Source: Sphingobium arseniciresistens (lineage in GTDB: Bacteria > Pseudomonadota > Alphaproteobacteria > Sphingomonadales > Sphingomonadaceae). Taken from it: a DNA stretch of 64,000 bases. A program made the position numbers and the translations under genes. Below, piece after piece: positions 1 to 64,000 of this stretch. Each line of letters starts with the position of its first letter. Within the stretch, counting starts at the first letter, position 1. Location of the stretch: the NCBI GenBank assembly GCA_029167225.1, contig JARFNK010000009.1:151022-215021 (forward strand). Reading direction: 5' to 3'. The notes below the pieces were generated by a model. It saw only the letters and a list, made by a program, of their open reading frames with translations. It was not told the origin of the DNA and ran no database searches.

Positions 1-313
1 TGTGGGCGACCTCGTCCAGCAATTGCGCATAGGTGAAGGTCTCTCGCGTACCCGTGACCGGGCTTTCATAGATCATCGCCGGCTGGTCGCCGCGCCCGGC
101 CGCGACATGGCGGTCGACCGCATTATGGCAGCTGTTGAGCGCGCCATCGGCAAACCAGCCAGCGGCGATTTCGCGCCCTGCGGCATCCTCTCCTGCGGGA
201 GACCAGCCGCTTTGCGGCGCGCGTTCCCAGTCTATGGCCTGCGCGGCATCCAGCCAGAAGGCGTCCGGGTCGGACAGGCTCTGCGCATAGGCCGCTTCAT
301 AACGCTCGGACAT
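1..313 (-). CDS. Acyl-CoA synthetase (propionyl/acetyl-CoA synthetase type), N-terminal fragment
   Basis: This is the first 104 codons of an AMP-forming acyl-CoA synthetase; the rest lies beyond the left edge. Reading leftward from the ATG at 313 the protein starts MSERYEAAYAQSL and carries WFADGALNSCHNAVDRH, the N-terminal signature of the Acs/PrpE family that precedes the adenylation domain, followed by ETFTYAQLLDEVA. Family knowledge: these enzymes activate acetate or propionate to the CoA ester through an acyl-adenylate. The N-terminus is shorter than that of Acs at 3822 and resembles PrpE, so propionyl-CoA synthetase is the best guess. It is transcribed in the same direction as, and downstream of, the transporter and porin genes at 487-3644, which suggests a short-chain-acid uptake and activation group. 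Specificity cannot be decided from the fragment. Confidence 0.8.
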   Translation of the reverse strand, partial: MSERYEAAYAQSLSDPDAFWLDAAQAIDWERAPQSGWSPAGEDAAGREIAAGWFADGALNSCHNAVDRHVAAGRGDQPAMIYESPVTGTRETFTYAQLLDEVAH

Positions 314-486
314 CCCTGCCTCCCCGCTGGCCGCGTCGATCGCGCGAATCTCCTCTTGGATACCGCGATGGTGCGCCCGTCACGCCCCCGTTTCAATTCG
401 ACCTTCGTCGACGCGGGGCAATCATCGCGAAAAGGGGCGACGGCATCGCTGCCGCCGCCCCTGCGCGCATCGACGGGAAGAGGGCG

Positions 487-2154
487 CTACTCGTCGATGT
501 TGCGACGGAAGGTCTCGGGCAGGAACAGCAGGCCGATGACGACGGTCGCCGCCGCGACCACCACGGGATACCAAAGGCCGTAATAGATGTTGCCCGTCGC
601 CGCGACCATGGCGAAGGCGGTAGTCGGCAGGAAGCCGCCGAACCAGCCATTGCCGATATGATAGGGCAGCGACATGGACGTGTAGCGGATACGGCTGGGG
701 AACAGCTCCACCAGCATCGCCGCGATCGGCCCGTAGACCATCGTCACCAGCATCGCGAGCGCCCACAGGATGGCGATCACCATCGGCTTGTTGACCTGCG
801 CCGGATCGGCCCCGGCGGGATAGCCCGCATCGGCAAGGCCCGCCTTCAGCTCGTCCTGGAAGGTCGCGATCCCAGCCTTGCGTTCGTCACCGCTGATCGT
901 CTTCGGGTCCGGCGCGGTGAAGCTGACATTGCCCACCTTCACCACCGCCGGCGTGCCCGCGGGCGCCTCGACATTGGCGTAGCTGATGCCGGTCTTGGCC
1001 ATATAGGCCTTGGCGATGTCGCAGCTCGATGCGTCGAACTTGTTCTTGCCGACCGGATCGAACTGGAACGAGCACTCGTCCTGGTTGGCAACGATGGTGA
1101 CGGGCGAGGCGGCCTGGGCGTGGGCCAGCGCCGGGTTGGCGGCATCGGTCAGCGCCCCGAACAGCGGAAAGTAAGTGAGTGCCGCCAGCGCGCAGCCGGT
1201 CAGGATGATCGGCTTGCGGCCGATCTTGTCGGAAAGCCAGCCGAAGAAGACGAAGAAGGGGGTGGCCAGCGCCAGCGCGACGGCGATCAGGATGTTGGTC
1301 GTCGCGCCATCCACCTTCAGCGTCTTTTCCAGGAAGAACAGCGCATAGAACTGGCCCGCATACCAGACCACCGCCTGCCCCGCGACCGCGCCCAGCAGCG
1401 CGACGATCACCCAGCGCAGGTTCTTCCACTGGCCGAAGGCTTCGGTCAGCGGCGCCTTCGACGTCTTGCCCTCGTCCTTCATCTTCTGGAAGACCGGGCT
1501 TTCGTTGAGCTGCAGGCGGATCCACATCGACACGCCCAGCAGCACAATCGAGATCAGGAACGGCAGGCGCCAGCCCCATGCGGCAAAATTCTCCTCGCCC
1601 AGCAGGAAGCGGAAGCCGATGACCACCAGCAGCGCGGCGAACAGGCCGAAGGTCGCCGTCGTCTGGATCCAGCTGGTATAGAGCCCGCGCTTCCCCTCAG
1701 GCGCATGTTCGGCGACATAGGTGGCCGCGCCGCCATATTCGCCGCCCAGCGCCAGCCCTTGCGCCAGCCGCATGATGAGCAGGATGATCGGCGCCGCGAC
1801 GCCGATCGCGGCATAGCTTGGCAACAGCCCGACCGCGAAGGTGGAAAGCCCCATGATCCCCATGGTGACGAGGAAGGTGTTCTTGCGCCCGACAAGATCG
1901 CCAATCCGCCCGAAGACGATGGCGCCGAAGGGCCGGACGGCAAAGCCCGCCGCGAATGCCGCCAGCGCGAAGATGAAGCCGGTGGTCTCGTTCACACCCG
2001 AGAAGAACTGGGCGGAAATATAGGTGGCCAGCAGGCCGTACAGGTAGAAATCATACCATTCGAACACCGTGCCCAGCGACGATGCGGCGATGACCAGCTT
2101 TTCGCTCTGGGTCGCCGCATGATGCCTTGGCAGCTCTTCAATCCTCGTCGCCAT
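487..2154 (-). CDS. MFS transporter, metabolite:H+ symporter (MHS) family
   Basis: A 555-residue inner-membrane symporter. The N-terminal part has SLGTVFEWYDFYLYG and the loop FGRIGDLVGRKNTFLV, both diagnostic of the MHS branch (ProP, KgtP, ShiA relatives), with a second GWLSDKIGRKP loop at mid-protein. It is longer than the usual 430-450 residues because about 110 hydrophilic residues (roughly 340-450, including two Cys) interrupt the C-terminal half. Start: the ATG at 2154 is preceded by a purine-rich GAGGAGAGGG. The porin gene lies 35 bases upstream on the same strand and an acyl-CoA synthetase downstream, so a monocarboxylate such as acetate or propionate is a plausible substrate; this is inferred from context only. 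Related MHS proteins also carry dicarboxylates or shikimate. Confidence 0.88.
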   Translation of the reverse strand: MATRIEELPRHHAATQSEKLVIAASSLGTVFEWYDFYLYGLLATYISAQFFSGVNETTGFIFALAAFAAGFAVRPFGAIVFGRIGDLVGRKNTFLVTMGIMGLSTFAVGLLPSYAAIGVAAPIILLIMRLAQGLALGGEYGGAATYVAEHAPEGKRGLYTSWIQTTATFGLFAALLVVIGFRFLLGEENFAAWGWRLPFLISIVLLGVSMWIRLQLNESPVFQKMKDEGKTSKAPLTEAFGQWKNLRWVIVALLGAVAGQAVVWYAGQFYALFFLEKTLKVDGATTNILIAVALALATPFFVFFGWLSDKIGRKPIILTGCALAALTYFPLFGALTDAANPALAHAQAASPVTIVANQDECSFQFDPVGKNKFDASSCDIAKAYMAKTGISYANVEAPAGTPAVVKVGNVSFTAPDPKTISGDERKAGIATFQDELKAGLADAGYPAGADPAQVNKPMVIAILWALAMLVTMVYGPIAAMLVELFPSRIRYTSMSLPYHIGNGWFGGFLPTTAFAMVAATGNIYYGLWYPVVVAAATVVIGLLFLPETFRRNIDE

Positions 2155-2189
2155 ATGCCCTCTCCTCTCTCATGTCCCTCGCGGCTCCT

Positions 2190-3644
2190 TCAGAAGCCAT
2201 ATTTCGCCGCGACCTCGAAGCGGTCCAGCTGCCCCTTCGCCCCGCCCACCGTTTCACGCTGCGCGTGGCGATATTCGATGCCCAGGTCGAACCCCTTGAC
2301 CGGCGACCAGAACAGATTGCCCGCCAGCGAATAGGCCGCGCTGTTGGCCAGCGCTGGCACGACCATGCCAGCGGGATAGCGCGCATCCTGGTAACTTGCC
2401 ATCAGGGTGGAGCGGATGTTCGACGTCCAGCCGAGCTTCAGCGCCGCGAAGGCCGCGAAACTCTCGACCAGGTCGATCTGGTTGCCCGGCGCCGCATCAT
2501 AGACGCCGTCCGAGACATAGCCGAGGCTGAGATAGCGGCCGATGCCCTTGCCATAGGTCGCCATGAACCGCAGGTCGTGGCGCTTTTCCGGCCCGAAGGG
2601 GATTTTCCCCGCCGCGCTCACGCCCCAGCCAAAGGCGCTGTCGGTCATGTCGCCGCTCTGCACCGAAAGCTGCCGCGCGATGCCCGCCAGCGTGAATTCG
2701 CCGATCGCGCCCTTGTAGGCGAGCTTCGCGGTGACATCGGGCAGCCTGTCATCGTCATTGTCGACCAGCGCCGCCGAACTGCCGGTGATGGTTTCGGTCT
2801 GCGGATTCTCGACCGCGACGAACAGGTCCAGCCCGTGGCGCAGAGGCATCCGGTACTGCGCGATCATCTGGCGGACAAACACCGTGCCTTCCATCGGCCC
2901 GACAAAGTCGGTGGTTTCGGGCAGCACCGTCTGGTTCTGGAAGTTCGACCATTCCTGCCCGACCAGCAAATTGCCATAGCTGATGAACGCCCGGCGGAGC
3001 GTGGGCGTATAGGGATTGGTCGCCCGCTGCGCCCCGGCCGGCGCGGTCGCCAGCCCGAAATCGAACTCGATATGGGTCTTCAGGCTCTGCGCGCCAAAGG
3101 GCGTGGCGGTATCGACGAACAGCCGCGTCTGCCGTGCTTGGCCCAGCACGTCGCGGCTGCTGGCGCCACCGACCGGGATCTGCTGGGGCAGGTAGAATTC
3201 CTTGCCCAGAGATCCCACCGCGACCTCGCCATCATCATAGCGGCTGGCGCTGCCCACGACCTTGACGAAGCCGCCGATCCTGACCGTGGATGATCCCACG
3301 CGAAACCCCTCTGACGGCGGCGTCGGCCGGGCTTCCAGCGCGGCGACGCGCGCCTGCGTCTCCTTGACGTCCGCCTCCACCCTACTGGCCGATGGGCTCG
3401 TCCCGGCCAGCGCCGCCTGTTCGCGGCGGCTCTGCTCCAGTTCGCCGCGCAGGGCGCTGACCGATGCCTCAAGCTGCCGGAGACGCGCTTCCAGCGCCGC
3501 CTCGCGCGCCGATCGCACCTCTGGCGCAGCGGAAGCCGGGCGGCTCGCCCGAGCGGTCTGGGCGCTGGCCGGGGCAATCCCGATCGCCAGCGGCAGGGTA
3601 GCGGCGCCAAGCAACAGCAGCGCGCGCCGGTTCGTGGTCGGCAT
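2190..3644 (-). CDS. DcaP-like outer-membrane porin
   Basis: An outer-membrane channel of about 484 residues. Visible parts: an N-terminal signal peptide (hydrophobic LLLLGAATLPLAIGIAPASA ending before Q), a coiled coil at about residues 45-100 (LEARLRQLEASVSALRGELE), then a beta-barrel starting near VRIGGFVKVV and ending in the outer-membrane C-terminal signature AAKYGF with terminal Phe. Coiled coil plus FVK barrel is the DcaP family pattern; characterised DcaP is a trimer that passes dicarboxylates and other small acids. Two ATGs are possible (3656 and 3644). The second is chosen because GGAGAGGG sits just upstream of it. The gene heads a leftward set with the MHS transporter and shares a divergent promoter region with acs. 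Confidence 0.85.
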   Translation of the reverse strand: MPTTNRRALLLLGAATLPLAIGIAPASAQTARASRPASAAPEVRSAREAALEARLRQLEASVSALRGELEQSRREQAALAGTSPSASRVEADVKETQARVAALEARPTPPSEGFRVGSSTVRIGGFVKVVGSASRYDDGEVAVGSLGKEFYLPQQIPVGGASSRDVLGQARQTRLFVDTATPFGAQSLKTHIEFDFGLATAPAGAQRATNPYTPTLRRAFISYGNLLVGQEWSNFQNQTVLPETTDFVGPMEGTVFVRQMIAQYRMPLRHGLDLFVAVENPQTETITGSSAALVDNDDDRLPDVTAKLAYKGAIGEFTLAGIARQLSVQSGDMTDSAFGWGVSAAGKIPFGPEKRHDLRFMATYGKGIGRYLSLGYVSDGVYDAAPGNQIDLVESFAAFAALKLGWTSNIRSTLMASYQDARYPAGMVVPALANSAAYSLAGNLFWSPVKGFDLGIEYRHAQRETVGGAKGQLDRFEVAAKYGF

Positions 3645-3691
3645 GACCCTCTCCATCTTCGCGACCGCTCATTCCGGCGGCCTTCTTGTAC

Positions 3692-3705
3692 GAAATGATC
3701 ATTTC
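3692..3705. promoter_or_regulatory. Perfect 14-bp palindrome in the porin/acs divergent promoter
   Basis: GAAATGATCATTTC reads the same on both strands. It lies 48 bases before the porin start and 117 bases before the acs start, the expected place for an operator acting on the porin promoter. The protein that binds it is unknown. Confidence 0.5.
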
Positions 3706-3728
3706 CCAAGGCGCGAAATCGGAGTAGC

Positions 3729-3742
3729 CCGACCATGGTCGG
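3729..3742. promoter_or_regulatory. Perfect 14-bp palindrome upstream of acs
   Basis: CCGACCATGGTCGG is a perfect palindrome centred about 86 bases before the acs start codon. Ten bases further on lies TCGACTTTAGTCGA (3752-3765), with six-base arms around TT. Two dyads at this distance from acs are candidates for binding by the adjacent LuxR-type regulator. No consensus was compared. Confidence 0.45.
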
Positions 3743-3821
3743 CACCCGGTATCGACTTTAGTCGAGGGTGCAGCGCGAGCCCGACTATATCTATGATGGC
3801 CAAAAGACTGGAGAGGCCCTG

Positions 3822-5765
3822 ATGAGCGAAACCCTGTATCCCGTTCCTGCCGAGATACGCGCCGGCGCGCGCATCGATCCGCTGACCGCCGACCGGATGC
3901 ATGCCGAACTGGCAGAGGATGCCGACGGCTTCTGGCGACGCGAGGCGCAGCGGCTCGACTGGATGACGCCCTTCACGCGGACCAACGAAAGCAGCTTCGA
4001 CGAAGCCGACTTTGGTATCACATGGTTTGCCGACGGCACGCTCAACGTTTCGGCCAACTGCATCGACCGCCATCTGGCCACGCGCGGCGACCAGGCCGCG
4101 ATCATCTGGGAAGGCGACGATCCGGCCGAAAGCCGCGTCATCACCTATGCGCAGCTTCACGAGGAGGTCAGCCGCTTCGCCAATGTGCTCAAGGCCAATG
4201 GCGTGCAGCGTGGCGACCGGGTGACGCTGTACCTGCCGATGATCCCGGAAGCGGCCTTCGCCATGCTCGCCTGCACCCGCATCGGGGCGATCCACAGCAT
4301 CGTCTTCGGCGGCTTCTCCCCCGACAGCCTCGCCAGCCGGATCAGGGATTGCGACAGCCGGCTGGTCGTGACCGCCGACGAGGGCCTGCGCGGCGGCAAG
4401 AAGGTGCCGCTCAAGGTCAATGTCGACGAGGCGCTCAAGAGCTGCACCTCGGTCGAGACGGTGCTGGTGGTCGAGCGTACCGGCAGCGGCGTCGCCATGA
4501 CGGCGGGTCGCGACAAATTCTACGCCGCCGAGCACGCGCGCGTGACCGCCGATTGCCCGCCGGAGGAAATGAACGCGGAAGACCCGCTGTTCATCCTCTA
4601 CACCTCCGGATCGACAGGCACGCCCAAGGGCGTGCTGCACACCACCGGCGGCTATCTGCTCTGGGCGTCGATGACGCATGACTATGTGTTCGATTACCGC
4701 CCCGGAGAGGTTTACTGGTGCACCGCCGACATCGGCTGGGTCACGGGCCACAGCTATGTCGTCTATGGTCCGCTCGCCAACGGCGCGACGACGCTGATGT
4801 TCGAGGGCGTGCCCAACCATCCCGATTTCAGCCGCTTCTGGCAGGTGTGTGACAAGTGGAACGTCGCGATCTTCTACACCGCGCCCACCGCGCTGCGCGC
4901 GCTGATGCGGGAGGGCGACGATTATGTGACGAAGGCATCCCGCTCCTCGCTGCGCATTCTTGGCAGCGTCGGCGAGCCGATCAATCCCGAGGCCTGGGAA
5001 TGGTATCACCGCGTCGTGGGCGACGGTCGCTGCCCGATCGTCGATACTTGGTGGCAGACGGAGACCGGCGGCATCCTGATCGCGCCGCTGCCCGGCGTCA
5101 CCGACCTCAAGCCCGGCAGCGCGACCAAGCCCTTTTTCGGCGTGGAGCCGGTGCTGGTGGATGCGGACGGCAAGCTGCTGGAGGGCGCGACCGACGGCAA
5201 CCTGTGCATCGCCAAGAGCTGGCCGGGGCAGATGCGGACCGTCTATGGCGACCATGCGCGCTTCTTCCAGACCTATTTCTCGACCTATCCGGGCTATTAT
5301 TTCACCGGCGACGGCTGCCAGCGGGATGAGGACGGCTATTACTGGATCACCGGCCGCGTCGACGATGTCATCAACGTGTCGGGCCACCGCATGGGCACCG
5401 CCGAGGTGGAAAGCGCGCTCGTCGCCCATGCCAAGGTGGCCGAGGCCGCGGTCGTGGGCTTCCCGCACGAGATCAAGGGCCAGGGCATCTACGCCTATGT
5501 GACGCTGAACGCCGGCGAGGAAGGCTCGGCGGACCTGCGCAAGGAGCTCGTCCAGTGGGTGCGCCACGAAATCGGGCCGATCGCGACGCCGGACGTCATC
5601 CAGTTCGCGCCCGGCCTGCCCAAGACCCGTTCCGGCAAGATCATGCGCCGCATCCTGCGCAAGATCGCCGAGGGCGACACCAGCAACCTGGGCGACATCA
5701 GCACGCTCGCCGATCCATCGGTGGTCGAGCGCCTCGTCATGGACAGCCGCCCCGTCCCGGCCTAA
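3822..5765 (+). CDS. acs: Acetyl-CoA synthetase
   Basis: A 647-residue AMP-forming acetate:CoA ligase, full length for the family (about 650). Sequence signs in order: the N-terminal [17 protein letters not shown] segment, the P-loop-like [14 protein letters not shown], the substrate motif [10 protein letters not shown], the hinge region [19 protein letters not shown] and the C-terminal [10 protein letters not shown]. In the last motif the lysine (residue 606 here) is the one acetylated to switch the enzyme off in Salmonella Acs (Lys609). Start: an upstream in-frame extension exists, but ATG 3822 is preceded by GGAGAGG at a good distance and gives the usual N-terminus. A response regulator gene follows 44 bases downstream, as expected for CrbS/R-type control of acetate use. 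Confidence 0.97.
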
Positions 5766-5809
5766 GGCCCGGAGCAGAATGGCGGGACACAGATGATGGC
5801 GGAAGCCCG

Positions 5810-6442
5810 ATGACGAGCGCAGGCACGATCCTGATCGCCGACGATCATCCGCTCTTCCGCCAGGCGCTGGTGCTGGCGGTCGGCGAAGTCGCGCCCGACA
5901 GCCGCGTGGCCGAGGCCGCGACGCTCGACGCCGCCATCGACATCGCGGCGCGGACGAGCGACCTGCTGCTCATCCTGCTCGACCTCAAGATGCCGGGCGC
6001 GGTCGGCTATTCCGGCGTCGCCCTGCTCCACGCCGAACGCCCTTCCGTGCCGATCCTGGTGGTATCGAGCGCGGAGGCACAGGTCGCCGCGCCCGAGGCA
6101 TCCCGCTTCGGCGCGGTCGGCTTCATCGGCAAGGATCAGGACCTGGGGATGATCGAAACCGCCATCGCCGCCGCACTCGCCGGCGCGGAGCCGCCCCCGC
6201 CGCCCGCCGCCGGCGAAGTCGACGACATGGCGCAGAAGGTCGCCACGCTCACCCCCACCCAGCTACGGGTGCTGCTGGGCGTGCTCGACGGCCGGCTGAA
6301 CAAGCAGATCGCCTATGACCTTGGCGTCGCGGAATCGACGATCAAGGCCCATATGACGGTCATCCTCGCCAAGCTGGGCGTGCAGAACCGCACCCAGGCC
6401 GCGCTGGCCGCGCGCGCATTGGGGCTTGGCCTGGCGCATTGA
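5810..6442 (+). CDS. LuxR-family response regulator, CrbR/ErdR-like
   Basis: A 210-residue two-component response regulator. The receiver domain covers about residues 5-125, with the acidic pair in LIADDHPLFR, the phosphoacceptor Asp58 in LLDLKMPG and a Lys in FIGKDQ. A proline run (PPPPPAA) links it to a C-terminal LuxR-type helix-turn-helix (about 145-205: LTPTQLRVLLGVLDGRLNKQ, then VAESTIKAHMTVILAKL). Family knowledge: regulators of this architecture next to acs (CrbR in Vibrio, ErdR in Pseudomonas) activate acs and acetate uptake and are phosphorylated by an SSS-domain kinase. Such a kinase is encoded at 16357-19722. The start ATG at 5810 is the first that preserves the receiver domain; an ATG pair just upstream runs into a stop at the same point. 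Confidence 0.87.
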   Translation: MTSAGTILIADDHPLFRQALVLAVGEVAPDSRVAEAATLDAAIDIAARTSDLLLILLDLKMPGAVGYSGVALLHAERPSVPILVVSSAEAQVAAPEASRFGAVGFIGKDQDLGMIETAIAAALAGAEPPPPPAAGEVDDMAQKVATLTPTQLRVLLGVLDGRLNKQIAYDLGVAESTIKAHMTVILAKLGVQNRTQAALAARALGLGLAH

Positions 6443-6516
6443 TCGAGCGCATGGGAGTGATGCGGGCTGCGGATGGGAGCGGAAAGCGACCAGCCGCGGC
6501 GATCCTGCACGCGCCC

Positions 6517-7071
6517 CTATAGCCGCGGCAACGTCACCCCCAGCTGCCCCATATATTTCCCCGCGCGGTCGGCGTAGCTGGTCTCGCACGGCTCGTTCCC
6601 CTGCAGAAACAGGAACTGGCAGGCGCCTTCATTGGCGTAGATGCGGGCGGGGAGCGGGGTGGTGTTGGAAAATTCCAAGGTCACATGGCCTTCCCAGCCC
6701 GGCTCCAGCGGGGTCACGTTCACGATGATGCCGCAGCGCGCATAGGTGGATTTGCCCAGGCAGATCACCAGTACATCGCGCGGCACGCGGAAATATTCCA
6801 CCGTGCGGGCGAGCGCGAAGCTGTTGGGCGGTATGATGCAGCAGTCGGTCTTGCGATCGACCAGGCTCTTGCCGTCGAAATTCTTGGGGTCCACCACGGC
6901 GCTGTCGACATTGGTGAAGATCTTGAACTCGTCCGCCACGCGCGCGTCATAGCCATAGGAGGACAGGCCGTAGCTGATGCAGCCGTCGCGCTTCTGAGCC
7001 TCGACGAACGGCTCGATCATGCCATGTTCCTGCGCCTGGCGGCGGATCCACTTGTCCGACAGGATTGCCAT
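6517..7071 (-). CDS. dcd: dCTP deaminase
   Basis: A 184-residue trimeric enzyme that converts dCTP to dUTP plus ammonia, feeding dTMP synthesis in the cytoplasm. Length and sequence match the family from end to end: N-terminal [11 protein letters not shown], the substrate-binding segment [20 protein letters not shown] and the active-site stretch [13 protein letters not shown], in which Glu is the catalytic residue. It is the last gene of a leftward row, 17 bases after cdd. The two together make a pyrimidine deoxynucleotide salvage pair. Confidence 0.97.
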
Positions 7072-7088
7072 TGCTTCCGTTCCCCTGG

Positions 7089-7559
7089 TTAATCCTTGAT
7101 CGGCCCGATGCCGAGATTGGCCGGGCCGAAGGCGTGCGGAAGCAGTTCCGCCAGCCGATGTTCAACGATCGTCTCGCCCGCCACGGTCGCGCAGTGGATG
7201 GCGAGCGTGCGCCCGGCCATCTGCTCCGCCTCGTTCATCACCTGCCGGCAGCGGCCACAGGGGCTGACGACGACATTGTCGCCGGATCCGTCCATCGGCG
7301 CGCCGACCACCGCGATCGCGGCGACATCGGCCAGCCGCCCGGCGGCATTGACGCTCGCCAGCGCCACAGTCTCGGCGCAGAGCGACAGGCCGTAGCTTGC
7401 ATTCTCGAAATTGCACCCGGTCACGATGCTGCCGTCGGTCAGCCGCACCGCCGCGCCCACGGCAAAGCGGCTATAGGGCGCATGGGCATGGCCGCGCGCG
7501 GCGCGGGCGTGCTCGACAAGGGCGAGCGTATCGGGCGTGGAGGCAAAGCTGTCTGTCAT
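7089..7559 (-). CDS. cdd: Cytidine deaminase
   Basis: A 156-residue zinc enzyme deaminating cytidine and deoxycytidine. The two zinc-site motifs are present: [10 protein letters not shown] (Cys-Ala-Glu, with the proton-shuttle Glu) and [11 protein letters not shown]. Start: an in-frame ATG six codons earlier exists, but ATG 7559 gives the usual N-terminus and overlaps the stop of the preceding gene in an ATGA, the pattern repeated at the next junction upstream, so translational coupling is likely. It sits just upstream of dcd. Confidence 0.95.
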
Positions 7560-8266
7560 GGCGCAACCACATCCCATTCCACCGGCTTCTCCACCCCGTC
7601 AAGCCGGCGCATGTCCGAAGCGGTCCACATCACCCAGGGATGGGAGGCATAGTCGGGCGCGAAGAAATTGCCTTCCAGCCAGAGCGTGCGGTTGATGCCG
7701 CTGCCGATGTCGTAGGCGGCGTTGAACGGCTTGGACACGCGCAGCAGGGCGGGCTTGCCGGCATGGCCCTCGATCAGGTTGAGGAAGGTGTTGAGTTCGG
7801 AGAGGAGCGCATCGCGGCTGGGCCGCGCGGGACAGGCAGGGTCGAAATCCAGCCGGACGACCGGAGGCAGGGCGGCATTGTCGCGCGGCACGGTCGTCAT
7901 GAACAAGGTCGCCTGCTCGGCGGCCTTGCGGCACAGGCTGAAAACATGCTCGGCGCCATAGCGCAGCCCCGCCGCCCGCGCGCCCGCCCAGTTGGCCGCG
8001 AAGGCCGGATCGCGCCGCTCGGCGCCGGTGGAGGCGCGGACATAGGCGAAGTCCGTCGCCCGCACCCGTACCGTCCCCCATTCAATCTGGCCGCTCGCGA
8101 CGCTGACCGAAATTCCCTGGACCGGATATATCTCCCGCGAGGGCGCCCAGTAACCGGCATAGATCCACGCGGCCAGCAGTGCGACGCCAAGCACCGCCAC
8201 GGGAAGCGCAAGACGCAAGATCTGTGTCCCGGCACCACGCCGGCCATAATGTTTGTACGGGCTCAT
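7556..8266 (-). CDS. Membrane-anchored glycoside hydrolase family 25-like protein
   Basis: A 236-residue protein with one N-terminal membrane segment (about residues 15-35, LALPVAVLGVALLAAWIYAG) followed by a periplasmic domain that reads as GH25, the muramidase (lysozyme) fold: YPVQGISVSVASGQIEW, DFAYVRAST, DPAFAANW and VVRLDFDP. In classical GH25 lysozymes the first motif is DVS and the later one DxE. Here Asp is replaced by Ser in the first and Glu by Asp in the second, so hydrolytic activity is uncertain. The start at 8266 overlaps the stop of the UPF0262 gene as ATGA, and its own stop overlaps cdd in the same way. The gene is therefore embedded in a coupled operon with nucleotide metabolism genes. 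Confidence 0.8.
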   Translation of the reverse strand: MSPYKHYGRRGAGTQILRLALPVAVLGVALLAAWIYAGYWAPSREIYPVQGISVSVASGQIEWGTVRVRATDFAYVRASTGAERRDPAFAANWAGARAAGLRYGAEHVFSLCRKAAEQATLFMTTVPRDNAALPPVVRLDFDPACPARPSRDALLSELNTFLNLIEGHAGKPALLRVSKPFNAAYDIGSGINRTLWLEGNFFAPDYASHPWVMWTASDMRRLDGVEKPVEWDVVAP

Positions 8267-8745
8267 GCCTTGATGTGCAGCACGCACAGCAATGTGAAGA
8301 GCCGGCGGGCGGTATCGAAATCGACGTCGATCTTGCCCTGCAGCCGTTCCTTCAGGATCTCCGCCGCATCATTGTGGATGCCGCGCCGGGCCATGTCGAC
8401 GGTCTCGATCTGCTGCGGGGTCGAGGAGCGGATGGCCTGGTAATAGCTGTCGCAGATCGCGAAATATTCGCGGATCGGGCGATGAAAACGGCCAAGCCCC
8501 AGGATGATTCCCTCCAGGAAGCTGCCGTCCTGCCGGGAAATCTCGATCATCAGCCGGCCGTCCTCGACGCTCAGCCGCACGCGATAGGGGCCGGCATAAC
8601 CGTCTTCATGATGGCGTTCGGGCCGGAAATAATTCTCTTCCAGCAGGTCCAGCATGGCGACGCGCCGCTCCTGCTCGATATCGGCATTGCGCCGGATGAT
8701 CGTTTTCTCATCCAGCTCGATGTCTATGATGCGCGGGTCAGCCAT
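8263..8745 (-). CDS. UPF0262 family protein
   Basis: A 160-residue cytoplasmic protein of the conserved alphaproteobacterial family UPF0262, whose function is not known. The N-terminus (MADPRIIDIELDEKTIIRR) and the central GRFHRPIREYFAICDSYYQA are characteristic of the family. No signal peptide or membrane segment is seen; the composition is acidic and alpha-helical. The ATG at 8745 is preferred over one three codons earlier because family members start at this position. It is the first gene of the UPF0262-GH25-cdd-dcd row and faces away from dnaB. Confidence 0.88.
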   Translation of the reverse strand: MADPRIIDIELDEKTIIRRNADIEQERRVAMLDLLEENYFRPERHHEDGYAGPYRVRLSVEDGRLMIEISRQDGSFLEGIILGLGRFHRPIREYFAICDSYYQAIRSSTPQQIETVDMARRGIHNDAAEILKERLQGKIDVDFDTARRLFTLLCVLHIKA

Positions 8746-8894
8746 GGTTCGCATCAGTCACTGCGTTGCCTGCGCGCAAAGATCAAGCGCTAGCGGGGGT
8801 CGGATGCGTCGTCATGACGGCTTATCCACAGCCGCGTGCGCCTCTCTTCGCCTTGCCGCTTGCGCTGTCCCCTGCCCCGCGCGCATTATGGGGG

Positions 8895-10379
8895 ATGGCC
8901 GAACTCATGATGATTGCCCCCGCGCCCGACCAGGCGCCGACCGAACTGCCTCGCAATGTCGAGGCGGAAGCCGCGCTGCTGGGCGCGCTGATGATCGACA
9001 ATCGAATCGCTGAGGACGTGCAGCTGAAACTGCGCGCCGAGCATTTCTTCGAGCCGCTGCACGGGCGCATCTATGACGCGATCCTGAAGCTGCTGGACCG
9101 GAACATGGTCGCCAATCCGGTGACATTGAAGCCGATGATGGAGCAGGACCCGGCCATCAAGGAACTGGGCGGCCCCGCATATCTAGTACAGCTGACCGGC
9201 AATAATGCCGCGCTGATCGGCGCGCGCGACTTCGCGACGCAGATCTATGATCTCGCCCTGCTGCGTGAACTGGTTCAGGTCGGCCGGGAACTGGTGGAAA
9301 GCGCGCTCGACACCAGCGAGGATGTCAATCCGCGCGAGCAGATCGAGGCGGCGGAAGTCGCGCTCTACAAGGTGTCGGAAGGCGAAGGCGAAACCGGGTC
9401 CGTCAAGAGCTTCCTGGCCGCCTCGACCATGGCGGTACAGGTTGCCGAGCGCGCGCTCAACAGCGGCGGCCATGTGTCGGGCATCACCACCGGCATCAAC
9501 AGCCTGAACGCGAAGATCGGCGGTCTTCACAATTCCGACCTTATGATCCTTGCCGGCCGTCCGGGCATGGGCAAGACCTCGCTGGCGACCAACATCGCCT
9601 ATAATGCCGCCTCGCGCTGGGTGCGGGACAATATCGCGGGCATTCCGCCGGAGAAGAACCTGGGCGCGAAGACCGCCTTCTTCAGCCTCGAAATGTCGGC
9701 GGACCAATTGGCAACCCGCGTCCTCGCCGAACAGTCCGGGATCAGCGGCGAATCGCTGCGCATGGGCAAGATCAGCCGGGAGGACTTCCAGAACCTGTCG
9801 CGCGCCGCCCGCGACCTGCAGGAGCTTCCCCTGTTCATCGACGATACGCCGGGCCTGACCATCGCCGCGCTGCGCACCCGCGCGCGGCGCCTCAAGCGCC
9901 GGCACGACATCGGCTTCATCGTTGTCGACTATCTCCAGCTGCTGCAGGGCACCGGCAAGGGCAATGACAATCGCGTGAACGAGATTTCGGAGATTTCCCG
10001 TGGTCTCAAGACGCTGGCGAAGGAACTGCATGTGCCGGTGCTGGCCCTGTCCCAGCTGAGCCGTGCGGTGGAACAGCGCGAGGACAAGCGGCCGCAGCTT
10101 TCCGACCTTCGTGAATCGGGCTCGATCGAGCAGGACGCGGACATGGTCTGGTTCGTGTTCCGCGAGGATTATTACGAGGCGGCGAAGGAGCCGAAGGTCG
10201 AGGACGAAGCCGCCTATGCCGCCTGGAAGGACAATATGGACCGGATCTACGGCCTTGCCGAGGTGATCGTCGCGAAGCAGCGCCATGGCTCCACCGGCCG
10301 CATCCGCATGAAGTTCGACGCCAAGATCACGCGCTTCTCCGACCTTGCCGAGGGCAGCTATCTGGAAGATCTGGAATAG
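8895..10379 (+). CDS. dnaB: Replicative DNA helicase DnaB
   Basis: A hexameric ring helicase that unwinds DNA ahead of the replisome, about 494 residues. The N-terminal domain starts at LPRNVEAEAALLGALMIDN; the RecA-like C-terminal domain contains Walker A GRPGMGKTS, the catalytic region FFSLEMSADQLATRVL, Walker B FIVVDYLQLL and the late motifs QLSRAVEQREDKRPQLSDLR and SGSIEQDADMVWFVFRE. No intein is present. Several in-frame starts are available: 8895 is used here; the ATG at 8907 has a better-spaced GGGGGA and is equally possible; longer versions starting near 8766 lack family support. It is transcribed alone, divergent from UPF0262. Confidence 0.96.
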   Translation: MAELMMIAPAPDQAPTELPRNVEAEAALLGALMIDNRIAEDVQLKLRAEHFFEPLHGRIYDAILKLLDRNMVANPVTLKPMMEQDPAIKELGGPAYLVQLTGNNAALIGARDFATQIYDLALLRELVQVGRELVESALDTSEDVNPREQIEAAEVALYKVSEGEGETGSVKSFLAASTMAVQVAERALNSGGHVSGITTGINSLNAKIGGLHNSDLMILAGRPGMGKTSLATNIAYNAASRWVRDNIAGIPPEKNLGAKTAFFSLEMSADQLATRVLAEQSGISGESLRMGKISREDFQNLSRAARDLQELPLFIDDTPGLTIAALRTRARRLKRRHDIGFIVVDYLQLLQGTGKGNDNRVNEISEISRGLKTLAKELHVPVLALSQLSRAVEQREDKRPQLSDLRESGSIEQDADMVWFVFREDYYEAAKEPKVEDEAAYAAWKDNMDRIYGLAEVIVAKQRHGSTGRIRMKFDAKITRFSDLAEGSYLEDLE

Positions 10380-10456
10380 CGTGATGTAAATGGCGGGTTA
10401 ACAGGCGGGGCCGGCGCCGGCATCCCGCCGCACCCAGCATGCGACTTGTCCCAAAT

Positions 10457-10475
10457 TAACACCGTTTCGGTGTTA
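10457..10475. other. Short perfect hairpin before the L,D-transpeptidase gene
   Basis: TAACACCG and CGGTGTTA form an eight-pair stem around a TTT loop. No T-run follows, so it is not a classical intrinsic terminator for dnaB. It could be a dnaB 3' hairpin or an operator 55 bases before the next gene. Confidence 0.4.
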
Positions 10476-10529
10476 TCGCGCCTCCCTGCAGGCTTGTGCG
10501 GCCGGTAACGCATCGGCAAGCCCTTTGGC

Positions 10530-11444
10530 ATGACGTCATGCCGCCGCTTCATCCTCCTTGCCCTGCTTCTGGGTGCAAGTGCCCCGTCCGTGTCCCGCGC
10601 TGAGGATATGGTGGCATCCGGCGCCGGCGAAGCGCAGCTGCGGCAGGCATCACGAAGCCTGAAGCCGGGCGAATATCTGTGGGACGAGCGGCTGGTTTCC
10701 AGCGGCGAGATTTCGCTCCATGTCAGCATCGCCGAGCAGCGGCTCTACGTCTATCGCGGCGGCAGGCTGGTGGCGGTGTCCACCGTCTCGACCGGCATGG
10801 CGGGGCACCGCACGCCCACGGGCAATTTTACCGTGCTGCAGAAACGCCAGTGGCATCGCTCCAACCTCTACAGCAACGCGCCCATGCCTTTCATGCAGCG
10901 GCTGACCTGGGGCGGGATCGCGCTGCATGCCGGCGAGAATCCGGGCCGCCCGGCCTCGCATGGCTGCATCCGGCTGCCCTATGCCTTTGCACGGCGGCTG
11001 TTCGGCGAGACGGCGCTGGGCACGCGTGTCAGCATGACCGACCGGGTCGACGGCACGGTCTATTATCTGGAGGTAGATGACGGCGTCTATCGTGCCATAC
11101 CGGGCGGTCCAGCCTTTACGCCGGTGCCCGATGCGCCGCTGATGCCGCGCGGCACGCAGATCGTCGAGAGGGACACGGACCGGCGAGAGGTGGCCATGGC
11201 CGAACCGGCTCCTCAGGTCGCGCCGCGCCCGCAATCCGTCGCCCGTCCGCAACCCGCCCCACGCCCGCAAACTGCCCCACGCCTGCAAACCGCGCAGCCG
11301 CTCAAGACCTTGCGCTATGATGCCGGTGTGGCGCTCAGCGCCCGCGACGCTGCCCCCTCAAGGCCCGTGCAGCAGCCAGTCGCCGACGCGCCGCCGGTCG
11401 ACCCGTGGAATGGCAATATCCGCCCGCACTGGATCGTGCGGTAG
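10530..11444 (+). CDS. L,D-transpeptidase (YkuD domain) with Pro/Gln-rich tail
   Basis: A 304-residue exported enzyme predicted to form 3-3 cross-links in peptidoglycan or attach proteins to it. It has a signal peptide (residues 1-24, FILLALLLGASAPSVSRA), then a YkuD domain at about 55-180 with HAGENPGRPASHGCIRLP. This contains the catalytic triad pattern His...SHGC-R, and the nucleophile is Cys146. Pro-Thr-Gly (RTPTGNF) before it is also typical. The last 100 residues are low complexity, with repeated RPQPAPRPQTAPRLQTA, which may span the periplasm or bind peptidoglycan. ATG 10530 has a weak ribosome binding site. It stands alone between dnaB and an unknown gene. Confidence 0.92.
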   Translation: MTSCRRFILLALLLGASAPSVSRAEDMVASGAGEAQLRQASRSLKPGEYLWDERLVSSGEISLHVSIAEQRLYVYRGGRLVAVSTVSTGMAGHRTPTGNFTVLQKRQWHRSNLYSNAPMPFMQRLTWGGIALHAGENPGRPASHGCIRLPYAFARRLFGETALGTRVSMTDRVDGTVYYLEVDDGVYRAIPGGPAFTPVPDAPLMPRGTQIVERDTDRREVAMAEPAPQVAPRPQSVARPQPAPRPQTAPRLQTAQPLKTLRYDAGVALSARDAAPSRPVQQPVADAPPVDPWNGNIRPHWIVR

Positions 11445-11575
11445 GATCGTTGCGAAAGGGCTGCCATTACCGGCCAGCCAGTCGTCGTATTCTTTCGAGC
11501 CATGTCGCGCTCGGGGCTTCTCCATTCCTATAATGCCATCACGACGAGGATCGCGGACGACGATCTGCAAAAGTG

Positions 11576-12172
11576 ATGAATTTCGGCAGTACGGGGATGC
11601 ATGTGACGGACGGAATTGACGTGGGCGACTGGTTTTCCGCCGCCGGGAATCTGGTGGGCGTGGTCGTCGCGGTGGCTGGCGCCATCTATGTGGACAGCTG
11701 GAAGCGCAAGGCTTCCGCGCGCGCGGACCTGCGCTTGATCGAAGGCGCCTTGCGCGAACTCGATACCAGCCTGGAACAGCTCAAGGCGGTCCCCGCGCCC
11801 GATCAGCCGGTCAGCGAGCGCAAGCGCCCGGTGATCGACGCGATGGAGCGGTTGCAGACGGCGCGCGAGCTTCTGAAATTCACGCGCTCTGAGGCGAAGG
11901 TGAAGGATGTCGGCCTGTGGCGGCAGCTCGGCGCGATCGAGCGCGAGATTGACGGGCATGACGAGATGCTGACGCGCGAGATCGAAATTCTCGACGGCTA
12001 TGCGGTGTCCCCAGATGTGCTCGAAATCAATCGATCGAAGCTGGTGAACTTCGCACTACCCATCCAGGAACGGGTGAAGGCCACAGTACATGACCTGAGC
12101 GCGGTCACGGCACCGCTGGCGGAGAAATACCGCCAGCATGAGGAGGCCCATCTGCTGACGGTACAATATTAA
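11576..12172 (+). CDS. Hypothetical protein with one N-terminal membrane helix
   Basis: About 198 residues, not recognised as a known family. The visible pattern is one hydrophobic segment near residues 22-40 (AAGNLVGVVVAVAGAIYVD) followed at once by basic SWKRKASAR, so the remainder should be cytoplasmic. The rest is charged and alpha-helical with heptad-like stretches (LRLIEGALRELDTSLEQLKA; KYRQHEEAHLL), consistent with a membrane-tethered coiled coil. A GTG one codon earlier could also start it. Codon use looks like its neighbours. It is a single gene with no operon partner, so no function is offered. Confidence 0.6.
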   Translation: MNFGSTGMHVTDGIDVGDWFSAAGNLVGVVVAVAGAIYVDSWKRKASARADLRLIEGALRELDTSLEQLKAVPAPDQPVSERKRPVIDAMERLQTARELLKFTRSEAKVKDVGLWRQLGAIEREIDGHDEMLTREIEILDGYAVSPDVLEINRSKLVNFALPIQERVKATVHDLSAVTAPLAEKYRQHEEAHLLTVQY

Positions 12173-12245
12173 GGCGCCCTGAGCCCATGAACGTCCGCCC
12201 ATCACCCATGGCAATGGACGACGAGCACGGTTCCGGGCGTATCCC

Positions 12246-13022
12246 TCAGAAGACCGGTTCGTTCGCCGGATCGTTTGGGTCGGCCAGCGGGGTGACGCCG
12301 TGGATGCCGCATTCCACCTTGTCCCATCCGCGCCAGCGGCCCGCGCGCGGGTCTTCGCCCGGCTGCACCTTGGACGTGCAGGGCTCGCAGCCGATCGACA
12401 GATAGCCTTCGGCCTCCAGCGGATGGCGGGGCAGGTCGTGCGCCTCGAAATAGGCCTCCAGATCGGCCTTGGTCCAGTCGCCCAGAGGATTGATCTTCAG
12501 GCGCCCGTCCTCGATCTCGAAGCGGGGGATGTTCTGACGGGTGACGGACTGGAACGCCTTGCGCCCCGAAATCCATGCATCCAGTCCGTTTTTGGCGCGG
12601 GCCAGCGGCTCCACCTTGCGAATGGCGCAGCAACCGTCCGGGTCATAGGACCAGCGCAGGCCGGTTTCGTCCTTCTTCGCCAGCATGGCGGCGTCCGGCG
12701 TCACCGCGCGGCTGTCGGTAAAGCCCAGCGTGTCGATCAGCGTCTCCCGATAGGCGAGCGTCTCAGGGAACATCTTGAGCGTATCGACGAAGATCACCGG
12801 CACGCTCTTGTCCGCCTGCGCGATCAGGTGCAGCAGCACCGCGCTTTCGGTGCCGAAGGAGGAGACGACCGCCACATGGCCCAGCCGCCCTTCCGAAAAG
12901 AGCGCGCGGAGCATCGGCAGCGTCTCGACACCCTCGAACCGGGCATTGAGCGCATCCGCATCCGCCTGAACGAAGGCGGGGCGGCTGTCGATGACATCGA
13001 TGATACGTGCGGCTTCAGCCAT
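12246..13022 (-). CDS. cysH: Assimilatory APS/PAPS reductase
   Basis: A 258-residue thioredoxin-dependent reductase giving sulfite from adenylyl sulfate. The PP-loop-like SSFGTESAVLLH binds the nucleotide. Two cysteine pairs are visible, CC in DGCCAIRKVEPL and CxxC in YLSIGCEPCTSKVQPGED, and ECGIH near the C-terminus holds the catalytic Cys. The cysteine pairs ligate a 4Fe-4S cluster and mark the APS-using (plant/alphaproteobacterial) type rather than the cluster-free E. coli PAPS type; specificity is family inference. It is the last gene of the sulfate operon, and its start overlaps the DUF934 stop by eight bases (ATGGCTGA). Confidence 0.95.
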   Translation of the reverse strand: MAEAARIIDVIDSRPAFVQADADALNARFEGVETLPMLRALFSEGRLGHVAVVSSFGTESAVLLHLIAQADKSVPVIFVDTLKMFPETLAYRETLIDTLGFTDSRAVTPDAAMLAKKDETGLRWSYDPDGCCAIRKVEPLARAKNGLDAWISGRKAFQSVTRQNIPRFEIEDGRLKINPLGDWTKADLEAYFEAHDLPRHPLEAEGYLSIGCEPCTSKVQPGEDPRAGRWRGWDKVECGIHGVTPLADPNDPANEPVF

Positions 13023-13455
13023 TCATACTCTCCGGGTGGCGCCGTGCCCATATGGGCGAACGGCCATCCACCGTTTTCTGATAGACGTCGTCATAGCGTT
13101 CGAAGGCGCGCTTCGTGGCGGCGTCGTCGATCGGCTTGTCGGGGTGGAAGCTGTCGAACCCGCAGCGGCGCATGGCCACGAGTTGGTCGAGCAGCACATC
13201 GCCGACGGCGCGCAATTCGCCCTGGTAGCCCGCCTCCCGCAGGATCCGCGCCACCGAATAGCCGCGCCCGTCGCCAAAGACCGGGAAGTTCACCTCCACC
13301 AGCGCGATGCGGTCCAGATAGGGCAACAGCTCGCGCACATCCTCGCCCGGTTCGACCCGGACGGCGGTGGCATTGGACTGGCCGGTGAAGGATTCGACCG
13401 TGACCGTGGGTTCCTGCGCGGGGGCGTCGGAACGGAAGGAAAAGACATCAGCCAT
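13015..13455 (-). CDS. DUF934 protein of the sulfate assimilation operon
   Basis: About 146 residues, DUF934 family, which is almost always found between cysI and cysH in proteobacteria. Typical parts are the central ALVEVNFPVFGDGRGYSVAR, then LREAGYQGELRAVGDVLLDQ and RRCGFDSF. The biochemical role is not established; an accessory function in sulfite formation is assumed from context. ATG 13455 overlaps the cysI stop by eight bases with ATGGCTGA, the same overlap seen at its own 3' end with cysH. An in-frame ATG three codons upstream lacks that symmetry. Confidence 0.9.
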   Translation of the reverse strand: MADVFSFRSDAPAQEPTVTVESFTGQSNATAVRVEPGEDVRELLPYLDRIALVEVNFPVFGDGRGYSVARILREAGYQGELRAVGDVLLDQLVAMRRCGFDSFHPDKPIDDAATKRAFERYDDVYQKTVDGRSPIWARRHPESMNG

Positions 13456-15073
13456 AGATCGCATCCTTGAAGGGCTTCATGCCGAGCCGGCGATAGGTGT
13501 CGAGGAAGCGTTCGCCCTCGGTGCGGTTGGCAAGGTAAAGGTCCGTCACCTTCTCGATCGCGTCGACGACACCATCCTCGCTGAAGCCGGGGCCGGTGAT
13601 CTGGCCCAGGCTGGTATCCTCACCGGCCGATCCGCCCAGCAGCAGCTGGAAATTCTCCGTGCCTTTGCGGTCGACGCCCAGGATGCCGATATGGCCGGCA
13701 TGATGGTGGCCGCAGGCATTGATGCAGCCGGAGATCTTGAGCTTCAGCTCGCCGAGATCACGCTGGCGCGCGGCGAAGCGGGTCGAGATTTTCTGCGCGA
13801 CGGGGATCGAGCGCGCATTGGCGAGCGCGCAATAATCGAGGCCGGGACAGGCGATCATGTCGGTGATGAGGTCCAGATTGGCCTCGCCCAGGCCCGCTTC
13901 GTGCAGGGTCCGCCACAGCGTGTAGAGGTCAGCCTTCTTGACGTCCGGCAGCACCAGGTTCTGGGTGTGGGTCACGCGGATCTCGCCAAAGCCGTGGCGC
14001 TCGGCCAGATCGGCGACGAGGTCGATCTGGTCGGCCGAGGCATCGCCGGCAATGCCGCCGATCGGCTTCAGGCTGATGTTGACGATCGCATAGCCGGGCT
14101 GCTTGTGGGTCGCGACATTGCGATCGAGCCACAGCGCAAAATCCGGGTCGGACCGGTCGATCTCGTCGCCCAGCCCGCTTTCATAGGCGGGGTCGGCAAA
14201 GAAGCTGCGGATGCGGTCCAGCTCTTCCGTGGGCGGGTTGAGGCCCAGCGTCTTCATCTGGGCGAATTCTTCCTCCACCTGGCGGCGATATTCGTCGACG
14301 CCCAGTTCGTGGACCAGGATCTTGATGCGCGCCTTGTACTTGTTGTCGCGGCGGCCATGGCGATTATACACGCGCAGGCAGGCTTCGAGATAGGAGACGA
14401 TCTCGTCCTCGGTCACGAAATGCCTGATTTCCGGCGCGATCATCGGCGTGCGGCCCATGCCGCCGCCGGCATAGACGCGGGCACCGATGACGCCGTCCTG
14501 CCGCACCAGCTGGATGCCGATGTCGTGCAGGCGCATCGCCGCGCGATCCTCGTCCGCCGCGATCACGGCGATCTTGAACTTGCGCGGCAGATAGGTGAAT
14601 TCCGGGTGGAAGGTCGACCACTGGCGCAGCAGCTCCGCCCAGGGGCGCGGATCGCTCACCTCGTCGGCGGCGACGCCGGCATATTGGTCGGAGCTGATGT
14701 TGCGGATGCAGTTGCCGCTGGTCTGGATGGCATGCATCTCCACCGTCGCCAGCTCGGCGAGGATGTCCGGCGCGTCTTCCAGCTTGATCCAGTTATACTG
14801 CAGGTTCTGCCGCGTGGTGAAATGGCCGTAGCCCTTGTCATATTTGCGCGCGATATGGCCCAGCATCCGCATCTGCGGCGCGGACAGCGTGCCATAGGGG
14901 ATGGCGACGCGCAGCATATAGGCGTGCAGCTGCAGATAGAGGCCGTTCATCAGCCGCAGCGGCTTGAACTGGTCCTCGGTCAGCGCGCCGGACAGGCGGC
15001 GCTGCGTCTGGTCGCGAAACTCCTCGACACGGGCGTCGACGATGGACTGGTCGTACTGGTCGTAGCGGTACAT
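13448..15073 (-). CDS. cysI: Sulfite reductase hemoprotein (nitrite/sulfite reductase family)
   Basis: A 541-residue siroheme/4Fe-4S enzyme reducing sulfite to sulfide with six electrons. The duplicated ferredoxin-like halves are visible: GHFTTRQNLQYNWIK early and GFGEIRVTHTQNLVLPDV later. The cofactor cysteines are in CPGLDYCALANARS and KISGCINACGHHH (C-x5-C and C-x3-C). Context with cysH, DUF934 and cobA (siroheme synthesis) argues for sulfite rather than nitrite. The reductase flavoprotein (CysJ) is absent, so electrons probably come from ferredoxin, as usual for this short operon type. The DUF2849 stop lies one base before its start. Confidence 0.95.
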   Translation of the reverse strand: MYRYDQYDQSIVDARVEEFRDQTQRRLSGALTEDQFKPLRLMNGLYLQLHAYMLRVAIPYGTLSAPQMRMLGHIARKYDKGYGHFTTRQNLQYNWIKLEDAPDILAELATVEMHAIQTSGNCIRNISSDQYAGVAADEVSDPRPWAELLRQWSTFHPEFTYLPRKFKIAVIAADEDRAAMRLHDIGIQLVRQDGVIGARVYAGGGMGRTPMIAPEIRHFVTEDEIVSYLEACLRVYNRHGRRDNKYKARIKILVHELGVDEYRRQVEEEFAQMKTLGLNPPTEELDRIRSFFADPAYESGLGDEIDRSDPDFALWLDRNVATHKQPGYAIVNISLKPIGGIAGDASADQIDLVADLAERHGFGEIRVTHTQNLVLPDVKKADLYTLWRTLHEAGLGEANLDLITDMIACPGLDYCALANARSIPVAQKISTRFAARQRDLGELKLKISGCINACGHHHAGHIGILGVDRKGTENFQLLLGGSAGEDTSLGQITGPGFSEDGVVDAIEKVTDLYLANRTEGERFLDTYRRLGMKPFKDAIYG

Positions 15074-15074
15074 G

Positions 15075-15368
15075 TCAGATCACCCATTTGCCGACATCGG
15101 CGTCGGCCTTCAAAGTCAGGTCGGGGCGCACCGTGGGGCCAAGCGCCCGGATGCGGTCCTTGATATGCGCGGGGCGGGGGCCTTCCTCGGTCAGGGTCGC
15201 CTCGATCACATAGGGGGCGACGACCCGGAGCGCGGCATCCTCGCGGCGGGCGATGTCCTCGCCCTTCTCGCCCACGTCCACGGCTTCGGTCACGAACCGC
15301 GACCAGCCATCGCCGGCCCACCAGATCACATCGCCGCTGGCAAGGTCATTGCCCGTCAGTATCTTCAC
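15075..15368 (-). CDS. DUF2849 protein, GTG start
   Basis: A 97-residue protein of the DUF2849 family, usually found between cobA (cysG) and cysI in alphaproteobacteria. It starts V/MKILTGNDLASGDVIWW and continues with RVVAPYVIEATL. The function is unknown; it may support sulfite reductase. The start is GTG at 15368, overlapping the cobA stop as GTGA, which indicates coupling. No nearby ATG keeps the conserved KILTGND segment. No membrane segment is seen. Confidence 0.88.
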   Translation of the reverse strand: MKILTGNDLASGDVIWWAGDGWSRFVTEAVDVGEKGEDIARREDAALRVVAPYVIEATLTEEGPRPAHIKDRIRALGPTVRPDLTLKADADVGKWVI

Positions 15369-16141
15369 GAAAACATCTCCGTCTGCTTGGCCCAACCGGC
15401 CAGCTTGTCTTCCGCGTCGCCGCGCGTCGCCACGTCGCCGACCACGATCAGCGCCGGGCTCTTCACCTGCTCGCGCACGATCATGTCGCCCAGATCGGTG
15501 AGCAGCGTGCGCAGCGCCCGGCTGTCGCGCCGGGTGCCCTTTTCCAGCACCGCGACCGGCGTGGCCGGAGACACGCCGTCGGCGATCAGCTTGTCGGCGA
15601 TGGCGGTGGCCGTCGCGACCCCCATGTAGATAACGAGCGTGCGGCCTACACCCGCCAGCCCGGACCAATCCTGTTCGGACAGCCCCTTGCACTGGCCCGC
15701 GACGAAGGTGACGGCGCTGGCGGCATCGCGGTGGGTGAGCGGCAGCATCGCCTCGGCCGCGCAGCCCGTCGCCGCGCTGATGCCCGGCACGACCTGCACC
15801 GGCACGCCGGCGGCGCGGCAGGCCTCTGCCTCCTCGCCGCCGCGACCGAAGATGAAAGGATCGCCGCCCTTCAGGCGAATGACCTCCATGCCGGCCAGCG
15901 CCTCTCGCACCAGCAGGGCGTTGATCTCTTCCTGCGGCATGGAATGGCGGCTGCGGCTCTTGGCCACGGAAATCAGGCGGGCGTCGGCAGGCGCGAGCGC
16001 CAGGATCGCGTCGTCGACCAAGCCATCATGCACGATCAGGCGGGCAGCGCCGATCAGCCGCGCGGCGCGCAGCGTCAACAGGTCCGGGTCTCCCGGGCCG
16101 GCGCCCACGAGATAGACGGTTCCGATGGCGGTCTTTTCCAT
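15365..16141 (-). CDS. cobA: Uroporphyrinogen-III C-methyltransferase
   Basis: A SAM-dependent enzyme that methylates uroporphyrinogen III to precorrin-2 for siroheme, the cofactor of CysI. About 258 residues, normal for single-domain CobA (no CysG N-terminal dehydrogenase/ferrochelatase part). Motifs: VYLVGAGPGDPDLLTLRA at the start, VIRLKGGDPFIFGRGGEE, VVPGISAATG and MGVATA. ATG 16141 begins MEKTAIGTVYL; an alternative ATG six codons earlier (16159) has a somewhat better purine stretch. It is the first gene of the five-gene sulfate operon, whose promoter should lie within the region before 16356. Confidence 0.93.
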   Translation of the reverse strand: MEKTAIGTVYLVGAGPGDPDLLTLRAARLIGAARLIVHDGLVDDAILALAPADARLISVAKSRSRHSMPQEEINALLVREALAGMEVIRLKGGDPFIFGRGGEEAEACRAAGVPVQVVPGISAATGCAAEAMLPLTHRDAASAVTFVAGQCKGLSEQDWSGLAGVGRTLVIYMGVATATAIADKLIADGVSPATPVAVLEKGTRRDSRALRTLLTDLGDMIVREQVKSPALIVVGDVATRGDAEDKLAGWAKQTEMFS

Positions 16142-16356
16142 GTTGCGGCAAATGCCCATCGCGGCGTCCCGTCGCAACCCAGAATGAGTTGATCGGGGGG
16201 TAGGAAAAGTTTGAGAGCCGCAAGATACGCTCGCACAGGCCGCCCATGGGGCCGAATTTTGCGAAATACCGTGCCTGCCGCTAATGTCCCGGCGGAAGGC
16301 CTGTGCGGCGAAGTCCCTCGCCGCCGCCGGGCAACATAACGGATGCCGCAAGACCG

Positions 16357-19300
16357 ATGATCCCCACCCCCTTCGTCATCGCCATCGTCTATGCCGCCGC
16401 GATGTTCCTGGGCGCGGGCTGGGCACATCGCCGGCGCGACCGGCTGCAGCGTTCGCGCTGGCGGCTGCCGGCCTATGCGCTTGGCCTTTCGGTCTATTGC
16501 ACCAGCTGGACCTATTTCGGCGCGGTCGGCACGGCGGTATCGGAAGGGTGGAACTACCTGCCCATCTATCTGGGGCCGATGCTGCTGTTGCTGCTCGGCG
16601 CGCCCTTTCTGCGGCGCATGGTCGCCGCCGTCCATGCACAGGGGGCGACCTCGATCTCCGATTTCATCGGCGCGCGCTTCGGTTCCAGCCGGGGGGTGGC
16701 GGCGCTGGTGACGCTGCTCGCGCTCTTCGGCACCATCCCCTATATCGCGCTGCAGCTGCGATCGGTGGGGATGAGCTACGCCATCGTCACCGGCACCCAG
16801 TCGATCGCCGTGCCCATAATGTGTGCCGCAGCCGCGCTGGCGCTGTTCGCCATATTGTTCGGCACGCGGCGCTATGAAGTGGCGGCCCGCAACGAGGCCG
16901 TGCTGTTTGCCGTTGCGGCCGAATCGATCATCAAGCTGCTGGCGCTCGGCGCGGTGGCGGCATTTGCGACATGGCTGTTCCTGCATGTGCCCGCGCCGCA
17001 GCGTGCCTATGGCCTCGACCAGCTTGGCGCGCATTTCGCGATGGAGACCTTCCGCATCGACTTTCCGGTGGTGACGGCGCTCGCAACCATGGCCATCCTG
17101 TGCCTGCCGCGCCAGTTCTACATCGGCGTCATGGAAGCGCGCGACGCCAGCGACATCGTGCGGGCACGCTGGCCCTTCTTCGTCTACCTGCTGCTGACGG
17201 TGCTAGCGGTCGTGCCGATCACGCTGGCGGGCCTGACATTGCTGGATGGCAGCGCCCGGCCGGATTTCTTCATCCTCGCGCTGCCCCGCGCCTTCGGCAT
17301 GCAGGGGCTTGCGACCATCGTGTTCCTGGGCGGCCTGTCGGCGGCAGTGGCGATGGTGGTGACGGAAGCGATCGCGCTTTCCACCATGGTCTCCAACGAC
17401 CTGATCGCGCCGCTGCTGCTGCGCCGCCAGTCGGAAGACACCAACCTGGGCGGCATCCTGCTCAATGTCCGCCGGGCCGCGATCCTGCTGCTGCTGGCGG
17501 GCGGCGCAACCTATGCGCTGCTCATCCCGGCGCAGGCGCAGCTCGCCTCCATGGGCCTCATCGCCTTTGTCGCCATGGCCCAATATGCCCCGGTTCTGGT
17601 GATCGCCGTGCTGCGCGGAGACAATGACGCGATGGCGGCCAAGGCCGGGCTGACCACCGGCCTGCTGCTGTGGCTCTACACGCTGTTCCTGCCCGGCATC
17701 GGCGCCGGCATCCTGCCCCAGAGCCTGGCCGGATCGCTGATCGACCCGCGCGCGCTGCTGGGCGTGAAGGGGCTCAGCCTCATCACCCATGGCGCGCTGT
17801 GGAGCCTGGGCGGCAACCTGCTGGTCTTCGCCATCGTGTGGTCGCGGCGGGTGAGGCGCGCGGATTTCCACATCCACCTCAGCCGCCCGCGCGGCATCGC
17901 GCCGATCGCCGATCTGGGCGCGCTGGCCGACATGGTCGAGCGCTTCGTCGGCCCCCTTGCCCTCGGCGATCCGCTGGGGCCGGGCATGGACCGCGCCGCG
18001 CCCGTCGATCGCAGCAGCGCCCGCGCCGCCGAGCGGATGGTGGCGAGCGTCGTCGGCGCCTCCTCCGCCCGCGCGATCATGGCATCGGCCCTCTCCGGCG
18101 AGGGGCTGGGCGTCGATGACATCACCCAGCTGCTCGACGCATCGGGGCAGAGCCTGCGCTTCTCGCGCGGGCTGCTCGCCGCGACGCTGGAGAATATCGG
18201 CCATGGCGTGAGCGTGATCGACCGGAATCTGCGCCTGATCGCCTGGAACAGCCGCTATCTGGAGCTGTTCGGCTATCCCGCCGGCATGGTGCGCGTGGGC
18301 GCGCCGGTGTCCGACCTCATCCGCTTCAATGCCGAGCGCGGCGAATGCGGGCCGGGCGGGGTGGAGCAGCATGTCGCCAAGCGGCTGGGCCATATGCGCG
18401 AGGGGCGCCAGCATGGCTTCGAGCGGCGCCGGATGGACGGGCGCGTCATCAAGACCGTGGGCGGGCCGATGCCCGATGGCGGCTATGTCATGTGCTTTAC
18501 CGACATCACGGCCGAGGCGGAGGCGCTGGCCGGCATCGAGCTGGCCCGCGCCGAGCTGGAACGTCGGGTGGAGGAGCGCACCGCCGAACTTTCCGACGCC
18601 AATGCGAAACTGGCGCGGGCGACGGCGGAAAAGACCCGCTTCCTCGCCGCCGCCAGCCATGACCTGTTGCAGCCGCTGCACGCCGCGCGCCTCTTTTCAG
18701 AGGCGTTGCGGCGCAAGCTGCCGGAGGAGAACCGGCCGATGCTGGGCCGCATAGACCGCTCCATCGAGGCCGCGAACGACCTGCTGCGTGCGCTGCTCGA
18801 CATTTCGAAGATGGATGCCGGCGGCGTCGTGCCGCATCCCCGGCCGGTGGCGGTGCGCCCCCTGCTCGCCGAGGTGGCCGAGAGCCTTGAGCCGCTGGCA
18901 GCCGAGCGCGGCCTGTCCCTGCGGGTGGGGGCTGGCACCGGCGCCGTCCATGCCGACCCGACCCTGCTGCGCTCTATCCTGCAGAATTTCCTCTCCAACG
19001 CCATTCGCTACACCCAGCGCGGCGGGGTGTTGATGGGCGTCCGGCGGCATCGCGGGATGCTGCGGATCGAGGTCTATGACAGCGGCATCGGCATCCCGCA
19101 GGACAAGCAGGCGGCGATCTTCCGCGAGTTCGAACGACTGGAGACCGCGCATGAACCGGGCATCGGCCTTGGCCTCGCCATCGTCGAACGCTCCGCCGCG
19201 TTGACCGGCGGGCGGGTGGATCTGGTCTCCGTTCCGGGGCAAGGCAGCCGCTTCACGCTGATCCTGCCGGCCATGATGGAGCCTGTCCCGGCAGATGGCC

Positions 19301-19722
19301 CGGCGCCCGCCCTCGCTGCATCCACAGCGGCCGGGGGCACGCCGGGGCGCACCCTGCTGGCGGTGGACGATGATCCGGCGATCGGCGAGGCGATGGCGGC
19401 GTTGCTCGCCGCATCGGGCCATCATTGCGTGACCTGCGCGACGCCGGAGGATGCACTCGCCCATCGCGGCCCGATCGACGGCGCGTTGGTGGATTTCCAC
19501 CTGGGCGAAGGCCCGCGCGGCGACCGGATGGACGGCATCGCCCTTATCGACCGCCTGCGAGACGCGCGGCCCGGCCTCCCCGTCGCGCTGGTGACGGCGG
19601 ACCGCAGCGCGGACATGACCGACCGTGCCCGGTGCCGCCATATCCCCATCCTGCAGAAGCCGCTGAACCCGGCGGAACTGGATCGCTGGCTGACGGGCAA
19701 GGATGCGGTCGCGGCGGAGTAG
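16357..19722 (+). CDS. Hybrid sensor histidine kinase with sodium:solute symporter domain (CrbS/MxtR-like)
   Basis: A 1121-residue membrane sensor. The first 500 residues are a sodium:solute symporter (SSS) domain with about 13 hydrophobic helices (SVYCTSWTYFGAVG, then TSISDFIGARFGSS). A PAS domain follows near 620-735 (SVIDRNLRLIAWNSRYLELF), then a short coiled coil, HisKA with phospho-His768 (AAASHDLLQPLHAARLFSEA), HATPase_c (NFLSNAIRYTQ; DSGIGIPQDKQ; GLGLAIVER) and a C-terminal receiver with Asp1046 (GALVDFHLGEG). Family knowledge: SSS-kinases CrbS/MxtR act with a LuxR-type regulator (CrbR/ErdR) to switch on acs. Such a regulator lies beside acs at 5810-6442, ten kilobases away. CbrA has the same front half but pairs with an NtrC-type regulator, none of which is present here. 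Confidence 0.92.
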   Translation: MIPTPFVIAIVYAAAMFLGAGWAHRRRDRLQRSRWRLPAYALGLSVYCTSWTYFGAVGTAVSEGWNYLPIYLGPMLLLLLGAPFLRRMVAAVHAQGATSISDFIGARFGSSRGVAALVTLLALFGTIPYIALQLRSVGMSYAIVTGTQSIAVPIMCAAAALALFAILFGTRRYEVAARNEAVLFAVAAESIIKLLALGAVAAFATWLFLHVPAPQRAYGLDQLGAHFAMETFRIDFPVVTALATMAILCLPRQFYIGVMEARDASDIVRARWPFFVYLLLTVLAVVPITLAGLTLLDGSARPDFFILALPRAFGMQGLATIVFLGGLSAAVAMVVTEAIALSTMVSNDLIAPLLLRRQSEDTNLGGILLNVRRAAILLLLAGGATYALLIPAQAQLASMGLIAFVAMAQYAPVLVIAVLRGDNDAMAAKAGLTTGLLLWLYTLFLPGIGAGILPQSLAGSLIDPRALLGVKGLSLITHGALWSLGGNLLVFAIVWSRRVRRADFHIHLSRPRGIAPIADLGALADMVERFVGPLALGDPLGPGMDRAAPVDRSSARAAERMVASVVGASSARAIMASALSGEGLGVDDITQLLDASGQSLRFSRGLLAATLENIGHGVSVIDRNLRLIAWNSRYLELFGYPAGMVRVGAPVSDLIRFNAERGECGPGGVEQHVAKRLGHMREGRQHGFERRRMDGRVIKTVGGPMPDGGYVMCFTDITAEAEALAGIELARAELERRVEERTAELSDANAKLARATAEKTRFLAAASHDLLQPLHAARLFSEALRRKLPEENRPMLGRIDRSIEAANDLLRALLDISKMDAGGVVPHPRPVAVRPLLAEVAESLEPLAAERGLSLRVGAGTGAVHADPTLLRSILQNFLSNAIRYTQRGGVLMGVRRHRGMLRIEVYDSGIGIPQDKQAAIFREFERLETAHEPGIGLGLAIVERSAALTGGRVDLVSVPGQGSRFTLILPAMMEPVPADGPAPALAASTAAGGTPGRTLLAVDDDPAIGEAMAALLAASGHHCVTCATPEDALAHRGPIDGALVDFHLGEGPRGDRMDGIALIDRLRDARPGLPVALVTADRSADMTDRARCRHIPILQKPLNPAELDRWLTGKDAVAAE

Positions 19723-19824
19723 GAGGAAGCCGTCGTTCTCTTGTCATGACGGCGCAGGCTGGCATGGCGCAACAGGCTGATCGCCGCCGCCAAAGGCACG
19801 CTACGCCCCTGCGAAGCTACGAAG

Positions 19825-21354
19825 CTACAGCGTAACGCCCCGCTTCCAGATTCCGATCGCGCGTTCCTCGTTCGTTTCGTTGCGGGTCGGCTCGCCGCTC
19901 GCGATGGCGATGATGCGGGCGAGCAGCAGGTCTGCCGCGTCGTCCAGCCCGTCGTCCAGCACGCAGCCCGCGTCGAAATCGATCCAGCCGGGCTTGCCCT
20001 GCGCCAGCCTGTGGTTGGAGGCGATCTTCACCGTGGGCACCGGGCTGCCGAGCGGCGTGCCCCGGCCGGTGGAGAACAGCGTCATGGTGGCGCCAGCCGC
20101 CGCGAGCGCGGTGGTGGAAACCGCGTCATTGCCGGGCGCCTCCAGTATGGTCAGCCCGCTGCCCCGCACCCTGTCGCCATAGTCCAGCACATCCGCCACC
20201 GTCGCCACGCCGCCCTTCTGCACCGCGCCCAGCGACTTTTCCTCCAGCGTGGTGATGCCGCCGGCGATGTTGCCGGGGCTGGGGTTTTCCGACACCGGCT
20301 CGCCATGGTCGAGGAAGTAGCGCTTGAAGCGGTTGACCACTTGGCCCAGCCGGTCGAACACCTCGCGGCTCTCGGCGCGGGCGAGCAGCAGGCCCTCCGC
20401 CCCGAACATCTCGGGGATTTCGGTAAGGATTGCGGTGCCGCCCGCCTCCGTCACCGCGTCCGCCATGCGTCCGATCAGGGGGTTGGCTGTGAGCCCGCTC
20501 ATGGCGTCCGACCCGCCGCATTTGACGCCCAGCCGCAGCGCCGAGAGCGGCACGGGCTCCCGCCGGTCATCCGCCATGATGTCGACCAGTTCGGCGATCA
20601 GCGCCTTGCCATGGGCGAACTCGTCCTGCGCATCCTGCGCCCGCAGCACCCGGAGGCGCGCGCGCCGCTCCGCCGGAATCCGCTGCAACAGCAGGTCAAG
20701 CTGGTTGGATTCGCAGCCAAGCCCCAGCAGCAGCACGGCGCCGGCATTGGGGTTTATCGCCAGTGAAGCGAGGATCGCCGCCGTGCCGTCCAGATCCGCG
20801 CCGAGTTGCGAACAGCCGAAGGGATGGTTGAAGGCGTGGACGCCGTCGATACGGCCGGCCGAGATCACCTCCCCCGCCACCGCCAGGCGCTCGCCAAGCC
20901 GCCCCACGCAGCCGACGGTCGGCAGGATCCACAGCTCGTTGCGCGTACCGACACTGCCATCGGCGCGGACATAGCCCTGAAATCCGGGCGCCTCGCCGCC
21001 CGATGCGCGCCGCCGCTCGGCGGGGCCAACGAAGCGATAGTCCAGTTCACCCGACAGGGCGGTGTCGACATTATGGCTGTGCACATGCTCGCCCGGCGCG
21101 ATCGCCCGCGTGGCGCGCCCGATCGGCGCCCGATAGCGCAGCACCTGCGCGCCCTCGGCGATGGCCTCCAGCGCGAACTTGTGCCCGGCGGGGATCGCAT
21201 CGCGAAGACGGATGACGAGATCGCCAACCTGCACCATCACCTGCGCATCGAGCGGTGCCAGCGCAACCGCCACATTATCCTCGGCCGCGACCCTCAGGGC
21301 CATCGGCGCGCCGGCATTGGCCTGCGGCTCAGGCTGCGGGTTGATCGTTTCCAT
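19825..21354 (-). CDS. uxaA: Altronate dehydratase
   Basis: A 509-residue full-length UxaA removing water from D-altronate to give 2-keto-3-deoxygluconate. The N-terminal SAF-like domain (about 20-100, with GEHVHSHNVDTAL) is followed by the large domain with GFQGYVRADGSVGTRNELWI, HPFGCSQLGAD, GLGCESNQ, LGVKCGGSDAMSGLTANP and LTEIPEMFGAEG. The cysteines in these motifs are the expected metal ligands. It is transcribed away from uxaC across a 68-base gap holding a LacI-type dyad, so it is likely controlled together with uxaC-uxuB by the LacI protein at 24290. Confidence 0.95.
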   Translation of the reverse strand: METINPQPEPQANAGAPMALRVAAEDNVAVALAPLDAQVMVQVGDLVIRLRDAIPAGHKFALEAIAEGAQVLRYRAPIGRATRAIAPGEHVHSHNVDTALSGELDYRFVGPAERRRASGGEAPGFQGYVRADGSVGTRNELWILPTVGCVGRLGERLAVAGEVISAGRIDGVHAFNHPFGCSQLGADLDGTAAILASLAINPNAGAVLLLGLGCESNQLDLLLQRIPAERRARLRVLRAQDAQDEFAHGKALIAELVDIMADDRREPVPLSALRLGVKCGGSDAMSGLTANPLIGRMADAVTEAGGTAILTEIPEMFGAEGLLLARAESREVFDRLGQVVNRFKRYFLDHGEPVSENPSPGNIAGGITTLEEKSLGAVQKGGVATVADVLDYGDRVRGSGLTILEAPGNDAVSTTALAAAGATMTLFSTGRGTPLGSPVPTVKIASNHRLAQGKPGWIDFDAGCVLDDGLDDAADLLLARIIAIASGEPTRNETNEERAIGIWKRGVTL

Positions 21355-21373
21355 AAGCCCGGAAATACGTCAT

Positions 21374-21387
21374 TGCCAGCGGTAGCA
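21374..21387. promoter_or_regulatory. Candidate LacI-family operator between uxaA and uxaC
   Basis: TGCCAGCGGTAGCA is an imperfect 14-base dyad with the central CG expected of LacI/GalR operators; five of seven arm positions pair. It sits in the 68-base divergent region between the two hexuronate transcripts. The octamer TGCCAGCG recurs at 25363-25370, before the LacI gene itself, which would fit autoregulation. Confidence 0.5.
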
Positions 21388-21422
21388 CAAGGCGGTACTT
21401 GGCATGGGTGAGGAGAGTTCCG

Positions 21423-22862
21423 ATGCGCCCCATATCCCTGCACCCCGATCGCCTGCTGCCCGCCGACCCCACCACCCGCGACATTGCGCGGGCGCTTTAC
21501 GATCAGGTGAAGGCGCTGCCGATCATCAGCCCGCACGGCCATACCGATCCGGCATGGTTCGCGACCGACGCGCCATGGGCGAATGCGACCGAACTGCTGC
21601 TCGCGCCGGACCATTATATCTTCCGCATGCTCTATTCGCAGGGCGTAGCGCTGGATCCGCTGGGCGTCCCCCATCGCGGCGGCGTGCCCGCGACCGACCC
21701 GCGCGAGGCATGGCGCCTGTTCGCCGCCCATTATCATCTGTTTCGCGGCACCCCCTCCCGCATGTGGCTGGACCATGTGTTTTCGCAGGTGTTCGGCATC
21801 GAGGTGGCGCTGGAGGCGGCGAGCGCGGACGTCTATTTCGATCATATCGGCGAGGCGCTGACGACGGCCGCCTTCCGCCCCCGCGCGCTGTTCGAGCGGT
21901 TCAACATCGAATTGCTGGCGACGACCGAGGGCGCGGACGACGACCTGGCCCATCATGCGGCGATCCGCCGCTCCGGCTGGCAGGGCCGCGTCGTCACCAC
22001 CTATCGCCCGGATTCGGTGATCGACCCCGAGCATGAGGAATTTCGCGGCGCGCTGGCCCGCTTCGCAGGGCTGACCGGCGAGGACGTGGAAAGCTGGCGG
22101 GGCTATCTTGCCGCGCATCGCCGTCGCCGCGCCCATTTCCGCGCGGCGGGCGCGACCGCGACCGACCATGGCTTTGCCAGCGCACGCACAGCCAATCTTT
22201 CGACGGTGGAGTGCGAAGCGCTGTTCTCCCGCGTGATGGCCGGCAAGGCCGACGCGGCGGATGCCGAGTTGTTCCGCGCGCAGATGCTCACCGAAATGGC
22301 GAAGATGAGCGTCGAGGACGGCATGACCATGCAGATCCACCCCGGCGCGGTGCGCAACCACAATGCCCGGTTGTTCGACAGCCATGGCCGCGACAAGGGC
22401 GCCGACATCCCCTCCCGCACCGACTATGTCTCCGCGCTCAAGCCAATGCTGGATGTCGTGGGCAATGAGCCGGACCTGACCGTCATCCTCTTCACGCTCG
22501 ACGAATCCACCTATGCCCGCGAACTGGCGCCGCTGGCGGGGCATTATCCCTGCCTGCGCCTTGGCCCGGCATGGTGGTTCCATGACAGCCCGGAGGGGAT
22601 GCGCCGCTTCCGCGAGATGACGACGGAGTCGGCCGGCTTCTACAACACCGTCGGCTTCAACGACGACACCCGCGCCTTCCTGTCGATCCCCGCGCGGCAT
22701 GACGTCGCGCGGCGGGTGGATTGCGCCTTCCTGGCGCGGCTCGTCGCCGAGCATCGGCTGGAGGACTGGGAGGCGGCCGAACTGGCGCAGGAACTGACGG
22801 TCGGCCTTGTCCGCCGCGCCTATCGGCTCGATCAGGCCGCGCCAGCGCTGGTGGCCGCATGA
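21423..22862 (+). CDS. uxaC: Glucuronate/galacturonate isomerase
   Basis: A 479-residue uronate isomerase turning glucuronate into fructuronate or galacturonate into tagaturonate. Typical segments are LPIISPHGHTDPAWFA at the N-terminus (HxH of the amidohydrolase-like metal site), YIFRMLYSQGV, TTEGADDDLAHH, TYRPDSVID, MTMQIHPGAVRNHN and LGPAWWFHDSPEGMRRFRE. Start: a purine-rich GAGGAGAG lies before ATG 21423, giving a standard N-terminus; the longer upstream reading is not needed. The stop overlaps the start of the next gene (ATGA). Confidence 0.96.
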   Translation: MRPISLHPDRLLPADPTTRDIARALYDQVKALPIISPHGHTDPAWFATDAPWANATELLLAPDHYIFRMLYSQGVALDPLGVPHRGGVPATDPREAWRLFAAHYHLFRGTPSRMWLDHVFSQVFGIEVALEAASADVYFDHIGEALTTAAFRPRALFERFNIELLATTEGADDDLAHHAAIRRSGWQGRVVTTYRPDSVIDPEHEEFRGALARFAGLTGEDVESWRGYLAAHRRRRAHFRAAGATATDHGFASARTANLSTVECEALFSRVMAGKADAADAELFRAQMLTEMAKMSVEDGMTMQIHPGAVRNHNARLFDSHGRDKGADIPSRTDYVSALKPMLDVVGNEPDLTVILFTLDESTYARELAPLAGHYPCLRLGPAWWFHDSPEGMRRFREMTTESAGFYNTVGFNDDTRAFLSIPARHDVARRVDCAFLARLVAEHRLEDWEAAELAQELTVGLVRRAYRLDQAAPALVAA

Positions 22863-24280
22863 GCCGCCTGTCCAATGCGACAGTGCAGGCATTGCCCGCC
22901 AATGTCGGACGCCCGGCCTATGATCGCGGCGCGATGCAGCGCGGCGTCGTGCATTTCGGCCCCGGCGCCTTCCATCGCGCGCATCAGGCAGCCGCCTTCG
23001 ACACGCTGCTGGCGCAGGATCCGCGCTGGGGCATCACCGGCGTCAGCCTGAACTCGCCCTCGGTGGCCGAAGCGCTCAATCCGCAGGACGGGCTCTACAC
23101 GCTGGCGCTGCTGGACGAGGAGCCCGAAACCCGCGTGATCGGCGCAATCGGCGGCGGCATCACGACGCAGGCGCCCGCAGCCATCCTCTCGGCGCTGGCC
23201 AGCCCGGACACGCGGATCATTTCGTCCACGGTGACGGAGAAAGGCTATTGCCTGGGCGCCGACGGGGCGCTGGATTTCAACCATCCCGCAATCCAGCATG
23301 ACGTCTGCACCGATGGCGTTCCCAAATCGCTGATCGGATGGATCGTCGCGGGGATGGCGGAGCGGCGGCGCTTGGGCCTGCCCGGCCTGACCGTGCTGTC
23401 CTGCGACAATCTGGCCAACAATGGCCGGAAACTTGCGGCGGCGGTGCAGGCTTTCGCCTCGCAGCGGGACGGCGAGACCGCGCGCTTCATCGCCGACGAG
23501 GTCCGCTTTCCGTGCGCGATGGTCGATTCGATCACGCCGGCGACCGACGATGCACTGCGAGCCCGCGTCCGCGCGACGCTCGGAATGGAGGACGCCTGGC
23601 CGATCCAGCGGGAACGCTTCACCCAATGGGTGATAGAGGATGATTTCGCCGGCGAGCGCCCGGCGCTGGAACTGGCCGGCGTCACCTTCGCGCGCGACGT
23701 GCGCCCCTATGAGGCGGCGAAGCTGCGGCTGCTGAACGGCGCGCATTCGACGCTCGCCTATCTGGGCCTCGCGCTAGGACATGAGAGCGTGGCGCAGGCG
23801 ATGCGCGACAGCCGGTTGGCGGACTTCGTCGCCATGTTGATGCGTCAGGATATCGCCCCCTCGCTCACGCCGCCCGCCGACCTCGATCTCAACGGCTATG
23901 TCGATGCGATCCTGCGGCGTTTCGCCAATCCGGCGATCGAGCATCGCCTCGCCCAGATCGCATGGGACGGCTCCCAGAAGCTGCCCTATCGCCTGCTCGA
24001 CACCATCCGGGACGCGCTGCGCGACGGACGACCGATCGCGCGACTGGCGGTGCCGATTGCGGCATGGCTGCGCTTCATCGCGGGCGCGGCGGAACGGGGC
24101 GCGTCGATCACCGATCCGCTGGCGGACCGGCTGATCGCTCGTGGTGGCGACTGGCGCGCCATCATCGCCATGCCGGAGATTTTCGGCGAGCTTGGCGGCG
24201 ATCCGCGCTTCACGGCGGCGGTCGAAACGGCCCATGCCGCGTTGATCGACCCCACGGGTTTCGCGCTCCAGACGGCCTGA
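22859..24280 (+). CDS. uxuB: Mannitol dehydrogenase family oxidoreductase (fructuronate reductase-like)
   Basis: A 473-residue NAD-dependent long-chain polyol dehydrogenase. The N-terminal Rossmann part begins VVHFGPGAFHRAHQA; VIEDDF and KLRLLNGAHSTLAYLG contain the family's catalytic Lys/Asn region. Position after uxaC with a four-base overlap makes it the hexuronate reductase. Sequence-wise it resembles UxuB (fructuronate to mannonate). However, the dehydratase in this cluster is UxaA, which acts on altronate, and no UxuA is in the window. Either mannonate dehydratase is elsewhere or this enzyme works as tagaturonate reductase. The symbol is therefore tentative. Confidence 0.83.
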   Translation: MSRLSNATVQALPANVGRPAYDRGAMQRGVVHFGPGAFHRAHQAAAFDTLLAQDPRWGITGVSLNSPSVAEALNPQDGLYTLALLDEEPETRVIGAIGGGITTQAPAAILSALASPDTRIISSTVTEKGYCLGADGALDFNHPAIQHDVCTDGVPKSLIGWIVAGMAERRRLGLPGLTVLSCDNLANNGRKLAAAVQAFASQRDGETARFIADEVRFPCAMVDSITPATDDALRARVRATLGMEDAWPIQRERFTQWVIEDDFAGERPALELAGVTFARDVRPYEAAKLRLLNGAHSTLAYLGLALGHESVAQAMRDSRLADFVAMLMRQDIAPSLTPPADLDLNGYVDAILRRFANPAIEHRLAQIAWDGSQKLPYRLLDTIRDALRDGRPIARLAVPIAAWLRFIAGAAERGASITDPLADRLIARGGDWRAIIAMPEIFGELGGDPRFTAAVETAHAALIDPTGFALQTA

Positions 24281-24289
24281 ACCCACCCC

Positions 24290-25324
24290 TTAGACTGGTG
24301 CGGGGCCGCTCGATTCTGCCTCGACCAGCCTGAGTGTGGACCGCATTTCCGTTTCGTGCGGAATGCCCTCGATCATGTCGATCAGGCACGCGGTCGCCTG
24401 CGCCGCCATCTCCCCCAAAGGACGGTGGACGGTGGTCAGCGCCGGGGTCAACATTCGCGCCAGGATGCTGCCGTCAAAGCCCACGACCGAAAGGTCCGCC
24501 GGCACCGTGAGGCCGCGCGCGGCGGCCGCCTTCAGCACACCGGCGGCCATCACGTCATTGGCAGCGAAGATCGCGCTCGGCGCCGGGTCCAACGCGAGCA
24601 GGCGCGTCGCGGCGGCCACACCGGAATCGAAGCCATAATCGCCTTCCGCCTCGCCCACCAGGCCGCAGCCTGCCTCCGCCAGCGCCTTGACGAAACCGGC
24701 GCGGCGCTCGCTGGCCGAATGCACATTGGCCGGGCCGGAGATGAACGCGACCCGGCGATGGCCGAGCGCGATCAGGTGATGCGCCACGGCAGCGGCGGCG
24801 CCGCGCTCGTCCGACAGCAACATCGCGGGGAATCCCTCGATCGGCACGGAAGACAGGGCGATGGCGGGCACGGCGAGCGCCTGCAGCACATCCGCCAGCC
24901 CTTCCACCCCGGACACCGGCGGCAGCACCAGGAGCCCGTCGACGCGGGAGCGCTTCACGAAGTCCACGACGTCCTCGACCGTCCCGTCATTGCCGGTCGG
25001 CGTGGGGTGGACGACCAGTTCATAGCCGCAGCGCGACGCCTTGCCCACCGCCCCGCGCTGGACGGTGTCGAGCACCAGCGCGTTGCGATCATTATGCACC
25101 ATACCGATCAGGTAGGAGCGTCCGGTCGCCAGCCCCCGTGCCCGCGCGCTGGGGTGGAAACCCAGTTCAGCAATCACCGCCTCCACCCGCTCGCGCGTCG
25201 CCGCGTTGACCTTCGGCGAGCGGTTGAGAACCCGTGATACGGTGCGGATCGAGACCCCGGTACGGGCCGCGATGTCGCTGATGGTGATGTCCGCGCTCGC
25301 GCCCTCGGCAGCCTGTCTTTTCAT
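24290..25324 (-). CDS. LacI-family transcriptional regulator of hexuronate genes
   Basis: A 344-residue repressor. The N-terminal helix-turn-helix and hinge are clear (ITISDIAARTGVSIRTVSRV followed by LNRSPKVNAATRERV, residues about 12-50). The effector domain is of periplasmic-binding-protein type (YLIGMVHNDRNALVLDTVQ; IFAANDVMAAGVL; LSVVGFDGSILARMLTPALT). It converges on uxuB, ending nine bases from it. By location it should respond to a hexuronate or 2-keto-3-deoxygluconate and act at 21374-21387. No effector can be read from sequence. Confidence 0.93.
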   Translation of the reverse strand: MKRQAAEGASADITISDIAARTGVSIRTVSRVLNRSPKVNAATRERVEAVIAELGFHPSARARGLATGRSYLIGMVHNDRNALVLDTVQRGAVGKASRCGYELVVHPTPTGNDGTVEDVVDFVKRSRVDGLLVLPPVSGVEGLADVLQALAVPAIALSSVPIEGFPAMLLSDERGAAAAVAHHLIALGHRRVAFISGPANVHSASERRAGFVKALAEAGCGLVGEAEGDYGFDSGVAAATRLLALDPAPSAIFAANDVMAAGVLKAAAARGLTVPADLSVVGFDGSILARMLTPALTTVHRPLGEMAAQATACLIDMIEGIPHETEMRSTLRLVEAESSGPAPV

Positions 25325-25407
25325 GCCCCATGCTTAACCATCGTTTTGCCGCGGCATCAAGCTGCCAGCGCAGGACAAGCCGGGCGCGGGAGGCCCACCA
25401 CAGGCCG

Positions 25408-27810
25408 CTACCGCAGGGCCTGAAGGCTCACCTTGCCGGGCTTCAATCCCGGTGCGGTGACCGTAACGGTGATCGGGCCAATCCCGCCGCTCCCGCGCAC
25501 GAACGCCACGGCCTTGCCACCGGCGGCGGCGCGCTGCGCCATGGTGAAGGCGGTGTGATCGGTGACACTGCCATTGTCGAAGGCTGCCAGCCTGCCCGGC
25601 CCGGCGACGTCGATCGTCAGCAGCGGGCTCGCGCCGGGCACCAGCACGCCCTTCGCATCGACGACTTCCGCGCGCACCGCGACCACATCGTCGAAGCCGC
25701 TGCCGACCTTCGGCGCTTCGGCGACCAGCCTGACCGCAGCGGGCGCGCCGGCGGTGCGCAACACATCCTGCGCCACGCGCACGCCCCCGCGATAGCCCAC
25801 CGCGCGCAGCTCGCCCGGCGCGAAGTCGACCATCCAGCTGATCGCGCTGTCGTCGGCATTGCGCGGCTTGCGTCCCAGCGAGCGGCCGTTGAGGAACAGC
25901 TCGACCTCATCGGCATTGGCATAGACCTCGACATGCTCCTTATGTGGTTGCAGCGCCTCGGGCGTCCAGTCGGCGAGCGCGCCCGGCCCCTTGGGCTGCG
26001 GCAATGCGATGCCGACCATGGTGGGCATTTCGCTGATGTCGATCACTTCGGTCACGCGCCGGGTGAGCTTGACCACCGGCTGCTGCGACCACCAGCTCGC
26101 CCGCTCCCAACCGATCGGCTTGACCCCGTCGACCCGGTCGACAAGGCCGGAGGGATTGCTGATCGCGGGCCACCCCGCACGGTCCGCTTCGCCCAGATAG
26201 TCCACCCCGGTCCACAGGAACATGCCCGCATAAGCCGGGTTGTCGCGCACGACGAGCCAGCTCGCGCGGTTCTTGCTGTTCTCCGTGCCGATGATCTTGC
26301 GGCTGGGCTTGTCGGCATGCGCCTTCGCCAGTTCGGTCTCGCGGTAATTCTGGCCGACGATGTCCAGCAGGTCGGCCGTGCCATTCTCATAATCATGCGT
26401 GGTGTTGGGGCGGAAGAGCGCCATGGTGACCGGGCGCGTGGGATCTTCCTGATGGAAGATCGCCTTCAGCCGCGCGATGATCGACTGCGCGACTAGCGGA
26501 TAAGGGGTATCGTGGATCTCGTTGCCGATCGACCAGATCACCACGCTGGGATGGTTGCGGTCGCGGCGGACGAAATCGCGGGCGTCGATCGATGACCAAT
26601 CGGTGAAGAACAGGTGATAATCCTGCGGATTCTTCGCCACCGTCCACATGTCGAAGGCCTCGTTCATCACGATCAGGCCAAGCCGATCGCACAGGTCGAG
26701 GAACTCAGGCGAAAAGGGGTGATGCGCGGTGCGGATGGCGTTTACGCCCAGCGCCTGTAGCCCACGCAGCCGCCGTTCATAGACGGCAAGCGGCACCGCT
26801 ATGCCGAACGGCCCGCCATCGGCATGGATCGCCACGCCCTTCAGCTTGATGTTCCGCCCGTTCAGCCAGAAGCCGCTGGCCGCCTCGAAATGTGCGTCGC
26901 GGATACCGAAGGGCACGCGCTCCTCATAGAGGACGGCGCCATCCTTGCCGCGCACCCGGACGAGCGCGCTGTGCAGCGCCGGATCGCCAATGTCCCAGCG
27001 GCGCGGCTTCGCCAGCGTGCCCGATACGGCCAAAGGCGTCGCCCGGCCGGACGGCAACGTGACCGGCGCGCCCTGGAAGGTCGCCAGGTCGCGGCCATCC
27101 GGCCCCTGGATCACGGCCTCGATCCGCCCCTCGATGGGCGCGCTGCCCTGGTTGGCGATGCTGCTCGCAACGGTGAACCCGGCGGAGGCATCGTCCAGCC
27201 TGTCCACCCGCACGGTCGTCGCCCAGGCATCGGCATGGACATCGCCCAGGGTGATGAGCCGGACATGGCGGTAGATGCCCGATCCCGCATACCAGCGCGA
27301 CGCAGGCTGGGAGGAGGTGTCGGAGCGCACCGCAAGGATATTTTCCGCGCCCGCGGGTTTCAGATGCTGGGTGATCTCATAGCGGAAGCTCGCATAGCCG
27401 CTGGGCCGATGGCCGACATGATGGCCGTTGATCCACACGCCGGAGCGTTCCATGACCCCATCGAACTCGACGAAGACGCGCTTGCCGGCCCCGCCTGCCT
27501 TGTCCGTACCCGTGCCAGCCGCCGGCAGCGTGAAATGCTTGCGATACCAGCCGACACCGCTCGGCAGGAAGCCGCCGGAGCCTGTCGCGGGCGCATGTTC
27601 GTCAAACGGGCCGGCAATCGCCCAGTCATGGGGCAGGTCCACCTTGGTCCAGCCGGTGTCGGCAAAACCGGCCTGTTCAGCGCCCTGCACATCCCCCCTG
27701 GTGAAGCGCCAGTCGGCATCGAAGGGCGTGGAACCGGTCGGTTGGGCAAAGGCGGGAAGGCTGAGCGACAGTGCCCCGATCGCGAAGAACATCCGCTGCT
27801 GCAACCGCAT
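25408..27810 (-). CDS. Secreted glycoside hydrolase family 2 (beta-galactosidase/beta-glucuronidase-like)
   Basis: An 800-residue exported enzyme with a signal peptide (residues 1-22, ending SLPAFA before QPTG). Domains in order: sugar-binding jelly roll (DLPHDWAIAGPFDEHAPATG, about 25-200), immunoglobulin-like domain (200-300), TIM barrel (300-600) and C-terminal beta domains of DUF4982 and invasin-like type. In the barrel, VIWSIGNEIHDTPYP holds the acid/base Glu and IIGTENSKN the expected nucleophile Glu. Family 2 members of this build are mostly beta-galactosidases. The adjoining hexuronate genes and LacI regulator suggest glycosides ending in a uronic acid as an alternative substrate. It is transcribed separately, with paired GATGTTCC repeats upstream. 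Confidence 0.88.
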   Translation of the reverse strand: MRLQQRMFFAIGALSLSLPAFAQPTGSTPFDADWRFTRGDVQGAEQAGFADTGWTKVDLPHDWAIAGPFDEHAPATGSGGFLPSGVGWYRKHFTLPAAGTGTDKAGGAGKRVFVEFDGVMERSGVWINGHHVGHRPSGYASFRYEITQHLKPAGAENILAVRSDTSSQPASRWYAGSGIYRHVRLITLGDVHADAWATTVRVDRLDDASAGFTVASSIANQGSAPIEGRIEAVIQGPDGRDLATFQGAPVTLPSGRATPLAVSGTLAKPRRWDIGDPALHSALVRVRGKDGAVLYEERVPFGIRDAHFEAASGFWLNGRNIKLKGVAIHADGGPFGIAVPLAVYERRLRGLQALGVNAIRTAHHPFSPEFLDLCDRLGLIVMNEAFDMWTVAKNPQDYHLFFTDWSSIDARDFVRRDRNHPSVVIWSIGNEIHDTPYPLVAQSIIARLKAIFHQEDPTRPVTMALFRPNTTHDYENGTADLLDIVGQNYRETELAKAHADKPSRKIIGTENSKNRASWLVVRDNPAYAGMFLWTGVDYLGEADRAGWPAISNPSGLVDRVDGVKPIGWERASWWSQQPVVKLTRRVTEVIDISEMPTMVGIALPQPKGPGALADWTPEALQPHKEHVEVYANADEVELFLNGRSLGRKPRNADDSAISWMVDFAPGELRAVGYRGGVRVAQDVLRTAGAPAAVRLVAEAPKVGSGFDDVVAVRAEVVDAKGVLVPGASPLLTIDVAGPGRLAAFDNGSVTDHTAFTMAQRAAAGGKAVAFVRGSGGIGPITVTVTAPGLKPGKVSLQALR

Positions 27811-27853
27811 TCCACCCTCCTGTTGCTCTTATGGCGTAGCGGGAGAATAGGGA

Positions 27854-27881
27854 GATGTTCCGTTATGTAAAGCGATGTTCC
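27854..27881 (-). promoter_or_regulatory. Paired direct repeats in the GH2 promoter
   Basis: GATGTTCC occurs at 27854-27861 and 27874-27881, twenty bases apart (two helical turns), 44-71 bases before the GH2 start codon. Read on the gene's strand they are GGAACATC repeats around a TACATAA that could be a -10 element. They are a candidate binding site for an activator or repressor that is not in this window's annotation. Confidence 0.4.
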
Positions 27882-27988
27882 ATTTGGTGAGACATAAATA
27901 AGCGCCCGTCGTCATGGCCCTCGCGAGCGGCAGCGCCGCCCTTGCAATAGAGCGGGCGCACGGACGCCCGCAGCAGCCACAGTGATAT

Positions 27989-28026
27989 TTGACATTGGAT
28001 CCATTAATTGAGATATTGGATCCAAT
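27989..28026 (+). promoter_or_regulatory. vanA promoter with two VanR operators
   Basis: TTGACA (27989-27994) and GATATT (28012-28017) are spaced by 17 bases, a good sigma-70 promoter. ATTGGATCCATT at 27994-28005 sits in the spacer, and the perfect palindrome ATTGGATCCAAT at 28015-28026 covers the -10 and start region, 21 bases apart. ATTGGATCCAAT is the VanR operator known from Caulobacter crescentus, as I recall it. Binding would block RNA polymerase until vanillate is present. Confidence 0.85.
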
Positions 28027-28045
28027 AAATATGGAGAGCCGATCT

Positions 28046-29167
28046 ATGGGCATGCCTGACTCCAATCGACCTGATGCCGGTCAACCTTCCCGGACGTGGA
28101 TCGAGAACATATGGTATGTCGCCTGTACCGCTGACGAGATCGCCGAACGTCCGCTGGGTCGCACGATATGCGGCCGGCAGATGGTCGTCTTTCGCGATGC
28201 TGATGGCGCCCCGGCGGCACTGGAGGATTTCTGCCCTCATCGCGGCGCGCCGCTTTCGCTGGGCTTCCTGCGGGATGGCGCGCTGGTCTGCGGCTATCAT
28301 GGCCTTGCGGTATCCTGCAGCGGCAAGGTCGCGGGCATGCCCGGCCAGAGAGTCGGCGGCTTTCCCGCTGTCCGCCGCTATCCGGTGATAGAGCGCTACG
28401 GCTTCGTCTGGGTGTGGCCCGGCGACCCGGCGCGCGCCGATCCGGCAGCGCTGCATCATCTGGAATGGGCGGAGAGCGACGCATGGGCCTATGGCGGCGG
28501 TCGCTATCATATTCAGTGCGACTACCGCCTGATGATCGACAATCTGATGGACCTCACCCATGAAACCTATGTCCATGCGAGCAGCATCGGCCAGAAGGAG
28601 ATCGACGAGGCGCCGGTGAAGACGCAGTTGCTGGAGGATCAGGTCGTCACCAGCCGCTTCATGGACGGCGTCACGCCCCCGCCCTTCTGGCAGATGGCGC
28701 TGCGCGGCGCGGGGTTGCCCGACGATGGCCCGGTCGACCGCTGGCAGGTCTGTCGCTTCAGCCTGCCCAGCCATGTCATGATCGAGGTCGGCGTCGCGCT
28801 GCCCGGCAGGGGTGGCTATGACGCGGACGACGCCGAGAAGGCGTCGAGCATCGTCGTGGATTTCATCACCCCAGAGACCGAGACGTCGCATCATTATTTC
28901 TGGGGCATGGCGCGTCGCTTCAGCGTTCAGGACCGGGCGCTGACCGACACGATCCGCGAAGGACAGGGCAAGATCTTCAGCGAGGATCTGGAAATGCTGG
29001 AGCGACAGCAGGCCAATCTGCTGCGCTACCCCGATCGCCGGCTGCTGAAGCTCAACATCGACGCGGGCGGCGTGCGGTCCCGCATGATGATCGAGCGTGC
29101 CATCGCCGCCGAAGAGGCGCAAGGCGAAGCGCGGGCCTTGCCGGAAACGGATCTGGCGGGCGCCTGA
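28046..29167 (+). CDS. vanA: Vanillate O-demethylase oxygenase component (Rieske type)
   Basis: A 373-residue Rieske non-heme iron oxygenase. The 2Fe-2S ligands are Cys63/His65 (DFCPHRGAPL) and Cys82/His85 (VCGYHG). The mononuclear iron site is in DNLMDLTHETYVHAS. The C-terminal half matches VanA-type demethylases; dicamba demethylase is a close alternative. The preceding VanR operators and the following vanR gene favour vanillate, giving protocatechuate plus formaldehyde. Start: ATG 28046 is preferred because GGAGAG lies seven bases before it; in-frame ATGs at 28031 and 28052 are possible. The reductase VanB, needed to supply electrons, is not encoded next to it, unlike in most vanAB operons. 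Confidence 0.9.
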   Translation: MGMPDSNRPDAGQPSRTWIENIWYVACTADEIAERPLGRTICGRQMVVFRDADGAPAALEDFCPHRGAPLSLGFLRDGALVCGYHGLAVSCSGKVAGMPGQRVGGFPAVRRYPVIERYGFVWVWPGDPARADPAALHHLEWAESDAWAYGGGRYHIQCDYRLMIDNLMDLTHETYVHASSIGQKEIDEAPVKTQLLEDQVVTSRFMDGVTPPPFWQMALRGAGLPDDGPVDRWQVCRFSLPSHVMIEVGVALPGRGGYDADDAEKASSIVVDFITPETETSHHYFWGMARRFSVQDRALTDTIREGQGKIFSEDLEMLERQQANLLRYPDRRLLKLNIDAGGVRSRMMIERAIAAEEAQGEARALPETDLAGA

Positions 29168-29228
29168 TGGCCGGGATTTGACCGGACCTGTATTTGACAG
29201 CGCAACAGCGAAGGCCGAAGGCAAGGCT

Positions 29229-29954
29229 ATGCACGATCGATCGACAGCGGAGGATAAGGCTGGCAGGCCGGTCAAGCCGGGCCAGCATGTCATCATCTCC
29301 CTTCGGCGCATGATCGCGGAGGGCGCATTGAAGCCCGGCGAGCGGATCGGCGAAATCGCCACGGCACAGGCGCTGGGCGTCTCCCGGATGCCGGTCCGCA
29401 CAGCCTTGCGAGCGCTGGAGATCGAGGGGCTGGTCGTGAAGCTGGGCGCGCGCGGCTATGCGGCCCGGTCCATCACCGCGTCGGATGTCCACGGGGCGAT
29501 AGAAGTGCGCGGCGTGCTGGAAGGGCTCGCCGCCAGAAGGCTCGCGACGCGGGGGCTCTCCCCGGCGGAGGAAGCGGACTTCGCCGCGTGCCTGGCACGG
29601 GGCGAAACGCTGTTCGCAAAAGGGCATCTGGCCGATGGCGATCTCGATCTCTTCTACGCCTATAATCTCGCCTTCCATGACCTGCTGATTACCGCCAGCG
29701 GCAATCCCTCCATTGCCCAGGCGCTGGCGCGCAACAACCACCTGCCCTTTGCGTCGGCGTCGGCCCTCGCGCTGAACTGGAGCGACCGGCCATCCGAATA
29801 TGCCCATCTCCTGTCCGCCCACCGCGCGCATTGCGCTGTGGTGGAGGCGATCCTGAGGCGCGATCCCGACGCGGCCGAGGCGATGATGCGGGATCATGCC
29901 CAGGCCGCTGTGGGCAGCAAGCAGGTGTTCAGCCGTTTGGGCGTGCGCGCTTAA
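29229..29954 (+). CDS. vanR: GntR-family repressor VanR
   Basis: A 241-residue regulator. The winged helix-turn-helix at about residues 15-80 contains AEGALKPGERIGEIATAQAL and GVSRMPVRTALRALEIEGLV. The C-terminal FCD domain has EVRGVLEGLAARRLA, YNLAFHDLL and HRAHCAVVEAILRRD. Long stretches match Caulobacter VanR as I remember it, including KLGARGYAAR and FASASALAL, and the operator for that protein is present twice before vanA. Vanillate should release it. It follows vanA by 61 bases and may be co-transcribed, giving autoregulation. ATG 29229 is selected as the first Met giving a normal N-terminus. Confidence 0.92.
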   Translation: MHDRSTAEDKAGRPVKPGQHVIISLRRMIAEGALKPGERIGEIATAQALGVSRMPVRTALRALEIEGLVVKLGARGYAARSITASDVHGAIEVRGVLEGLAARRLATRGLSPAEEADFAACLARGETLFAKGHLADGDLDLFYAYNLAFHDLLITASGNPSIAQALARNNHLPFASASALALNWSDRPSEYAHLLSAHRAHCAVVEAILRRDPDAAEAMMRDHAQAAVGSKQVFSRLGVRA

Positions 29955-30031
29955 GGCCGAGCCGACGGATCAAGGGAGGGATATCTGGATATCTGCATCC
30001 CGGCGTGATCCTGGACAAAAACGGCGCTGGT

Positions 30032-30682
30032 TCAGCCGATCCTGGCCAGGATATTTTCGGCTTCCGGGCGATCGAGCCAGTCGGGGCTGACCTGCAGCCA
30101 CTCCACCACCCGGCCGGCGCCGAGCAGCAGCACGGCGGGCTGCGGCAGTTCCCATCTGCCGGTGCCGGTCACGTCCCCGATCCAGCCGGCCGGCGGCGGC
30201 GAGGGGCGATCGTCAGGCACGAAGCTGATCCCCAGCGCGTGCGCCAGCCCGTTGTCCGGGTCGCTGGCGACGGTGAGGGCGAGGCCATGGCGATCCTTGA
30301 TGTCGCGCAGGCGATCGGGCCTCTGCGGGCTGACGGCCACCAGCGGGATGCCGCGATCGCGCAGCGCGGGATAAAGTGCCCGGTCATAATGCGGCAACGC
30401 GATGTTGCAGGCCGGACAGCCGGCGAAGCGGAAGAAGATGATGAGCGCCGGACCATTGGCGGTGAGCGTATCCAGGCTGAGACTGCCGCCCTCCACATCC
30501 TCCAGATCCAGCGGCGGCAGGACATCGCCCGGCTGCACCACGGCGAGCGGATCGAAACGATCGACCAGCAATTGCCGCTGGCGCGCATTGCCCGCCAGTT
30601 GCGCCGGAGACCAGCTCTGTTCCCGTTCCGCCTGAAGCGCTGCATAGCGTGCCTTGAGTGTATCCGCCGCGATTGTCGCCAT
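30032..30682 (-). CDS. Peroxiredoxin-like thioredoxin-fold protein (AhpC/TSA)
   Basis: A 216-residue cytoplasmic protein. After an N-terminal helical region (to about 60) it has a thioredoxin fold with FFRFAGCPACNIALPHYDR, i.e. a CPAC redox pair in place of the single peroxidatic Cys of typical peroxiredoxins, and VAVSPQRPDRLRDIK, typical of the AhpC/TSA branch. It could reduce peroxides or disulfides. An AGGAGA ribosome binding site stands six bases before ATG 30682. It lies at the downstream end of the sulfur island on the same strand, separated by a hairpin from the monooxygenase gene, so membership of that transcript is unsure. Confidence 0.82.
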   Translation of the reverse strand: MATIAADTLKARYAALQAEREQSWSPAQLAGNARQRQLLVDRFDPLAVVQPGDVLPPLDLEDVEGGSLSLDTLTANGPALIIFFRFAGCPACNIALPHYDRALYPALRDRGIPLVAVSPQRPDRLRDIKDRHGLALTVASDPDNGLAHALGISFVPDDRPSPPPAGWIGDVTGTGRWELPQPAVLLLGAGRVVEWLQVSPDWLDRPEAENILARIG

Positions 30683-30743
30683 TGTCTTCTCCTTGCCGCT
30701 GGGTGCCGCGTCCGCTTCCCATGTGGCCAACGGCCCAGCCCCG

Positions 30744-30761
30744 CGCCAACGAGTGTTGGCG
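30744..30761. other. Short inverted repeat between the monooxygenase and peroxiredoxin genes
   Basis: CGCCAAC and GTTGGCG pair perfectly around GAGT. It lies 36 bases past the stop of the gene at 30797-32146. There is no T-run, so a terminator role is only possible. Confidence 0.35.
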
Positions 30762-30796
30762 TGGGATGGACGATTAATGCTCATAGATGCGGGGTT

Positions 30797-32146
30797 TCAG
30801 GCGGCCGCGCGCCCACGCTGTGAGGGCAATCGGCGGTTGTCGGGGATCGCCAGGCCAAGGTTGCCGCGCAGCGTCGCTGCTTCATAGTCGCGCCGGAACA
30901 GCCCCCGTTCCTGAAGGATCGGGACGACTTCATGGACGAAGCGCGCGAACTGTTCGGGATGGCCGAGATGGACGTTGAGTCCGTCGAGCGCGCGCCCTTC
31001 GAACCAGCGTTCGATCTCGTCGGCGACGGTCTGCGCCGAGCCCACGAACGGACTGCCCCGCCCCGCCCGCTGGCGCTCCACCGCCTGACGCAGGCTCAAC
31101 CCCTCGGCAACCGCAAGATCGGTGATCCGCTTCGCCTGCGTGTAGAAGCTGTTCTTCGCATGGTCGAGCGCCTGCACCGGAAAGGGGGCGTCCACGTCAT
31201 ATTGCCGGAAATCATGCCAGCCAAAGGCGCGCCCGAATTCCGCCAGCGCCTGATCGAAGCTCTGGTCGAGGCGGCGATAGGCCTGTTCGATCTCCCTCGC
31301 CTGCGCGTCGGTATCGCCCACATAGACGGTGAAGCCGGGCAGGATGACGATCTGGTCGGGATCCCGGCCGAGCCGCGCCGCCCGTCCCTTCAGGTCGGCA
31401 TAGAAGGCCTGCCCCTGCTCGATCGTGGCGGCATGGGTGAAGATGGCGTCGGCGATGGTCGCGCCCAGATCGCGACCCTGATGGCTGTCGCCCGCCTGGA
31501 AGATCACCGGCTCGCCCTGCGGCGAACGCTGGATGTTGAGCGGCCCGACAACGGAGAAGAACTCGCCCTTGTGGTCGAGCCTGTGCAGCTTGTCGGGATC
31601 GAGGAACTGGCCGGTCGTCCGGTCGCGGACCAGCGCGCCATCCTCATAGGAGCGCCACAGGCCGCGCGTGACCTCCAGAAACTCCTCGGCCCGGCGATAG
31701 CGCGTGTCATAGTCGAAATGCGCGTCCTGGCTGAAATTGCCGGCCGTTCCCGCGTCGCCGCTGGTCACGACGTTCCAGCCCGCCCGCCCCTTGCTGATGA
31801 GGTCGAGCGAGGCAAGGCGGCGCGCAAGGTTGAAGGGATCGTTGTAGGAGGTGGTGAGCGTCCCCACGAGGCCGATATTCTGCGTCGCCACGGCCAGCGC
31901 CGAAAGCAGCGTCAGCGGCTCCAGCCGGTTGAGGTAATGCGGCGGCGAATGGGCTGTGATGAACTGGCTGTCGACGATGAAGACCAGATCGAACTTCGCC
32001 GCCTCGGCCTGCCGCACGACATCGACATACCAGTCGATGTTGACGCTGGCGTCGACCGGAATGTCGGTGTCCAGCCAGCGGTTGCTGTCGCCGGGGCCGC
32101 CGACGCCGGTGGGCACGAGGCCGAGTTTCAATTGGCGTTTGGTCAT
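30797..32146 (-). CDS. LLM-class flavin monooxygenase, NtaA/SnaA/DszA type
   Basis: A 449-residue FMNH2-dependent monooxygenase with the luciferase-like TIM barrel. NtaA/DszA features are the N-terminal LKLGLVPTGVGGPG, DIPVDASVNIDWYVDVVRQ, KFDLVFIVDSQ, SKGRAGWNVVTSGDAG and FQAGDSHQGRDLGA, with a C-terminal NVHLGHPEQFARFV. Relatives cleave C-N or C-S bonds of nitrilotriacetate, dibenzothiophene sulfone, methanesulfonate and other organosulfur compounds. Placement with sulfonate binding proteins and an SsuD-like enzyme favours an organosulfur substrate. It needs reduced flavin from a separate reductase, and none is visible in the window. AGGA precedes ATG 32146. Confidence 0.87.
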   Translation of the reverse strand: MTKRQLKLGLVPTGVGGPGDSNRWLDTDIPVDASVNIDWYVDVVRQAEAAKFDLVFIVDSQFITAHSPPHYLNRLEPLTLLSALAVATQNIGLVGTLTTSYNDPFNLARRLASLDLISKGRAGWNVVTSGDAGTAGNFSQDAHFDYDTRYRRAEEFLEVTRGLWRSYEDGALVRDRTTGQFLDPDKLHRLDHKGEFFSVVGPLNIQRSPQGEPVIFQAGDSHQGRDLGATIADAIFTHAATIEQGQAFYADLKGRAARLGRDPDQIVILPGFTVYVGDTDAQAREIEQAYRRLDQSFDQALAEFGRAFGWHDFRQYDVDAPFPVQALDHAKNSFYTQAKRITDLAVAEGLSLRQAVERQRAGRGSPFVGSAQTVADEIERWFEGRALDGLNVHLGHPEQFARFVHEVVPILQERGLFRRDYEAATLRGNLGLAIPDNRRLPSQRGRAAA

Positions 32147-32268
32147 GGATCATCGTCCTGTTGATCGCGTGGCGCACGGACGCGCGCGGTCGCGGCGGCT
32201 GCCGCCACCCACGCGGTGCTGCACGTTGAATGCCCTCGCGATCCGATGCCGGCGCGCGGGCGGCAAGA

Positions 32269-33060
32269 TCAGGCGTCGAAGCCCGGCGCCTGGCGTTGCG
32301 CCTTGCGGAGCGCGGCTTCCCAGACGAGGTCGTAATGGGATTTGGCGCCCTCGCCCGGCTGGCGCTCACGCGACATCTGCCGGCGCACCTCCTCCTGCGC
32401 TTCCTCGGGCGCGATCAGCACATTCTCGCGGCCGATGCTGAGCGACCGCACCTGAGCGCTGCATGCCGCTTCCAGCTGATATATGCCGCTGAATGCCTCG
32501 CCCGGCGAAGCGCCCAGCGCCAGCGTGCCATGATTGCGCAGCAGCATCACCTTGGTATCGCCCAGGTCCGCTACCAGCCGCTCGCGCTCGTCGAGGTTCA
32601 GCGCCACGCCTTCATAGTCATGATAGGAAAGCCGGGGGATGAGGGCGAGCGCGCGCTGGTTGAGCGGCAGCAGCCCTTCGGCATGGGCGGAGACGGCCAT
32701 GCCGTCGGCGCTGTGGAAGTGCGCGATATAATGGGCATCGTCGCGCGCGCCGTGGATCGCGGAATGGATCACATAGCCGGCATAGTTGATGCCATAGTCG
32801 CTTTCGCCGATGACATTGCCGTCAAGATCGACCTTGACCAGGCTGGACGCGGTGATCTCGTCGAACATCAGGCCGAAGGGGTTGATGAGGAAATGATGGT
32901 CCGGCCCCGGCACGCGCGCCGAGATATGGGTGTAGATGAAATCGTCCCAGCCATAGAGCGCCGAAAGCCGATAGAAGGCGGCGAGATCGACACGGACCTT
33001 CCATTCCGCTTCGCTGATGCCCGGATGTTCGAACCGTGCGTCCTTCAGGATGGTCGCCAT
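32269..33060 (-). CDS. Class II aldolase/adducin family protein
   Basis: A 263-residue metal-dependent enzyme of the fuculose-aldolase/adducin fold. Recognisable segments are YGWDDFIYTHISARVP, INYAGYVIHSAIHGARDDAH, AHFHSADGMAVSAH (metal His) and LLRNHGTLALG. Family members cleave or decarboxylate phosphorylated sugars, but many unphosphorylated examples accompany catabolic clusters and their substrates are unknown. Within the sulfur island it could split a carbon skeleton left after desulfurisation; this is speculation. AAGGAG lies eight bases before ATG 33060. Confidence 0.86.
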   Translation of the reverse strand: MATILKDARFEHPGISEAEWKVRVDLAAFYRLSALYGWDDFIYTHISARVPGPDHHFLINPFGLMFDEITASSLVKVDLDGNVIGESDYGINYAGYVIHSAIHGARDDAHYIAHFHSADGMAVSAHAEGLLPLNQRALALIPRLSYHDYEGVALNLDERERLVADLGDTKVMLLRNHGTLALGASPGEAFSGIYQLEAACSAQVRSLSIGRENVLIAPEEAQEEVRRQMSRERQPGEGAKSHYDLVWEAALRKAQRQAPGFDA

Positions 33061-33141
33061 GATGATACTCCTTTGCGGATAGTCTAAGGGCGCGGCAAAG
33101 CGCCAAATAATGAGCATTTCTTATCGGCCGGTCAGCACCGC

Positions 33142-34119
33142 TCATGCAGGCAGGATGCCCGGATCGACCAGCGCGGCGACATCCACCCGGCGGGGCAGTT
33201 CGCCATCGGCATGGAAGCGATCGACAACATGCTGGAGCGGGCCGGTGATCGCGGCGTCGGCCGGCACCAGCAGCGGGTTCTGCCGCTCCACGATGGCTGC
33301 ACCCAGCGCCGGATCGACGCCGGTGCGGGCGACGAACAGCTTGGCATAGGCGGCGGGATGGGCGCGTGCCCATTCGCTGGCCTTGCGCTGGCGAGCCATG
33401 ATGTCGCGCAGCGCCGCACGCTTGGCCGGATCGTCGAGCGCGGCCTGCGAGGCGGCGATCAGGGTGAAGCCCGTGTTGATCCCCTGCCCGTCGCGCAGCA
33501 CCCGCGCGCCGCGCCGCTCCGCCGCCAGCTGATAGGTGCCGAAGGTCGCCCATGCCTCGATGCGGCCCGCGGCAAAGGCTGCCGCCGCATCATTGGGCAG
33601 CATGAAGCCGATATCGACATCCTTGCGATCGACCTTCGCCTCCTTCAGCGCCTCCAGCAGCAGATAATGGGAAATGCTGCCCCGCGCGCTGGAGACGATG
33701 ACGCGCTTGCCACGCAGCGCCACAACCGACCTGATCGGCGAGCCGGGCGGCACGATGATGCCGATGTCGCGGGTGGAGGAGACCCCCGCCGCGATGATCT
33801 TCAGCGGCACCCCGGCGGACGCGGCGAGCACCACCGGCAGGTCGCCCGCCGGCGCGGTATCGACCGCGCGGGCGTTGAGTGCCTCCAGCAGGGGGGCGGC
33901 ACCGACGAAGTTCGCCCATTCGATGTCGTAGGGCAGATCCCTGAGCGCTCCCGCGGCCTCCGACTTTGCCTGCATCAGATGAACCTGATCGCCAAGGACG
34001 ATCTTTGTCCGCCCACCCTTCCCCGCACCGCAAGCCGTCAGGCCCAGGGCGGCGATGCCGGCCGCGCCAAGGCCGGCGAGCACGCTCCTGCGGTCAGAAA
34101 TCAAGTGCGATCCGTCCAT
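33142..34119 (-). CDS. ABC transporter substrate-binding lipoprotein, sulfonate/nitrate/taurine type
   Basis: A 325-residue periplasmic binding protein of the SsuA/TauA/NrtA superfamily. The N-terminus has a twin Arg (SDRRSVLAGLGAAGIAALG) running into a lipobox LTACG, so it may be Tat-exported and lipidated. The body shows DLPYDIEWANFVGAAPLLEA, GSPIRSVVALRGKRVIV and SARGSISHYLLLEALK, as in sulfonate binders. Its start lies within the last 26 bases of the upstream receptor gene, pointing to coupled expression with that TonB receptor. No permease or ATPase adjoins it; the pair at 40802-42399 is the nearest. Substrate unknown. Confidence 0.87.
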   Translation of the reverse strand: MDGSHLISDRRSVLAGLGAAGIAALGLTACGAGKGGRTKIVLGDQVHLMQAKSEAAGALRDLPYDIEWANFVGAAPLLEALNARAVDTAPAGDLPVVLAASAGVPLKIIAAGVSSTRDIGIIVPPGSPIRSVVALRGKRVIVSSARGSISHYLLLEALKEAKVDRKDVDIGFMLPNDAAAAFAAGRIEAWATFGTYQLAAERRGARVLRDGQGINTGFTLIAASQAALDDPAKRAALRDIMARQRKASEWARAHPAAYAKLFVARTGVDPALGAAIVERQNPLLVPADAAITGPLQHVVDRFHADGELPRRVDVAALVDPGILPA

Positions 34120-36691
34120 AATAATAGCCGCCTGCAGGGTTGAAGGGCGAGGGACCATAATAGCCCTGCCCCGTCTGGGGATTGCCCGGCCCGTTGGTTT
34201 CGGGCCGCACGTCGAAGATGTTGGTGGCGCCGAAAGACAGGGTCGCGAAGCGCGTGACCTTCGCGCTGACATTGGCGTCGGTGATCCACTTGGCGCCGAA
34301 ATAGCGATCGTCGCCCGCCGCCGTGCGCTGGGTATATTTGCCATAGCGGCTCGTGGTCAGGTTGAGGCCGAAAATGCCCTTGGTCCAGTTGAGCGAGCCG
34401 ACCAGCTTGGTATGGGGCTGCAGCACTTCCAGCTCGCCCTGCTTGTCGCCGCCGAAGAAGACCGACCCCGCGCCCAGCAGCGAAGCGCCATTGGCGCCGA
34501 ACAGTTGCGACGGGGTATCGACCAGATCGGTGATGTGCGTCTTGCTGTAGTTGAAGGCGAGCGTCAGCCCCAGCTTGCCCAGATCGCCGATGCGCGTCGA
34601 ATAATCGGCAACGAGGTCGAAGCCCTTGGTGGTCGTGTCCACCGCGTTGATGAAATATTCGGCCTGCTCGATGTCGGACAGGCCATTGGCCGACAGGATC
34701 GCCGAGATGCCGGGGCCGAACAGGCGGCCGGTGCGGGCGATGCGGTTCTTGATGCGGATATAATAGCCATCGAGCGTGATCGACAGGCCATCGATCGGCG
34801 TGGCGACGATGCCGAGGCCCGCATTCAGGCTCTTTTCCGCCTTCAGGGGCTTGGCGCCGAGGAGCTGGCCAACCGTGGAGTCCGCCGTCACCAGCTTGGC
34901 GACGGTGGGCCGCAATTCCGTCTGGCCGGTTTCGGGGTTGAAGAAGGAGGAGGTGCGCCCGTCCGTCTGGGCATAGCCGATCTGGGTGAGCGAAGGCGCG
35001 CGAAAGCCGGTGCCGATGGTACCGCGCACAGCCAGGCCCGGCGACAATTCATAGCGGCTGTTGAACTTGAAGCTCACCGGGCTGCCCGACCCGTCGCTAT
35101 AATGTTCGGCGCGCGCGGCGAGGCCGACATACCATTGGTCGAGCGGATAGAGGCCAAGGTCGACATAGCCGGCATAGACCTTGCGGCTGATGTCCGCCAC
35201 GTCCGCCGGCGACAGCACGATGGCGCCCTGCACCACCGGCGAGGCGATGCGGCCAACATTCCAGTCATATTGCTGGTCGCCCGGCTGGAACACATAGCTT
35301 GCCGGCTCATAGGCGAGCGGATCGCCCGCGAAGGTGCGGAAGCGGTCGAGCCGGTATTCGCCGCCCACCGACAGCTGCACCGGGCGGGCAAGGCCGATGT
35401 CGAACTCGCGCGTCAGGTCGACATTATGGGTCCATTGGCGAAATTCGAAGCTGGCGAGGTTGGGCCATTCCGTCGGGCTGTCCGGCCCGAGCGAGGGGCG
35501 GATCGACAGGTCGGAATATTGATGGCTGTAGTTGCGGCCGAACGACGAGCTGATGTCATAGTTCCAGCCCGCCAGCGTGCCCTTCAGCCCGCCGACGATC
35601 TGGAAATCATTCTCGTCGATATTGTTGAGCGGATAATAGCCATCCGGGAAGAGCGCGGTGAAATTGGCGGTGCTGTTGGGGCGGCGGAAATTATTGCCGA
35701 TCACCGCCTTGCGCTCGCCATAGGTGCCGAAGGAATAGAGGGTGGCGTTCTGTATCACCGGCAGTTCGGCATTATAGGTGAGGTTGAACGCCTTGATCTG
35801 CGGATCGCCATTATGCGCGCCATCCAGGTTCCATTGCGCGTTGCGGGCGTTCGCGGCGGCGACATTGGCCAGCACCTGATCGCGCGTCAGGCCGCTCGTC
35901 GCGACGACCTGATCAACGGTTCGGCCAGCGGGAAGCCCATAGAGGTTGGTGTCGGTCGACGGCAGGTTCCACCAGGCGCCGCCACGCTTGCGCACGTCGC
36001 CGCTGACGGTCAGGAAGCCGCCGTCGTCGCCGATGCGGGTGCCATAATGCAGGTTCGCCTTCCAGCTGTCCGGATTGCCATTGGCTTCGTAGAGCGTACC
36101 GTAGGTGAAATCGCCACCCAGCCCTTCCTTCTGGCTCAGCTGGACGTTGATGACCCCCGCGACCGCATCGGTGCCATATTGGGCGGCGGCGGAATCCTTG
36201 AGCACCTCGATCCGCTCGATCGAACTGGTGGGGATGAGGTCGAGATCGACCGGGTTGACGCCCGAACTATCGGTCGTGCTGTTGTTGAGGAACGCCGCAT
36301 TGTGCCGCCGCTTTCCGTTGACCAGCACCAGCGTATAGGCCGGGCCGAGGCCGCGATTGGTGACGGGGCGGCCGATGGAAAAGACGCCCGCATGGGTCGC
36401 GCCGAAATTGAGCGAGGGAAGCAGCTTGGAAAGCGCCTCGCCGAACTCCGCGGCGCCCGTGCCCTGCAGTTTCTCCGCGCCGACCACGTCGATCGGTGCC
36501 GGGCTCTCGGCCACCGTGCGCGGCGCGCCGCGAACCCCGGTGACGATGATCGCGCCGGCGTCCGCCAGGTTATCCGCAGCAGCCTCGGCCGGCTGGCTTG
36601 CGGTCTGCGCGAAGGCCGGAGCAGCGCCCAGAGCCAACGAAAAAGCAACAACCCGCAATGAAACAGAAGAGAGTGAATTCTTAATTCGCAT
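34094..36691 (-). CDS. TonB-dependent outer-membrane receptor
   Basis: About 865 residues. A signal peptide (residues 1-28, FSLALGAAPAFA before QTAS) is followed by the plug domain: a TonB-box-like GAIIVTGVR, then SPAPIDVVGAEKLQG, TLVLVNGKRRHNAAF, IERIEVLKDSAAAQYGTDAV and AGVINVQL. A 22-strand barrel ends in GRIALDF with terminal Phe. Such receptors import large or scarce substrates using proton-motive force. Lying between sulfonate-type binding proteins it probably brings in the organosulfur compound rather than iron. Start: ATG 36691 with GGGGG upstream gives a clean signal peptide; an upstream Met 12 codons earlier does not. The 130 bases before it are unusually AT-rich and should hold the promoter. 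Confidence 0.93.
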   Translation of the reverse strand: MRIKNSLSSVSLRVVAFSLALGAAPAFAQTASQPAEAAADNLADAGAIIVTGVRGAPRTVAESPAPIDVVGAEKLQGTGAAEFGEALSKLLPSLNFGATHAGVFSIGRPVTNRGLGPAYTLVLVNGKRRHNAAFLNNSTTDSSGVNPVDLDLIPTSSIERIEVLKDSAAAQYGTDAVAGVINVQLSQKEGLGGDFTYGTLYEANGNPDSWKANLHYGTRIGDDGGFLTVSGDVRKRGGAWWNLPSTDTNLYGLPAGRTVDQVVATSGLTRDQVLANVAAANARNAQWNLDGAHNGDPQIKAFNLTYNAELPVIQNATLYSFGTYGERKAVIGNNFRRPNSTANFTALFPDGYYPLNNIDENDFQIVGGLKGTLAGWNYDISSSFGRNYSHQYSDLSIRPSLGPDSPTEWPNLASFEFRQWTHNVDLTREFDIGLARPVQLSVGGEYRLDRFRTFAGDPLAYEPASYVFQPGDQQYDWNVGRIASPVVQGAIVLSPADVADISRKVYAGYVDLGLYPLDQWYVGLAARAEHYSDGSGSPVSFKFNSRYELSPGLAVRGTIGTGFRAPSLTQIGYAQTDGRTSSFFNPETGQTELRPTVAKLVTADSTVGQLLGAKPLKAEKSLNAGLGIVATPIDGLSITLDGYYIRIKNRIARTGRLFGPGISAILSANGLSDIEQAEYFINAVDTTTKGFDLVADYSTRIGDLGKLGLTLAFNYSKTHITDLVDTPSQLFGANGASLLGAGSVFFGGDKQGELEVLQPHTKLVGSLNWTKGIFGLNLTTSRYGKYTQRTAAGDDRYFGAKWITDANVSAKVTRFATLSFGATNIFDVRPETNGPGNPQTGQGYYGPSPFNPAGGYYYGRIALDF

Positions 36692-36821
36692 TTTATGACC
36701 CCCAATGGATGGGGCGTTGTTAGACACGACCGAAAATATCGAATAACAAATTCAAGACCACTTCCTATGATTATATTCAAACTTTAGTTGTTATTTCCAT
36801 AAAGAAAGATAATGTTGATCA

Positions 36822-37775
36822 CTATTTTACAAAACTTGTATCAAATGCATCCTTGACCGCTCGTTCCGATTGGATCAGTCCGGCATTCTGGAAGCGCGCA
36901 GTGATATCCTGTTCATGCGCCAGGATATTGCCGTCGATCGACCGCGAGATGCGGTTGTTGCGATCGAAGCTGGCACGGGCGATGTCGAGCGGCAGCCCCG
37001 TTTCCTTGGCAAGTACCTGCGCGAACTGGTCGGGGTGCGCCCGTGCCCAGGCGACGGCCTTCGCTTCCCGCGCGAGGAAATCCTGAAGCAGCGCGCGCCG
37101 GGGCTCGATCGAATCCGCATTGGCGATGTCGATATAGATCGGCAGGCCATAATCCTTCGCATCGACGACAGGCCGCGCACCCTCCTTGATCGCGACATTG
37201 GTATAGGGTGTCCATGTCGACCAGGCGTCGATCGCGCCGCTGTCGAACGCTGCCTTCGCGTCGCCCGGCGGCAGGAAGGTCACGCGTACCCTGTCGGCGG
37301 GGATCTTCGCCCGCTCCAGCGCCTGCAACAGCAGATGATGGCCGATCGAGCCGCGCGTGGTGGCGACGGACTTGCCGACCAGATCGTCCACCGAGCGGAT
37401 CGGCGAGCCCGACTTGACCAGCACGGCCAGCGCCTCTGGCGCCTGGTTGACCGGCGCCTGCACCGCAATCGCCTTGACCGGGCTGCCGCTTTGATAGGCG
37501 AAGATGAACGGCGCGTCGGCGGCAAGGCCAAGGTCAGCCGCGCCGCTGCCGACCGCTTCGAGCAGCGGCTGGGCAGATGGGAACTCGGACCACTCGACCG
37601 TATAGGGCGCGCCTTCCAGCGCGCCGGAGGCGAGCATCATCGCCTTGACCTGCCCTTTCTGGTTGGCGACGCGCAGCACATTGTCCGCGCCCTTACGAAA
37701 TTGGGTGGCGGCCACTGCAATGCCCGCCACCACCACAACCGCCACGCCCGCAAGGGCGACCGTCCGTTTCGCCAT
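36822..37775 (-). CDS. Aliphatic sulfonate ABC transporter substrate-binding protein
   Basis: A 317-residue SsuA-like binding protein with an N-terminal membrane anchor or uncleaved signal (TVALAGVAVVVVAGIAVAA). Sulfonate-family segments are VEWSEFPSAQPLLEAVGSG, DLGLAADAPFIFAYQSGSPV, KSGSPIRSVDDLVGKSVATT and RGSIGHHLLLQALERA. It is the last gene of the leftward row ssuC-ssuB-thiol dioxygenase-rhodanese-monooxygenase, one base after the monooxygenase stop. It is therefore the natural partner of the permease and ATPase at 40802-42399, despite being five genes away. Sulfonates are the likely ligand class. Confidence 0.9.
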   Translation of the reverse strand: MAKRTVALAGVAVVVVAGIAVAATQFRKGADNVLRVANQKGQVKAMMLASGALEGAPYTVEWSEFPSAQPLLEAVGSGAADLGLAADAPFIFAYQSGSPVKAIAVQAPVNQAPEALAVLVKSGSPIRSVDDLVGKSVATTRGSIGHHLLLQALERAKIPADRVRVTFLPPGDAKAAFDSGAIDAWSTWTPYTNVAIKEGARPVVDAKDYGLPIYIDIANADSIEPRRALLQDFLAREAKAVAWARAHPDQFAQVLAKETGLPLDIARASFDRNNRISRSIDGNILAHEQDITARFQNAGLIQSERAVKDAFDTSFVK

Positions 37776-37776
37776 A

Positions 37777-38880
37777 TCAGCCCGCGAGCGCCAGATCGTT
37801 CTGCTGACCCCGGGCTTCATCCCGTTCGGCCACCTTGCGGCGGACGACCGGCAGCAGCTCGCGACCATAGAGGATGGCATCGCCCAGCGGATCGAAGCCG
37901 CGGATCAGGAAATGGTCGATGCCGATGTCATAATATTCCAGCAACGCGTCAGCCACCTGCTCGGGCGTGCCGACCAGGCCGGTGCTGTTGCCGGCCGCGC
38001 CGGTCAGCGCGGCAACGCCGGTCCACAGGCGCGTGTCACGCCGGTTGCCCTGCGCGGTGTCGAGCAGGCGCAGCGACCCGGCATTGGGCGGACGATGGCC
38101 AGTGATCGGCAGTCCGGCAGCAAGGCGGTTCTCGCGCACCTGCTCCTCGATCTCGTCCGCCTTCTTCCACGCGGCTTCCTCGGTATCGGCGATCACAGGG
38201 CGCAGCGAGAGCGAGAAGCCGGGATCGCGGCCGAAGCGCGCGGCCGAGCGGCGGACCTGCCGCACGGTGTCGCCCACCTGTTCCAGCGTCTCGCCCCACA
38301 GAGCGTAGACATCGGCATGGCGCCCGGCGACCTCGATCGCCTCTTCCGAGGAACCACCGAAGAAGACCGGCAGATTGTCGGGCTTGATGGCGCTGAACGC
38401 CTGCTTCACGTCATAGAAGCGGCCCTGATGATCGAAGGGCTGGGCCGCCGTCCATTCCTGCCGCAGCACGGTCAGATATTCGTCCGTGCGGGCGTAGCGC
38501 TCCGACTTGACGCTCTTCGTGTCGCCGTCCCGCGCCATTTCCTCGTCGGCGCCACCGGTGATGATGTGCACCGCGACCCGGCCGCCCGAAAGCTGGTCGA
38601 GCGTGGCGAGCTGGCGCGCGGCGACCGTGGGCTGCGTAAAGCCGGGGCGATGCGCGACCAGGAAGCCCAGCGTGCTGGTGATCGCGGCGGCATGGGCCGC
38701 GACGATCTGGCTTTCCGGGCTGTTGGAGCCGAAGGGAATGAGCACGCGGTCGAAGCCGCCCTCTTCCTGCGCCCTGGCGGCGGCGTCCACATAATCCTTG
38801 TCGAGTACGCGACTGCGCACCGCCGCCTGCGTTTCGGAACCGTTGTTGAAGCCGATATAGCCGATGAACTTGACGCTCAT
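37777..38880 (-). CDS. ssuD: SsuD-like FMNH2-dependent alkanesulfonate monooxygenase
   Basis: A 367-residue luciferase-fold monooxygenase. Much of E. coli SsuD can be followed: FDRVLIPFGSNSPESQIVAA, GFLVAHRPGFTQPTVAARQL, ATLDQLSGGR, HIITGGADEEMARDGD, SERYARTDEYLTVLR and PVFFGGSSEEAIEVA. The known reaction splits R-CH2-SO3 into an aldehyde and sulfite using FMNH2 and O2. The N-terminus (MSVKFIGYIGFNNGS) differs from E. coli SsuD and resembles other LLM sulfur enzymes, so exact substrate and symbol are tentative. SsuE, the usual FMN reductase, is missing. The gene sits between rhodanese and binding-protein genes in one transcript. Confidence 0.85.
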   Translation of the reverse strand: MSVKFIGYIGFNNGSETQAAVRSRVLDKDYVDAAARAQEEGGFDRVLIPFGSNSPESQIVAAHAAAITSTLGFLVAHRPGFTQPTVAARQLATLDQLSGGRVAVHIITGGADEEMARDGDTKSVKSERYARTDEYLTVLRQEWTAAQPFDHQGRFYDVKQAFSAIKPDNLPVFFGGSSEEAIEVAGRHADVYALWGETLEQVGDTVRQVRRSAARFGRDPGFSLSLRPVIADTEEAAWKKADEIEEQVRENRLAAGLPITGHRPPNAGSLRLLDTAQGNRRDTRLWTGVAALTGAAGNSTGLVGTPEQVADALLEYYDIGIDHFLIRGFDPLGDAILYGRELLPVVRRKVAERDEARGQQNDLALAG

Positions 38881-38922
38881 GATGCGCCTCCTCTTGAAAC
38901 GGAAAGATCAGATGCCGGGTCG

Positions 38923-40185
38923 TCAGATGACGTAGAAGCCGTGGGTGCCATCGCGGGCGAGCTGGTCCACCAGCCCATATTCCCAATCGAGATAAGCCTG
39001 CATCGCCGCCGCCTTATTGTCGGTGCCTTCATAGGGCCGCTTGTAGCGCCCCTCCGGCCCGCGCGGCGCAGGCGCGCCATCCGTTCCGGTTTCCAGCGTC
39101 ACCTGCGACCAGTCGGCGTCGAGCACCGACACGTCCCAGCCCAGTTGCGCCAGCCAGGACGCCGTCATGTCCGCGCGCGGCCCAAGATCGTCGGCAACGA
39201 CGATGCGGGCGCCGCGTACCGGCGCATAATGATCGGTCTCCTGCACGAGCTGGCCGCCCTGCGCATTGCGGAAGCCGGGGATATGGCCGCCTTCATAAAT
39301 CTTTGGCTGGCGCACGTCGTAGAGGTAGAGGGTGCGGCCTTCATCGGCCTTCAGATGCTCCAGCTCCGCCCAGCCGATGTGCTTCACACCGGCGCGATAG
39401 GAGACGGCGCGCGCATGGGCGCGGGCCTCGTCGACGCCTGCGCCGTCCACTTCCGGGGCGATGCGGGTCTGGCCGGTTTCCAGCTCCTGCCCGGCCAGCG
39501 TCCAGCCGATGGTGCCGTTGCGCAGGGCATAGACCTTGTTGGGGATGCCTGCGTTGACCAGCGACTGGGTGCCGATGATGGAGCGCGTGCGCCCGGCGCA
39601 GTTGACGATGATCGTGGTGTCAGGGTCCGGCGCGATGGCACGGGCGCGCAGCACCAGCTCGGCGCCGGGCACGCTCGTTCCGGTCGGGATGCTCATGGTG
39701 TTATATTCGTCGGTGCGGCGCGCATCGAGAATGGCGATATCGGCCTTCTCGCGGATCAGCGCCTGCACTTCCTCGGCCGCGAGCGAGGGCGTGTGGTTGC
39801 GATGCTCGACCAGTTCGCCGAACGCCTTGGAATAGCTGTTGACGTCCTCGAACAGTTCATAGCCCGCTTCGCGCCAGGCGGTCAGGCCGCCGTCCAGCTC
39901 GCTGACATCGGTGAAGCCAAGCCCCAGCAGTCGCACGGCGGCGCGGGCCGCCAGCCCCTCGCCATTGTCATAGACGACGATCGGCGTCTCGCGCCGGGGG
40001 ATGCGCCAGCGGGCTTCCTCATCGATGCGGCGCAGGGGAATCTGGGCGGCGAAGAGCGGATGCCCCTGCGCGAACTCGTGCTCCTCGCGCACATCGATGA
40101 GCGCGATCTCGGTGCCCGCGAGCAGGGCGGTGCGGATGGCGGCGGGCGTGGTCGTGCGGGTACGGTCGAGCGTGTCGGTGGTCAT
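38923..40185 (-). CDS. Triple-rhodanese sulfurtransferase
   Basis: A 420-residue cytoplasmic protein made of three rhodanese-like domains (about 10-115, 135-240, 265-385). Only the middle one has a catalytic cysteine, Cys196 in IIVNCAGRTRS. In the first and third the equivalent loop positions are Asp (VVYDNGEGLAA and VVADDLGPRAD), so those domains should be inactive and perhaps structural or substrate-binding. Active rhodaneses move sulfane sulfur to an acceptor such as cyanide, a thiol or sulfite. The start overlaps the thiol dioxygenase stop (ATGA), so the two proteins are made together; joint handling of persulfide and thiol sulfur is a reasonable guess. Confidence 0.88.
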   Translation of the reverse strand: MTTDTLDRTRTTTPAAIRTALLAGTEIALIDVREEHEFAQGHPLFAAQIPLRRIDEEARWRIPRRETPIVVYDNGEGLAARAAVRLLGLGFTDVSELDGGLTAWREAGYELFEDVNSYSKAFGELVEHRNHTPSLAAEEVQALIREKADIAILDARRTDEYNTMSIPTGTSVPGAELVLRARAIAPDPDTTIIVNCAGRTRSIIGTQSLVNAGIPNKVYALRNGTIGWTLAGQELETGQTRIAPEVDGAGVDEARAHARAVSYRAGVKHIGWAELEHLKADEGRTLYLYDVRQPKIYEGGHIPGFRNAQGGQLVQETDHYAPVRGARIVVADDLGPRADMTASWLAQLGWDVSVLDADWSQVTLETGTDGAPAPRGPEGRYKRPYEGTDNKAAAMQAYLDWEYGLVDQLARDGTHGFYVI

Positions 40186-40805
40186 TTGGATCGGTCCCAG
40201 AGGTTGGGGATGACGCTATTCGCGTATCCGGAAATAAAGCGCTTGGGCGTGCCATCGGGGGCGAAGGTCGCGCGTTCGACGGCGCCGATATTGGCGCCAT
40301 AGACATGGATGCTGATGGAGGGGGCATCGGCCTGACCGTTGGAAACCCGGTGGATATCGCCCAGGCTGGGGCTCAAAGCCTCGACCTCGCCAGCATGGAG
40401 GAAATCAGGCGTTCCTGCGGCTAATGATCCATCGGCGTGGCGGGTGAAGGGCTCCACCTTCTCGACACCGCGCAGGACGCCGACAAGGCCCCAGACCTGA
40501 TGATCGTGAATCGGCGTGGACTGGCCCGGCCCCCAGACGAAGCTGACGACGCTGAACCGCTCCAGGCTGTCGCAGTGCAGAAGATATTGCTGGTAGCGAT
40601 CGGGATGCGGGCGGGCGAAGGCGTCGGGCAGCCAGTTGTCCTGTGCGATCAATCCGGCCAGCAGCGCGCCGCCGCTTTGCAGGATCGTCCCTTCGTCCCG
40701 CGTCGTCGTGAGCAGATCAGCCAGTGCGGTGACGAATTCGCGCAGCGGCGCGATGTCCACGGCCCGATCGGTCACGGGCCGGCCGATGGCCGCCACCGCG
40801 TTCAT
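40182..40805 (-). CDS. Gln-type thiol dioxygenase (3-mercaptopropionate/cysteine dioxygenase family)
   Basis: A 207-residue cupin with non-heme iron. Ligands are His100 and His102 (TPIHDHQVWG) and His152 (IHRVSN); the Ser165-His167-Tyr169 triad of the family lies in PSISIHVYG. Mammalian cysteine dioxygenase uses an Arg in YTRNLV to hold the substrate carboxylate. The matching stretch here is YQQYLL, i.e. Gln73, the mark of bacterial 3-mercaptopropionate dioxygenases. Expected reaction: a thiol carboxylic acid plus O2 gives a sulfinate. It is locked into the transport operon by four-base overlaps on both sides (ssuB upstream, rhodanese downstream), which is unusual and suggests that the imported compound, or its product, is a thiol. 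Confidence 0.9.
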   Translation of the reverse strand: MNAVAAIGRPVTDRAVDIAPLREFVTALADLLTTTRDEGTILQSGGALLAGLIAQDNWLPDAFARPHPDRYQQYLLHCDSLERFSVVSFVWGPGQSTPIHDHQVWGLVGVLRGVEKVEPFTRHADGSLAAGTPDFLHAGEVEALSPSLGDIHRVSNGQADAPSISIHVYGANIGAVERATFAPDGTPKRFISGYANSVIPNLWDRSK

Positions 40806-41578
40806 TCGGCTGCCTCGACCAGGACCGGCTGCTCTTCGCCATACAGGTCGCCGCCCAGATAGGAGAGCAGCTTGGCACGCAGTCGCGACGACAGGCCGCC
40901 ACGCTGGCCGCGCTCGGCCGTGATCCGTTCTTCCGCGACGATCCGGCCACCGTCGAGCACCAGCACGCGGTCGGCGAGCGCGATCGCTTCCTCCACGTCG
41001 TGCGTGACCATCAGCACCGCAGGGCGATGCGTGCGCCAGAGCGAAAGCACGAGATCGTGCATGCGGTAGCGGGTCAGCGCATCGAGGGCCGCAAAGGGTT
41101 CGTCGAGCAGCAGCAGTTCCGGCTCTCGGACCAACGCACGGGCAAGTGCGGCGCGCTGCGCCTCGCCACCTGACAGCGTCAGCGGCCAGGCATCGATGCG
41201 ATGGCCGAGGCCCACTTCGCGCAGGGCATTTTCGCTGCGTTCGCGGATCGAATCGCCCTTGAGCCCCAGCGCCACATTCTTCCACACCGGCTTCCAGGGG
41301 AGCAGGCGCGCATCCTGAAACACGACGGCGCGGGAGCCGGGGACGGTCACATCCTGGCCGCGCACTTCGTCGAGCCCCGCCAGCGTGCGCAGCAAGGTCG
41401 TCTTGCCCGATCCCGAACGGCCCAGCAGGGCGACGAACTCGCCGGGGGCGATGTCCAGATCGAGCCCATCGATGATGGTGTTGGCGCCGAAGCGACGGGA
41501 GAAATCACGTAGGCGAACGACAGGCGCGGGTTCAGAACGGAAGGTTTCCACGGCGGAAAAGCCAAGACGTGCGTCCAT
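40802..41578 (-). CDS. ssuB: Sulfonate-type ABC transporter ATP-binding protein
   Basis: A 258-residue ATPase of the SsuB/TauB/NrtD group. Walker A GRSGSGKTT, Q-loop VVFQDARLLPW, signature LSGGEAQRAALARAL, Walker B LLLLDEPFAALD and switch His VTHDVEEA are all intact. It powers the permease encoded two bases upstream. Start ATG 41578 (MDARLGFSAVE); longer in-frame starts reach into the permease gene and are unlikely. The stop overlaps the thiol dioxygenase start. Confidence 0.94.
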   Translation of the reverse strand: MDARLGFSAVETFRSEPAPVVRLRDFSRRFGANTIIDGLDLDIAPGEFVALLGRSGSGKTTLLRTLAGLDEVRGQDVTVPGSRAVVFQDARLLPWKPVWKNVALGLKGDSIRERSENALREVGLGHRIDAWPLTLSGGEAQRAALARALVREPELLLLDEPFAALDALTRYRMHDLVLSLWRTHRPAVLMVTHDVEEAIALADRVLVLDGGRIVAEERITAERGQRGGLSSRLRAKLLSYLGGDLYGEEQPVLVEAAE

Positions 41579-41580
41579 GA

Positions 41581-42399
41581 TCACTGCTCCACTATGCTGG
41601 GGCGCCAGACGAGGGCGCGATTTTCGATGGCACGGACCGCCCAGTCGGCAAGCAGGCCGAGGATGGCGTAGACCATCAGGCACACGACGATGATGTCGGT
41701 CCGCATGAAGTCGCGGGCGTTGTTGATGAGATAGCCAAGGCCTGCCGAGGCGTTGATCTGTTCGGCGACGACGAGCACGAGGATCGAGACCGACAGCGAA
41801 TAGCGCAGCCCCACCAGCAACGCGGGAAGCGCCGCGGGCAGGACGACATGCCAGATCTGCTCCGTGCGGCTGAGACCGAAGCTGCGAGCGGCCTCGAGCA
41901 GGCGCGGGTCGACGCTGCGAATGCCGCTGTATAGGTTGAGATAGACCGGGAAGATGGTGCCGAAGGCGATCAGCGCGATCTTCGGCGTCTCACCGATACC
42001 AAACCAGACGATGAAGAGCGGCGTGAGCGCCAGCGCGGGAATCGTCCGCTTGATCTGCATGAGGGGATCGACCGCCAGTTCGCCCGACCGGGAAAGCCCC
42101 GCGACCAGACCGAGCACGATCCCCAGGCCCACTCCGAGGGTCAGGCCGACGGCCACGCGACCGAAGGAGACCAGCAGGTTGGAGGGCAGCTCGCCTGAAA
42201 GGGTCATTTCCAGCAGCGTGCCCAGCACTGCCGAGGGCGCTGCCAGGGTGCGCTCCGGGATCAGGCCGACCCGCGATCCCAGCTCCCAGAGCAGGAGCAG
42301 CAGGACCGGCGAAAGCCAGCGCCCGCCGAAGGTGGAAAGCGAGAATGAACGGGGCGAAATGCCGCCGCCCTTTTGCCCGCCAATGGATAATGCCGCCAT
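41581..42399 (-). CDS. ssuC: Sulfonate-type ABC transporter permease
   Basis: A 272-residue inner-membrane permease of the BPD_transp_1 family with about six helices. The cytoplasmic EAA loop reads EAARSFGLSRTEQIWHVVLP, and TLGVGLGIVLGLVAGLS and LRYSLSVSILVLVVAEQ are helices as in SsuC. It is the first gene of the leftward transcript ssuC-ssuB-dioxygenase-rhodanese-ssuD-binding protein. The promoter should lie in 42400-42688, where an ACTCA/TGAGT dyad is found, opposite the LysR gene. Confidence 0.92.
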   Translation of the reverse strand: MAALSIGGQKGGGISPRSFSLSTFGGRWLSPVLLLLLWELGSRVGLIPERTLAAPSAVLGTLLEMTLSGELPSNLLVSFGRVAVGLTLGVGLGIVLGLVAGLSRSGELAVDPLMQIKRTIPALALTPLFIVWFGIGETPKIALIAFGTIFPVYLNLYSGIRSVDPRLLEAARSFGLSRTEQIWHVVLPAALPALLVGLRYSLSVSILVLVVAEQINASAGLGYLINNARDFMRTDIIVVCLMVYAILGLLADWAVRAIENRALVWRPSIVEQ

Positions 42400-42442
42400 G
42401 GTGATCGCCTCTTTGTGACGACCGGAAGCTCAACATGATTTC

Positions 42443-42460
42443 TCTACTCATTCAATTGAG
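42443..42460. promoter_or_regulatory. Motif shared by two promoters of the sulfur island, copy 1
   Basis: TCTACTCATTCAATTGAG lies 44 bases before the ssuC start, between ssuC and the LysR gene. It includes ACTCA...TGAGT arms (42446-42450 and 42457-42461). Fifteen of 18 positions recur at 47092-47109 in the second divergent promoter of the island. It is probably the binding site of one common regulator, most simply the LysR protein at 42689. The rest of the 289-base interval 42400-42688 shows no gene. Confidence 0.55.
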
Positions 42461-42688
42461 TGTTAGGTTGCGCTCCTATTAGGAAAACTCATAGCCAGCG
42501 ATCCATCGCGCCAGATGCCCCATTTGTCGGCCTTTTGTGGGACATTCACGGCCAGCGCTGCCGGGAGATAGCTTTTCCTTGCCGTACTAAATCTCTACTA
42601 TTTTGATTGATATATAAGCATCAGCGATATGCCTCGGGCTCCGCTCCCGACCACGGGCCGGCCTGTCCATGTTCAAAAGGGGGCGCTC

Positions 42689-43525
42689 GTGCCGGTCAAT
42701 CTTCCCACCAACCTGCTCCGCAGCTTTGTCGCCATCGTCGATACAGGGTCGATGCTGAATGCGTCCGAGCAGGTGTTCGTCACCCAATCCGCCCTCAGCC
42801 TCCAGATCAAGCGCCTGGAGGAATTGGTACAGCAGACATTGTTCCTGCGCGAAGGCCGGCGGCTGATCCTGACGGCGGCGGGCAATGTCCTGCTCGACTA
42901 TGCCCGGCGCGTGCTCAACCTGCATGACGAAGCGGTCGCGGCGGTCAGCGCCGGGCGCTTCGCTGGGCCGGCGCGCATTGGCATGGTGCAGGATTTCGCC
43001 GATACATTGCTGAGCGGCCTGCTCTCCCGCTTTGCCGAACTGCACCCGGACGCCCAGATTTACGCGCGAGTCGCGGGCACCGCCGAATTGCAGGCGCTGC
43101 TCGACCGGCGCGAACTCGACATCCTGCTGGGCTTTGCCGCGCCCAGCGACGCGAACGCCGTGACCGTGGCACCGATGAGCTGGTATGGCGAAGGCGCGCT
43201 GCTCGACCGGCCGGTCATTCCGCTCGCCGTCCTTGAAGAACCATGCCGTTTCCGCGAAGCCGCGATCCGTAGCCTGGATGACGCTGGCCTGGGCTGGCGC
43301 ATCGCGGTGGAAACGCCCAATCTCGCGACGCTGAAGGCCGCCGTTTCCGCTGGCCTTGGCATTACCTGCCGCACGCATCTGTTCCTGGGCGAGGATGCGG
43401 GGCTGGAAGACGAACGGCTGCCGTCGCTGCCCCGCGTCGCGGCGATCCTGCGCAGCGCCGACCAGCTCGACCGCGCGGCTCAGCGGCTGGCCGAACTGGC
43501 CCGCGAGACTGTGGCGGTGCTCTGA
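42689..43525 (+). CDS. LysR-family transcriptional regulator of the sulfur genes
   Basis: About 278 residues. The N-terminal helix-turn-helix is clear (LLRSFVAIVDTGSMLNASEQ, then VFVTQSALSLQIKRLEELVQ), followed by the effector-binding domain (ARIGMVQDFADTLLSGLLSR; ELDILLGFA). It is shorter than CysB-type regulators at the C-terminus. Start: a GTG at 42689 with AGGGGG six bases before it puts the helix-turn-helix at the usual place; the ATG at 42629 would add 20 residues but has no ribosome binding site. It is divergent from ssuC and so a likely regulator of it. Confidence 0.87.
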   Translation: MPVNLPTNLLRSFVAIVDTGSMLNASEQVFVTQSALSLQIKRLEELVQQTLFLREGRRLILTAAGNVLLDYARRVLNLHDEAVAAVSAGRFAGPARIGMVQDFADTLLSGLLSRFAELHPDAQIYARVAGTAELQALLDRRELDILLGFAAPSDANAVTVAPMSWYGEGALLDRPVIPLAVLEEPCRFREAAIRSLDDAGLGWRIAVETPNLATLKAAVSAGLGITCRTHLFLGEDAGLEDERLPSLPRVAAILRSADQLDRAAQRLAELARETVAVL

Positions 43526-43660
43526 GCGCTGCTTTCCCGTGACGATTTGGAGCGGTGAACGATGGGATCAGGCCGTTCCCCGCCTTCGTTTTGCGCAGTC
43601 AGAAGCTGCCGTTTCAATCACGTCGAGTTCGCCAAGCGATCAGGGAAGCGTTCCAACCTT

Positions 43661-43749
43661 CGTTCGTCCTGCGCTTGTCGAAGGACTGCACTTCCATTCT
43701 ACGTCATACCCTAAAAAAGGACGGTCCTTCGACAAGCTCAGGACGAACG
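43661..43749. repeat. Palindromic intergenic repeat, type 1
   Basis: Two 26-base arms (43661-43686 and 43724-43749) are inverted copies with one mismatch and can fold into a long hairpin. The right arm contains CCTTCGACAAGCTCAGGACG, a palindromic unit I recall as scattered through sphingomonad and other proteobacterial genomes. It separates the convergent LysR and dehydrogenase genes and could act as a bidirectional terminator. A diverged copy is at 52880-52956. Confidence 0.75.
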
Positions 43750-43782
43750 GGGGATTTCGATAAAGGCAAGAGCCCCATCCTC

Positions 43783-44727
43783 TCAATAACCCCGCGTAGG
43801 ATCGACGATGTCGCTCGGTGCTTCGCCGCGGGCAAAGCGGGACAGGTCGTCCGTCACCTTGTCCAGCAGGCGATGGCGCACCAGCGTATAATTGCTCGAG
43901 ATGTGCGGGGTCAGCCGGACCCTGGGATGGGTATAGAGCGGGTGTCCTTCGGGCAGAGGCTCGGGATCGGTCACGTCGAGCGTGGCGAAACCCAGCCGGC
44001 CATCGTCGAGCGCCCGCACCAGCGCCTCCTGATCGACCACCGATCCCCGCGCGACATTGATGAGATGCGCGCCGGGCCGGACATGCGCGAGCAGTTCGTC
44101 ATTCACCAGATGGCGCGTCTGGGGCGTGGCCGGCAGCGCGACCACGATATGATCCGCCTCTGCCACCAGCTGTTTCACGTCCGCGACAAGCTGGATCTCC
44201 GGAATTCTCGCTCCGGCGCTGGATCGGCGCACGCCGATCACCTGAGCCCCCAGCGCCACGGCACGGCGGCCGACGGCCGTGCCGATCGCGCCTAGGCCGA
44301 TGATCCCGATCGTGGTGCCCGAGACCCGGCCGAGCGGCCTTTGGACCCACTCCGCGCGCGAACGAGCGGTCACGGCTTCCAGATTCTTGGCATGGGCGTA
44401 GATCGCGGCGACGACATAGTCCGCGATCTCCTCCGACGCCACGCCGCGCCCGCAGGTAACGAGCGGCGCGTCCAGCAGCCAGGAAGGATAGAAATCGACA
44501 CCCGCCGATGCGCTGTAGACCCATTTCAGGCGGCCCGGCCAGCCTGATGGCCGCATGTCGGGCGGCCGCCGCCAGGCCGGCGACGGACGCACGAGCAGCA
44601 CATCGGCCTCGCTCGCCGCGCTCCATGGCTCATTCTCCGACACGTCGATGATGACCGGGCGAGAGGGATGCTGGGCAAGGCTGTGGTTAAAGTCCGCCTC
44701 AAGCTGGCTGGCAATGACAAGCGACAT
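43783..44727 (-). CDS. D-isomer-specific 2-hydroxyacid dehydrogenase
   Basis: A 314-residue NAD(P)-dependent dehydrogenase. The nucleotide fold has GIIGLGAIGTAVGRRAVALG. The catalytic residues are in NVARGSVVDQEAL (Arg), DVTDPEPLPEGHPLY (Glu) and LTPHISSN (His). It reduces a 2-keto acid or oxidises a D-2-hydroxy acid; the substrate cannot be named. It follows the DszC-like gene by five bases in the second leftward transcript of the island, so it may process the carbon part of a desulfurised compound, for example an oxidised lactate-like product. Confidence 0.88.
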   Translation of the reverse strand: MSLVIASQLEADFNHSLAQHPSRPVIIDVSENEPWSAASEADVLLVRPSPAWRRPPDMRPSGWPGRLKWVYSASAGVDFYPSWLLDAPLVTCGRGVASEEIADYVVAAIYAHAKNLEAVTARSRAEWVQRPLGRVSGTTIGIIGLGAIGTAVGRRAVALGAQVIGVRRSSAGARIPEIQLVADVKQLVAEADHIVVALPATPQTRHLVNDELLAHVRPGAHLINVARGSVVDQEALVRALDDGRLGFATLDVTDPEPLPEGHPLYTHPRVRLTPHISSNYTLVRHRLLDKVTDDLSRFARGEAPSDIVDPTRGY

Positions 44728-44732
44728 CAGCG

Positions 44733-45926
44733 TCAGTTCCCCAGGCCCGCGCGGCCCGCCGCGATCAGGATCGTATCGGTCTGTGGCGAATGGATGCGGC
44801 TGCACAGCACGTCGCGATAATGGCGTTCCAGCGGGTTCTTGCGGCTGATCCCCGGATTGCCCGTGAGTTCAAGGCCGATCTCCACCGCGCGGATCGCGTT
44901 GGCGGTGACGACATGCTTCACATTGTTGACCTCTACCGCGCCGAGGCGGTCGCCCGCGTCGCTGCGCGCGGCGCTCGCCTCTATCAGGGTGCGGTTCACC
45001 TGCAGTAGCGCCTCGATCTCGCCGAACTTCTCCTGCACGCGCGGCAGCGTCGCCAGCGATGCGCCGAGGTTGCTCGGCACCCGGTCGTTCAGATAGGCGC
45101 GCAGCCAGTCGCGCGCGGCGCGGGCTACGCCATTGTAGATCGTCGAGATCGCCAGCGCATTCCAGATCGCCTGCGAGGGATCGGCCGCAGCCAGAGACCA
45201 ATCTTCCGGCCGGCGAATGTCGACCGCATGGTCGAGCGGCACCGGCGTATCGGAAAAATGCACTGCATGGCTGACGGTCGCGCGCATGCCCAGATGATCC
45301 CAGGCCGGCTCGATCGTGATCCCCGGACTGTCCGAGCGCACGAGGAAATTGCCCACGCGGGGGTTTTCCTCGTCGGTCCTGGCCCAGACCGCGAACCAGT
45401 CGAGCCCGGTCGATCCGGTCGAATAGATCTTGGTGCCGCTGAGCACCCAGCCGTCTGGGGTCTGTCGCGCGGTCGTCGCGGGCAGGCCGCCACGCACCGG
45501 CGTCCCCAGTTCCGGCTCGCCCCGCAGGCCGCCGATCAGCCCCCGGCCTTCCACTGCATCGCGGGCGACGCGCTCATAGATGCCCTTGGGCCAGCTGCGC
45601 GTCTTGGCCGGTGCGGCATGATAGGCATAGGTCATGAACAGGATGAGCGCGGTGGATGGCTCGCCCTTGGCGACGGCGCCCAGCACGCGCAGCGCCTGCG
45701 ACAGCGAGGCGCCAGCACCGCCAAGCTCTGGCGCGACCGTCAGCCCGATTAGCCCCTCGCGCGCCAACAGGTCGAAATTCGCCTGCGGAAATTCGGCGCT
45801 GCGGTCATATTGCTCGGCGGTGGCGGCCAGCGAGCGGGTGATCTGGTCCAGCAACTCGGCGGACGGGATCGCGGTCGTCGCCGCAGGCCGCTCTATCGCA
45901 TCGGCATTGGCCCATTGCGTTGCCAT
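44733..45926 (-). CDS. Acyl-CoA-dehydrogenase-fold flavoprotein, SfnB/DszC-like
   Basis: A 397-residue flavoprotein with the acyl-CoA dehydrogenase fold: GLIGLTVAPELGGAGASLSQ, a flavin segment around LSGTKIYSTGSTGLDWFAVW, and the C-terminal HYRDVLCSRIHSPQTDTILI. The last motif matches DszC/SfnB-type proteins, whose C-terminus lacks the usual catalytic Glu and which act as FMNH2-dependent oxygenases or in sulfur scavenging. With a sulfonate binding protein on one side, a sulfur role is the best reading. GGAGGA precedes ATG 45926. Ordinary acyl-CoA dehydrogenase activity is less likely but not excluded. Confidence 0.83.
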   Translation of the reverse strand: MATQWANADAIERPAATTAIPSAELLDQITRSLAATAEQYDRSAEFPQANFDLLAREGLIGLTVAPELGGAGASLSQALRVLGAVAKGEPSTALILFMTYAYHAAPAKTRSWPKGIYERVARDAVEGRGLIGGLRGEPELGTPVRGGLPATTARQTPDGWVLSGTKIYSTGSTGLDWFAVWARTDEENPRVGNFLVRSDSPGITIEPAWDHLGMRATVSHAVHFSDTPVPLDHAVDIRRPEDWSLAAADPSQAIWNALAISTIYNGVARAARDWLRAYLNDRVPSNLGASLATLPRVQEKFGEIEALLQVNRTLIEASAARSDAGDRLGAVEVNNVKHVVTANAIRAVEIGLELTGNPGISRKNPLERHYRDVLCSRIHSPQTDTILIAAGRAGLGN

Positions 45927-45930
45927 GCAG

Positions 45931-46908
45931 TTATCCTCCCTTGCGGATGAGATCGTTGAAACGGGTATCCCATAGCGGACGCACATCGACCGCGTGCGGC
46001 AGCAGCCCCGCCTTCTCGAACACGCGCGCCACCTCCTGCTGGGATGCGATCGCGGCTTCGGTCACGGGACGGATTTCATAGTCGGCGCTGCGGCGGCGGA
46101 ACTGGTCCAGCACATATTCCTTGGGCACGCCGATGTCGGTCGCGATCAGGCCGGCCCAGGCATTGCTGTTCGCGGCCGCCCAGCGATACCCCTTCTGCAC
46201 CAGCCCCAGATATTCGCCGATGATCCTGGCCTTTTCGGGATCGGCAAGCGAATCGACATGGGCGGCAACAAGGTAGTTGCCCGACAATATGCCATTGGCG
46301 GTAAGCAGGATGCGTGCGCCCTCCGTCGCGATCGCGCGCTGGATGGGGAAGCCGTAGATCGCCCAGGCATCGAGCGCGCCCTGCGAGAATGCGGCCGCGC
46401 CATCGGACACGCCCATGGCGACAGGCGTGATGTCGTCCCAGTTGAGCCCGGCATCCTCCAGCATGCGGATGAGGAAATATTGCGTCGTGGTCGCGCGCAC
46501 ATAGCCGACGCGCTTGCCCTTGAGCTCGGCGATCGATCGCGCCCGCGATCCCTTGGGCACCAGCACGACCTGATTGTTCACGTCGCCATGCGCCACCGCG
46601 ATCTGGCGAAAACTCTGGATGGTCGATGCCGCAGCGAAGATCGGCGGAATTTCGCTCATGCCGCCATAGTCGAGCGACCCGCCGTTCAGCGCCTCCACGA
46701 CCAGATGACCGGACGCGAAGTCGCTATACTGGACATCATACCCCTGCGGCGCGAGGCCAGCCGCCTTGAACAGAAGGCGGGTATTGCTCTCCCCCTTGCC
46801 CGTCACCGACACGCGCAGGCTGGGCTTGCCGCCCTTCCCCGTGGAGCATCCGGCCAGAACCAGGCAGGACATCGCCGCCGAACCCACAAAGGCGCGCCGG
46901 GAGAGCAT
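45931..46908 (-). CDS. ABC transporter substrate-binding lipoprotein, SsuA/TauA-like
   Basis: A 325-residue periplasmic binding protein. The N-terminus MLSRRAFVGSAAMSCLVLAGC has adjacent Arg residues, a hydrophobic core and a lipobox ending in Cys. Family segments: SDFASGHLVVEALNGGSLDY, GGMSEIPPIFAAASTIQSFR, SIAELKGKRVGYVRATTTQY, QGALDAWAIYGFPIQRAIA. It resembles sulfonate binders but differs from the two others in the window, so it may serve a different ligand. It is preceded directly by a 49-codon ORF and followed four bases on by the DszC-like gene. No permease adjoins it. Confidence 0.87.
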   Translation of the reverse strand: MLSRRAFVGSAAMSCLVLAGCSTGKGGKPSLRVSVTGKGESNTRLLFKAAGLAPQGYDVQYSDFASGHLVVEALNGGSLDYGGMSEIPPIFAAASTIQSFRQIAVAHGDVNNQVVLVPKGSRARSIAELKGKRVGYVRATTTQYFLIRMLEDAGLNWDDITPVAMGVSDGAAAFSQGALDAWAIYGFPIQRAIATEGARILLTANGILSGNYLVAAHVDSLADPEKARIIGEYLGLVQKGYRWAAANSNAWAGLIATDIGVPKEYVLDQFRRRSADYEIRPVTEAAIASQQEVARVFEKAGLLPHAVDVRPLWDTRFNDLIRKGG

Positions 46909-47058
46909 TCAGCGCGAGCCGGCCACTTCGCGTCCGGGCAGATCGTCCATGTCGGGCCGGCGCTCGAACAGGAGCACATTGGGGTCGCGCAGGAATTCGC
47001 GCTTCATCGCGTCACGCAGCCGGGCCAGCCGGATTGCGCTGCATTTCAACCAGATCAT
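46909..47058 (-). CDS. Small ORF (49 codons) preceding the binding-protein gene
   Basis: This reading frame starts at ATG 47058 with AAAGGG about six bases before it and ends with TGA exactly one base ahead of the next ATG, so the two genes abut without a gap. The product is basic and contains MKREFLRDPNVLLFERRPDM and DLPGREVAGSR, with one Cys and no signal peptide or membrane helix. It is not recognised. It could be a real small protein or a leader whose translation sets expression of the transporter gene. Confidence 0.55.
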   Translation of the reverse strand: MIWLKCSAIRLARLRDAMKREFLRDPNVLLFERRPDMDDLPGREVAGSR

Positions 47059-47091
47059 GAACGGCCCTTTCGGAGATGACAGGGCTATTTA

Positions 47092-47109
47092 TCTATTCAT
47101 TCAGTGGAG
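47092..47109. promoter_or_regulatory. Motif shared by two promoters of the sulfur island, copy 2
   Basis: TCTATTCATTCAGTGGAG lies 34 bases before the small ORF and 49 bases before the divergent FAD-protein gene. It matches the site at 42443-42460 at 15 of 18 positions. Its position suits control of either or both divergent transcripts. Confidence 0.5.
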
Positions 47110-47157
47110 ATATGTCTGTCAAGCAATGCTGTCCGACTCATTAGAAATGCTTGACCC

Positions 47158-48510
47158 TTGCTGATCGCCCGCCACGCTGCGATCATTGGCGGGGGATTCA
47201 GCGGCACCCTGCTCGCCATCAACCTGCTGCGGCACGGATCGCTGAACGTCACCCTGATAGAGCGCGATCCCCAGCAATTGGCGAAGGGACTGGCGTTCGG
47301 CGCGGCACATGCCGGCCACGTGCTCAATGTCCGCGCCGCCAATATGAGCGCCTTTCCCGACCAGCCGGGCCATTTCGTCGCATGGCTCAAGGCGCGGGGC
47401 ATCGGCTCGGACATCAGTTTCGCGACCCGGCGCGACTATGGCCTCTATCTGAGTGGCCTGCTGGATGCGGCGCGACAAGAGACCGGAGATCGGCTGACGA
47501 TCCTGTCCGATTCGGTCACCTGCGTCGCGGAAGGGGATGAAGGCGCGCGGCTGACGCTGGCTTCGGGCGGCACGCTGATGGCCGACATGGTCGCGCTGGC
47601 ACCGGGGAACCTGCCGCCGCACGATCTCCCAGCGTTCAGGGGATTGTCCACTCCCGCCTATGTCAGCGATCCCTGGGCGAGCGACCTGGCGCAGGGCCTC
47701 ACCGACAGGGATCATGTGTTGCTGCTCGGCAGCGGCCTGACCGCCATCGACTGTGCGCTCTCGCTGGACGGTGCCGGCTTTCGCGGGCGGATCATCGCCA
47801 TGTCGCGCCGCGGCCTCTCGCCCCATCACCATGCGCCGGGCAGCGCCGTGGGGCCGCTCGCGACGCGCCCGCCGATTGCAGGTTCGGCGCTGGTACAGGC
47901 GGTGCGGGCACGCGCGGAGGCGATCGGCTGGCGCAACGCGGTCGACGAATTGCGCCCCTTCACCCAGAGCATGTGGGCCGCCGCCAGTCAGGACGAGCGC
48001 TCCCGCTTCCTGCGGCACCTGCGCCCCTTCTGGGATGTCCATCGCCACCGGATCGCCTCACAGGTCGCCGAACGGCTCGACGGCATGAAGGCCCAGGGCC
48101 GGCTGAACGTGGTGGCGGGCAAGGTGAGTGGCGCGAGCGCCGACAACGCGGGACTACGGGTCGCTTGGCGCCGCCGGGGCGAGGATGTCGTGGAAGAACA
48201 GCGCTTCGCCCGCGTCATCAATTGCACCGGGCCGCTTGGCGACCTTGCCCGCACGCGCGATCCACTGCTCATGCGCTTGCAGGATGACGGGCTGATCCGC
48301 CCGGACGCGCTGAGCATCGGCATCGACGTGGACATGGCCGGACGCGCCGTGCGGCAGGATGGCAAAGCGTGCGGGCATCTGTACGTGGTCGGCCCGATGA
48401 CGCGCGGCGCCCATTGGGAAATCGTCGCCGTGCCGGACATCCGCAAACAGGTCTGGTCGCTCGCCCGCGCCGTGACAGGGGCGCACTGGGTCGAAGCCGA
48501 AGGGCTCTGA
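47158..48510 (+). CDS. FAD/NAD(P)-binding oxidoreductase-like protein, TTG start
   Basis: A 450-residue flavoprotein of the NAD_binding_9 type. The FAD fold is at the very N-terminus (AAIIGGGFSGTLLAINLLRH), followed by LAFGAAHAGHVLNVRAANMS, a second dinucleotide motif LLLGSGLTAIDCALSL and NCTGPLGDLARTRDPLL near the C-terminus. Proteins of this group are found with transport and siderophore clusters and their reactions are mostly unknown. Start: an in-frame stop at 47152 leaves only TTG 47158 (or the next CTG) to include the FAD motif, so translation from TTG is inferred. It is divergent from the third binding-protein transcript and shares its promoter region. Confidence 0.85.
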   Translation: MLIARHAAIIGGGFSGTLLAINLLRHGSLNVTLIERDPQQLAKGLAFGAAHAGHVLNVRAANMSAFPDQPGHFVAWLKARGIGSDISFATRRDYGLYLSGLLDAARQETGDRLTILSDSVTCVAEGDEGARLTLASGGTLMADMVALAPGNLPPHDLPAFRGLSTPAYVSDPWASDLAQGLTDRDHVLLLGSGLTAIDCALSLDGAGFRGRIIAMSRRGLSPHHHAPGSAVGPLATRPPIAGSALVQAVRARAEAIGWRNAVDELRPFTQSMWAAASQDERSRFLRHLRPFWDVHRHRIASQVAERLDGMKAQGRLNVVAGKVSGASADNAGLRVAWRRRGEDVVEEQRFARVINCTGPLGDLARTRDPLLMRLQDDGLIRPDALSIGIDVDMAGRAVRQDGKACGHLYVVGPMTRGAHWEIVAVPDIRKQVWSLARAVTGAHWVEAEGL

Positions 48511-48823
48511 CGGCAAGGTGCGCGCGGCAGCCCAGATCCGTCGGGAAACTCTGCCGGCCGGACTTCTCGCGCAGGCCCGATCCGATCAATCCGCCTGTGG
48601 GAGCGAGGCTTGTGTTGGCGATGCCTGCGGTGGCGGCGATTGCGGCTGCTGCCCGCCCGGTTCAAGCGGCCGTAGTTGCACATTTGCCGGCGCATCGGAC
48701 AGTTGGCTGGCAACGAGCTGGTCGTGGGCGGCGGTTGCGGCAGGGTCTTGCCGATCGCTCCCCCGCCATTGGTCTCGTCCGAAGCCGCGCCAAGGTCATG
48801 GCGGATAAAGGCGGCGCGGCCCC
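48511..48823. other. Gene-free interval
   Basis: About 313 bases between convergent genes. Several reading frames are open, but their products are low-complexity and rich in Arg, Ser, Gly and Cys, have no recognisable motif, and lie opposite one another on both strands. No repeat, tRNA or clear terminator was seen. It may be remnant DNA. Confidence 0.4.
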
Positions 48824-49834
48824 TTATGCCCGGCGGGACAGGGCCTCGGCAGCTTCGGCCATCAACGTCGCGATGATGTCGGCGACAGGCTCTTCCTTCG
48901 TCACCATGCCGACCGACTGGCCCGCCATCAGCGATCCGCCATCGACATCGCCGTCAATCACCGCGCGGCGCAGGGCGCCGGCCCAGTAATGTTCGATCTG
49001 CAGCTGCGCCTCGCCCATGTCGACGGCGCCGCTGTCGAGCAGGTTGGCGACTTCGCGCTGCTTGGCGGTAAAATTCTCCATCCCCGCATTCTTGAGCGAG
49101 CGCACCGGGATGACCGGCAGGCGCGGGTCGATCTGCACGCTGGCGATGGCATCGCGGGCGGAAGCGCGGAAGAAGGCCTTCTTGAAAGCCGGGTGCGCGA
49201 TGCTCTCGCTCGCGCAGGCAAAGCGGGTGCCCAGCTGCACGCCGGCCGCGCCCATTTCCAGATAGGCGGCGATCGCCTCTCCCCGGCCGATGCCGCCGGC
49301 GACGAACACCGGCACCTGGCTGGCCATTTCGGGCAGGATTTCCTGCGCCAGCACGCTGGTCGCGACCGGGCCGATATGGCCGCCGGCCTCCATGCCTTCC
49401 ACCACCAGCGCGTCGACGCCGGAGCGCACCAGCTTTTTCGCCAGTGCCAGCGCGGGGGCGAAGCAGATGAGCTTCGCGCCCTTCTGCTTGATCGCCTCTA
49501 TGCTGCCCTTGGGCGGCAGGCCGCCGGCCAGCACGACATGGCTGACATCATGCTTCGCGCACACCTCGATCAGGTCGAAGAGCTGCGGGTGCATGGTGAT
49601 GAGGTTGACGCCGAAGGGCCTGTCCGTCAGCGCCTTGGTCGCGACGATCTCGGCATCGAGCAGGGCCGGCGTCATCGCGCCGCAGGCGATCACGCCGAAG
49701 CCGCCGGCATTGGAGATGGCCGAGACCAGATGCCGTTCCGACACCCACGACATCGCGCCGCAGAGAATGGCGACGTCGCAGCCCAGAAATTCGGTGCCGC
49801 GGGCCATCAGGGTATCGAGCTTGGTCTTGGTCAT
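48824..49834 (-). CDS. Nitronate monooxygenase-like FMN oxidoreductase
   Basis: A 336-residue FMN TIM-barrel protein of the NMO/FabK-like family. Segments: ILCGAMSWVSERHLVSAISN, GGFGVIACG, PFGVNLITMHPQ, VLAGGLPPKGSIEAIKQKGA, GVDALVVEGMEAGGHIG, FVAGGIGRGEAIAAYLEMGA and GVQLGTRFACASES. These give the flavin phosphate site and the EGxEAGGHxG motif. Known members oxidise nitronates or reduce enoyl-ACP. Most genomic copies are assigned only to the family, as here. It is monocistronic, with the paired repeat at 49844-49934 directly upstream. Confidence 0.88.
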   Translation of the reverse strand: MTKTKLDTLMARGTEFLGCDVAILCGAMSWVSERHLVSAISNAGGFGVIACGAMTPALLDAEIVATKALTDRPFGVNLITMHPQLFDLIEVCAKHDVSHVVLAGGLPPKGSIEAIKQKGAKLICFAPALALAKKLVRSGVDALVVEGMEAGGHIGPVATSVLAQEILPEMASQVPVFVAGGIGRGEAIAAYLEMGAAGVQLGTRFACASESIAHPAFKKAFFRASARDAIASVQIDPRLPVIPVRSLKNAGMENFTAKQREVANLLDSGAVDMGEAQLQIEHYWAGALRRAVIDGDVDGGSLMAGQSVGMVTKEEPVADIIATLMAEAAEALSRRA

Positions 49835-49843
49835 GGTCTTTTC

Positions 49844-49934
49844 CCGTCATCCCCGTGAAGGCGGGGATCCATCTCCCGGCGTTGCTGCCGGGGATGGCGT
49901 TTGAGATGGATTCCCGCCTTCGCGGGAATGACGG
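49844..49934. repeat. Palindromic intergenic repeat, type 2, inverted pair
   Basis: Two 32-base arms (49844-49875 and 49903-49934) are inverted copies matching at 29 of 32 positions with a 27-base spacer. Each arm is itself a short hairpin built on CCCGCCTTCGCGGG-like sequence, beginning CCGTCAT. Core and ends resemble the repeats flanking the GIY-YIG gene at 53082 and 53426, so they belong to one family. Confidence 0.8.
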
Positions 49935-49981
49935 CTACTGTAAAGAGGCCGGTATATGTTCAGGCGAGATCGCCCGGACGC

Positions 49982-51247
49982 TCAGGCGGCCGGCGCGTCC
50001 AGCCCATAGGCGGTGTGCAGCACGCGCACGGCCAGTTCGGTCTCGTCCTCGTCGATCAGCACGCTCACCTTGATCTCGCTGGTGGAGATGGCGAGGATGT
50101 TGATGCCGCGATCCGCCAGGCTCTTGAACATGGTGGAGGCGACGCCCGCATGGCTCTTCATGCCCACGCCCACGACGGAGATCTTCGCGACCTTCGTGTC
50201 GGGGATGACGCGGTTGAAGCCGATCACGGCCTTTTCCGATTCCAGGATGTCGAGGCAGCGGGCAAGGTCGGCCCCCGGCACGGTGAAGGTGACATCGGTC
50301 TCACCCTTGTCGCGACCGACATTCTGGATGATCATGTCGACGTTGATCGCCGCGGCCGCGAGCGGGCCGAAGATCGTCGCCACGGCGCCCGGACGGTCGG
50401 GCACGCGGGTCAGCGTGATCTTCGCCTCGTTCTTGTCATGGGCGATGCCGGTGATGAGCTGACGTTCCATCTTCGTTTCCTTGAATTTCGCTTCGAGTTC
50501 CTCTTCGCTGACGATCAGCGTGCCGGGCAGGTCTTCCTGCGTTGGATCGTCGAAGGAGGAGAGTACCTGTACCCGCACGCCTTCCTTCATGGCGAGGCCG
50601 ACGGAGCGGGTCTGGAGCACCTTGGCGCCCACCGACGCCAGCTCCAGCATTTCCTCATATGTCACCATGTCGAGCTTGCGCGCGCGCGCAACGATGCGCG
50701 GATCGGTGGTATAGACGCCGTCGACGTCGGTATAGATGTCGCAGCGATCGGCCTCGATCGCTGCGGCGACCGCGACGGCCGAGGTATCCGAGCCACCGCG
50801 CCCCAGCGTCGACACGCGGCCATCGGCCATCATGCCCTGAAAGCCGGGGATCACCGCGACCTGGCCGGAACCCATGGCGGCGAGCAGCGCGCCGGTGTCA
50901 ATGCTCTCGACCCGCGCCTTGGCATGCGCCTCGATCGTGCGGATGGGCAGCTGCCAGCCGAGCCAGCTGCGCGCGTCCACGCCCATGGCCTTCAGCGTCA
51001 TCGCCAGCAGGCCGCTGGTGATCTGCTCGCCGGCGGCGACGACGACATCATATTCGGCCGGATCATAGAGGGCGGAGGCTTCCTTGCAGAAGCCGACCAG
51101 CCGGTCGGTCTCGCCGGCCATGGCGGACACCACCACCGCAACCTCGTTCCCCTGCGACACGACATGCTTCACGCGCGCGGCAACGTTGCGAATTCGCTCC
51201 ATCCCCGCCATGGAGGTGCCGCCGAACTTCATCACAATGCGCGCCAT
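49982..51247 (-). CDS. lysC: Aspartate kinase
   Basis: A 421-residue monofunctional aspartokinase, first step of the lysine/threonine/methionine pathway. The kinase domain starts VMKFGGTSMAG and includes VVSAMAGETDRLVGF, TLGRGGSDTSAVA and DIYTDVDGVYTTDPR. Two ACT domains follow (about 265-340 and 345-415, with SVVGVGMKSHAGVAS), which bind the feedback amino acid. ATG 51247 gives the standard N-terminus; the upstream extension is not needed. It is divergent from ubiG. Confidence 0.97.
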   Translation of the reverse strand: MARIVMKFGGTSMAGMERIRNVAARVKHVVSQGNEVAVVVSAMAGETDRLVGFCKEASALYDPAEYDVVVAAGEQITSGLLAMTLKAMGVDARSWLGWQLPIRTIEAHAKARVESIDTGALLAAMGSGQVAVIPGFQGMMADGRVSTLGRGGSDTSAVAVAAAIEADRCDIYTDVDGVYTTDPRIVARARKLDMVTYEEMLELASVGAKVLQTRSVGLAMKEGVRVQVLSSFDDPTQEDLPGTLIVSEEELEAKFKETKMERQLITGIAHDKNEAKITLTRVPDRPGAVATIFGPLAAAAINVDMIIQNVGRDKGETDVTFTVPGADLARCLDILESEKAVIGFNRVIPDTKVAKISVVGVGMKSHAGVASTMFKSLADRGINILAISTSEIKVSVLIDEDETELAVRVLHTAYGLDAPAA

Positions 51248-51342
51248 ATTTGCTGTCAGCCCTGGAATTACGTAAGAGAGTTGCGGGTTTCGTGCCCGCT
51301 TGGTCACAAAAAGCGGCGCCGCTATAGTCAGCAGGAACATTT

Positions 51343-52116
51343 ATGGCAAGCAAGCCGGCAGGCATCCCGTTAAACATCCCCGTCAGCACCATCGATCCGA
51401 AGGAAGCCGCGCATTTCGGCGGCATGGCGCAGGACTGGTGGAACCCGCACGGGTCGAGCGCGATGCTGCACAAGCTGAACCCGGTGCGGCTACGCTACAT
51501 TCGCGACGCCCTCGACTCGCACTGGCATGTGGATGAGAAGGCGCTGCGCCCGCTGATGGGCAAGCGCGCGCTGGACGTGGGCTGCGGCGCGGGACTGCTG
51601 TGCGAGCCGCTGGCGCGCATGGGGGCCGCCGTGACCGGCATCGACGCCGCGCCGGAAAATGTCGCGGCGGCCAGCGCCCATGCCGGGCAGCAGGGGCTCG
51701 CCATCGATTATCGCGCGACCGGCGTGGAGACGCTCGGCGAGGAACGCTTCGATCTGGTGACGAGCATGGAGGTGATCGAGCATGTCGCCGATCCCGCCGC
51801 CTTCGTGCGCGGGCTTGCCGGCGCGCTGGTGCCCGGCGGGCTGATGCTGCTTTCCACCCCCAACCGCACCGCCCTCTCCCGTCTTGCCATGATCACCATC
51901 GGCGAGAGCATCGGCGGCATCCCCAGGGGCACGCATGACTGGAGCCGCTTCCTGACACCCGAAGAGCTGGAGGCACTGCTGAAGGATGCGGGGCTGGCCG
52001 TCACCCACCGCACCGGCCTCAGCCTCTCGGTCGGCAAGGGCTTCGTGCTGAGCGAGAACATGGCGATCAACTATCTCTTCACCGTGCGCCACGCAGCCGA
52101 GGTGGACGCGCACTGA
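51343..52116 (+). CDS. ubiG: Ubiquinone biosynthesis O-methyltransferase
   Basis: A 257-residue SAM-dependent enzyme that carries out both O-methylations in ubiquinone synthesis. The UbiG N-terminal signature FGGMAQDWWNPHGSSAMLHK is followed by motif I LDVGCGAGLLCEPLARMGA, GIDAAPENV and MEVIEHVADPAAFV; the STPNRTALSRL and GTHDWSRFLTPEELE segments near the C-terminus are also typical. It overlaps the next gene by one base (TGATG), so they are probably co-translated. Confidence 0.96.
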   Translation: MASKPAGIPLNIPVSTIDPKEAAHFGGMAQDWWNPHGSSAMLHKLNPVRLRYIRDALDSHWHVDEKALRPLMGKRALDVGCGAGLLCEPLARMGAAVTGIDAAPENVAAASAHAGQQGLAIDYRATGVETLGEERFDLVTSMEVIEHVADPAAFVRGLAGALVPGGLMLLSTPNRTALSRLAMITIGESIGGIPRGTHDWSRFLTPEELEALLKDAGLAVTHRTGLSLSVGKGFVLSENMAINYLFTVRHAAEVDAH

Positions 52117-52763
52117 TGGCGCGCCAAGGCGCCGCGACGCAGGACAATCACGACCCGCGCGTCGACGCCTATATCGCGCGGCAGGCCGATTTCGCCCGGC
52201 CGATCCTCACCCACCTGCGCGACCTCGTCCACGCCGCCTGCCCCGATGTGGGCGAGGCCATCAAATGGGGCATGCCCTTCTTCACGCGCGATGGCCGCAA
52301 CCTGTGCAACATGGCCGGCTTCAAGGCGCATGTGGCCTTCGGCTTCTGGCAGGACGCAGCGGCGCGCGAGGCGAGCGAAGCTGCCGGGAAGGACGCTGGC
52401 GGCAAGTCAGACGCGATGGGCCAGTTCGGGCGTCTCACCAGCCTCTCCGACCTGCCGGGCGACGCAGTGATGACGGCGCTGATCATGCAGGCCTCTGCCC
52501 GCTCTCGCGAACGCGCAGAGGAACCGCGCGCCGCGCCAAGGCCAGCCCGCGCCCCGCTGCCCGTTCCGCCGGAACTGGAAACCGCCATCGCCGCCAATGC
52601 GGATGCCGCCGCGCACTGGGCCGCCTTCACCCCCGGCAAGATCCGCGACTATGCCGAATGGATCGGCGAGGCCAAGCGCGCGGACACCCGCGACAAGCGC
52701 ATCGCCGAAGCGGTCGGCTGGATCGCACAGGGCAAGGACCGCAACTGGAAATATCGCCGCTGA
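52116..52763 (+). CDS. YdeI/OmdA-type protein (DUF1801)
   Basis: A 215-residue cytoplasmic protein. The DUF1801 domain (about 25-120) has VGEAIKWGMPFFTRDGRNLC and MAGFKAHVAFGFW, and a C-terminal YdeI/OmdA helical part contains KIRDYAEWIGEAKRADTRDK. The middle is rich in Ala and Pro. The biochemical function of this common family is unsettled. It follows ubiG with a one-base overlap. Confidence 0.86.
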   Translation: MARQGAATQDNHDPRVDAYIARQADFARPILTHLRDLVHAACPDVGEAIKWGMPFFTRDGRNLCNMAGFKAHVAFGFWQDAAAREASEAAGKDAGGKSDAMGQFGRLTSLSDLPGDAVMTALIMQASARSRERAEEPRAAPRPARAPLPVPPELETAIAANADAAAHWAAFTPGKIRDYAEWIGEAKRADTRDKRIAEAVGWIAQGKDRNWKYRR

Positions 52764-52879
52764 GGCGGAAAGCCGCGGGGCGTCGGAACCCTGAGGGGAA
52801 GCGCCCTAGGCACTCGATGCCGTAGCCCGGCCCGAACGGATGTCAGAGCCAAAAGGCAAGTATCGCGCCTTAACAGAAG

Positions 52880-52956
52880 CCGTTCGGGCGGAGCGTGTCG
52901 AAACCTTGTCCTTCTTTGAAAAAGGAACGGCCCTTCGACACGCTCAGGGCGAATGG
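52880..52956. repeat. Palindromic intergenic repeat, type 1, diverged copy
   Basis: An inverted pair: the left arm (52880-52905) includes GAGCGTGTCGAAACC and the right arm (52929-52956) CCCTTCGACACGCTCAGGGC. It is related to the element at 43661-43749 (CTTGTCGAAGG / CCTTCGACAAG). The surrounding 371-base interval 52764-53134 holds this element and the left GIY-YIG repeat, and no gene was recognised in it. Confidence 0.65.
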
Positions 52957-53081
52957 CGGACCGTGATCTCAATAAAGGGCACGATGCTCCAATGCGCGTG
53001 GACAAATGCCAAGGTTCGATTGGGTGGATAGCGGATGGTCTGATTTTGGTCGGTGTTCCCGAAAAGCGAACAGGAAATCAT

Positions 53082-53115
53082 CCGTCATGCCAGCGAAGGC
53101 TGGCATCTCAGGCGG
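53082..53115 (+). repeat. Left inverted repeat flanking the GIY-YIG gene
   Basis: A 34-base unit starting CCGTCATGCCAGCGAAGG and ending TCTCAGGCGG. The centre CCAGCGAAGGCTGG is a hairpin. Its reverse complement reappears right after the GIY-YIG stop codon with only the paired bases TG/CA changed to CC/GG, so folding is kept. Confidence 0.85.
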
Positions 53116-53134
53116 TGGTACGCAACGACAAGGC

Positions 53135-53425
53135 ATGGCGCGGGGCGGGTACACCTACATCATGACCAACAAGCCGAGAGGTGTCCTTTATATCGGCGTG
53201 ACCAGCGACATCGCAGCACGCATCGCCCAGCATCGGAACGGTCCAGGTTCTGCCTTTTGCAGGAAATATGGCCTGACACGCCTCGTCCTGGTGGAACCGC
53301 ATGATGATATCACGCTGGCAATAAGTCGGGAAAAGGCCCTCAAGGCATGGAAACGCGAATGGAAAATCCGGCTCGTGGAGGACGGCAACCCCGACTGGCG
53401 CGATATTTCAGATGTCATTCTCTGA
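53135..53425 (+). CDS. GIY-YIG nuclease-domain protein
   Basis: A 96-residue single-domain protein. The GIY-YIG signature appears as YTYIMTN...GVLYIGVTSD. The conserved Arg is in AARIAQHRNG, and the C-terminal EKALKAWKREWKIRLVEDGN and PDWRDI carry the metal-binding Glu. Small proteins like this (YhbQ/UPF0213 relatives) are often found beside intergenic palindromes in alphaproteobacteria and may cut DNA at them. ATG 53135 is preferred; reading further upstream would simply translate the flanking repeat. The gene lies exactly between the two inverted repeats, with the right one starting at the base after the stop. Confidence 0.9.
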   Translation: MARGGYTYIMTNKPRGVLYIGVTSDIAARIAQHRNGPGSAFCRKYGLTRLVLVEPHDDITLAISREKALKAWKREWKIRLVEDGNPDWRDISDVIL

Positions 53426-53459
53426 CCGCCTGAGACCCCAGCCTTCGCTGGGGTGACGG
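53426..53459 (-). repeat. Right inverted repeat flanking the GIY-YIG gene
   Basis: A 34-base unit beginning CCGCCTGAGACCCCAGCC and ending GGGGTGACGG, the reverse complement of 53082-53115 except for the two compensated base pairs. It begins at the base after the TGA stop. Confidence 0.85.
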
Positions 53460-53544
53460 TGTGGAGTTGGCGGCTTTCAGGCGACATACTCTATTCTTGG
53501 CAGTCCACAAATGGTCGCGTCCAGCCCGTCCGAATGCCCCCGGG

Positions 53545-54273
53545 CTACACCTCCAGCCCAATCAGCGTCCCGCTCACTACCCGGTCGACCATGCGCTGGC
53601 CGTTTACCTCGACCCAGTCGACCGTTGCCTCGATCCGCTGGTCGCCGATCCGCGTGCGCAGATGTTCCACCGCGATCTTGCCGCGGGAGACGATCCGCAG
53701 CACTGCCAGCCCGTCGCCCCGCGAGGCCACGAAAAGATAGCGGTCGCCGCGCTGGGCGAAGCTCCAGCTGCCGTCGGCGATCAGCCATTCATTGGCATCG
53801 ACGACCTGCACTGGCACCCCGTCGGGATCGCCCAGGCGCACGCTGATGCGGACGGCGCCGACCCCGCTGCGCGGCGGCGTGAACATCAGCAGCGGATCGC
53901 CGTCGACCGCGATCGGCACCGGCGTATCGCGCACCGGGCGCGACCCGCCGATCATCAGGTCCGGCGTCTCGTTGTAGAAAGGCATGCGGTCGCGCGAGAA
54001 GTTGCGCTGCCGCGCGATCGGGCTGGCGTGGAAGCCATGGACCTGTGCGGGCGAGAGCCGGCCGGTCTCCACCAGCGTGTGGCAGGCCGGGCACAGCAGC
54101 GTCGCATCGCCTTCGCCCGCCTTCGGGCTGCGCCCCTCCCCAAGATCGGGCAGCGCGAGATAGGAATAGATGGTAACGCCGCAGCGCACGCAGCCGAAAC
54201 CACTTCTGGCCCTCAATGCGGCGCGCTGCTCCGCTGGCAGTTCCGGCAGGGCGCGCATCAATGGTGCGGGCAT
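53545..54273 (-). CDS. HNH endonuclease-like protein with degenerate active site
   Basis: A 242-residue protein. The N-terminal 80 residues have the zinc-binding frame of HNH nucleases: SGFGCVRCGVTIYSYLALPD and, after a gap, TLLCPACHTLVETGRLSPAQ. The two CxxC pairs are intact. The first His of the motif, expected after IYSY, is Leu, and the Asn position before LLC is not obvious, so nuclease activity is doubtful. The remaining 150 residues are beta-rich and not recognised (VPIAVDGDPLLMF; RYLFVASRGDGLAVLRIVSR). It stands alone and converges on the GIY-YIG unit. Confidence 0.72.
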   Translation of the reverse strand: MPAPLMRALPELPAEQRAALRARSGFGCVRCGVTIYSYLALPDLGEGRSPKAGEGDATLLCPACHTLVETGRLSPAQVHGFHASPIARQRNFSRDRMPFYNETPDLMIGGSRPVRDTPVPIAVDGDPLLMFTPPRSGVGAVRISVRLGDPDGVPVQVVDANEWLIADGSWSFAQRGDRYLFVASRGDGLAVLRIVSRGKIAVEHLRTRIGDQRIEATVDWVEVNGQRMVDRVVSGTLIGLEV

Positions 54274-54471
54274 GGCGTTGTTCCCCCAAATTCATCCGAA
54301 CGACGCGGCGGCCTTTGGCCATGCCACGCGCCGGAACTTAAAACAGCGCCTTCAATATTCTCCCCTAACCAGCCTTCTACAGGGCCGCTCGCTCGCCGCC
54401 AATCGGGGCGATAAATAGGTTTAAGTCAAGGGGGTATGGCCGCCAATCCGGCAGAAAACCGCCATTCGCCC

Positions 54472-54843
54472 TCAATCCTCGGATGCCGCCGCGGCCAGCG
54501 CCCTGACCCGGTCGGGATTGGGCATGCCGCGAATCGCGATCTCGGCATAGTCGCCCGCCGTGAACACCTCGACATCGCCCACGCCCAGCATCCGCTGGAA
54601 CATCGTCTGCGTCACCCGCACGCTGCGGACGCTCGACAGGTTGATCTGGATGCGCTGCTTGGACAGGATTCCCTTCTCGCGCAGCATTTCGCGGTCGCTG
54701 ATCGCCAGCCGCTCGCCCTTGGCGATCACCCACCATATCCCCAGGCCGATGATGCCGACGACGGATACCAGCAGCAGGACGAACAACAGGGGATTGTTGC
54801 GGAACATCGCGGGATGCTCGTCGTAAACCCACATGCCTGCCAT
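54472..54843 (-). CDS. Bacterial PH-domain membrane protein (YdbS/DUF304 type)
   Basis: A 123-residue protein: a short N-terminus (MWVYDEHPAMFRNNPLL), a hydrophobic hairpin at about 17-42 (LFVLLLVSVVGIIGLGIWWV), then a bPH_2 domain with LREKGILSKQRIQINLSSVR and VGDVEVFTAGD. Family members are membrane-associated and bind lipids or proteins; the function here is unknown. ATG 54843 follows GGGAGAATG; a Met three codons inside is a possible start. It is a single gene. Confidence 0.8.
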   Translation of the reverse strand: MAGMWVYDEHPAMFRNNPLLFVLLLVSVVGIIGLGIWWVIAKGERLAISDREMLREKGILSKQRIQINLSSVRSVRVTQTMFQRMLGVGDVEVFTAGDYAEIAIRGMPNPDRVRALAAAASED

Positions 54844-54959
54844 CCATCATTCTCCCGTTTCGACCGAGACTGCGATCATCGGGCCGGATACCGCCGGGGT
54901 CAAGCGATGCCGAGCCCGGCAGGAGCGGTGACGCGCGCCACCATGAAGTCCCACGGCAA

Positions 54960-55343
54960 TCATTCCCGCATGTAGACCGCACCGACCGGATAGCCCTTCT
55001 CCCGCATTTCCTTGGCATAATCATGACGGGCGTCGGCCAGTTCCTGGCGATATTCGTCCCAGGCATCCCGCTCGTCCTCGCTGTCGGAGGCGCCGGCCAG
55101 ATCCTTCGCCAGTTCGTGCCGCGCCTCGCGCACGTCCGTCTCATAATTATACCAATAGTCGTTGTTCACATTGGCGAAGGGCGCCTCCAGCACCAGCCCT
55201 TCTTCCTGCTGGGCTCGCTGGCGCTCATAGGGCATTGCTTCACCCCGGCTGAGCGGCGCGGCGGAAGCGGGGATGGCGGCGCAGAGCGCGACGGCAGATA
55301 GGCTGGCGGGCAGGCTCGCAGCCAGGAACAGGGCGGTGCGCAT
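54960..55343 (-). CDS. Small exported acidic protein
   Basis: A 127-residue product with a signal peptide (residues 1-28: MRTALFLAASLPASLSAVAL...PASA). The mature part is strongly charged with several Tyr/Asn (FANVNNDYWYNYETDVREAR) and helical DERDAWDEYRQELADARHDY. No family is recognised. GGAGA lies eight bases before ATG 55343, supporting this start over an upstream in-frame reading. It is likely periplasmic. It stands alone between the PH-domain and GIN-domain genes. Confidence 0.7.
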   Translation of the reverse strand: MRTALFLAASLPASLSAVALCAAIPASAAPLSRGEAMPYERQRAQQEEGLVLEAPFANVNNDYWYNYETDVREARHELAKDLAGASDSEDERDAWDEYRQELADARHDYAKEMREKGYPVGAVYMRE

Positions 55344-55493
55344 GGGAACATCTCCGTTGCAGAATGATGTGCCACCAACGATCCTCGCGCTGCTTTTCAT
55401 CCGGGCACCACGCCGGGCCGACCGGATTTCGGGGCAGGCGGCCGGCAGGGCCGAACGAATCGGCCCCGTCCCAGGGCCGATCGACATCCAGCC

Positions 55494-56216
55494 CTAATAA
55501 TCCTTGCCGCCGCAGCTGATCTTTCCGGTGCCGCCGCGCACGACCTTGCACGCCGCCATGCCCAGCACCGTGACATCGCCCGACCCCGCCGTGGAGATGT
55601 CCGTCGCGCCGTTCGTGGTGAGCGTGATCGACCCCGGCCCCTGATTGACCAGCCGTGCCTGCTTCGCCTTCAGCCCCGCCGCATCGATGATGCCCGCGCC
55701 GGTGGAGCGCGCCTCCACGATGCCGGCATTGCCCGCCAGCGTCATCCTGCCATTGCCCGCGACCATCGTGAACAGCCGGTCGACCGCGACCTTGCCGATG
55801 GTGATATCACCGCTGCCCGCGAGCGCGACATCCCCGCGCTGCCCCTTCATCGCGTCGATGGCCAGCGATCCGCCGCCGGAAAGCTGGGCGCGCCGGATCG
55901 TCTCGGTAGAGAGGGTGAGCGTCGCGCTGCCGCCGGGGCGCTCTTCGCCGGGGCTGGCGGCGGAGCGCAACCGCACGAGCAGCAGCCCGCCGGAGACCTG
56001 CACGTCCAGCCGATCGAGGATCGCGCGATCGCCCTCGCCCCGCGCCGAGGATCCGGCGCCGGTGCGGATCACGACCTTGACCGGCGCCTCCACGCGGATG
56101 CTGTCGAAGGCGGTCACGACATAGGGCTGGGTCGCCGCCCGAGCCGGCGCGCCAGGCGGCAGGGAAAGCGCCAGCGGCACGGCACATGCGAACAGGGCAA
56201 GTCGGGACATGGTCAT
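55494..56216 (-). CDS. GIN-domain (DUF2807) exported protein
   Basis: A 240-residue protein with a signal peptide (to about residue 28, APARA before ATQP) and a right-handed beta-helix-like GIN domain. Repeats of the type GSGDITIGKV, GNGRMTL, AGIIDAAGLKAKQ, GSITLTTNGATDISTAGSGD run to the C-terminus, which has two Cys. The family is widespread in cell envelopes and its role is unknown. It lies 77 bases downstream of a second GIN protein on the same strand, so the pair is probably one transcript. Two starts two codons apart are possible. Confidence 0.86.
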   Translation of the reverse strand: MTMSRLALFACAVPLALSLPPGAPARAATQPYVVTAFDSIRVEAPVKVVIRTGAGSSARGEGDRAILDRLDVQVSGGLLLVRLRSAASPGEERPGGSATLTLSTETIRRAQLSGGGSLAIDAMKGQRGDVALAGSGDITIGKVAVDRLFTMVAGNGRMTLAGNAGIVEARSTGAGIIDAAGLKAKQARLVNQGPGSITLTTNGATDISTAGSGDVTVLGMAACKVVRGGTGKISCGGKDY

Positions 56217-56293
56217 GCGCCGGTTAGAGCGCCGCACGCCCTTTCCCGCAAGTCCTCCCCGCAAGTCCCCTCCGCAAGCCTGATCCGGCATGC

Positions 56294-57052
56294 TCAGACC
56301 CCGCAATGCGTCTCGCCCGATCCGATGGCGTTCACCCGGCACTGCGCCTTGCCCTTCACGGTCACGTCCCCCGACCCGACCAGATCGACGGAGATCGGGC
56401 CATCCGAGGCGAAGTTGACCGATCCCGAGCCGGCGATCGCCACCGATCCCTTGTCCAGCTTCAGGCCCGGCGCGTCGAAGCCGCCCGGCCCGGCGATGGA
56501 AATGTCCGCATCCTTCGCCCTGCCGGCAAGGGCAAGCGCGCCCGGCCCGGCGACCTCCGCCTTCAGCCGGTCCGCCGCAATCGTGCCGATCCGCATGTTG
56601 CCCGATCCCGCAAGGCCCAGGGTCAGGCTTTCCCCCGTCGCGCTGTCGATGCTCATGTCGCCCGACCCGGCGAGCGTGGCGCCGGCGATGGCGGGCATGG
56701 CGACATGGATGGTCGCGCCCTTGCCGCCGCTGGCGCCCTGACCCCACCAGCCTTTCCAGTCGCGGCCACGGTCTATCACCAGCGCGCCTTTCGCCACCGT
56801 GATCCGCAGCGCCTCGAGCGCTTGCGCATCCCCCTCCGCCCGGACGGCGAACGGCTTGCCCACGGAAACGATCACATTGTCCGGCCCCATGGCCTCGACA
56901 CGGGTAAAGTCGCGCAGCGACGCATAGTCGGCGGGGGCGGCCGCTTCGTCCCGCGTGTCCCGGTCAGCCGAGCAGGCGCCCGTCATCAACCCTGCCGTCA
57001 ACAGGGCGCCGGCAAGAGCCGCATGGGCAAGCGGAAAGGCAGGCGAGGGCAT
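56294..57052 (-). CDS. GIN-domain (DUF2807) lipoprotein
   Basis: A 252-residue envelope protein. The signal ends in a lipobox (LLTAGLMTGAC), giving a lipidated Cys. The GIN repeats are clear: GATLAGSGDMSIDSATGES, LGLAGSGNMRIGTIAADR, SIAGPGGFDAPGL, AIAGSGSVNFASDG, DLVGSGDVTVKG, and the C-terminus SGETHCGV resembles the neighbour's. It is first of the GIN pair. GGAGTGG precedes ATG 57052, and a perfect 18-base palindrome lies immediately upstream, so the pair is likely repressed by a dimeric regulator. Confidence 0.87.
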   Translation of the reverse strand: MPSPAFPLAHAALAGALLTAGLMTGACSADRDTRDEAAAPADYASLRDFTRVEAMGPDNVIVSVGKPFAVRAEGDAQALEALRITVAKGALVIDRGRDWKGWWGQGASGGKGATIHVAMPAIAGATLAGSGDMSIDSATGESLTLGLAGSGNMRIGTIAADRLKAEVAGPGALALAGRAKDADISIAGPGGFDAPGLKLDKGSVAIAGSGSVNFASDGPISVDLVGSGDVTVKGKAQCRVNAIGSGETHCGV

Positions 57053-57069
57053 CGATCCACTCCATCACT

Positions 57070-57087
57070 GTATTAATGCATTAATAC
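57070..57087. promoter_or_regulatory. Perfect 18-bp AT-rich palindrome before the GIN genes
   Basis: GTATTAATGCATTAATAC is identical on both strands and stands 17 bases before the GIN lipoprotein start and 105 bases before the divergent peptidase gene. In this GC-rich setting such a sequence is unlikely by chance and looks like an operator overlapping the promoter. A GntR/YtrA-type repressor is one candidate class; no such gene is in the neighbourhood. Confidence 0.7.
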
Positions 57088-57192
57088 GCCACGGCCGACG
57101 ATCTGCCAAGGCGGAAAATGCTGCGCGACCGGGGCTCGACAAAGCCGCATCGGCTCGCGAAGGTGTGCAGTATAAGAGGAGACCCCGTCGCC

Positions 57193-58809
57193 ATGATCCA
57201 CCGCCGCGCCGCCACCCTGCTTGCCCCCTCTCTGCTTGTTCTCGCCCTGACCACAGGAAGCCAGGCGATCGCCGGGAAGGACGAGGCGAAGCGCGGCGAG
57301 CAATGGTGGGCGCATGTGGAAATATTGGCGGACGACAAGCTGGAGGGCCGGCTCACCGGATCGCCGGGCTATCTGAAGGCGGCGGATTATGTGATCGACC
57401 AGTTCAAGGCGCTGGGCCTCAAACCGGCGGGCGTGGACGGCTATCTCCAGCCGGTCGGCTTCGTCGAGCAGCGGATCGTTTCCGCCGCGAGCAAGGCCGT
57501 GCTTACCGGCCCCGATGGCACGGCGACCACGCTGGCGGCGCCCGCAGACATCATCTTCTCCGGTCGCGGCGGCCCCGCCCCCACCAGCATCGACGCGCCG
57601 CTGGTGTTCGTGGGCTATGGCCTGCACATCCCCGAAGCGGGGCATGACGATTTCGCCGGGCTCGACCTGAAGGGCAAGGTCGCGGTGTATATCAGCGGCG
57701 GCCCGGCGCATATCTCCGGCGCATTGAAGTCGCACGCACGGTCGGAACGGAGCAAGGTGCTTGCCCGCATGGGCGCGGTCGGCGCGATCAGCCTCACCAC
57801 CATCAAGCAGACCGAGATCCCGTGGAGCCGCGCGACGCTGCTCGCCTCGCAGCCCGCCATGTACCTGGCAGACGCCAGCCTGCGCGATACAGAGGTGCCG
57901 CTGATGAACGCCACGCTCGACGCGACCAGGGCCGAAATGCTGTTCGCCGGATCGGGCCAGAGCTTCGCCCATCTCTCCACCCTCGCGGACGCCTCCAAGC
58001 CGGTGCCGGTGCTGGCGCTGAAGCCGCGCTTCTCCGCCACCATCGCCGCGAGCCGCAGGGAACTGACATCGCCCAACATCATCGCGGTGATGCCCGGCAC
58101 CGATCCGAAGCTGAAGGGCGAATATGTCGTCCTCTCCGCGCATCTCGACGGGCTGGGCGTGGGCGAGCCGATCCATGGCGACACCATCTACAACGGCGCG
58201 CTCGACAATGCCTCCGGCGTCGCCTCGCTGATCGAGATCGCCCGCGCGCTCAAGGCCGGCAAGGTGAAGCCCGATCGCTCGATCCTGTTCGCCATCATCT
58301 GCGCGGAGGAGAAGGGCCTGCTGGGATCGCATTATTTCGCCGAGCGCCCGACGGTGCCGCAGAAGGCTCTCGTCGCCGACCTCAATTTCGACATGGCGCT
58401 GCCGATCTTCCCGCTGACCAGCATCACGCCGCTCGGCTATGACCAGAGTTCGCTGGGCAAGGATGCGCAGGCGGTGGGCGCGACCATGAGCCTGCCGATC
58501 AAGGTCGATCCCTTCCCGGATCGCAACACCTTCATCCGATCGGACCAGTACAGCTTCATCAAGGCGGGCATCCCGTCGCTGTTCTTCAAATATGGCTTCG
58601 TCGCCGGCACGCCGGAAGCCGAAACCGAAAAGGCATGGCGCGCCAATGTCTACCATTCCCCCAGCGACGACGCGAAGCAGCCGGTGATGCCGGAGGAGGC
58701 GGTGAAGCTGAACGACTATGTGACGGCACTGACCCTGCGCGTGGCCAATGCCCCGGCGCGGCCGACATGGAATGGGGACAGCTTTTTCAAGCGGTTTGTG
58801 AAGGAGTAG
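57193..58809 (+). CDS. M28-family metallopeptidase, exported
   Basis: A 538-residue zinc aminopeptidase-like enzyme. A signal peptide (about 1-26, LLVLALTTGSQAIA) precedes EILADDKLEGRLTGSPGYLK, a protease-associated domain (about 130-250) and the M28 catalytic domain: SAHLDGLG (His, Asp), NGALDNASGVASLIE (bridging Asp), CAEEKGLLGS (catalytic and metal Glu), NFDMALP (Asp) and YHSPSDD (His). All ligands are present, so it should be active on peptides in the periplasm or outside. GAGGAGA precedes ATG 57193; the frame continues upstream but without a signal peptide. Confidence 0.92.
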   Translation: MIHRRAATLLAPSLLVLALTTGSQAIAGKDEAKRGEQWWAHVEILADDKLEGRLTGSPGYLKAADYVIDQFKALGLKPAGVDGYLQPVGFVEQRIVSAASKAVLTGPDGTATTLAAPADIIFSGRGGPAPTSIDAPLVFVGYGLHIPEAGHDDFAGLDLKGKVAVYISGGPAHISGALKSHARSERSKVLARMGAVGAISLTTIKQTEIPWSRATLLASQPAMYLADASLRDTEVPLMNATLDATRAEMLFAGSGQSFAHLSTLADASKPVPVLALKPRFSATIAASRRELTSPNIIAVMPGTDPKLKGEYVVLSAHLDGLGVGEPIHGDTIYNGALDNASGVASLIEIARALKAGKVKPDRSILFAIICAEEKGLLGSHYFAERPTVPQKALVADLNFDMALPIFPLTSITPLGYDQSSLGKDAQAVGATMSLPIKVDPFPDRNTFIRSDQYSFIKAGIPSLFFKYGFVAGTPEAETEKAWRANVYHSPSDDAKQPVMPEEAVKLNDYVTALTLRVANAPARPTWNGDSFFKRFVKE

Positions 58810-59014
58810 GGGCGGGAGCGCTGTGCGCCATTTTATGACCTTCAGGCGCTGCCAATCCTCGCCCGAAAGCTGACATTGATCAAGTTGACAGGATTGGCAA
58901 AAATTGGGCGACCGTCAACATCAGGCCTTATGGCCAACGGCTAATAGGTGCCTTATCATCATAAATGATTGTGCGCGGGTTGGCATCCAAAGCACCTGAC
59001 GTTACCGCGCTTCA

Positions 59015-60277
59015 ATGGTTTCGGATTTTTTCGATAGGGTGCCTCGCGCGATCAGGGGCAGATTAGCGGCCGTCACCGGCGCAATCTTGCTGAGCCTCTT
59101 TGCCATAGCGTTCGCTGATTGCGGGGAGGTCGCTCAAAGCGCTTTCGCCAGATTGGCTAAAGCACATCCGCTCATGCCCTTCGTCATTTCTCCCTCATTA
59201 TTCATGCTGGTTGTCTATCTAACCCGACGTTGGGCGCCTGCGGCACGAGGTTCGGGGATCCCACAAGTGATAGCGGCCGGTCACGATCCTGAGCAGGGCG
59301 CCAAGGGACCTCTCATTTCGCTGCGTTCCGCCGCAGCGAAGTTCGTCGGTACAGTGATGATGTTGTTCGCGGGCGGATCGGTCGGCCGCGAGGGCCCAAC
59401 TGTCCAGATCAGCGCCGCCGTCATGGTGGCGGTGCATCGCTGGCTGCGAGTGCCCGTATCCGCCGGCGTCATCATAGCAGGCGGCGCTGCTGGCGTGGCT
59501 GCCGCATTCAACACGCCGTTAGCCGGCGTTGCGTTCGCAATCGAAGAACTTGCTTCTGCATTCGAGCAAAAGGTCGCGGTATTTGTCATGGCGGCCGTCA
59601 TGATATCGGGCCTCGTGAGCCTCGGATTGTCGGGTGACTACGTATATTTCGGCGTTATGAGCCAAAAGATGCCGGTCAAGGACATGCTATTGGTCGCACC
59701 CCTGGCAGGCGTTACGGGGGGCATCATTGGTGGTCTCTTTTCGCGCAGTTTAATCGCGATGGCGAGGTCACGTTTTCCGCTTTTAGTGCGCGCCCGCGCC
59801 CGCCCGCTACTCGCCGCTGGAGCCTGTGGCCTCGTGGTGGCAATCGTCGGCGTTACGACTGCAGGGCTAACGTGGGGCACGGGTTATGAGACTACTCGAG
59901 ACCTTTTGGCAGGCGAACACGCCCCCTTAATGTTCGGTCCGGCTAAATTCATCGCGGCTCTGGCGACGGCACTCAGCGGAGCACCCGGCGGAATATTCGC
60001 ACCTTCGCTGTCGGTTGGCGCTGGCTTCGGCAACCTGCTCTCCAAGCTCATGCCCTTCTCGCCATCGGGTGCTGTCGTTCTTCTCGGCATGGCAGGTTAC
60101 TTCACCGGCGTCGTTCGCGCTCCCCTAACCGCCTCGATCATCATGATGGAGATGACCGCAGAGCGATCAATGATCTTGCCGTTGTTCGGCACGGCACTCA
60201 TCGCTGACTGGATCAGTGCGCTCGTCTGTCAACCAAAGCTGTATCATGCCTTGTCGAAGCAGTTCCTGCCGGAATGA
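59015..60277 (+). CDS. ClC-family chloride channel/antiporter
   Basis: A 420-residue multi-pass membrane protein. The selectivity motifs of the family are present in order: GSGIPQVIAAG, GSVGREGPTVQISA with the gating Glu (residue 126), the internal-proton Glu region FAIEELASAFEQK, and APGGIFAPSLSVGAGFG. It lacks C-terminal CBS domains, as in bacterial ClcA, a Cl-/H+ exchanger used in acid resistance. Base use is less GC-rich than the neighbours (many TTA, CTA, ATA and ACT codons), and the 205-base upstream region is AT-richer too and contains GCCAATCCT/AGGATTGGC arms (58851-58859, 58890-58898). Recent acquisition is plausible. Confidence 0.9.
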   Translation: MVSDFFDRVPRAIRGRLAAVTGAILLSLFAIAFADCGEVAQSAFARLAKAHPLMPFVISPSLFMLVVYLTRRWAPAARGSGIPQVIAAGHDPEQGAKGPLISLRSAAAKFVGTVMMLFAGGSVGREGPTVQISAAVMVAVHRWLRVPVSAGVIIAGGAAGVAAAFNTPLAGVAFAIEELASAFEQKVAVFVMAAVMISGLVSLGLSGDYVYFGVMSQKMPVKDMLLVAPLAGVTGGIIGGLFSRSLIAMARSRFPLLVRARARPLLAAGACGLVVAIVGVTTAGLTWGTGYETTRDLLAGEHAPLMFGPAKFIAALATALSGAPGGIFAPSLSVGAGFGNLLSKLMPFSPSGAVVLLGMAGYFTGVVRAPLTASIIMMEMTAERSMILPLFGTALIADWISALVCQPKLYHALSKQFLPE

Positions 60278-60439
60278 TATCACGCTGCAGAAACGCAGAC
60301 CTCTTGCGTTCGGCCAAACATCACCACTGACCCACCGCCCCTCCTCCCAGAACCCACCACCCAATACCCGCCAATAGGGCTCGCTCGCGCATGTCGATAT
60401 GCTGCGCCGCATCGTGGCAGCGAGGGAATCGACGGGCTC

Positions 60440-61501
60440 ATGAACCGACTGAACACCGTGCAGGCGCTCAGGGCGATCGCCGCCTGGCTTGTGATCGTCA
60501 CGCATGGCGCGCTGCGGGTCAGCGAGTTCGCGCCATTGGGCCTGCCGATGCGCGCGTTCGACCTGCTGGGCGCGCTGGGCGTGACGATGTTCTTCACGCT
60601 GAGCGGCTTCATCATGGTCCATATCAGCCGCCACGGCTTCGGAGAACCCGGCGCGCCCGCGGCATTCCTGCGGCGGCGGATCATCCGCGTCGTTCCGCTC
60701 TACTGGATCATGACCGCGCTGGCCGCGGCGATGATCCTGAAGAATGCCGAGCCGCTGGGGACGACCCAGCTTCTCACCTCGCTGCTCTTCATCCCCTATC
60801 TCGACAGCGGCCCGTTCATCCGGCCCGTGCTGGGCGTCGGCTGGACGCTGAATTACGAGATGTTCTTCTACCTGCTGTTCGCCGCATCGCTGTTCTTCCG
60901 CCGCGGGCTGGATTTTCTGGCGATGTTCCTGCTCGCGCTGCTGGTGCTGGGGCAGGAACTGAACCCGGTGTGGGATTTCCACAGCCCTCGCAACGCGCTG
61001 GAGACATGGACGTCGCCGCTGCTGCTGCCCTTCCTGCTGGGCATGGGCCTTGCGCTGGTGCGCGAGGCGCGGCAGCAGATGCGGACACGCCATCCCTTCC
61101 TGATCCTGGCCGCTGGATGCGCGGCCATGCTGATCGTGCAGGCATGGCTGGTTCCGCAGGGGAGCTATCCCGGCTGGTGGCACATATTGGCGCTGGGCAT
61201 CGGCAGCGCTCTTGCCGGCGCAGCGATCCTCGCGGCAGACAGCCTGACGATCCCTGCATGGCTCGTCTTCTCGGGCGATGCGTCCTACAGCCTCTATCTC
61301 GTCCATCCGCTGCTGTTCGGCATCGCCCGACGGCTGGGCGGGCAGACGCTGGCGCATTCGAGCCCGCATCTTGCGATCACCCTCTACGTCGCGATGAGCA
61401 CCGTGGCCGGCATCACGCTCTATGTGGTCGTCGAGCGCCCGATCACCCGCTTCCTCTCGCAGCGCAGGCGCGCGTCGCCAGCGATCGAAGCCGCCATTTG
61501 A
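60440..61501 (+). CDS. Acyltransferase 3 family membrane protein
   Basis: A 353-residue protein with about ten hydrophobic helices. It starts MNRLNTVQALRAIAAWLVIV followed by TH, the catalytic His of this family. Later come TMFFTLSGFIMVH, FLRRRIIRVVPLYWIMT (Arg-rich, substrate side), GVGWTLNYEMFFYLLF and FSGDASYSLYLVHPLLFGI. Such proteins move acetyl or other acyl groups to sugars of exopolysaccharide or lipopolysaccharide (OafA, ExoZ types). No polysaccharide gene adjoins, so the acceptor is unknown. It lies before hemB but is not functionally connected to it. Confidence 0.9.
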   Translation: MNRLNTVQALRAIAAWLVIVTHGALRVSEFAPLGLPMRAFDLLGALGVTMFFTLSGFIMVHISRHGFGEPGAPAAFLRRRIIRVVPLYWIMTALAAAMILKNAEPLGTTQLLTSLLFIPYLDSGPFIRPVLGVGWTLNYEMFFYLLFAASLFFRRGLDFLAMFLLALLVLGQELNPVWDFHSPRNALETWTSPLLLPFLLGMGLALVREARQQMRTRHPFLILAAGCAAMLIVQAWLVPQGSYPGWWHILALGIGSALAGAAILAADSLTIPAWLVFSGDASYSLYLVHPLLFGIARRLGGQTLAHSSPHLAITLYVAMSTVAGITLYVVVERPITRFLSQRRRASPAIEAAI

Positions 61502-61592
61502 CAGGCATAGTGCCGCGGTCGCGCACGCCCGAGGCTCCCTGAGACATCCCGTCCGCTTGATCCGCCTTCCGCGCGCGCCTAAGTCACCTTGC

Positions 61593-62597
61593 ATGACCCA
61601 CGCACCCTATGCCGCCTATCCCGCCCTTCGTCTCCGCCGCACCCGTGCCTCCGCATGGAGCCGGGCGATGCATGCCGAGAACCGGCTGACCCCCGCCGAC
61701 CTCATCTGGCCGCTGTTCGTGACCGAGGGGAACGGCATCGAGGAACCCGTCGCCAGCCTGCCGGGCGTGTCGCGCTGGTCGGTGGACGGCATCGTCGCGC
61801 AGGCGAAGCTGGCGCGCGACGCGGGCATCCCCTGCCTCGCCTTGTTCCCCAACACGCAGGCCGACCGCCGCAGCGACGATGGCAAGGAAGCGCTGAACCC
61901 GGACAATCTGATGTGCCGGGCGATCCGCGCCATCAAGGATGCGGTGCCGGAGGTCGGCATCCTGACCGACGTCGCGCTCGACCCCTATACCGTGCACGGG
62001 CAGGACGGGCTGCTGGACGCGGACGGCTATGTGCTGAACGATCCCACGATCGAGGTGCTGATCGGCCAGTCGCTCAACCAGGCGGCGGCGGGCGCGGACA
62101 TCATCGCCCCCAGCGACATGATGGATGGCCGGGTCGGCGCCATCCGCACCGCGCTGGAGCGCGAGGGCCATGTAAACGTGCAGATCATGGCCTATGCCGC
62201 CAAATATGCGAGCGCCTTCTACGGCCCGTTCCGCGACGCGGTGGGATCGCGCGGGCTGCTGAAGGGCGACAAGAAGAATTACCAGATGGACCCGGCGAAC
62301 AGCGAGGAAGCGCTGCGCGAGGTCGCCCTCGACATCGCCGAGGGCGCGGACAGCGTGATGGTGAAGCCCGGCCTGCCCTATCTGGACATCATCGCCAAGG
62401 TGAAGGAACGCTTCGCCGTGCCGGTCTTCGCCTATCAGGTGTCGGGCGAATATGCGATGATCGAGGCGGCCGTGGCGGTGGGCGCGGGCGAGCGCGAGGC
62501 GCTGGCGCTGGAGACGCTGATGGCGTTCAAGCGCGCGGGCTGCTCGGGCGTGCTGACCTATCACGCGCTATACGCGGCGCGGCTGCTGGCGGGCTGA
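61593..62597 (+). CDS. hemB: Delta-aminolevulinic acid dehydratase (porphobilinogen synthase)
   Basis: A 334-residue enzyme joining two 5-aminolevulinates into porphobilinogen for heme, siroheme and other tetrapyrroles. The family's features are PLFVTEGNGIEEPVASLPGV, DVALDPYTVHGQDGLL, DIIAPSDMMDGRVGAIR, IMAYAAKYASAFYGPFRDA (first Schiff-base Lys) and VMVKPGLPYLDII (second Lys). The segment with three zinc cysteines in E. coli HemB has Asp and Ala here (DVALDPYT...QDG), so it belongs to the magnesium-type enzymes. ATG 61593 gives the common N-terminus. The GNAT gene follows seven bases on. Confidence 0.96.
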   Translation: MTHAPYAAYPALRLRRTRASAWSRAMHAENRLTPADLIWPLFVTEGNGIEEPVASLPGVSRWSVDGIVAQAKLARDAGIPCLALFPNTQADRRSDDGKEALNPDNLMCRAIRAIKDAVPEVGILTDVALDPYTVHGQDGLLDADGYVLNDPTIEVLIGQSLNQAAAGADIIAPSDMMDGRVGAIRTALEREGHVNVQIMAYAAKYASAFYGPFRDAVGSRGLLKGDKKNYQMDPANSEEALREVALDIAEGADSVMVKPGLPYLDIIAKVKERFAVPVFAYQVSGEYAMIEAAVAVGAGEREALALETLMAFKRAGCSGVLTYHALYAARLLAG

Positions 62598-62604
62598 GCG
62601 CCGC

Positions 62605-63156
62605 ATGATCGAAACGGAACGCCTGATCCTGCGCGGCTGGCGCGACGAGGATGTCGTGCCATGGCAGGCCATCTGTTCCGACCCGGAGGTGATGCGCCAC
62701 CTCGGCGCGCTCATGACGATGGACGACGCCCGCGCCTATGTGACGCGGATGCAGGCAATGCTCGCCGAGCACGGCCATTGCTTCTGGGCGATGGAACGGC
62801 GCGAGGACGGCGCGCTGCTGGGCTTTTGCGGGCTGAAGCCGGGCGCGGCCGGCACGCCGATCGCGGGCCTGATCGAGATCGGCTGGCGCATGGGCACCGC
62901 CTATTGGGGCAAGGGCTATGCGCGCGAGGCGGCGCAGGCGAGCCTCGACTGGGGCTTTGCCCATCTGCCCCCCGACAGCATCTGGGCGATCACCACGCCC
63001 GCCAATGTCCGCAGCCAGGGGTTGATGCTGCGCCTCGGCATGGTCCGCCGCCACGACATGGATTTCGAGCATGAAGGGCTGCCAGCAGGCGACCCGCAAC
63101 GCCCGCATGTGACCTTCGAGGCTAAGCGCGGGCAGATGGCGGGAATAAAGCGCTAG
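62605..63156 (+). CDS. GNAT-family N-acetyltransferase (RimJ/RimL-like)
   Basis: A 183-residue acetyl-CoA-dependent transferase. MIETERLILRGWRDEDVVPW is the RimJ/RimL-type beginning. GWRMGTAYWGKGYAREAAQA is the acetyl-CoA-binding motif A (GKGYA), and NVRSQGLMLRLGMVR completes the fold. Targets may be ribosomal proteins, small molecules or an antibiotic; none can be chosen. It is co-directional with hemB at seven bases' distance. Confidence 0.9.
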   Translation: MIETERLILRGWRDEDVVPWQAICSDPEVMRHLGALMTMDDARAYVTRMQAMLAEHGHCFWAMERREDGALLGFCGLKPGAAGTPIAGLIEIGWRMGTAYWGKGYAREAAQASLDWGFAHLPPDSIWAITTPANVRSQGLMLRLGMVRRHDMDFEHEGLPAGDPQRPHVTFEAKRGQMAGIKR

Positions 63157-63178
63157 GCCGGCGCGACCAAAAGCCAGA

Positions 63179-63712
63179 TCAGGGCTGGCGCAGGGTTGCC
63201 TTCAGCGCGTCCAGCTTGTCATTCTGCCCATCGACGACCGCCAGCGCATCGGTACGCGCGCTGTCGATGGCGTCCAGCCCGTCCTCAGCCTTGCCATCGG
63301 CGATCGCATTGGCGCGCTCGACATAGAGCGTGTCGAGGCTGGCGAGCGCCGACACGCTGTCGTTGCGCGCGGCCTCCAGATCGCTAAGCGCCACCTGCGC
63401 CGCGACCCAGGCTTCGCTCGATACGTCCGATCCCGCTGCCCGCTGCGCCAGCCGCACCGCCTCGCCATGGCTGCGCTCGAACGCGGCTGCGCCCGCCTTC
63501 ACCTGTGCTGAGAGCTTCGCAAGCTGCGCCTCCAGCGCGCTGTCCGCCGCCGGGATGCCGACGGGCACGGGCGCGGGCGCCTCCGCCGCAGCTTCCTGCC
63601 GCTCGATCGGCCGGCGCGCGAGCGAGGGATAGCCAGCAACGCCATCCGCGCTGCCGACGGCACAACCGCCCAGCAGCAGTGCGAGCGAAGGAATGAAGGG
63701 ACGGATTGCCAT
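63179..63712 (-). CDS. Small lipoprotein with helical body
   Basis: A 177-residue predicted lipoprotein: MAIRPFIPSLALLLGGC ends in a lipobox. The mature part, after a Pro/Ala linker (EAPAPVPVGIPAA), is alpha-helical with heptads (LEAQLAKLSAQVKAGAAAFE; DLEAARNDSVSALASL) and no recognised family. ATG 63712 is chosen over one three codons earlier since it places the charged residue directly before the hydrophobic core. It converges on the GNAT gene. Confidence 0.72.
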   Translation of the reverse strand: MAIRPFIPSLALLLGGCAVGSADGVAGYPSLARRPIERQEAAAEAPAPVPVGIPAADSALEAQLAKLSAQVKAGAAAFERSHGEAVRLAQRAAGSDVSSEAWVAAQVALSDLEAARNDSVSALASLDTLYVERANAIADGKAEDGLDAIDSARTDALAVVDGQNDKLDALKATLRQP

Positions 63713-64000
63713 GCCCGGCATCTAAGCACCCGGCCCAAAGGATGCAATGGCGGCCATGCAACGGCGGCCCAACGGCCCCGATGACGATGATGACGATGCC
63801 GCACTATGCCGGACGATGTCGGGCGATGGCCGGACGGCAAGCGAGGGGCGGGGCCTGACCTGACAAGCCCCTCCCCTATCGCGGAGATAATGGTGGAGGG
63901 TGGACGGTGGTTAGCGACTGTCTTCTGTGGATGGCTCCCGCGTTGCAAGTACAAATTGATGCTTTGACGTTCGGTCGGTTGCAGTCGTCTGTCCGGCCTA
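63713..64000. other. Right-edge interval without a recognised gene
   Basis: About 288 bases with GATGACGATGATGACGATG-like trinucleotide sequence near 63780 and less GC-rich sequence at the end (ACAAATTGATGCTTTGACG). No coding signature was seen; it probably contains the promoter of the lipoprotein gene and the start of whatever follows. Confidence 0.35.

Follow-up and report, generated by a model that had tools for sequence, protein, structure and literature searches.

Described thiol and organosulfur systems

3-Mercaptopropionate dioxygenase (Mdo) has been crystallized and studied for years, and to our knowledge the fate of its sulfinate is not settled outside bacteria that possess a CoA desulfinase. 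In Advenella, this desulfinase follows mdo, in a Mdo-CoA transferase-Acd cluster; an msdo-rhodanese-ABC cluster is described as well. In Pseudomonas protegens CHA0, 3mdo and tst are reported as one transcription unit; a 3mdo mutant accumulates 3-mercaptopropionate and deletion of tst causes no significant change in this compound (PMC12947264). Other systems, such as msuEDC/sfnG and the A. baylyi DMS pathway, use group D and group C flavin monooxygenases and end in sulfite, the A. baylyi group D enzymes oxidizing DMS to DMSO and DMSO2 (PMC13352529). S-alkylcysteine salvage by CmoO/CmoJ in B. subtilis is a precedent for sulfoxidation followed by flavin-dependent C-S cleavage (PMC10863075). Finally, annotated plasmid clusters of Sphingobium sp. 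TomTYG65, Comamonadaceae OTU4NAUVB1, Klebsiella pneumoniae pCMC432M_P3 and Azospirillum thermophilum each carry mdo, tst, an SsuA-type ABC transporter and an SsuD-like or LLM gene, and some also a group D, aldolase or TonB gene. Our literature search found no paper on the Klebsiella clusters.

The island analyzed here occupies positions 30032-48510 of the window, the whole 64,000-nucleotide stretch of Sphingobium arseniciresistens DNA that we studied. Like P. protegens 3mdo-tst and P. aeruginosa PA2602-PA2603, it has mdo followed by tst, but here both genes lie within an ssuCB run that also holds oxygenase genes and a TonB receptor gene. It shares the group D and group C flavin monooxygenases with the Msu/Sfn and DMS systems, but they belong to other subfamilies, the sulfonate motif is lost, a thiol dioxygenase is added and no reductase gene was seen in the island. 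Its NtaA-type enzyme resembles that of the CmoO/CmoJ route, but no N-acetyltransferase or deacetylase was seen and import would use SsuABC/TonB. A thiol dioxygenase and a LysR regulator are common to it, the Advenella Mdo cluster and the msdo cluster, as is a rhodanese for the msdo cluster, but the island has no CoA transferase or desulfinase. Compared with the four plasmid clusters, the order and number of parts differ. In the literature that we could search, mostly without subscription papers, no described pathway turned up with the full gene combination, in agreement with the sequence-only reading that had singled it out.

We favor, at a little short of an even chance, a single co-regulated sulfur-scavenging island that would convert a thioether or thiol to sulfite. 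More broadly, we tentatively propose a widespread and previously undescribed route of sulfur salvage. Here, a new flavin monooxygenase pair, made up of a group D enzyme and a member of an SsuD-derived clade whose active site has been rewired, would act with mdo-tst to obtain sulfite from a thioether or thiol that bears a carboxylate, with no need for a CoA-dependent desulfinase; in sphingomonads, a single LysR regulator would control the route.

Gene content of the island

The genes listed by the sequence-only reading are indeed open frames of the families that it had named, and sequence comparison indicates a real, evolutionarily conserved sphingomonad island, which probably serves to pull sulfur out of small organic molecules. 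At its center are an already known thiol-oxidizing enzyme and two oxygen-using enzymes of a kind that has received little study. On the minus strand, one run comprises an SsuC-like permease (41581..42399; PRK11365 234 bits, below the cut-off of 347), an SsuB-like ATPase (40802..41578; PRK11247 229 bits, below the cut-off of 395), mdo (40182..40805) and tst (38923..40185), with 4 bp overlaps between ssuB and mdo and between mdo and tst. It continues with the SsuD-like group C flavin monooxygenase gene (37777..38880), SsuA-like substrate-binding protein 2 (36822..37775; TIGR01728 183 bits, above the cut-off; 2x26 137 bits), a TonB-dependent outer membrane receptor (34094..36691; Pfam plug and barrel), SsuA-like protein 3 (33142..34119; TIGR01728 136 bits, below the cut-off of 163.5), a class II aldolase/adducin family protein (32269..33060; PRK07044 357 bits, cut-off 207) and the NtaA/DmoA-family FMN-dependent monooxygenase (30797..32146). 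A peroxiredoxin-like AhpC/TSA gene (30032..30682; Pfam AhpC-TSA 55.5 bits, start re-set by the RBS) is part of the same strand run. The second minus-strand run encodes SsuA-like protein 1 (45931..46908; TIGR01728 156 bits, below 163.5), an acyl-CoA-dehydrogenase-fold flavoprotein of group D type (44733..45926) and a D-2-hydroxyacid dehydrogenase (43783..44727; Pfam 2-Hacid_dh_C 175 bits). Two genes are divergent on the plus strand: a LysR-type regulator (42629..43525; Pfam HTH_1 and LysR_substrate) and an FAD-NAD(P)-binding protein (47158..48510; Pfam NAD_binding_9 111 bits), a looser member.

By eye, all three SsuA-like proteins begin with an export signal, of lipoprotein type in proteins 1 and 3, and we therefore rejected their assignment as cytoplasmic DszB-like desulfinases, although SsuA2 does match DszB weakly (24 bits). 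Among the island genes given family-profile scans, no flavin reductase was found. The cys genes expected at 12-16 kb were recovered as cysH, cysI-like and CysG/CobA-type genes at 12.2-16.4 kb, assigned by reading translations.

The dioxygenase-rhodanese pair

The closest solved relatives of the window's dioxygenase are Mdo proteins (238-260 bits; 4qma 260, 3uss 242) rather than Msdo (28 bits) or Cdo (23 bits). Its Pfam CDO_I score of 21.3 bits is slightly below the cut-off of 23, and it has no NCBIfam match. At the positions where we take the motif to lie, the three Fe histidines, the Gln in place of Arg and the Ser-His-Tyr residues are kept in 73/73 rows, which upholds the earlier call of a Gln-type thiol dioxygenase, and from its sequence the protein is predicted to belong to the 3-mercaptopropionate dioxygenase family. 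Structures 3uss and 1yt8 are presumably PA2602 and PA2603. The tst product (420 aa) matches 1yt8 with 523 bits and contains three Rhodanese stretches across 38923-40185, whereas 1yt8 (539 aa) has a fourth, so that the four-domain architecture of the PA2603/1yt8-type sulfurtransferase is absent from it. An active-site Cys is present in domain 2 only, and its CAGRTR loop is found in 140/140 rows.

Conservation and linkage

The core of the island recurs in Sphingobium, Novosphingobium and Sphingomonas, and the mdo-tst genes of beta- and gammaproteobacteria are surrounded by the same families, while six flanking genes recur in 0/120 loci (>150 bits, within 10 kb). This neighborhood comparison, together with the linkage counts, rules out parts brought together by chance in one strain. 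The idea of one organosulfur-type functional set is supported, and conservation extends across genera and classes. The dioxygenase-rhodanese pair, taken by itself, had already been reported as the P. protegens 3mdo-tst unit (PMC12947264).

We searched 398 genomes of the phylum by scoring a few first-look candidates per genome, so misses are possible; tst was present in 39, while 20 carried the group D gene (17 of these also tst) and 26 the SsuD-like clade (24 of these also tst). Nineteen of the 20 group D genomes also carry the SsuD-like gene, the starts being at most 2.6 kb apart in 13. The group D gene lies within 20 kb of tst in 13/17 genomes (unlinked in 4/17) and the SsuD-like gene in 15/24 (unlinked in 9/24); these counts (13/17, 15/24, 19/20) include genus g107, where four genomes have the group D gene and three of them do not link it to tst, and our Fisher tests do not account for shared ancestry. 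As judged from these genomes, the group D gene and the SsuD-like gene have been conserved together as a pair that goes with tst, which is new. The association is loose in places: on Paracoccus and Pararhizobium plasmids, the displayed region has the pair but no mdo-tst, Sodalis has mdo-tst without the pair, and the island is patchy, tst being present in 1/5 sampled genomes of its own genus, namely its own genome. The FAD-NAD(P)-binding gene is present in 16/39 mdo-tst loci of one locus set, and the SsuD-like gene is absent within 10 kb in 15/32 of a second set, the two sets overlapping in at least two cases (L045/L151 and L080/L160), each of them a single contig to judge by its length.

Linkage also bears on an explanation that we regard as unlikely, although it fares best among the alternatives: independent cassettes, each a binding protein with its oxygenase, sharing one pump and one regulator and no common pathway. 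In Sphingomonadaceae, SsuA1 adjoins the group D gene in 18/18 places and SsuA2 stands beside the SsuD-like gene in 27/41 and the NtaA type in 12/41, and blocks of the island come and go between loci, as independent cassettes would. However, outside sphingomonads the binding proteins are paired with varying enzymes, and the co-occurrence of group D and SsuD-like genes in 19/20 genomes is tight for independence.

Each of the leftward runs has a LysR-box-like dyad upstream: conserved minus-strand sites lie near ssuC (42443..42458) and near lysR (42594..42609), and a third, also on the minus strand, lies upstream of ssuA1 (47092..47107). This common dyad is a new, predicted regulator site. Upstream of ssuA1, it was not found in 7/18 loci. 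An exact pattern gave 3 matches in 6.6 Mb, a partly circular result because it was built from the same three sites, and in a motif scan with the sites masked in the background, one masked stretch still reached 33.6, higher than any of the ssuA1 sites.

The flavin monooxygenases and the missing desulfinase

The SsuD-like enzyme scores far below the curated cut-offs of SsuD (TIGR03565, 227.8 vs 518.2 bits) and SfnG (TIGR04021, 144 vs 383 bits), and both names were rejected. Motif and tree place it in a distinct clade. Its structure model (pLDDT 85.7) has the SsuD/MsuD fold, with MsuD 7k64 as best match (TM 0.78/0.84). After 13/97 SsuD-type matches were left out as fragments or at ≤140 bits, R225 was replaced by S, H227 by R, and R296 was lost in 76/76 rows of the clade, W195 being kept in 71/76; the SsuD/MsuD sulfonate motif (W195, R225, R296, A/S299) is thus absent. 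All three residues, R225, H227 and R296, are kept in 8/8 SsuD/MsuD-clade paralogues and, by eye, in the distant sulfonatase 7olf, whereas 5/5 SfnG proteins have N/F/N at 225/227/296. In MsuD, the R225A, R296A and W195A variants gave no measurable sulfite (PMC8234197). Of the C-S-cleaving SsuD-like enzyme proposed earlier, the SsuD-like kinship and the fold stand, but with the sulfonate-binding arginines gone its action on sulfonates is doubtful, and so is a "desulfonase" label for the whole clade. Ser/Arg for Arg/His at MsuD 225/227 offers a subfamily marker for proteins now labeled alkanesulfonate monooxygenase or LLM oxidoreductase.

For the group D protein, the names SfnB (TIGR04022, 100.6 vs 430.9 bits), DszC (NF043015, 51 vs 850 bits) and 3-sulfinopropanoyl-CoA desulfinase (NF042439, 101 vs 600 bits) were likewise rejected by curated cut-offs. 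No Glu is seen among the residues shown near the C-terminus of 44 sequences, where we assume the catalytic Glu of acyl-CoA dehydrogenases to lie; the reference used, CaiA, also lacks the usual motif and is a poor guide to this residue.

These results weigh on an Msu-type ladder, in which Mdo would oxidize a thiol to a sulfinate, the group D enzyme would take the MsuC role toward a sulfonate, and the SsuD-like enzyme would take the MsuD role, yielding aldehyde and sulfite. The pairing of group D and group C enzymes mirrors MsuC/MsuD (PMC13352529 and PMC8234197), in Comamonadaceae OTU4NAUVB1 the group D gene, mdo and tst follow one another and overlap by 4 bp, and such a ladder would also account for the missing CoA desulfinase. 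However, it is weakened by the motif test, as residues essential in MsuD are lost throughout the clade while a more distant sulfonatase keeps them, and the group D protein matches MsuC 6u76 with only 46 bits; we consider this ladder improbable. Very unlikely is a role outside sulfur scavenging, in which 3-mercaptopropionate or mercaptosuccinate would be detoxified or used as a carbon source as in Advenella and Variovorax. LysR-containing mdo and msdo clusters, the msdo one also with a rhodanese, have been described in those bacteria (PMC5373536), and the 3mdo mutant phenotype would fit (PMC12947264). However, the clusters there include either a CoA transferase together with a desulfinase or an ABC transporter of amino-acid type, a CoA desulfinase over cut-off occurs in only 2/40 tst genomes (of 49, nine of g107 being left out) and not in the island's own genome, and SsuABC-type transport and FMN oxygenases dominate the island.

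The NtaA type fits its family (TIGR03860, 496.7 bits, cut-off 279.7), as the "NtaA/DszA-like" call had it, but DszA/BdsA (240 bits) is less close than YtnJ/MoxC (1yw1/6ask, 402 bits); YtnJ we take to be CmoJ. The AhpC-like gene adjoins the NtaA type in 12/36 loci that have it.

In the favored single scavenging island, the TonB receptor and three binding proteins would deliver small anionic organosulfur compounds to the shared SsuBC pump. A freed thiol, 3-mercaptopropionate or similar, would be oxidized by Mdo to a sulfinate, and the sulfinate would yield sulfite for CysI, a step for which this genome has no over-cut-off match to the known CoA desulfinase. Tst would move sulfane sulfur, and a second thioether class would be opened by the YtnJ-like enzyme, which the AhpC-like protein might assist. 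Against this reading stand the incomplete linkage, the patchy distribution, the loci without a dyad at ssuA1, the changing partners of the binding proteins outside sphingomonads, the small share of AhpC-like genes beside an NtaA type, the unaltered 3-mercaptopropionate of the P. protegens tst deletion and the lack of a flavin reductase among the scanned genes. Substrates, step order, sulfite as end product and control by sulfur starvation are what we infer from these families. The conserved neighborhood names concrete candidate enzymes for the steps beyond the Mdo sulfinate, whose fate becomes testable in soil and plant-associated bacteria.

Our literature search gave no lead on PA2594-PA2601, and the available main text of a P. 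aeruginosa sulfur-starvation paper names no PA259x or PA26xx gene (PMC12581299). PA2594 and PA2598, which are near PA2602/PA2603 by locus number, go down together with sulfur genes in a mutant of P. aeruginosa (PMC8466066).

Gene content and layout of the organosulfur island

All of the genes that the sequence-only reading had named in the organosulfur island (30032-48510) were found with intact frames, and their families are of the kinds it had stated; the cys genes that it placed at 12-16 kb were also confirmed, their assignment coming from the translations read. With starts re-set, a first leftward run (46908 to 43783, minus strand) carries ssuA1, the group D gene (44733-45926, minus strand), encoding an acyl-CoA-dehydrogenase-fold flavoprotein, and a D-2-hydroxyacid dehydrogenase gene. 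The second (42399 to 30032, minus strand) carries ssuC, ssuB, the 3-mercaptopropionate dioxygenase family gene mdo (40182-40805, minus strand), the triple-rhodanese sulfurtransferase gene tst (38923-40185, minus strand), an ssuD-like group C flavin monooxygenase gene (37777-38880, minus strand), ssuA2, tonB, ssuA3, and aldolase, NtaA/DmoA-family (ntaA-type) monooxygenase and ahpC-like genes. Overlaps of 4 bp join ssuB to mdo and mdo to tst. A VanA-type Rieske oxygenase gene and an FCD-type GntR regulator gene (27989-29954) adjoin the island on the opposite strand and are conserved with it in 0/120 tst loci.

The island set travels as a unit around mdo-tst

Using the tst protein as query, a contig search returned at least 591 confirmed stretches, the best 80 of which were taken as loci, presence being scored with bit-score thresholds on loci that are in some cases shortened by contig ends. 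Within these best 80, mdo lies at most 10 kb from tst in 39, which also contain ssuC (35), ssuB (35), SsuD-like (34), lysR (32), tonB (26), ntaA-type (24), group D (22), dehydrogenase (20) and aldolase (17) genes. The remaining 41 (L058-L097 and L099) hold tst without mdo and no other island gene at the thresholds used; 38 are labelled Bradyrhizobium in their record titles and, coming mostly from one genus, they are not independent. A second sample of 40 tst stretches gave mdo in 32, with SsuD-like genes in 17 of them, group D in 12 and any SsuA-like gene in 19, while among the 8 stretches without mdo, SsuD-like and group D genes were each found in one. Because partners recur at mdo-tst loci in both samples (39/80 and 32/40) and the six window genes flanking the island occur in 0/120 loci, the island set travels as a unit, which answers the concern that its parts might co-occur by chance in one strain. 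The tst gene itself is present in 11/249 genomes of the family, 1/5 of the genus and 39/398 of the phylum. The gene for a NAD_binding_9 FAD protein (47158-48510), adjoining ssuA1, was found in 16 of the 39 mdo-tst loci of the best 80.

The association was also recovered starting from the oxygenases. Group D (E up to 1e-40) was found in 20/398 phylum genomes, 17 of them with tst, and members of the SsuD-like clade in 26/398 (E up to 1e-70), 24 of them with tst (Fisher p = 1.6e-16 and 3.8e-26, shared ancestry being ignored). Nineteen of the 20 group D genomes also contain SsuD-like, the starts being at most 2.6 kb apart in 13 and 12 kb in 17, and tst lies within 20 kb of group D in 13/17 genomes and of SsuD-like in 15/24. 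In a set of 40 of the 49 tst genomes, which leaves out nine of one genus and overlaps the 398-genome sample, 15 genomes carry group D, which in 14 of them lies no more than 20 kb from tst, as counted by eye. On a Klebsiella plasmid, the SsuD-like gene sits where the annotation lists no gene.

Other arrangements were observed. In two plasmid loci, L247 (Paracoccus yeei pYEE2) and L248 (Pararhizobium gei p3), group D precedes an LLM oxygenase gene, genes of SsuA/SsuC/SsuB type and CopC/CopD- or YcnI-like genes, after which comes a second LLM block, mdo-tst being absent from the annotation of the stretch examined. Relatives of the SsuD-like protein beyond Pseudomonadota were found among plasmid matches in Embleya (53% identical) and Nostoc (50%). 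Since Sphingobium TomTYG65 has, downstream of its ssuA2, a gene that the annotation calls a taurine dioxygenase (locus L233, 15563-16429), the island may swap oxygenase cassettes.

No account of the full set turned up in searches of the open-licence literature, in line with the earlier claim that the combination is undescribed; most subscription papers lie outside this scope, so that its unprinted status is not established. What those searches did find was the pairing of mdo with tst, and regulated genes reported singly.

A shared LysR-box-like site precedes both runs

The LysR-ssuC intergenic regions contain two separate copies of a LysR-box-like dyad (a.cTcAATtgAA.taGTAGAgatt) in 23/29 cases and one copy in most others. 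A matrix built from these regions alone detected a site upstream of ssuA1 in 11/18 loci (p 0.0007-0.0053 against a masked background) and not in the other 7 (best p 0.025). In the window, both intergenic sites and the one upstream of ssuA1 score higher than any other place, and the exact pattern, derived from these same sites, occurs 3 times in the 6.6-Mb genome, always within the island. The presence of dyad copies before both leftward runs suggests one regulator for the two. As to possible control of the island by sulfur limitation, one P. aeruginosa study reports that loss of PA2504 lowers PA2594 and PA2598 together with sulfur genes (PMC8466066), and another that PA2594 increases in an iron-mobilisation mutant with a sulfur-starved-looking proteome (PMC7760384); PA259x/PA26xx genes are absent from the main text of a sulfur-starvation study (PMC12581299).

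The SsuD-like clade has lost the sulfonate motif

The SsuD-like protein scores 228 bits against the 518 needed for SsuD (NCBIfam cut-off), and its clade stands apart from 10 SsuD/MsuD and 5 SfnG rows (support 99/98, with a long-branch warning from the tool). Sulfite is reported as not measurable for MsuD R225A, R296A and W195A (PMC8234197). In MsuD numbering, positions 225, 227 and 330 are S, R and F in all 76 rows of the clade, none of the rows has R at 296 (T in 53), N104 is replaced by H in 74 and W195 is retained in 71. The motif is intact in 8/8 SsuD/MsuD-clade paralogues and, by eye, in the distant sulfonatase 7olf. Since the motif is lost but the AlphaFold model keeps the MsuD fold, the change is, on this predicted structure, one of the active site and not of the fold. 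Sulfonate cleavage by this protein is thus doubtful, R225 and R296 being lost in 76/76 rows.

The group D protein stays below every curated NCBIfam cut-off. Among solved structures it matches 5gj7/5z8t best (184 bits), MsuC reaching just 46, and its predicted model has a pLDDT of 83.

Proposed chemistry

The description of mdo as a Gln-type thiol dioxygenase held: among solved structures, 3-mercaptopropionate dioxygenases are its nearest relatives (238-260 bits, versus 28 for Msdo and 23 for Cdo), and the iron site, Gln and Ser-His-Tyr, at what we take to be their motif positions, are conserved in 73/73 rows. The tst product resembles the thiosulfate sulfurtransferase 1yt8, whose C-terminal tail it keeps, although 1yt8 has a further domain. 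In 140/140 rows domain 2 carries the loop CAGRTR, whereas in the window protein the equivalent loops of the first and third domains lack Cys. Deletion of tst in P. protegens is reported to have left 3-mercaptopropionate without significant change (PMC12947264).

Beyond mdo, the known route proceeds by CoA transfer and then 3-sulfinopropanoyl-CoA desulfinase (PMC5373536). Because the desulfinase model exceeds its cut-off in 2/40 tst genomes and in the own genome finds nothing over cut-off or at E up to 1e-80, this route seems, from gene content, unavailable; matches at E up to 1e-80 occur in 26/40 genomes, 24 of them below cut-off only.

Given the loss of the sulfonate motif in the SsuD-like clade, we favour sulfoxidation and C-S cleavage of a carboxylated thioether over desulfonation: the thioether would be sulfoxidised and its C-S bond cleaved, giving a thiol as substrate for mdo. 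In published precedents, thioether sulfur in A. baylyi is oxygenated by group D enzymes before an SfnG-type group C enzyme cuts the C-S bond (PMC13352529), and S-alkylcysteine is oxygenated and cleaved by CmoO and CmoJ (PMC10863075).
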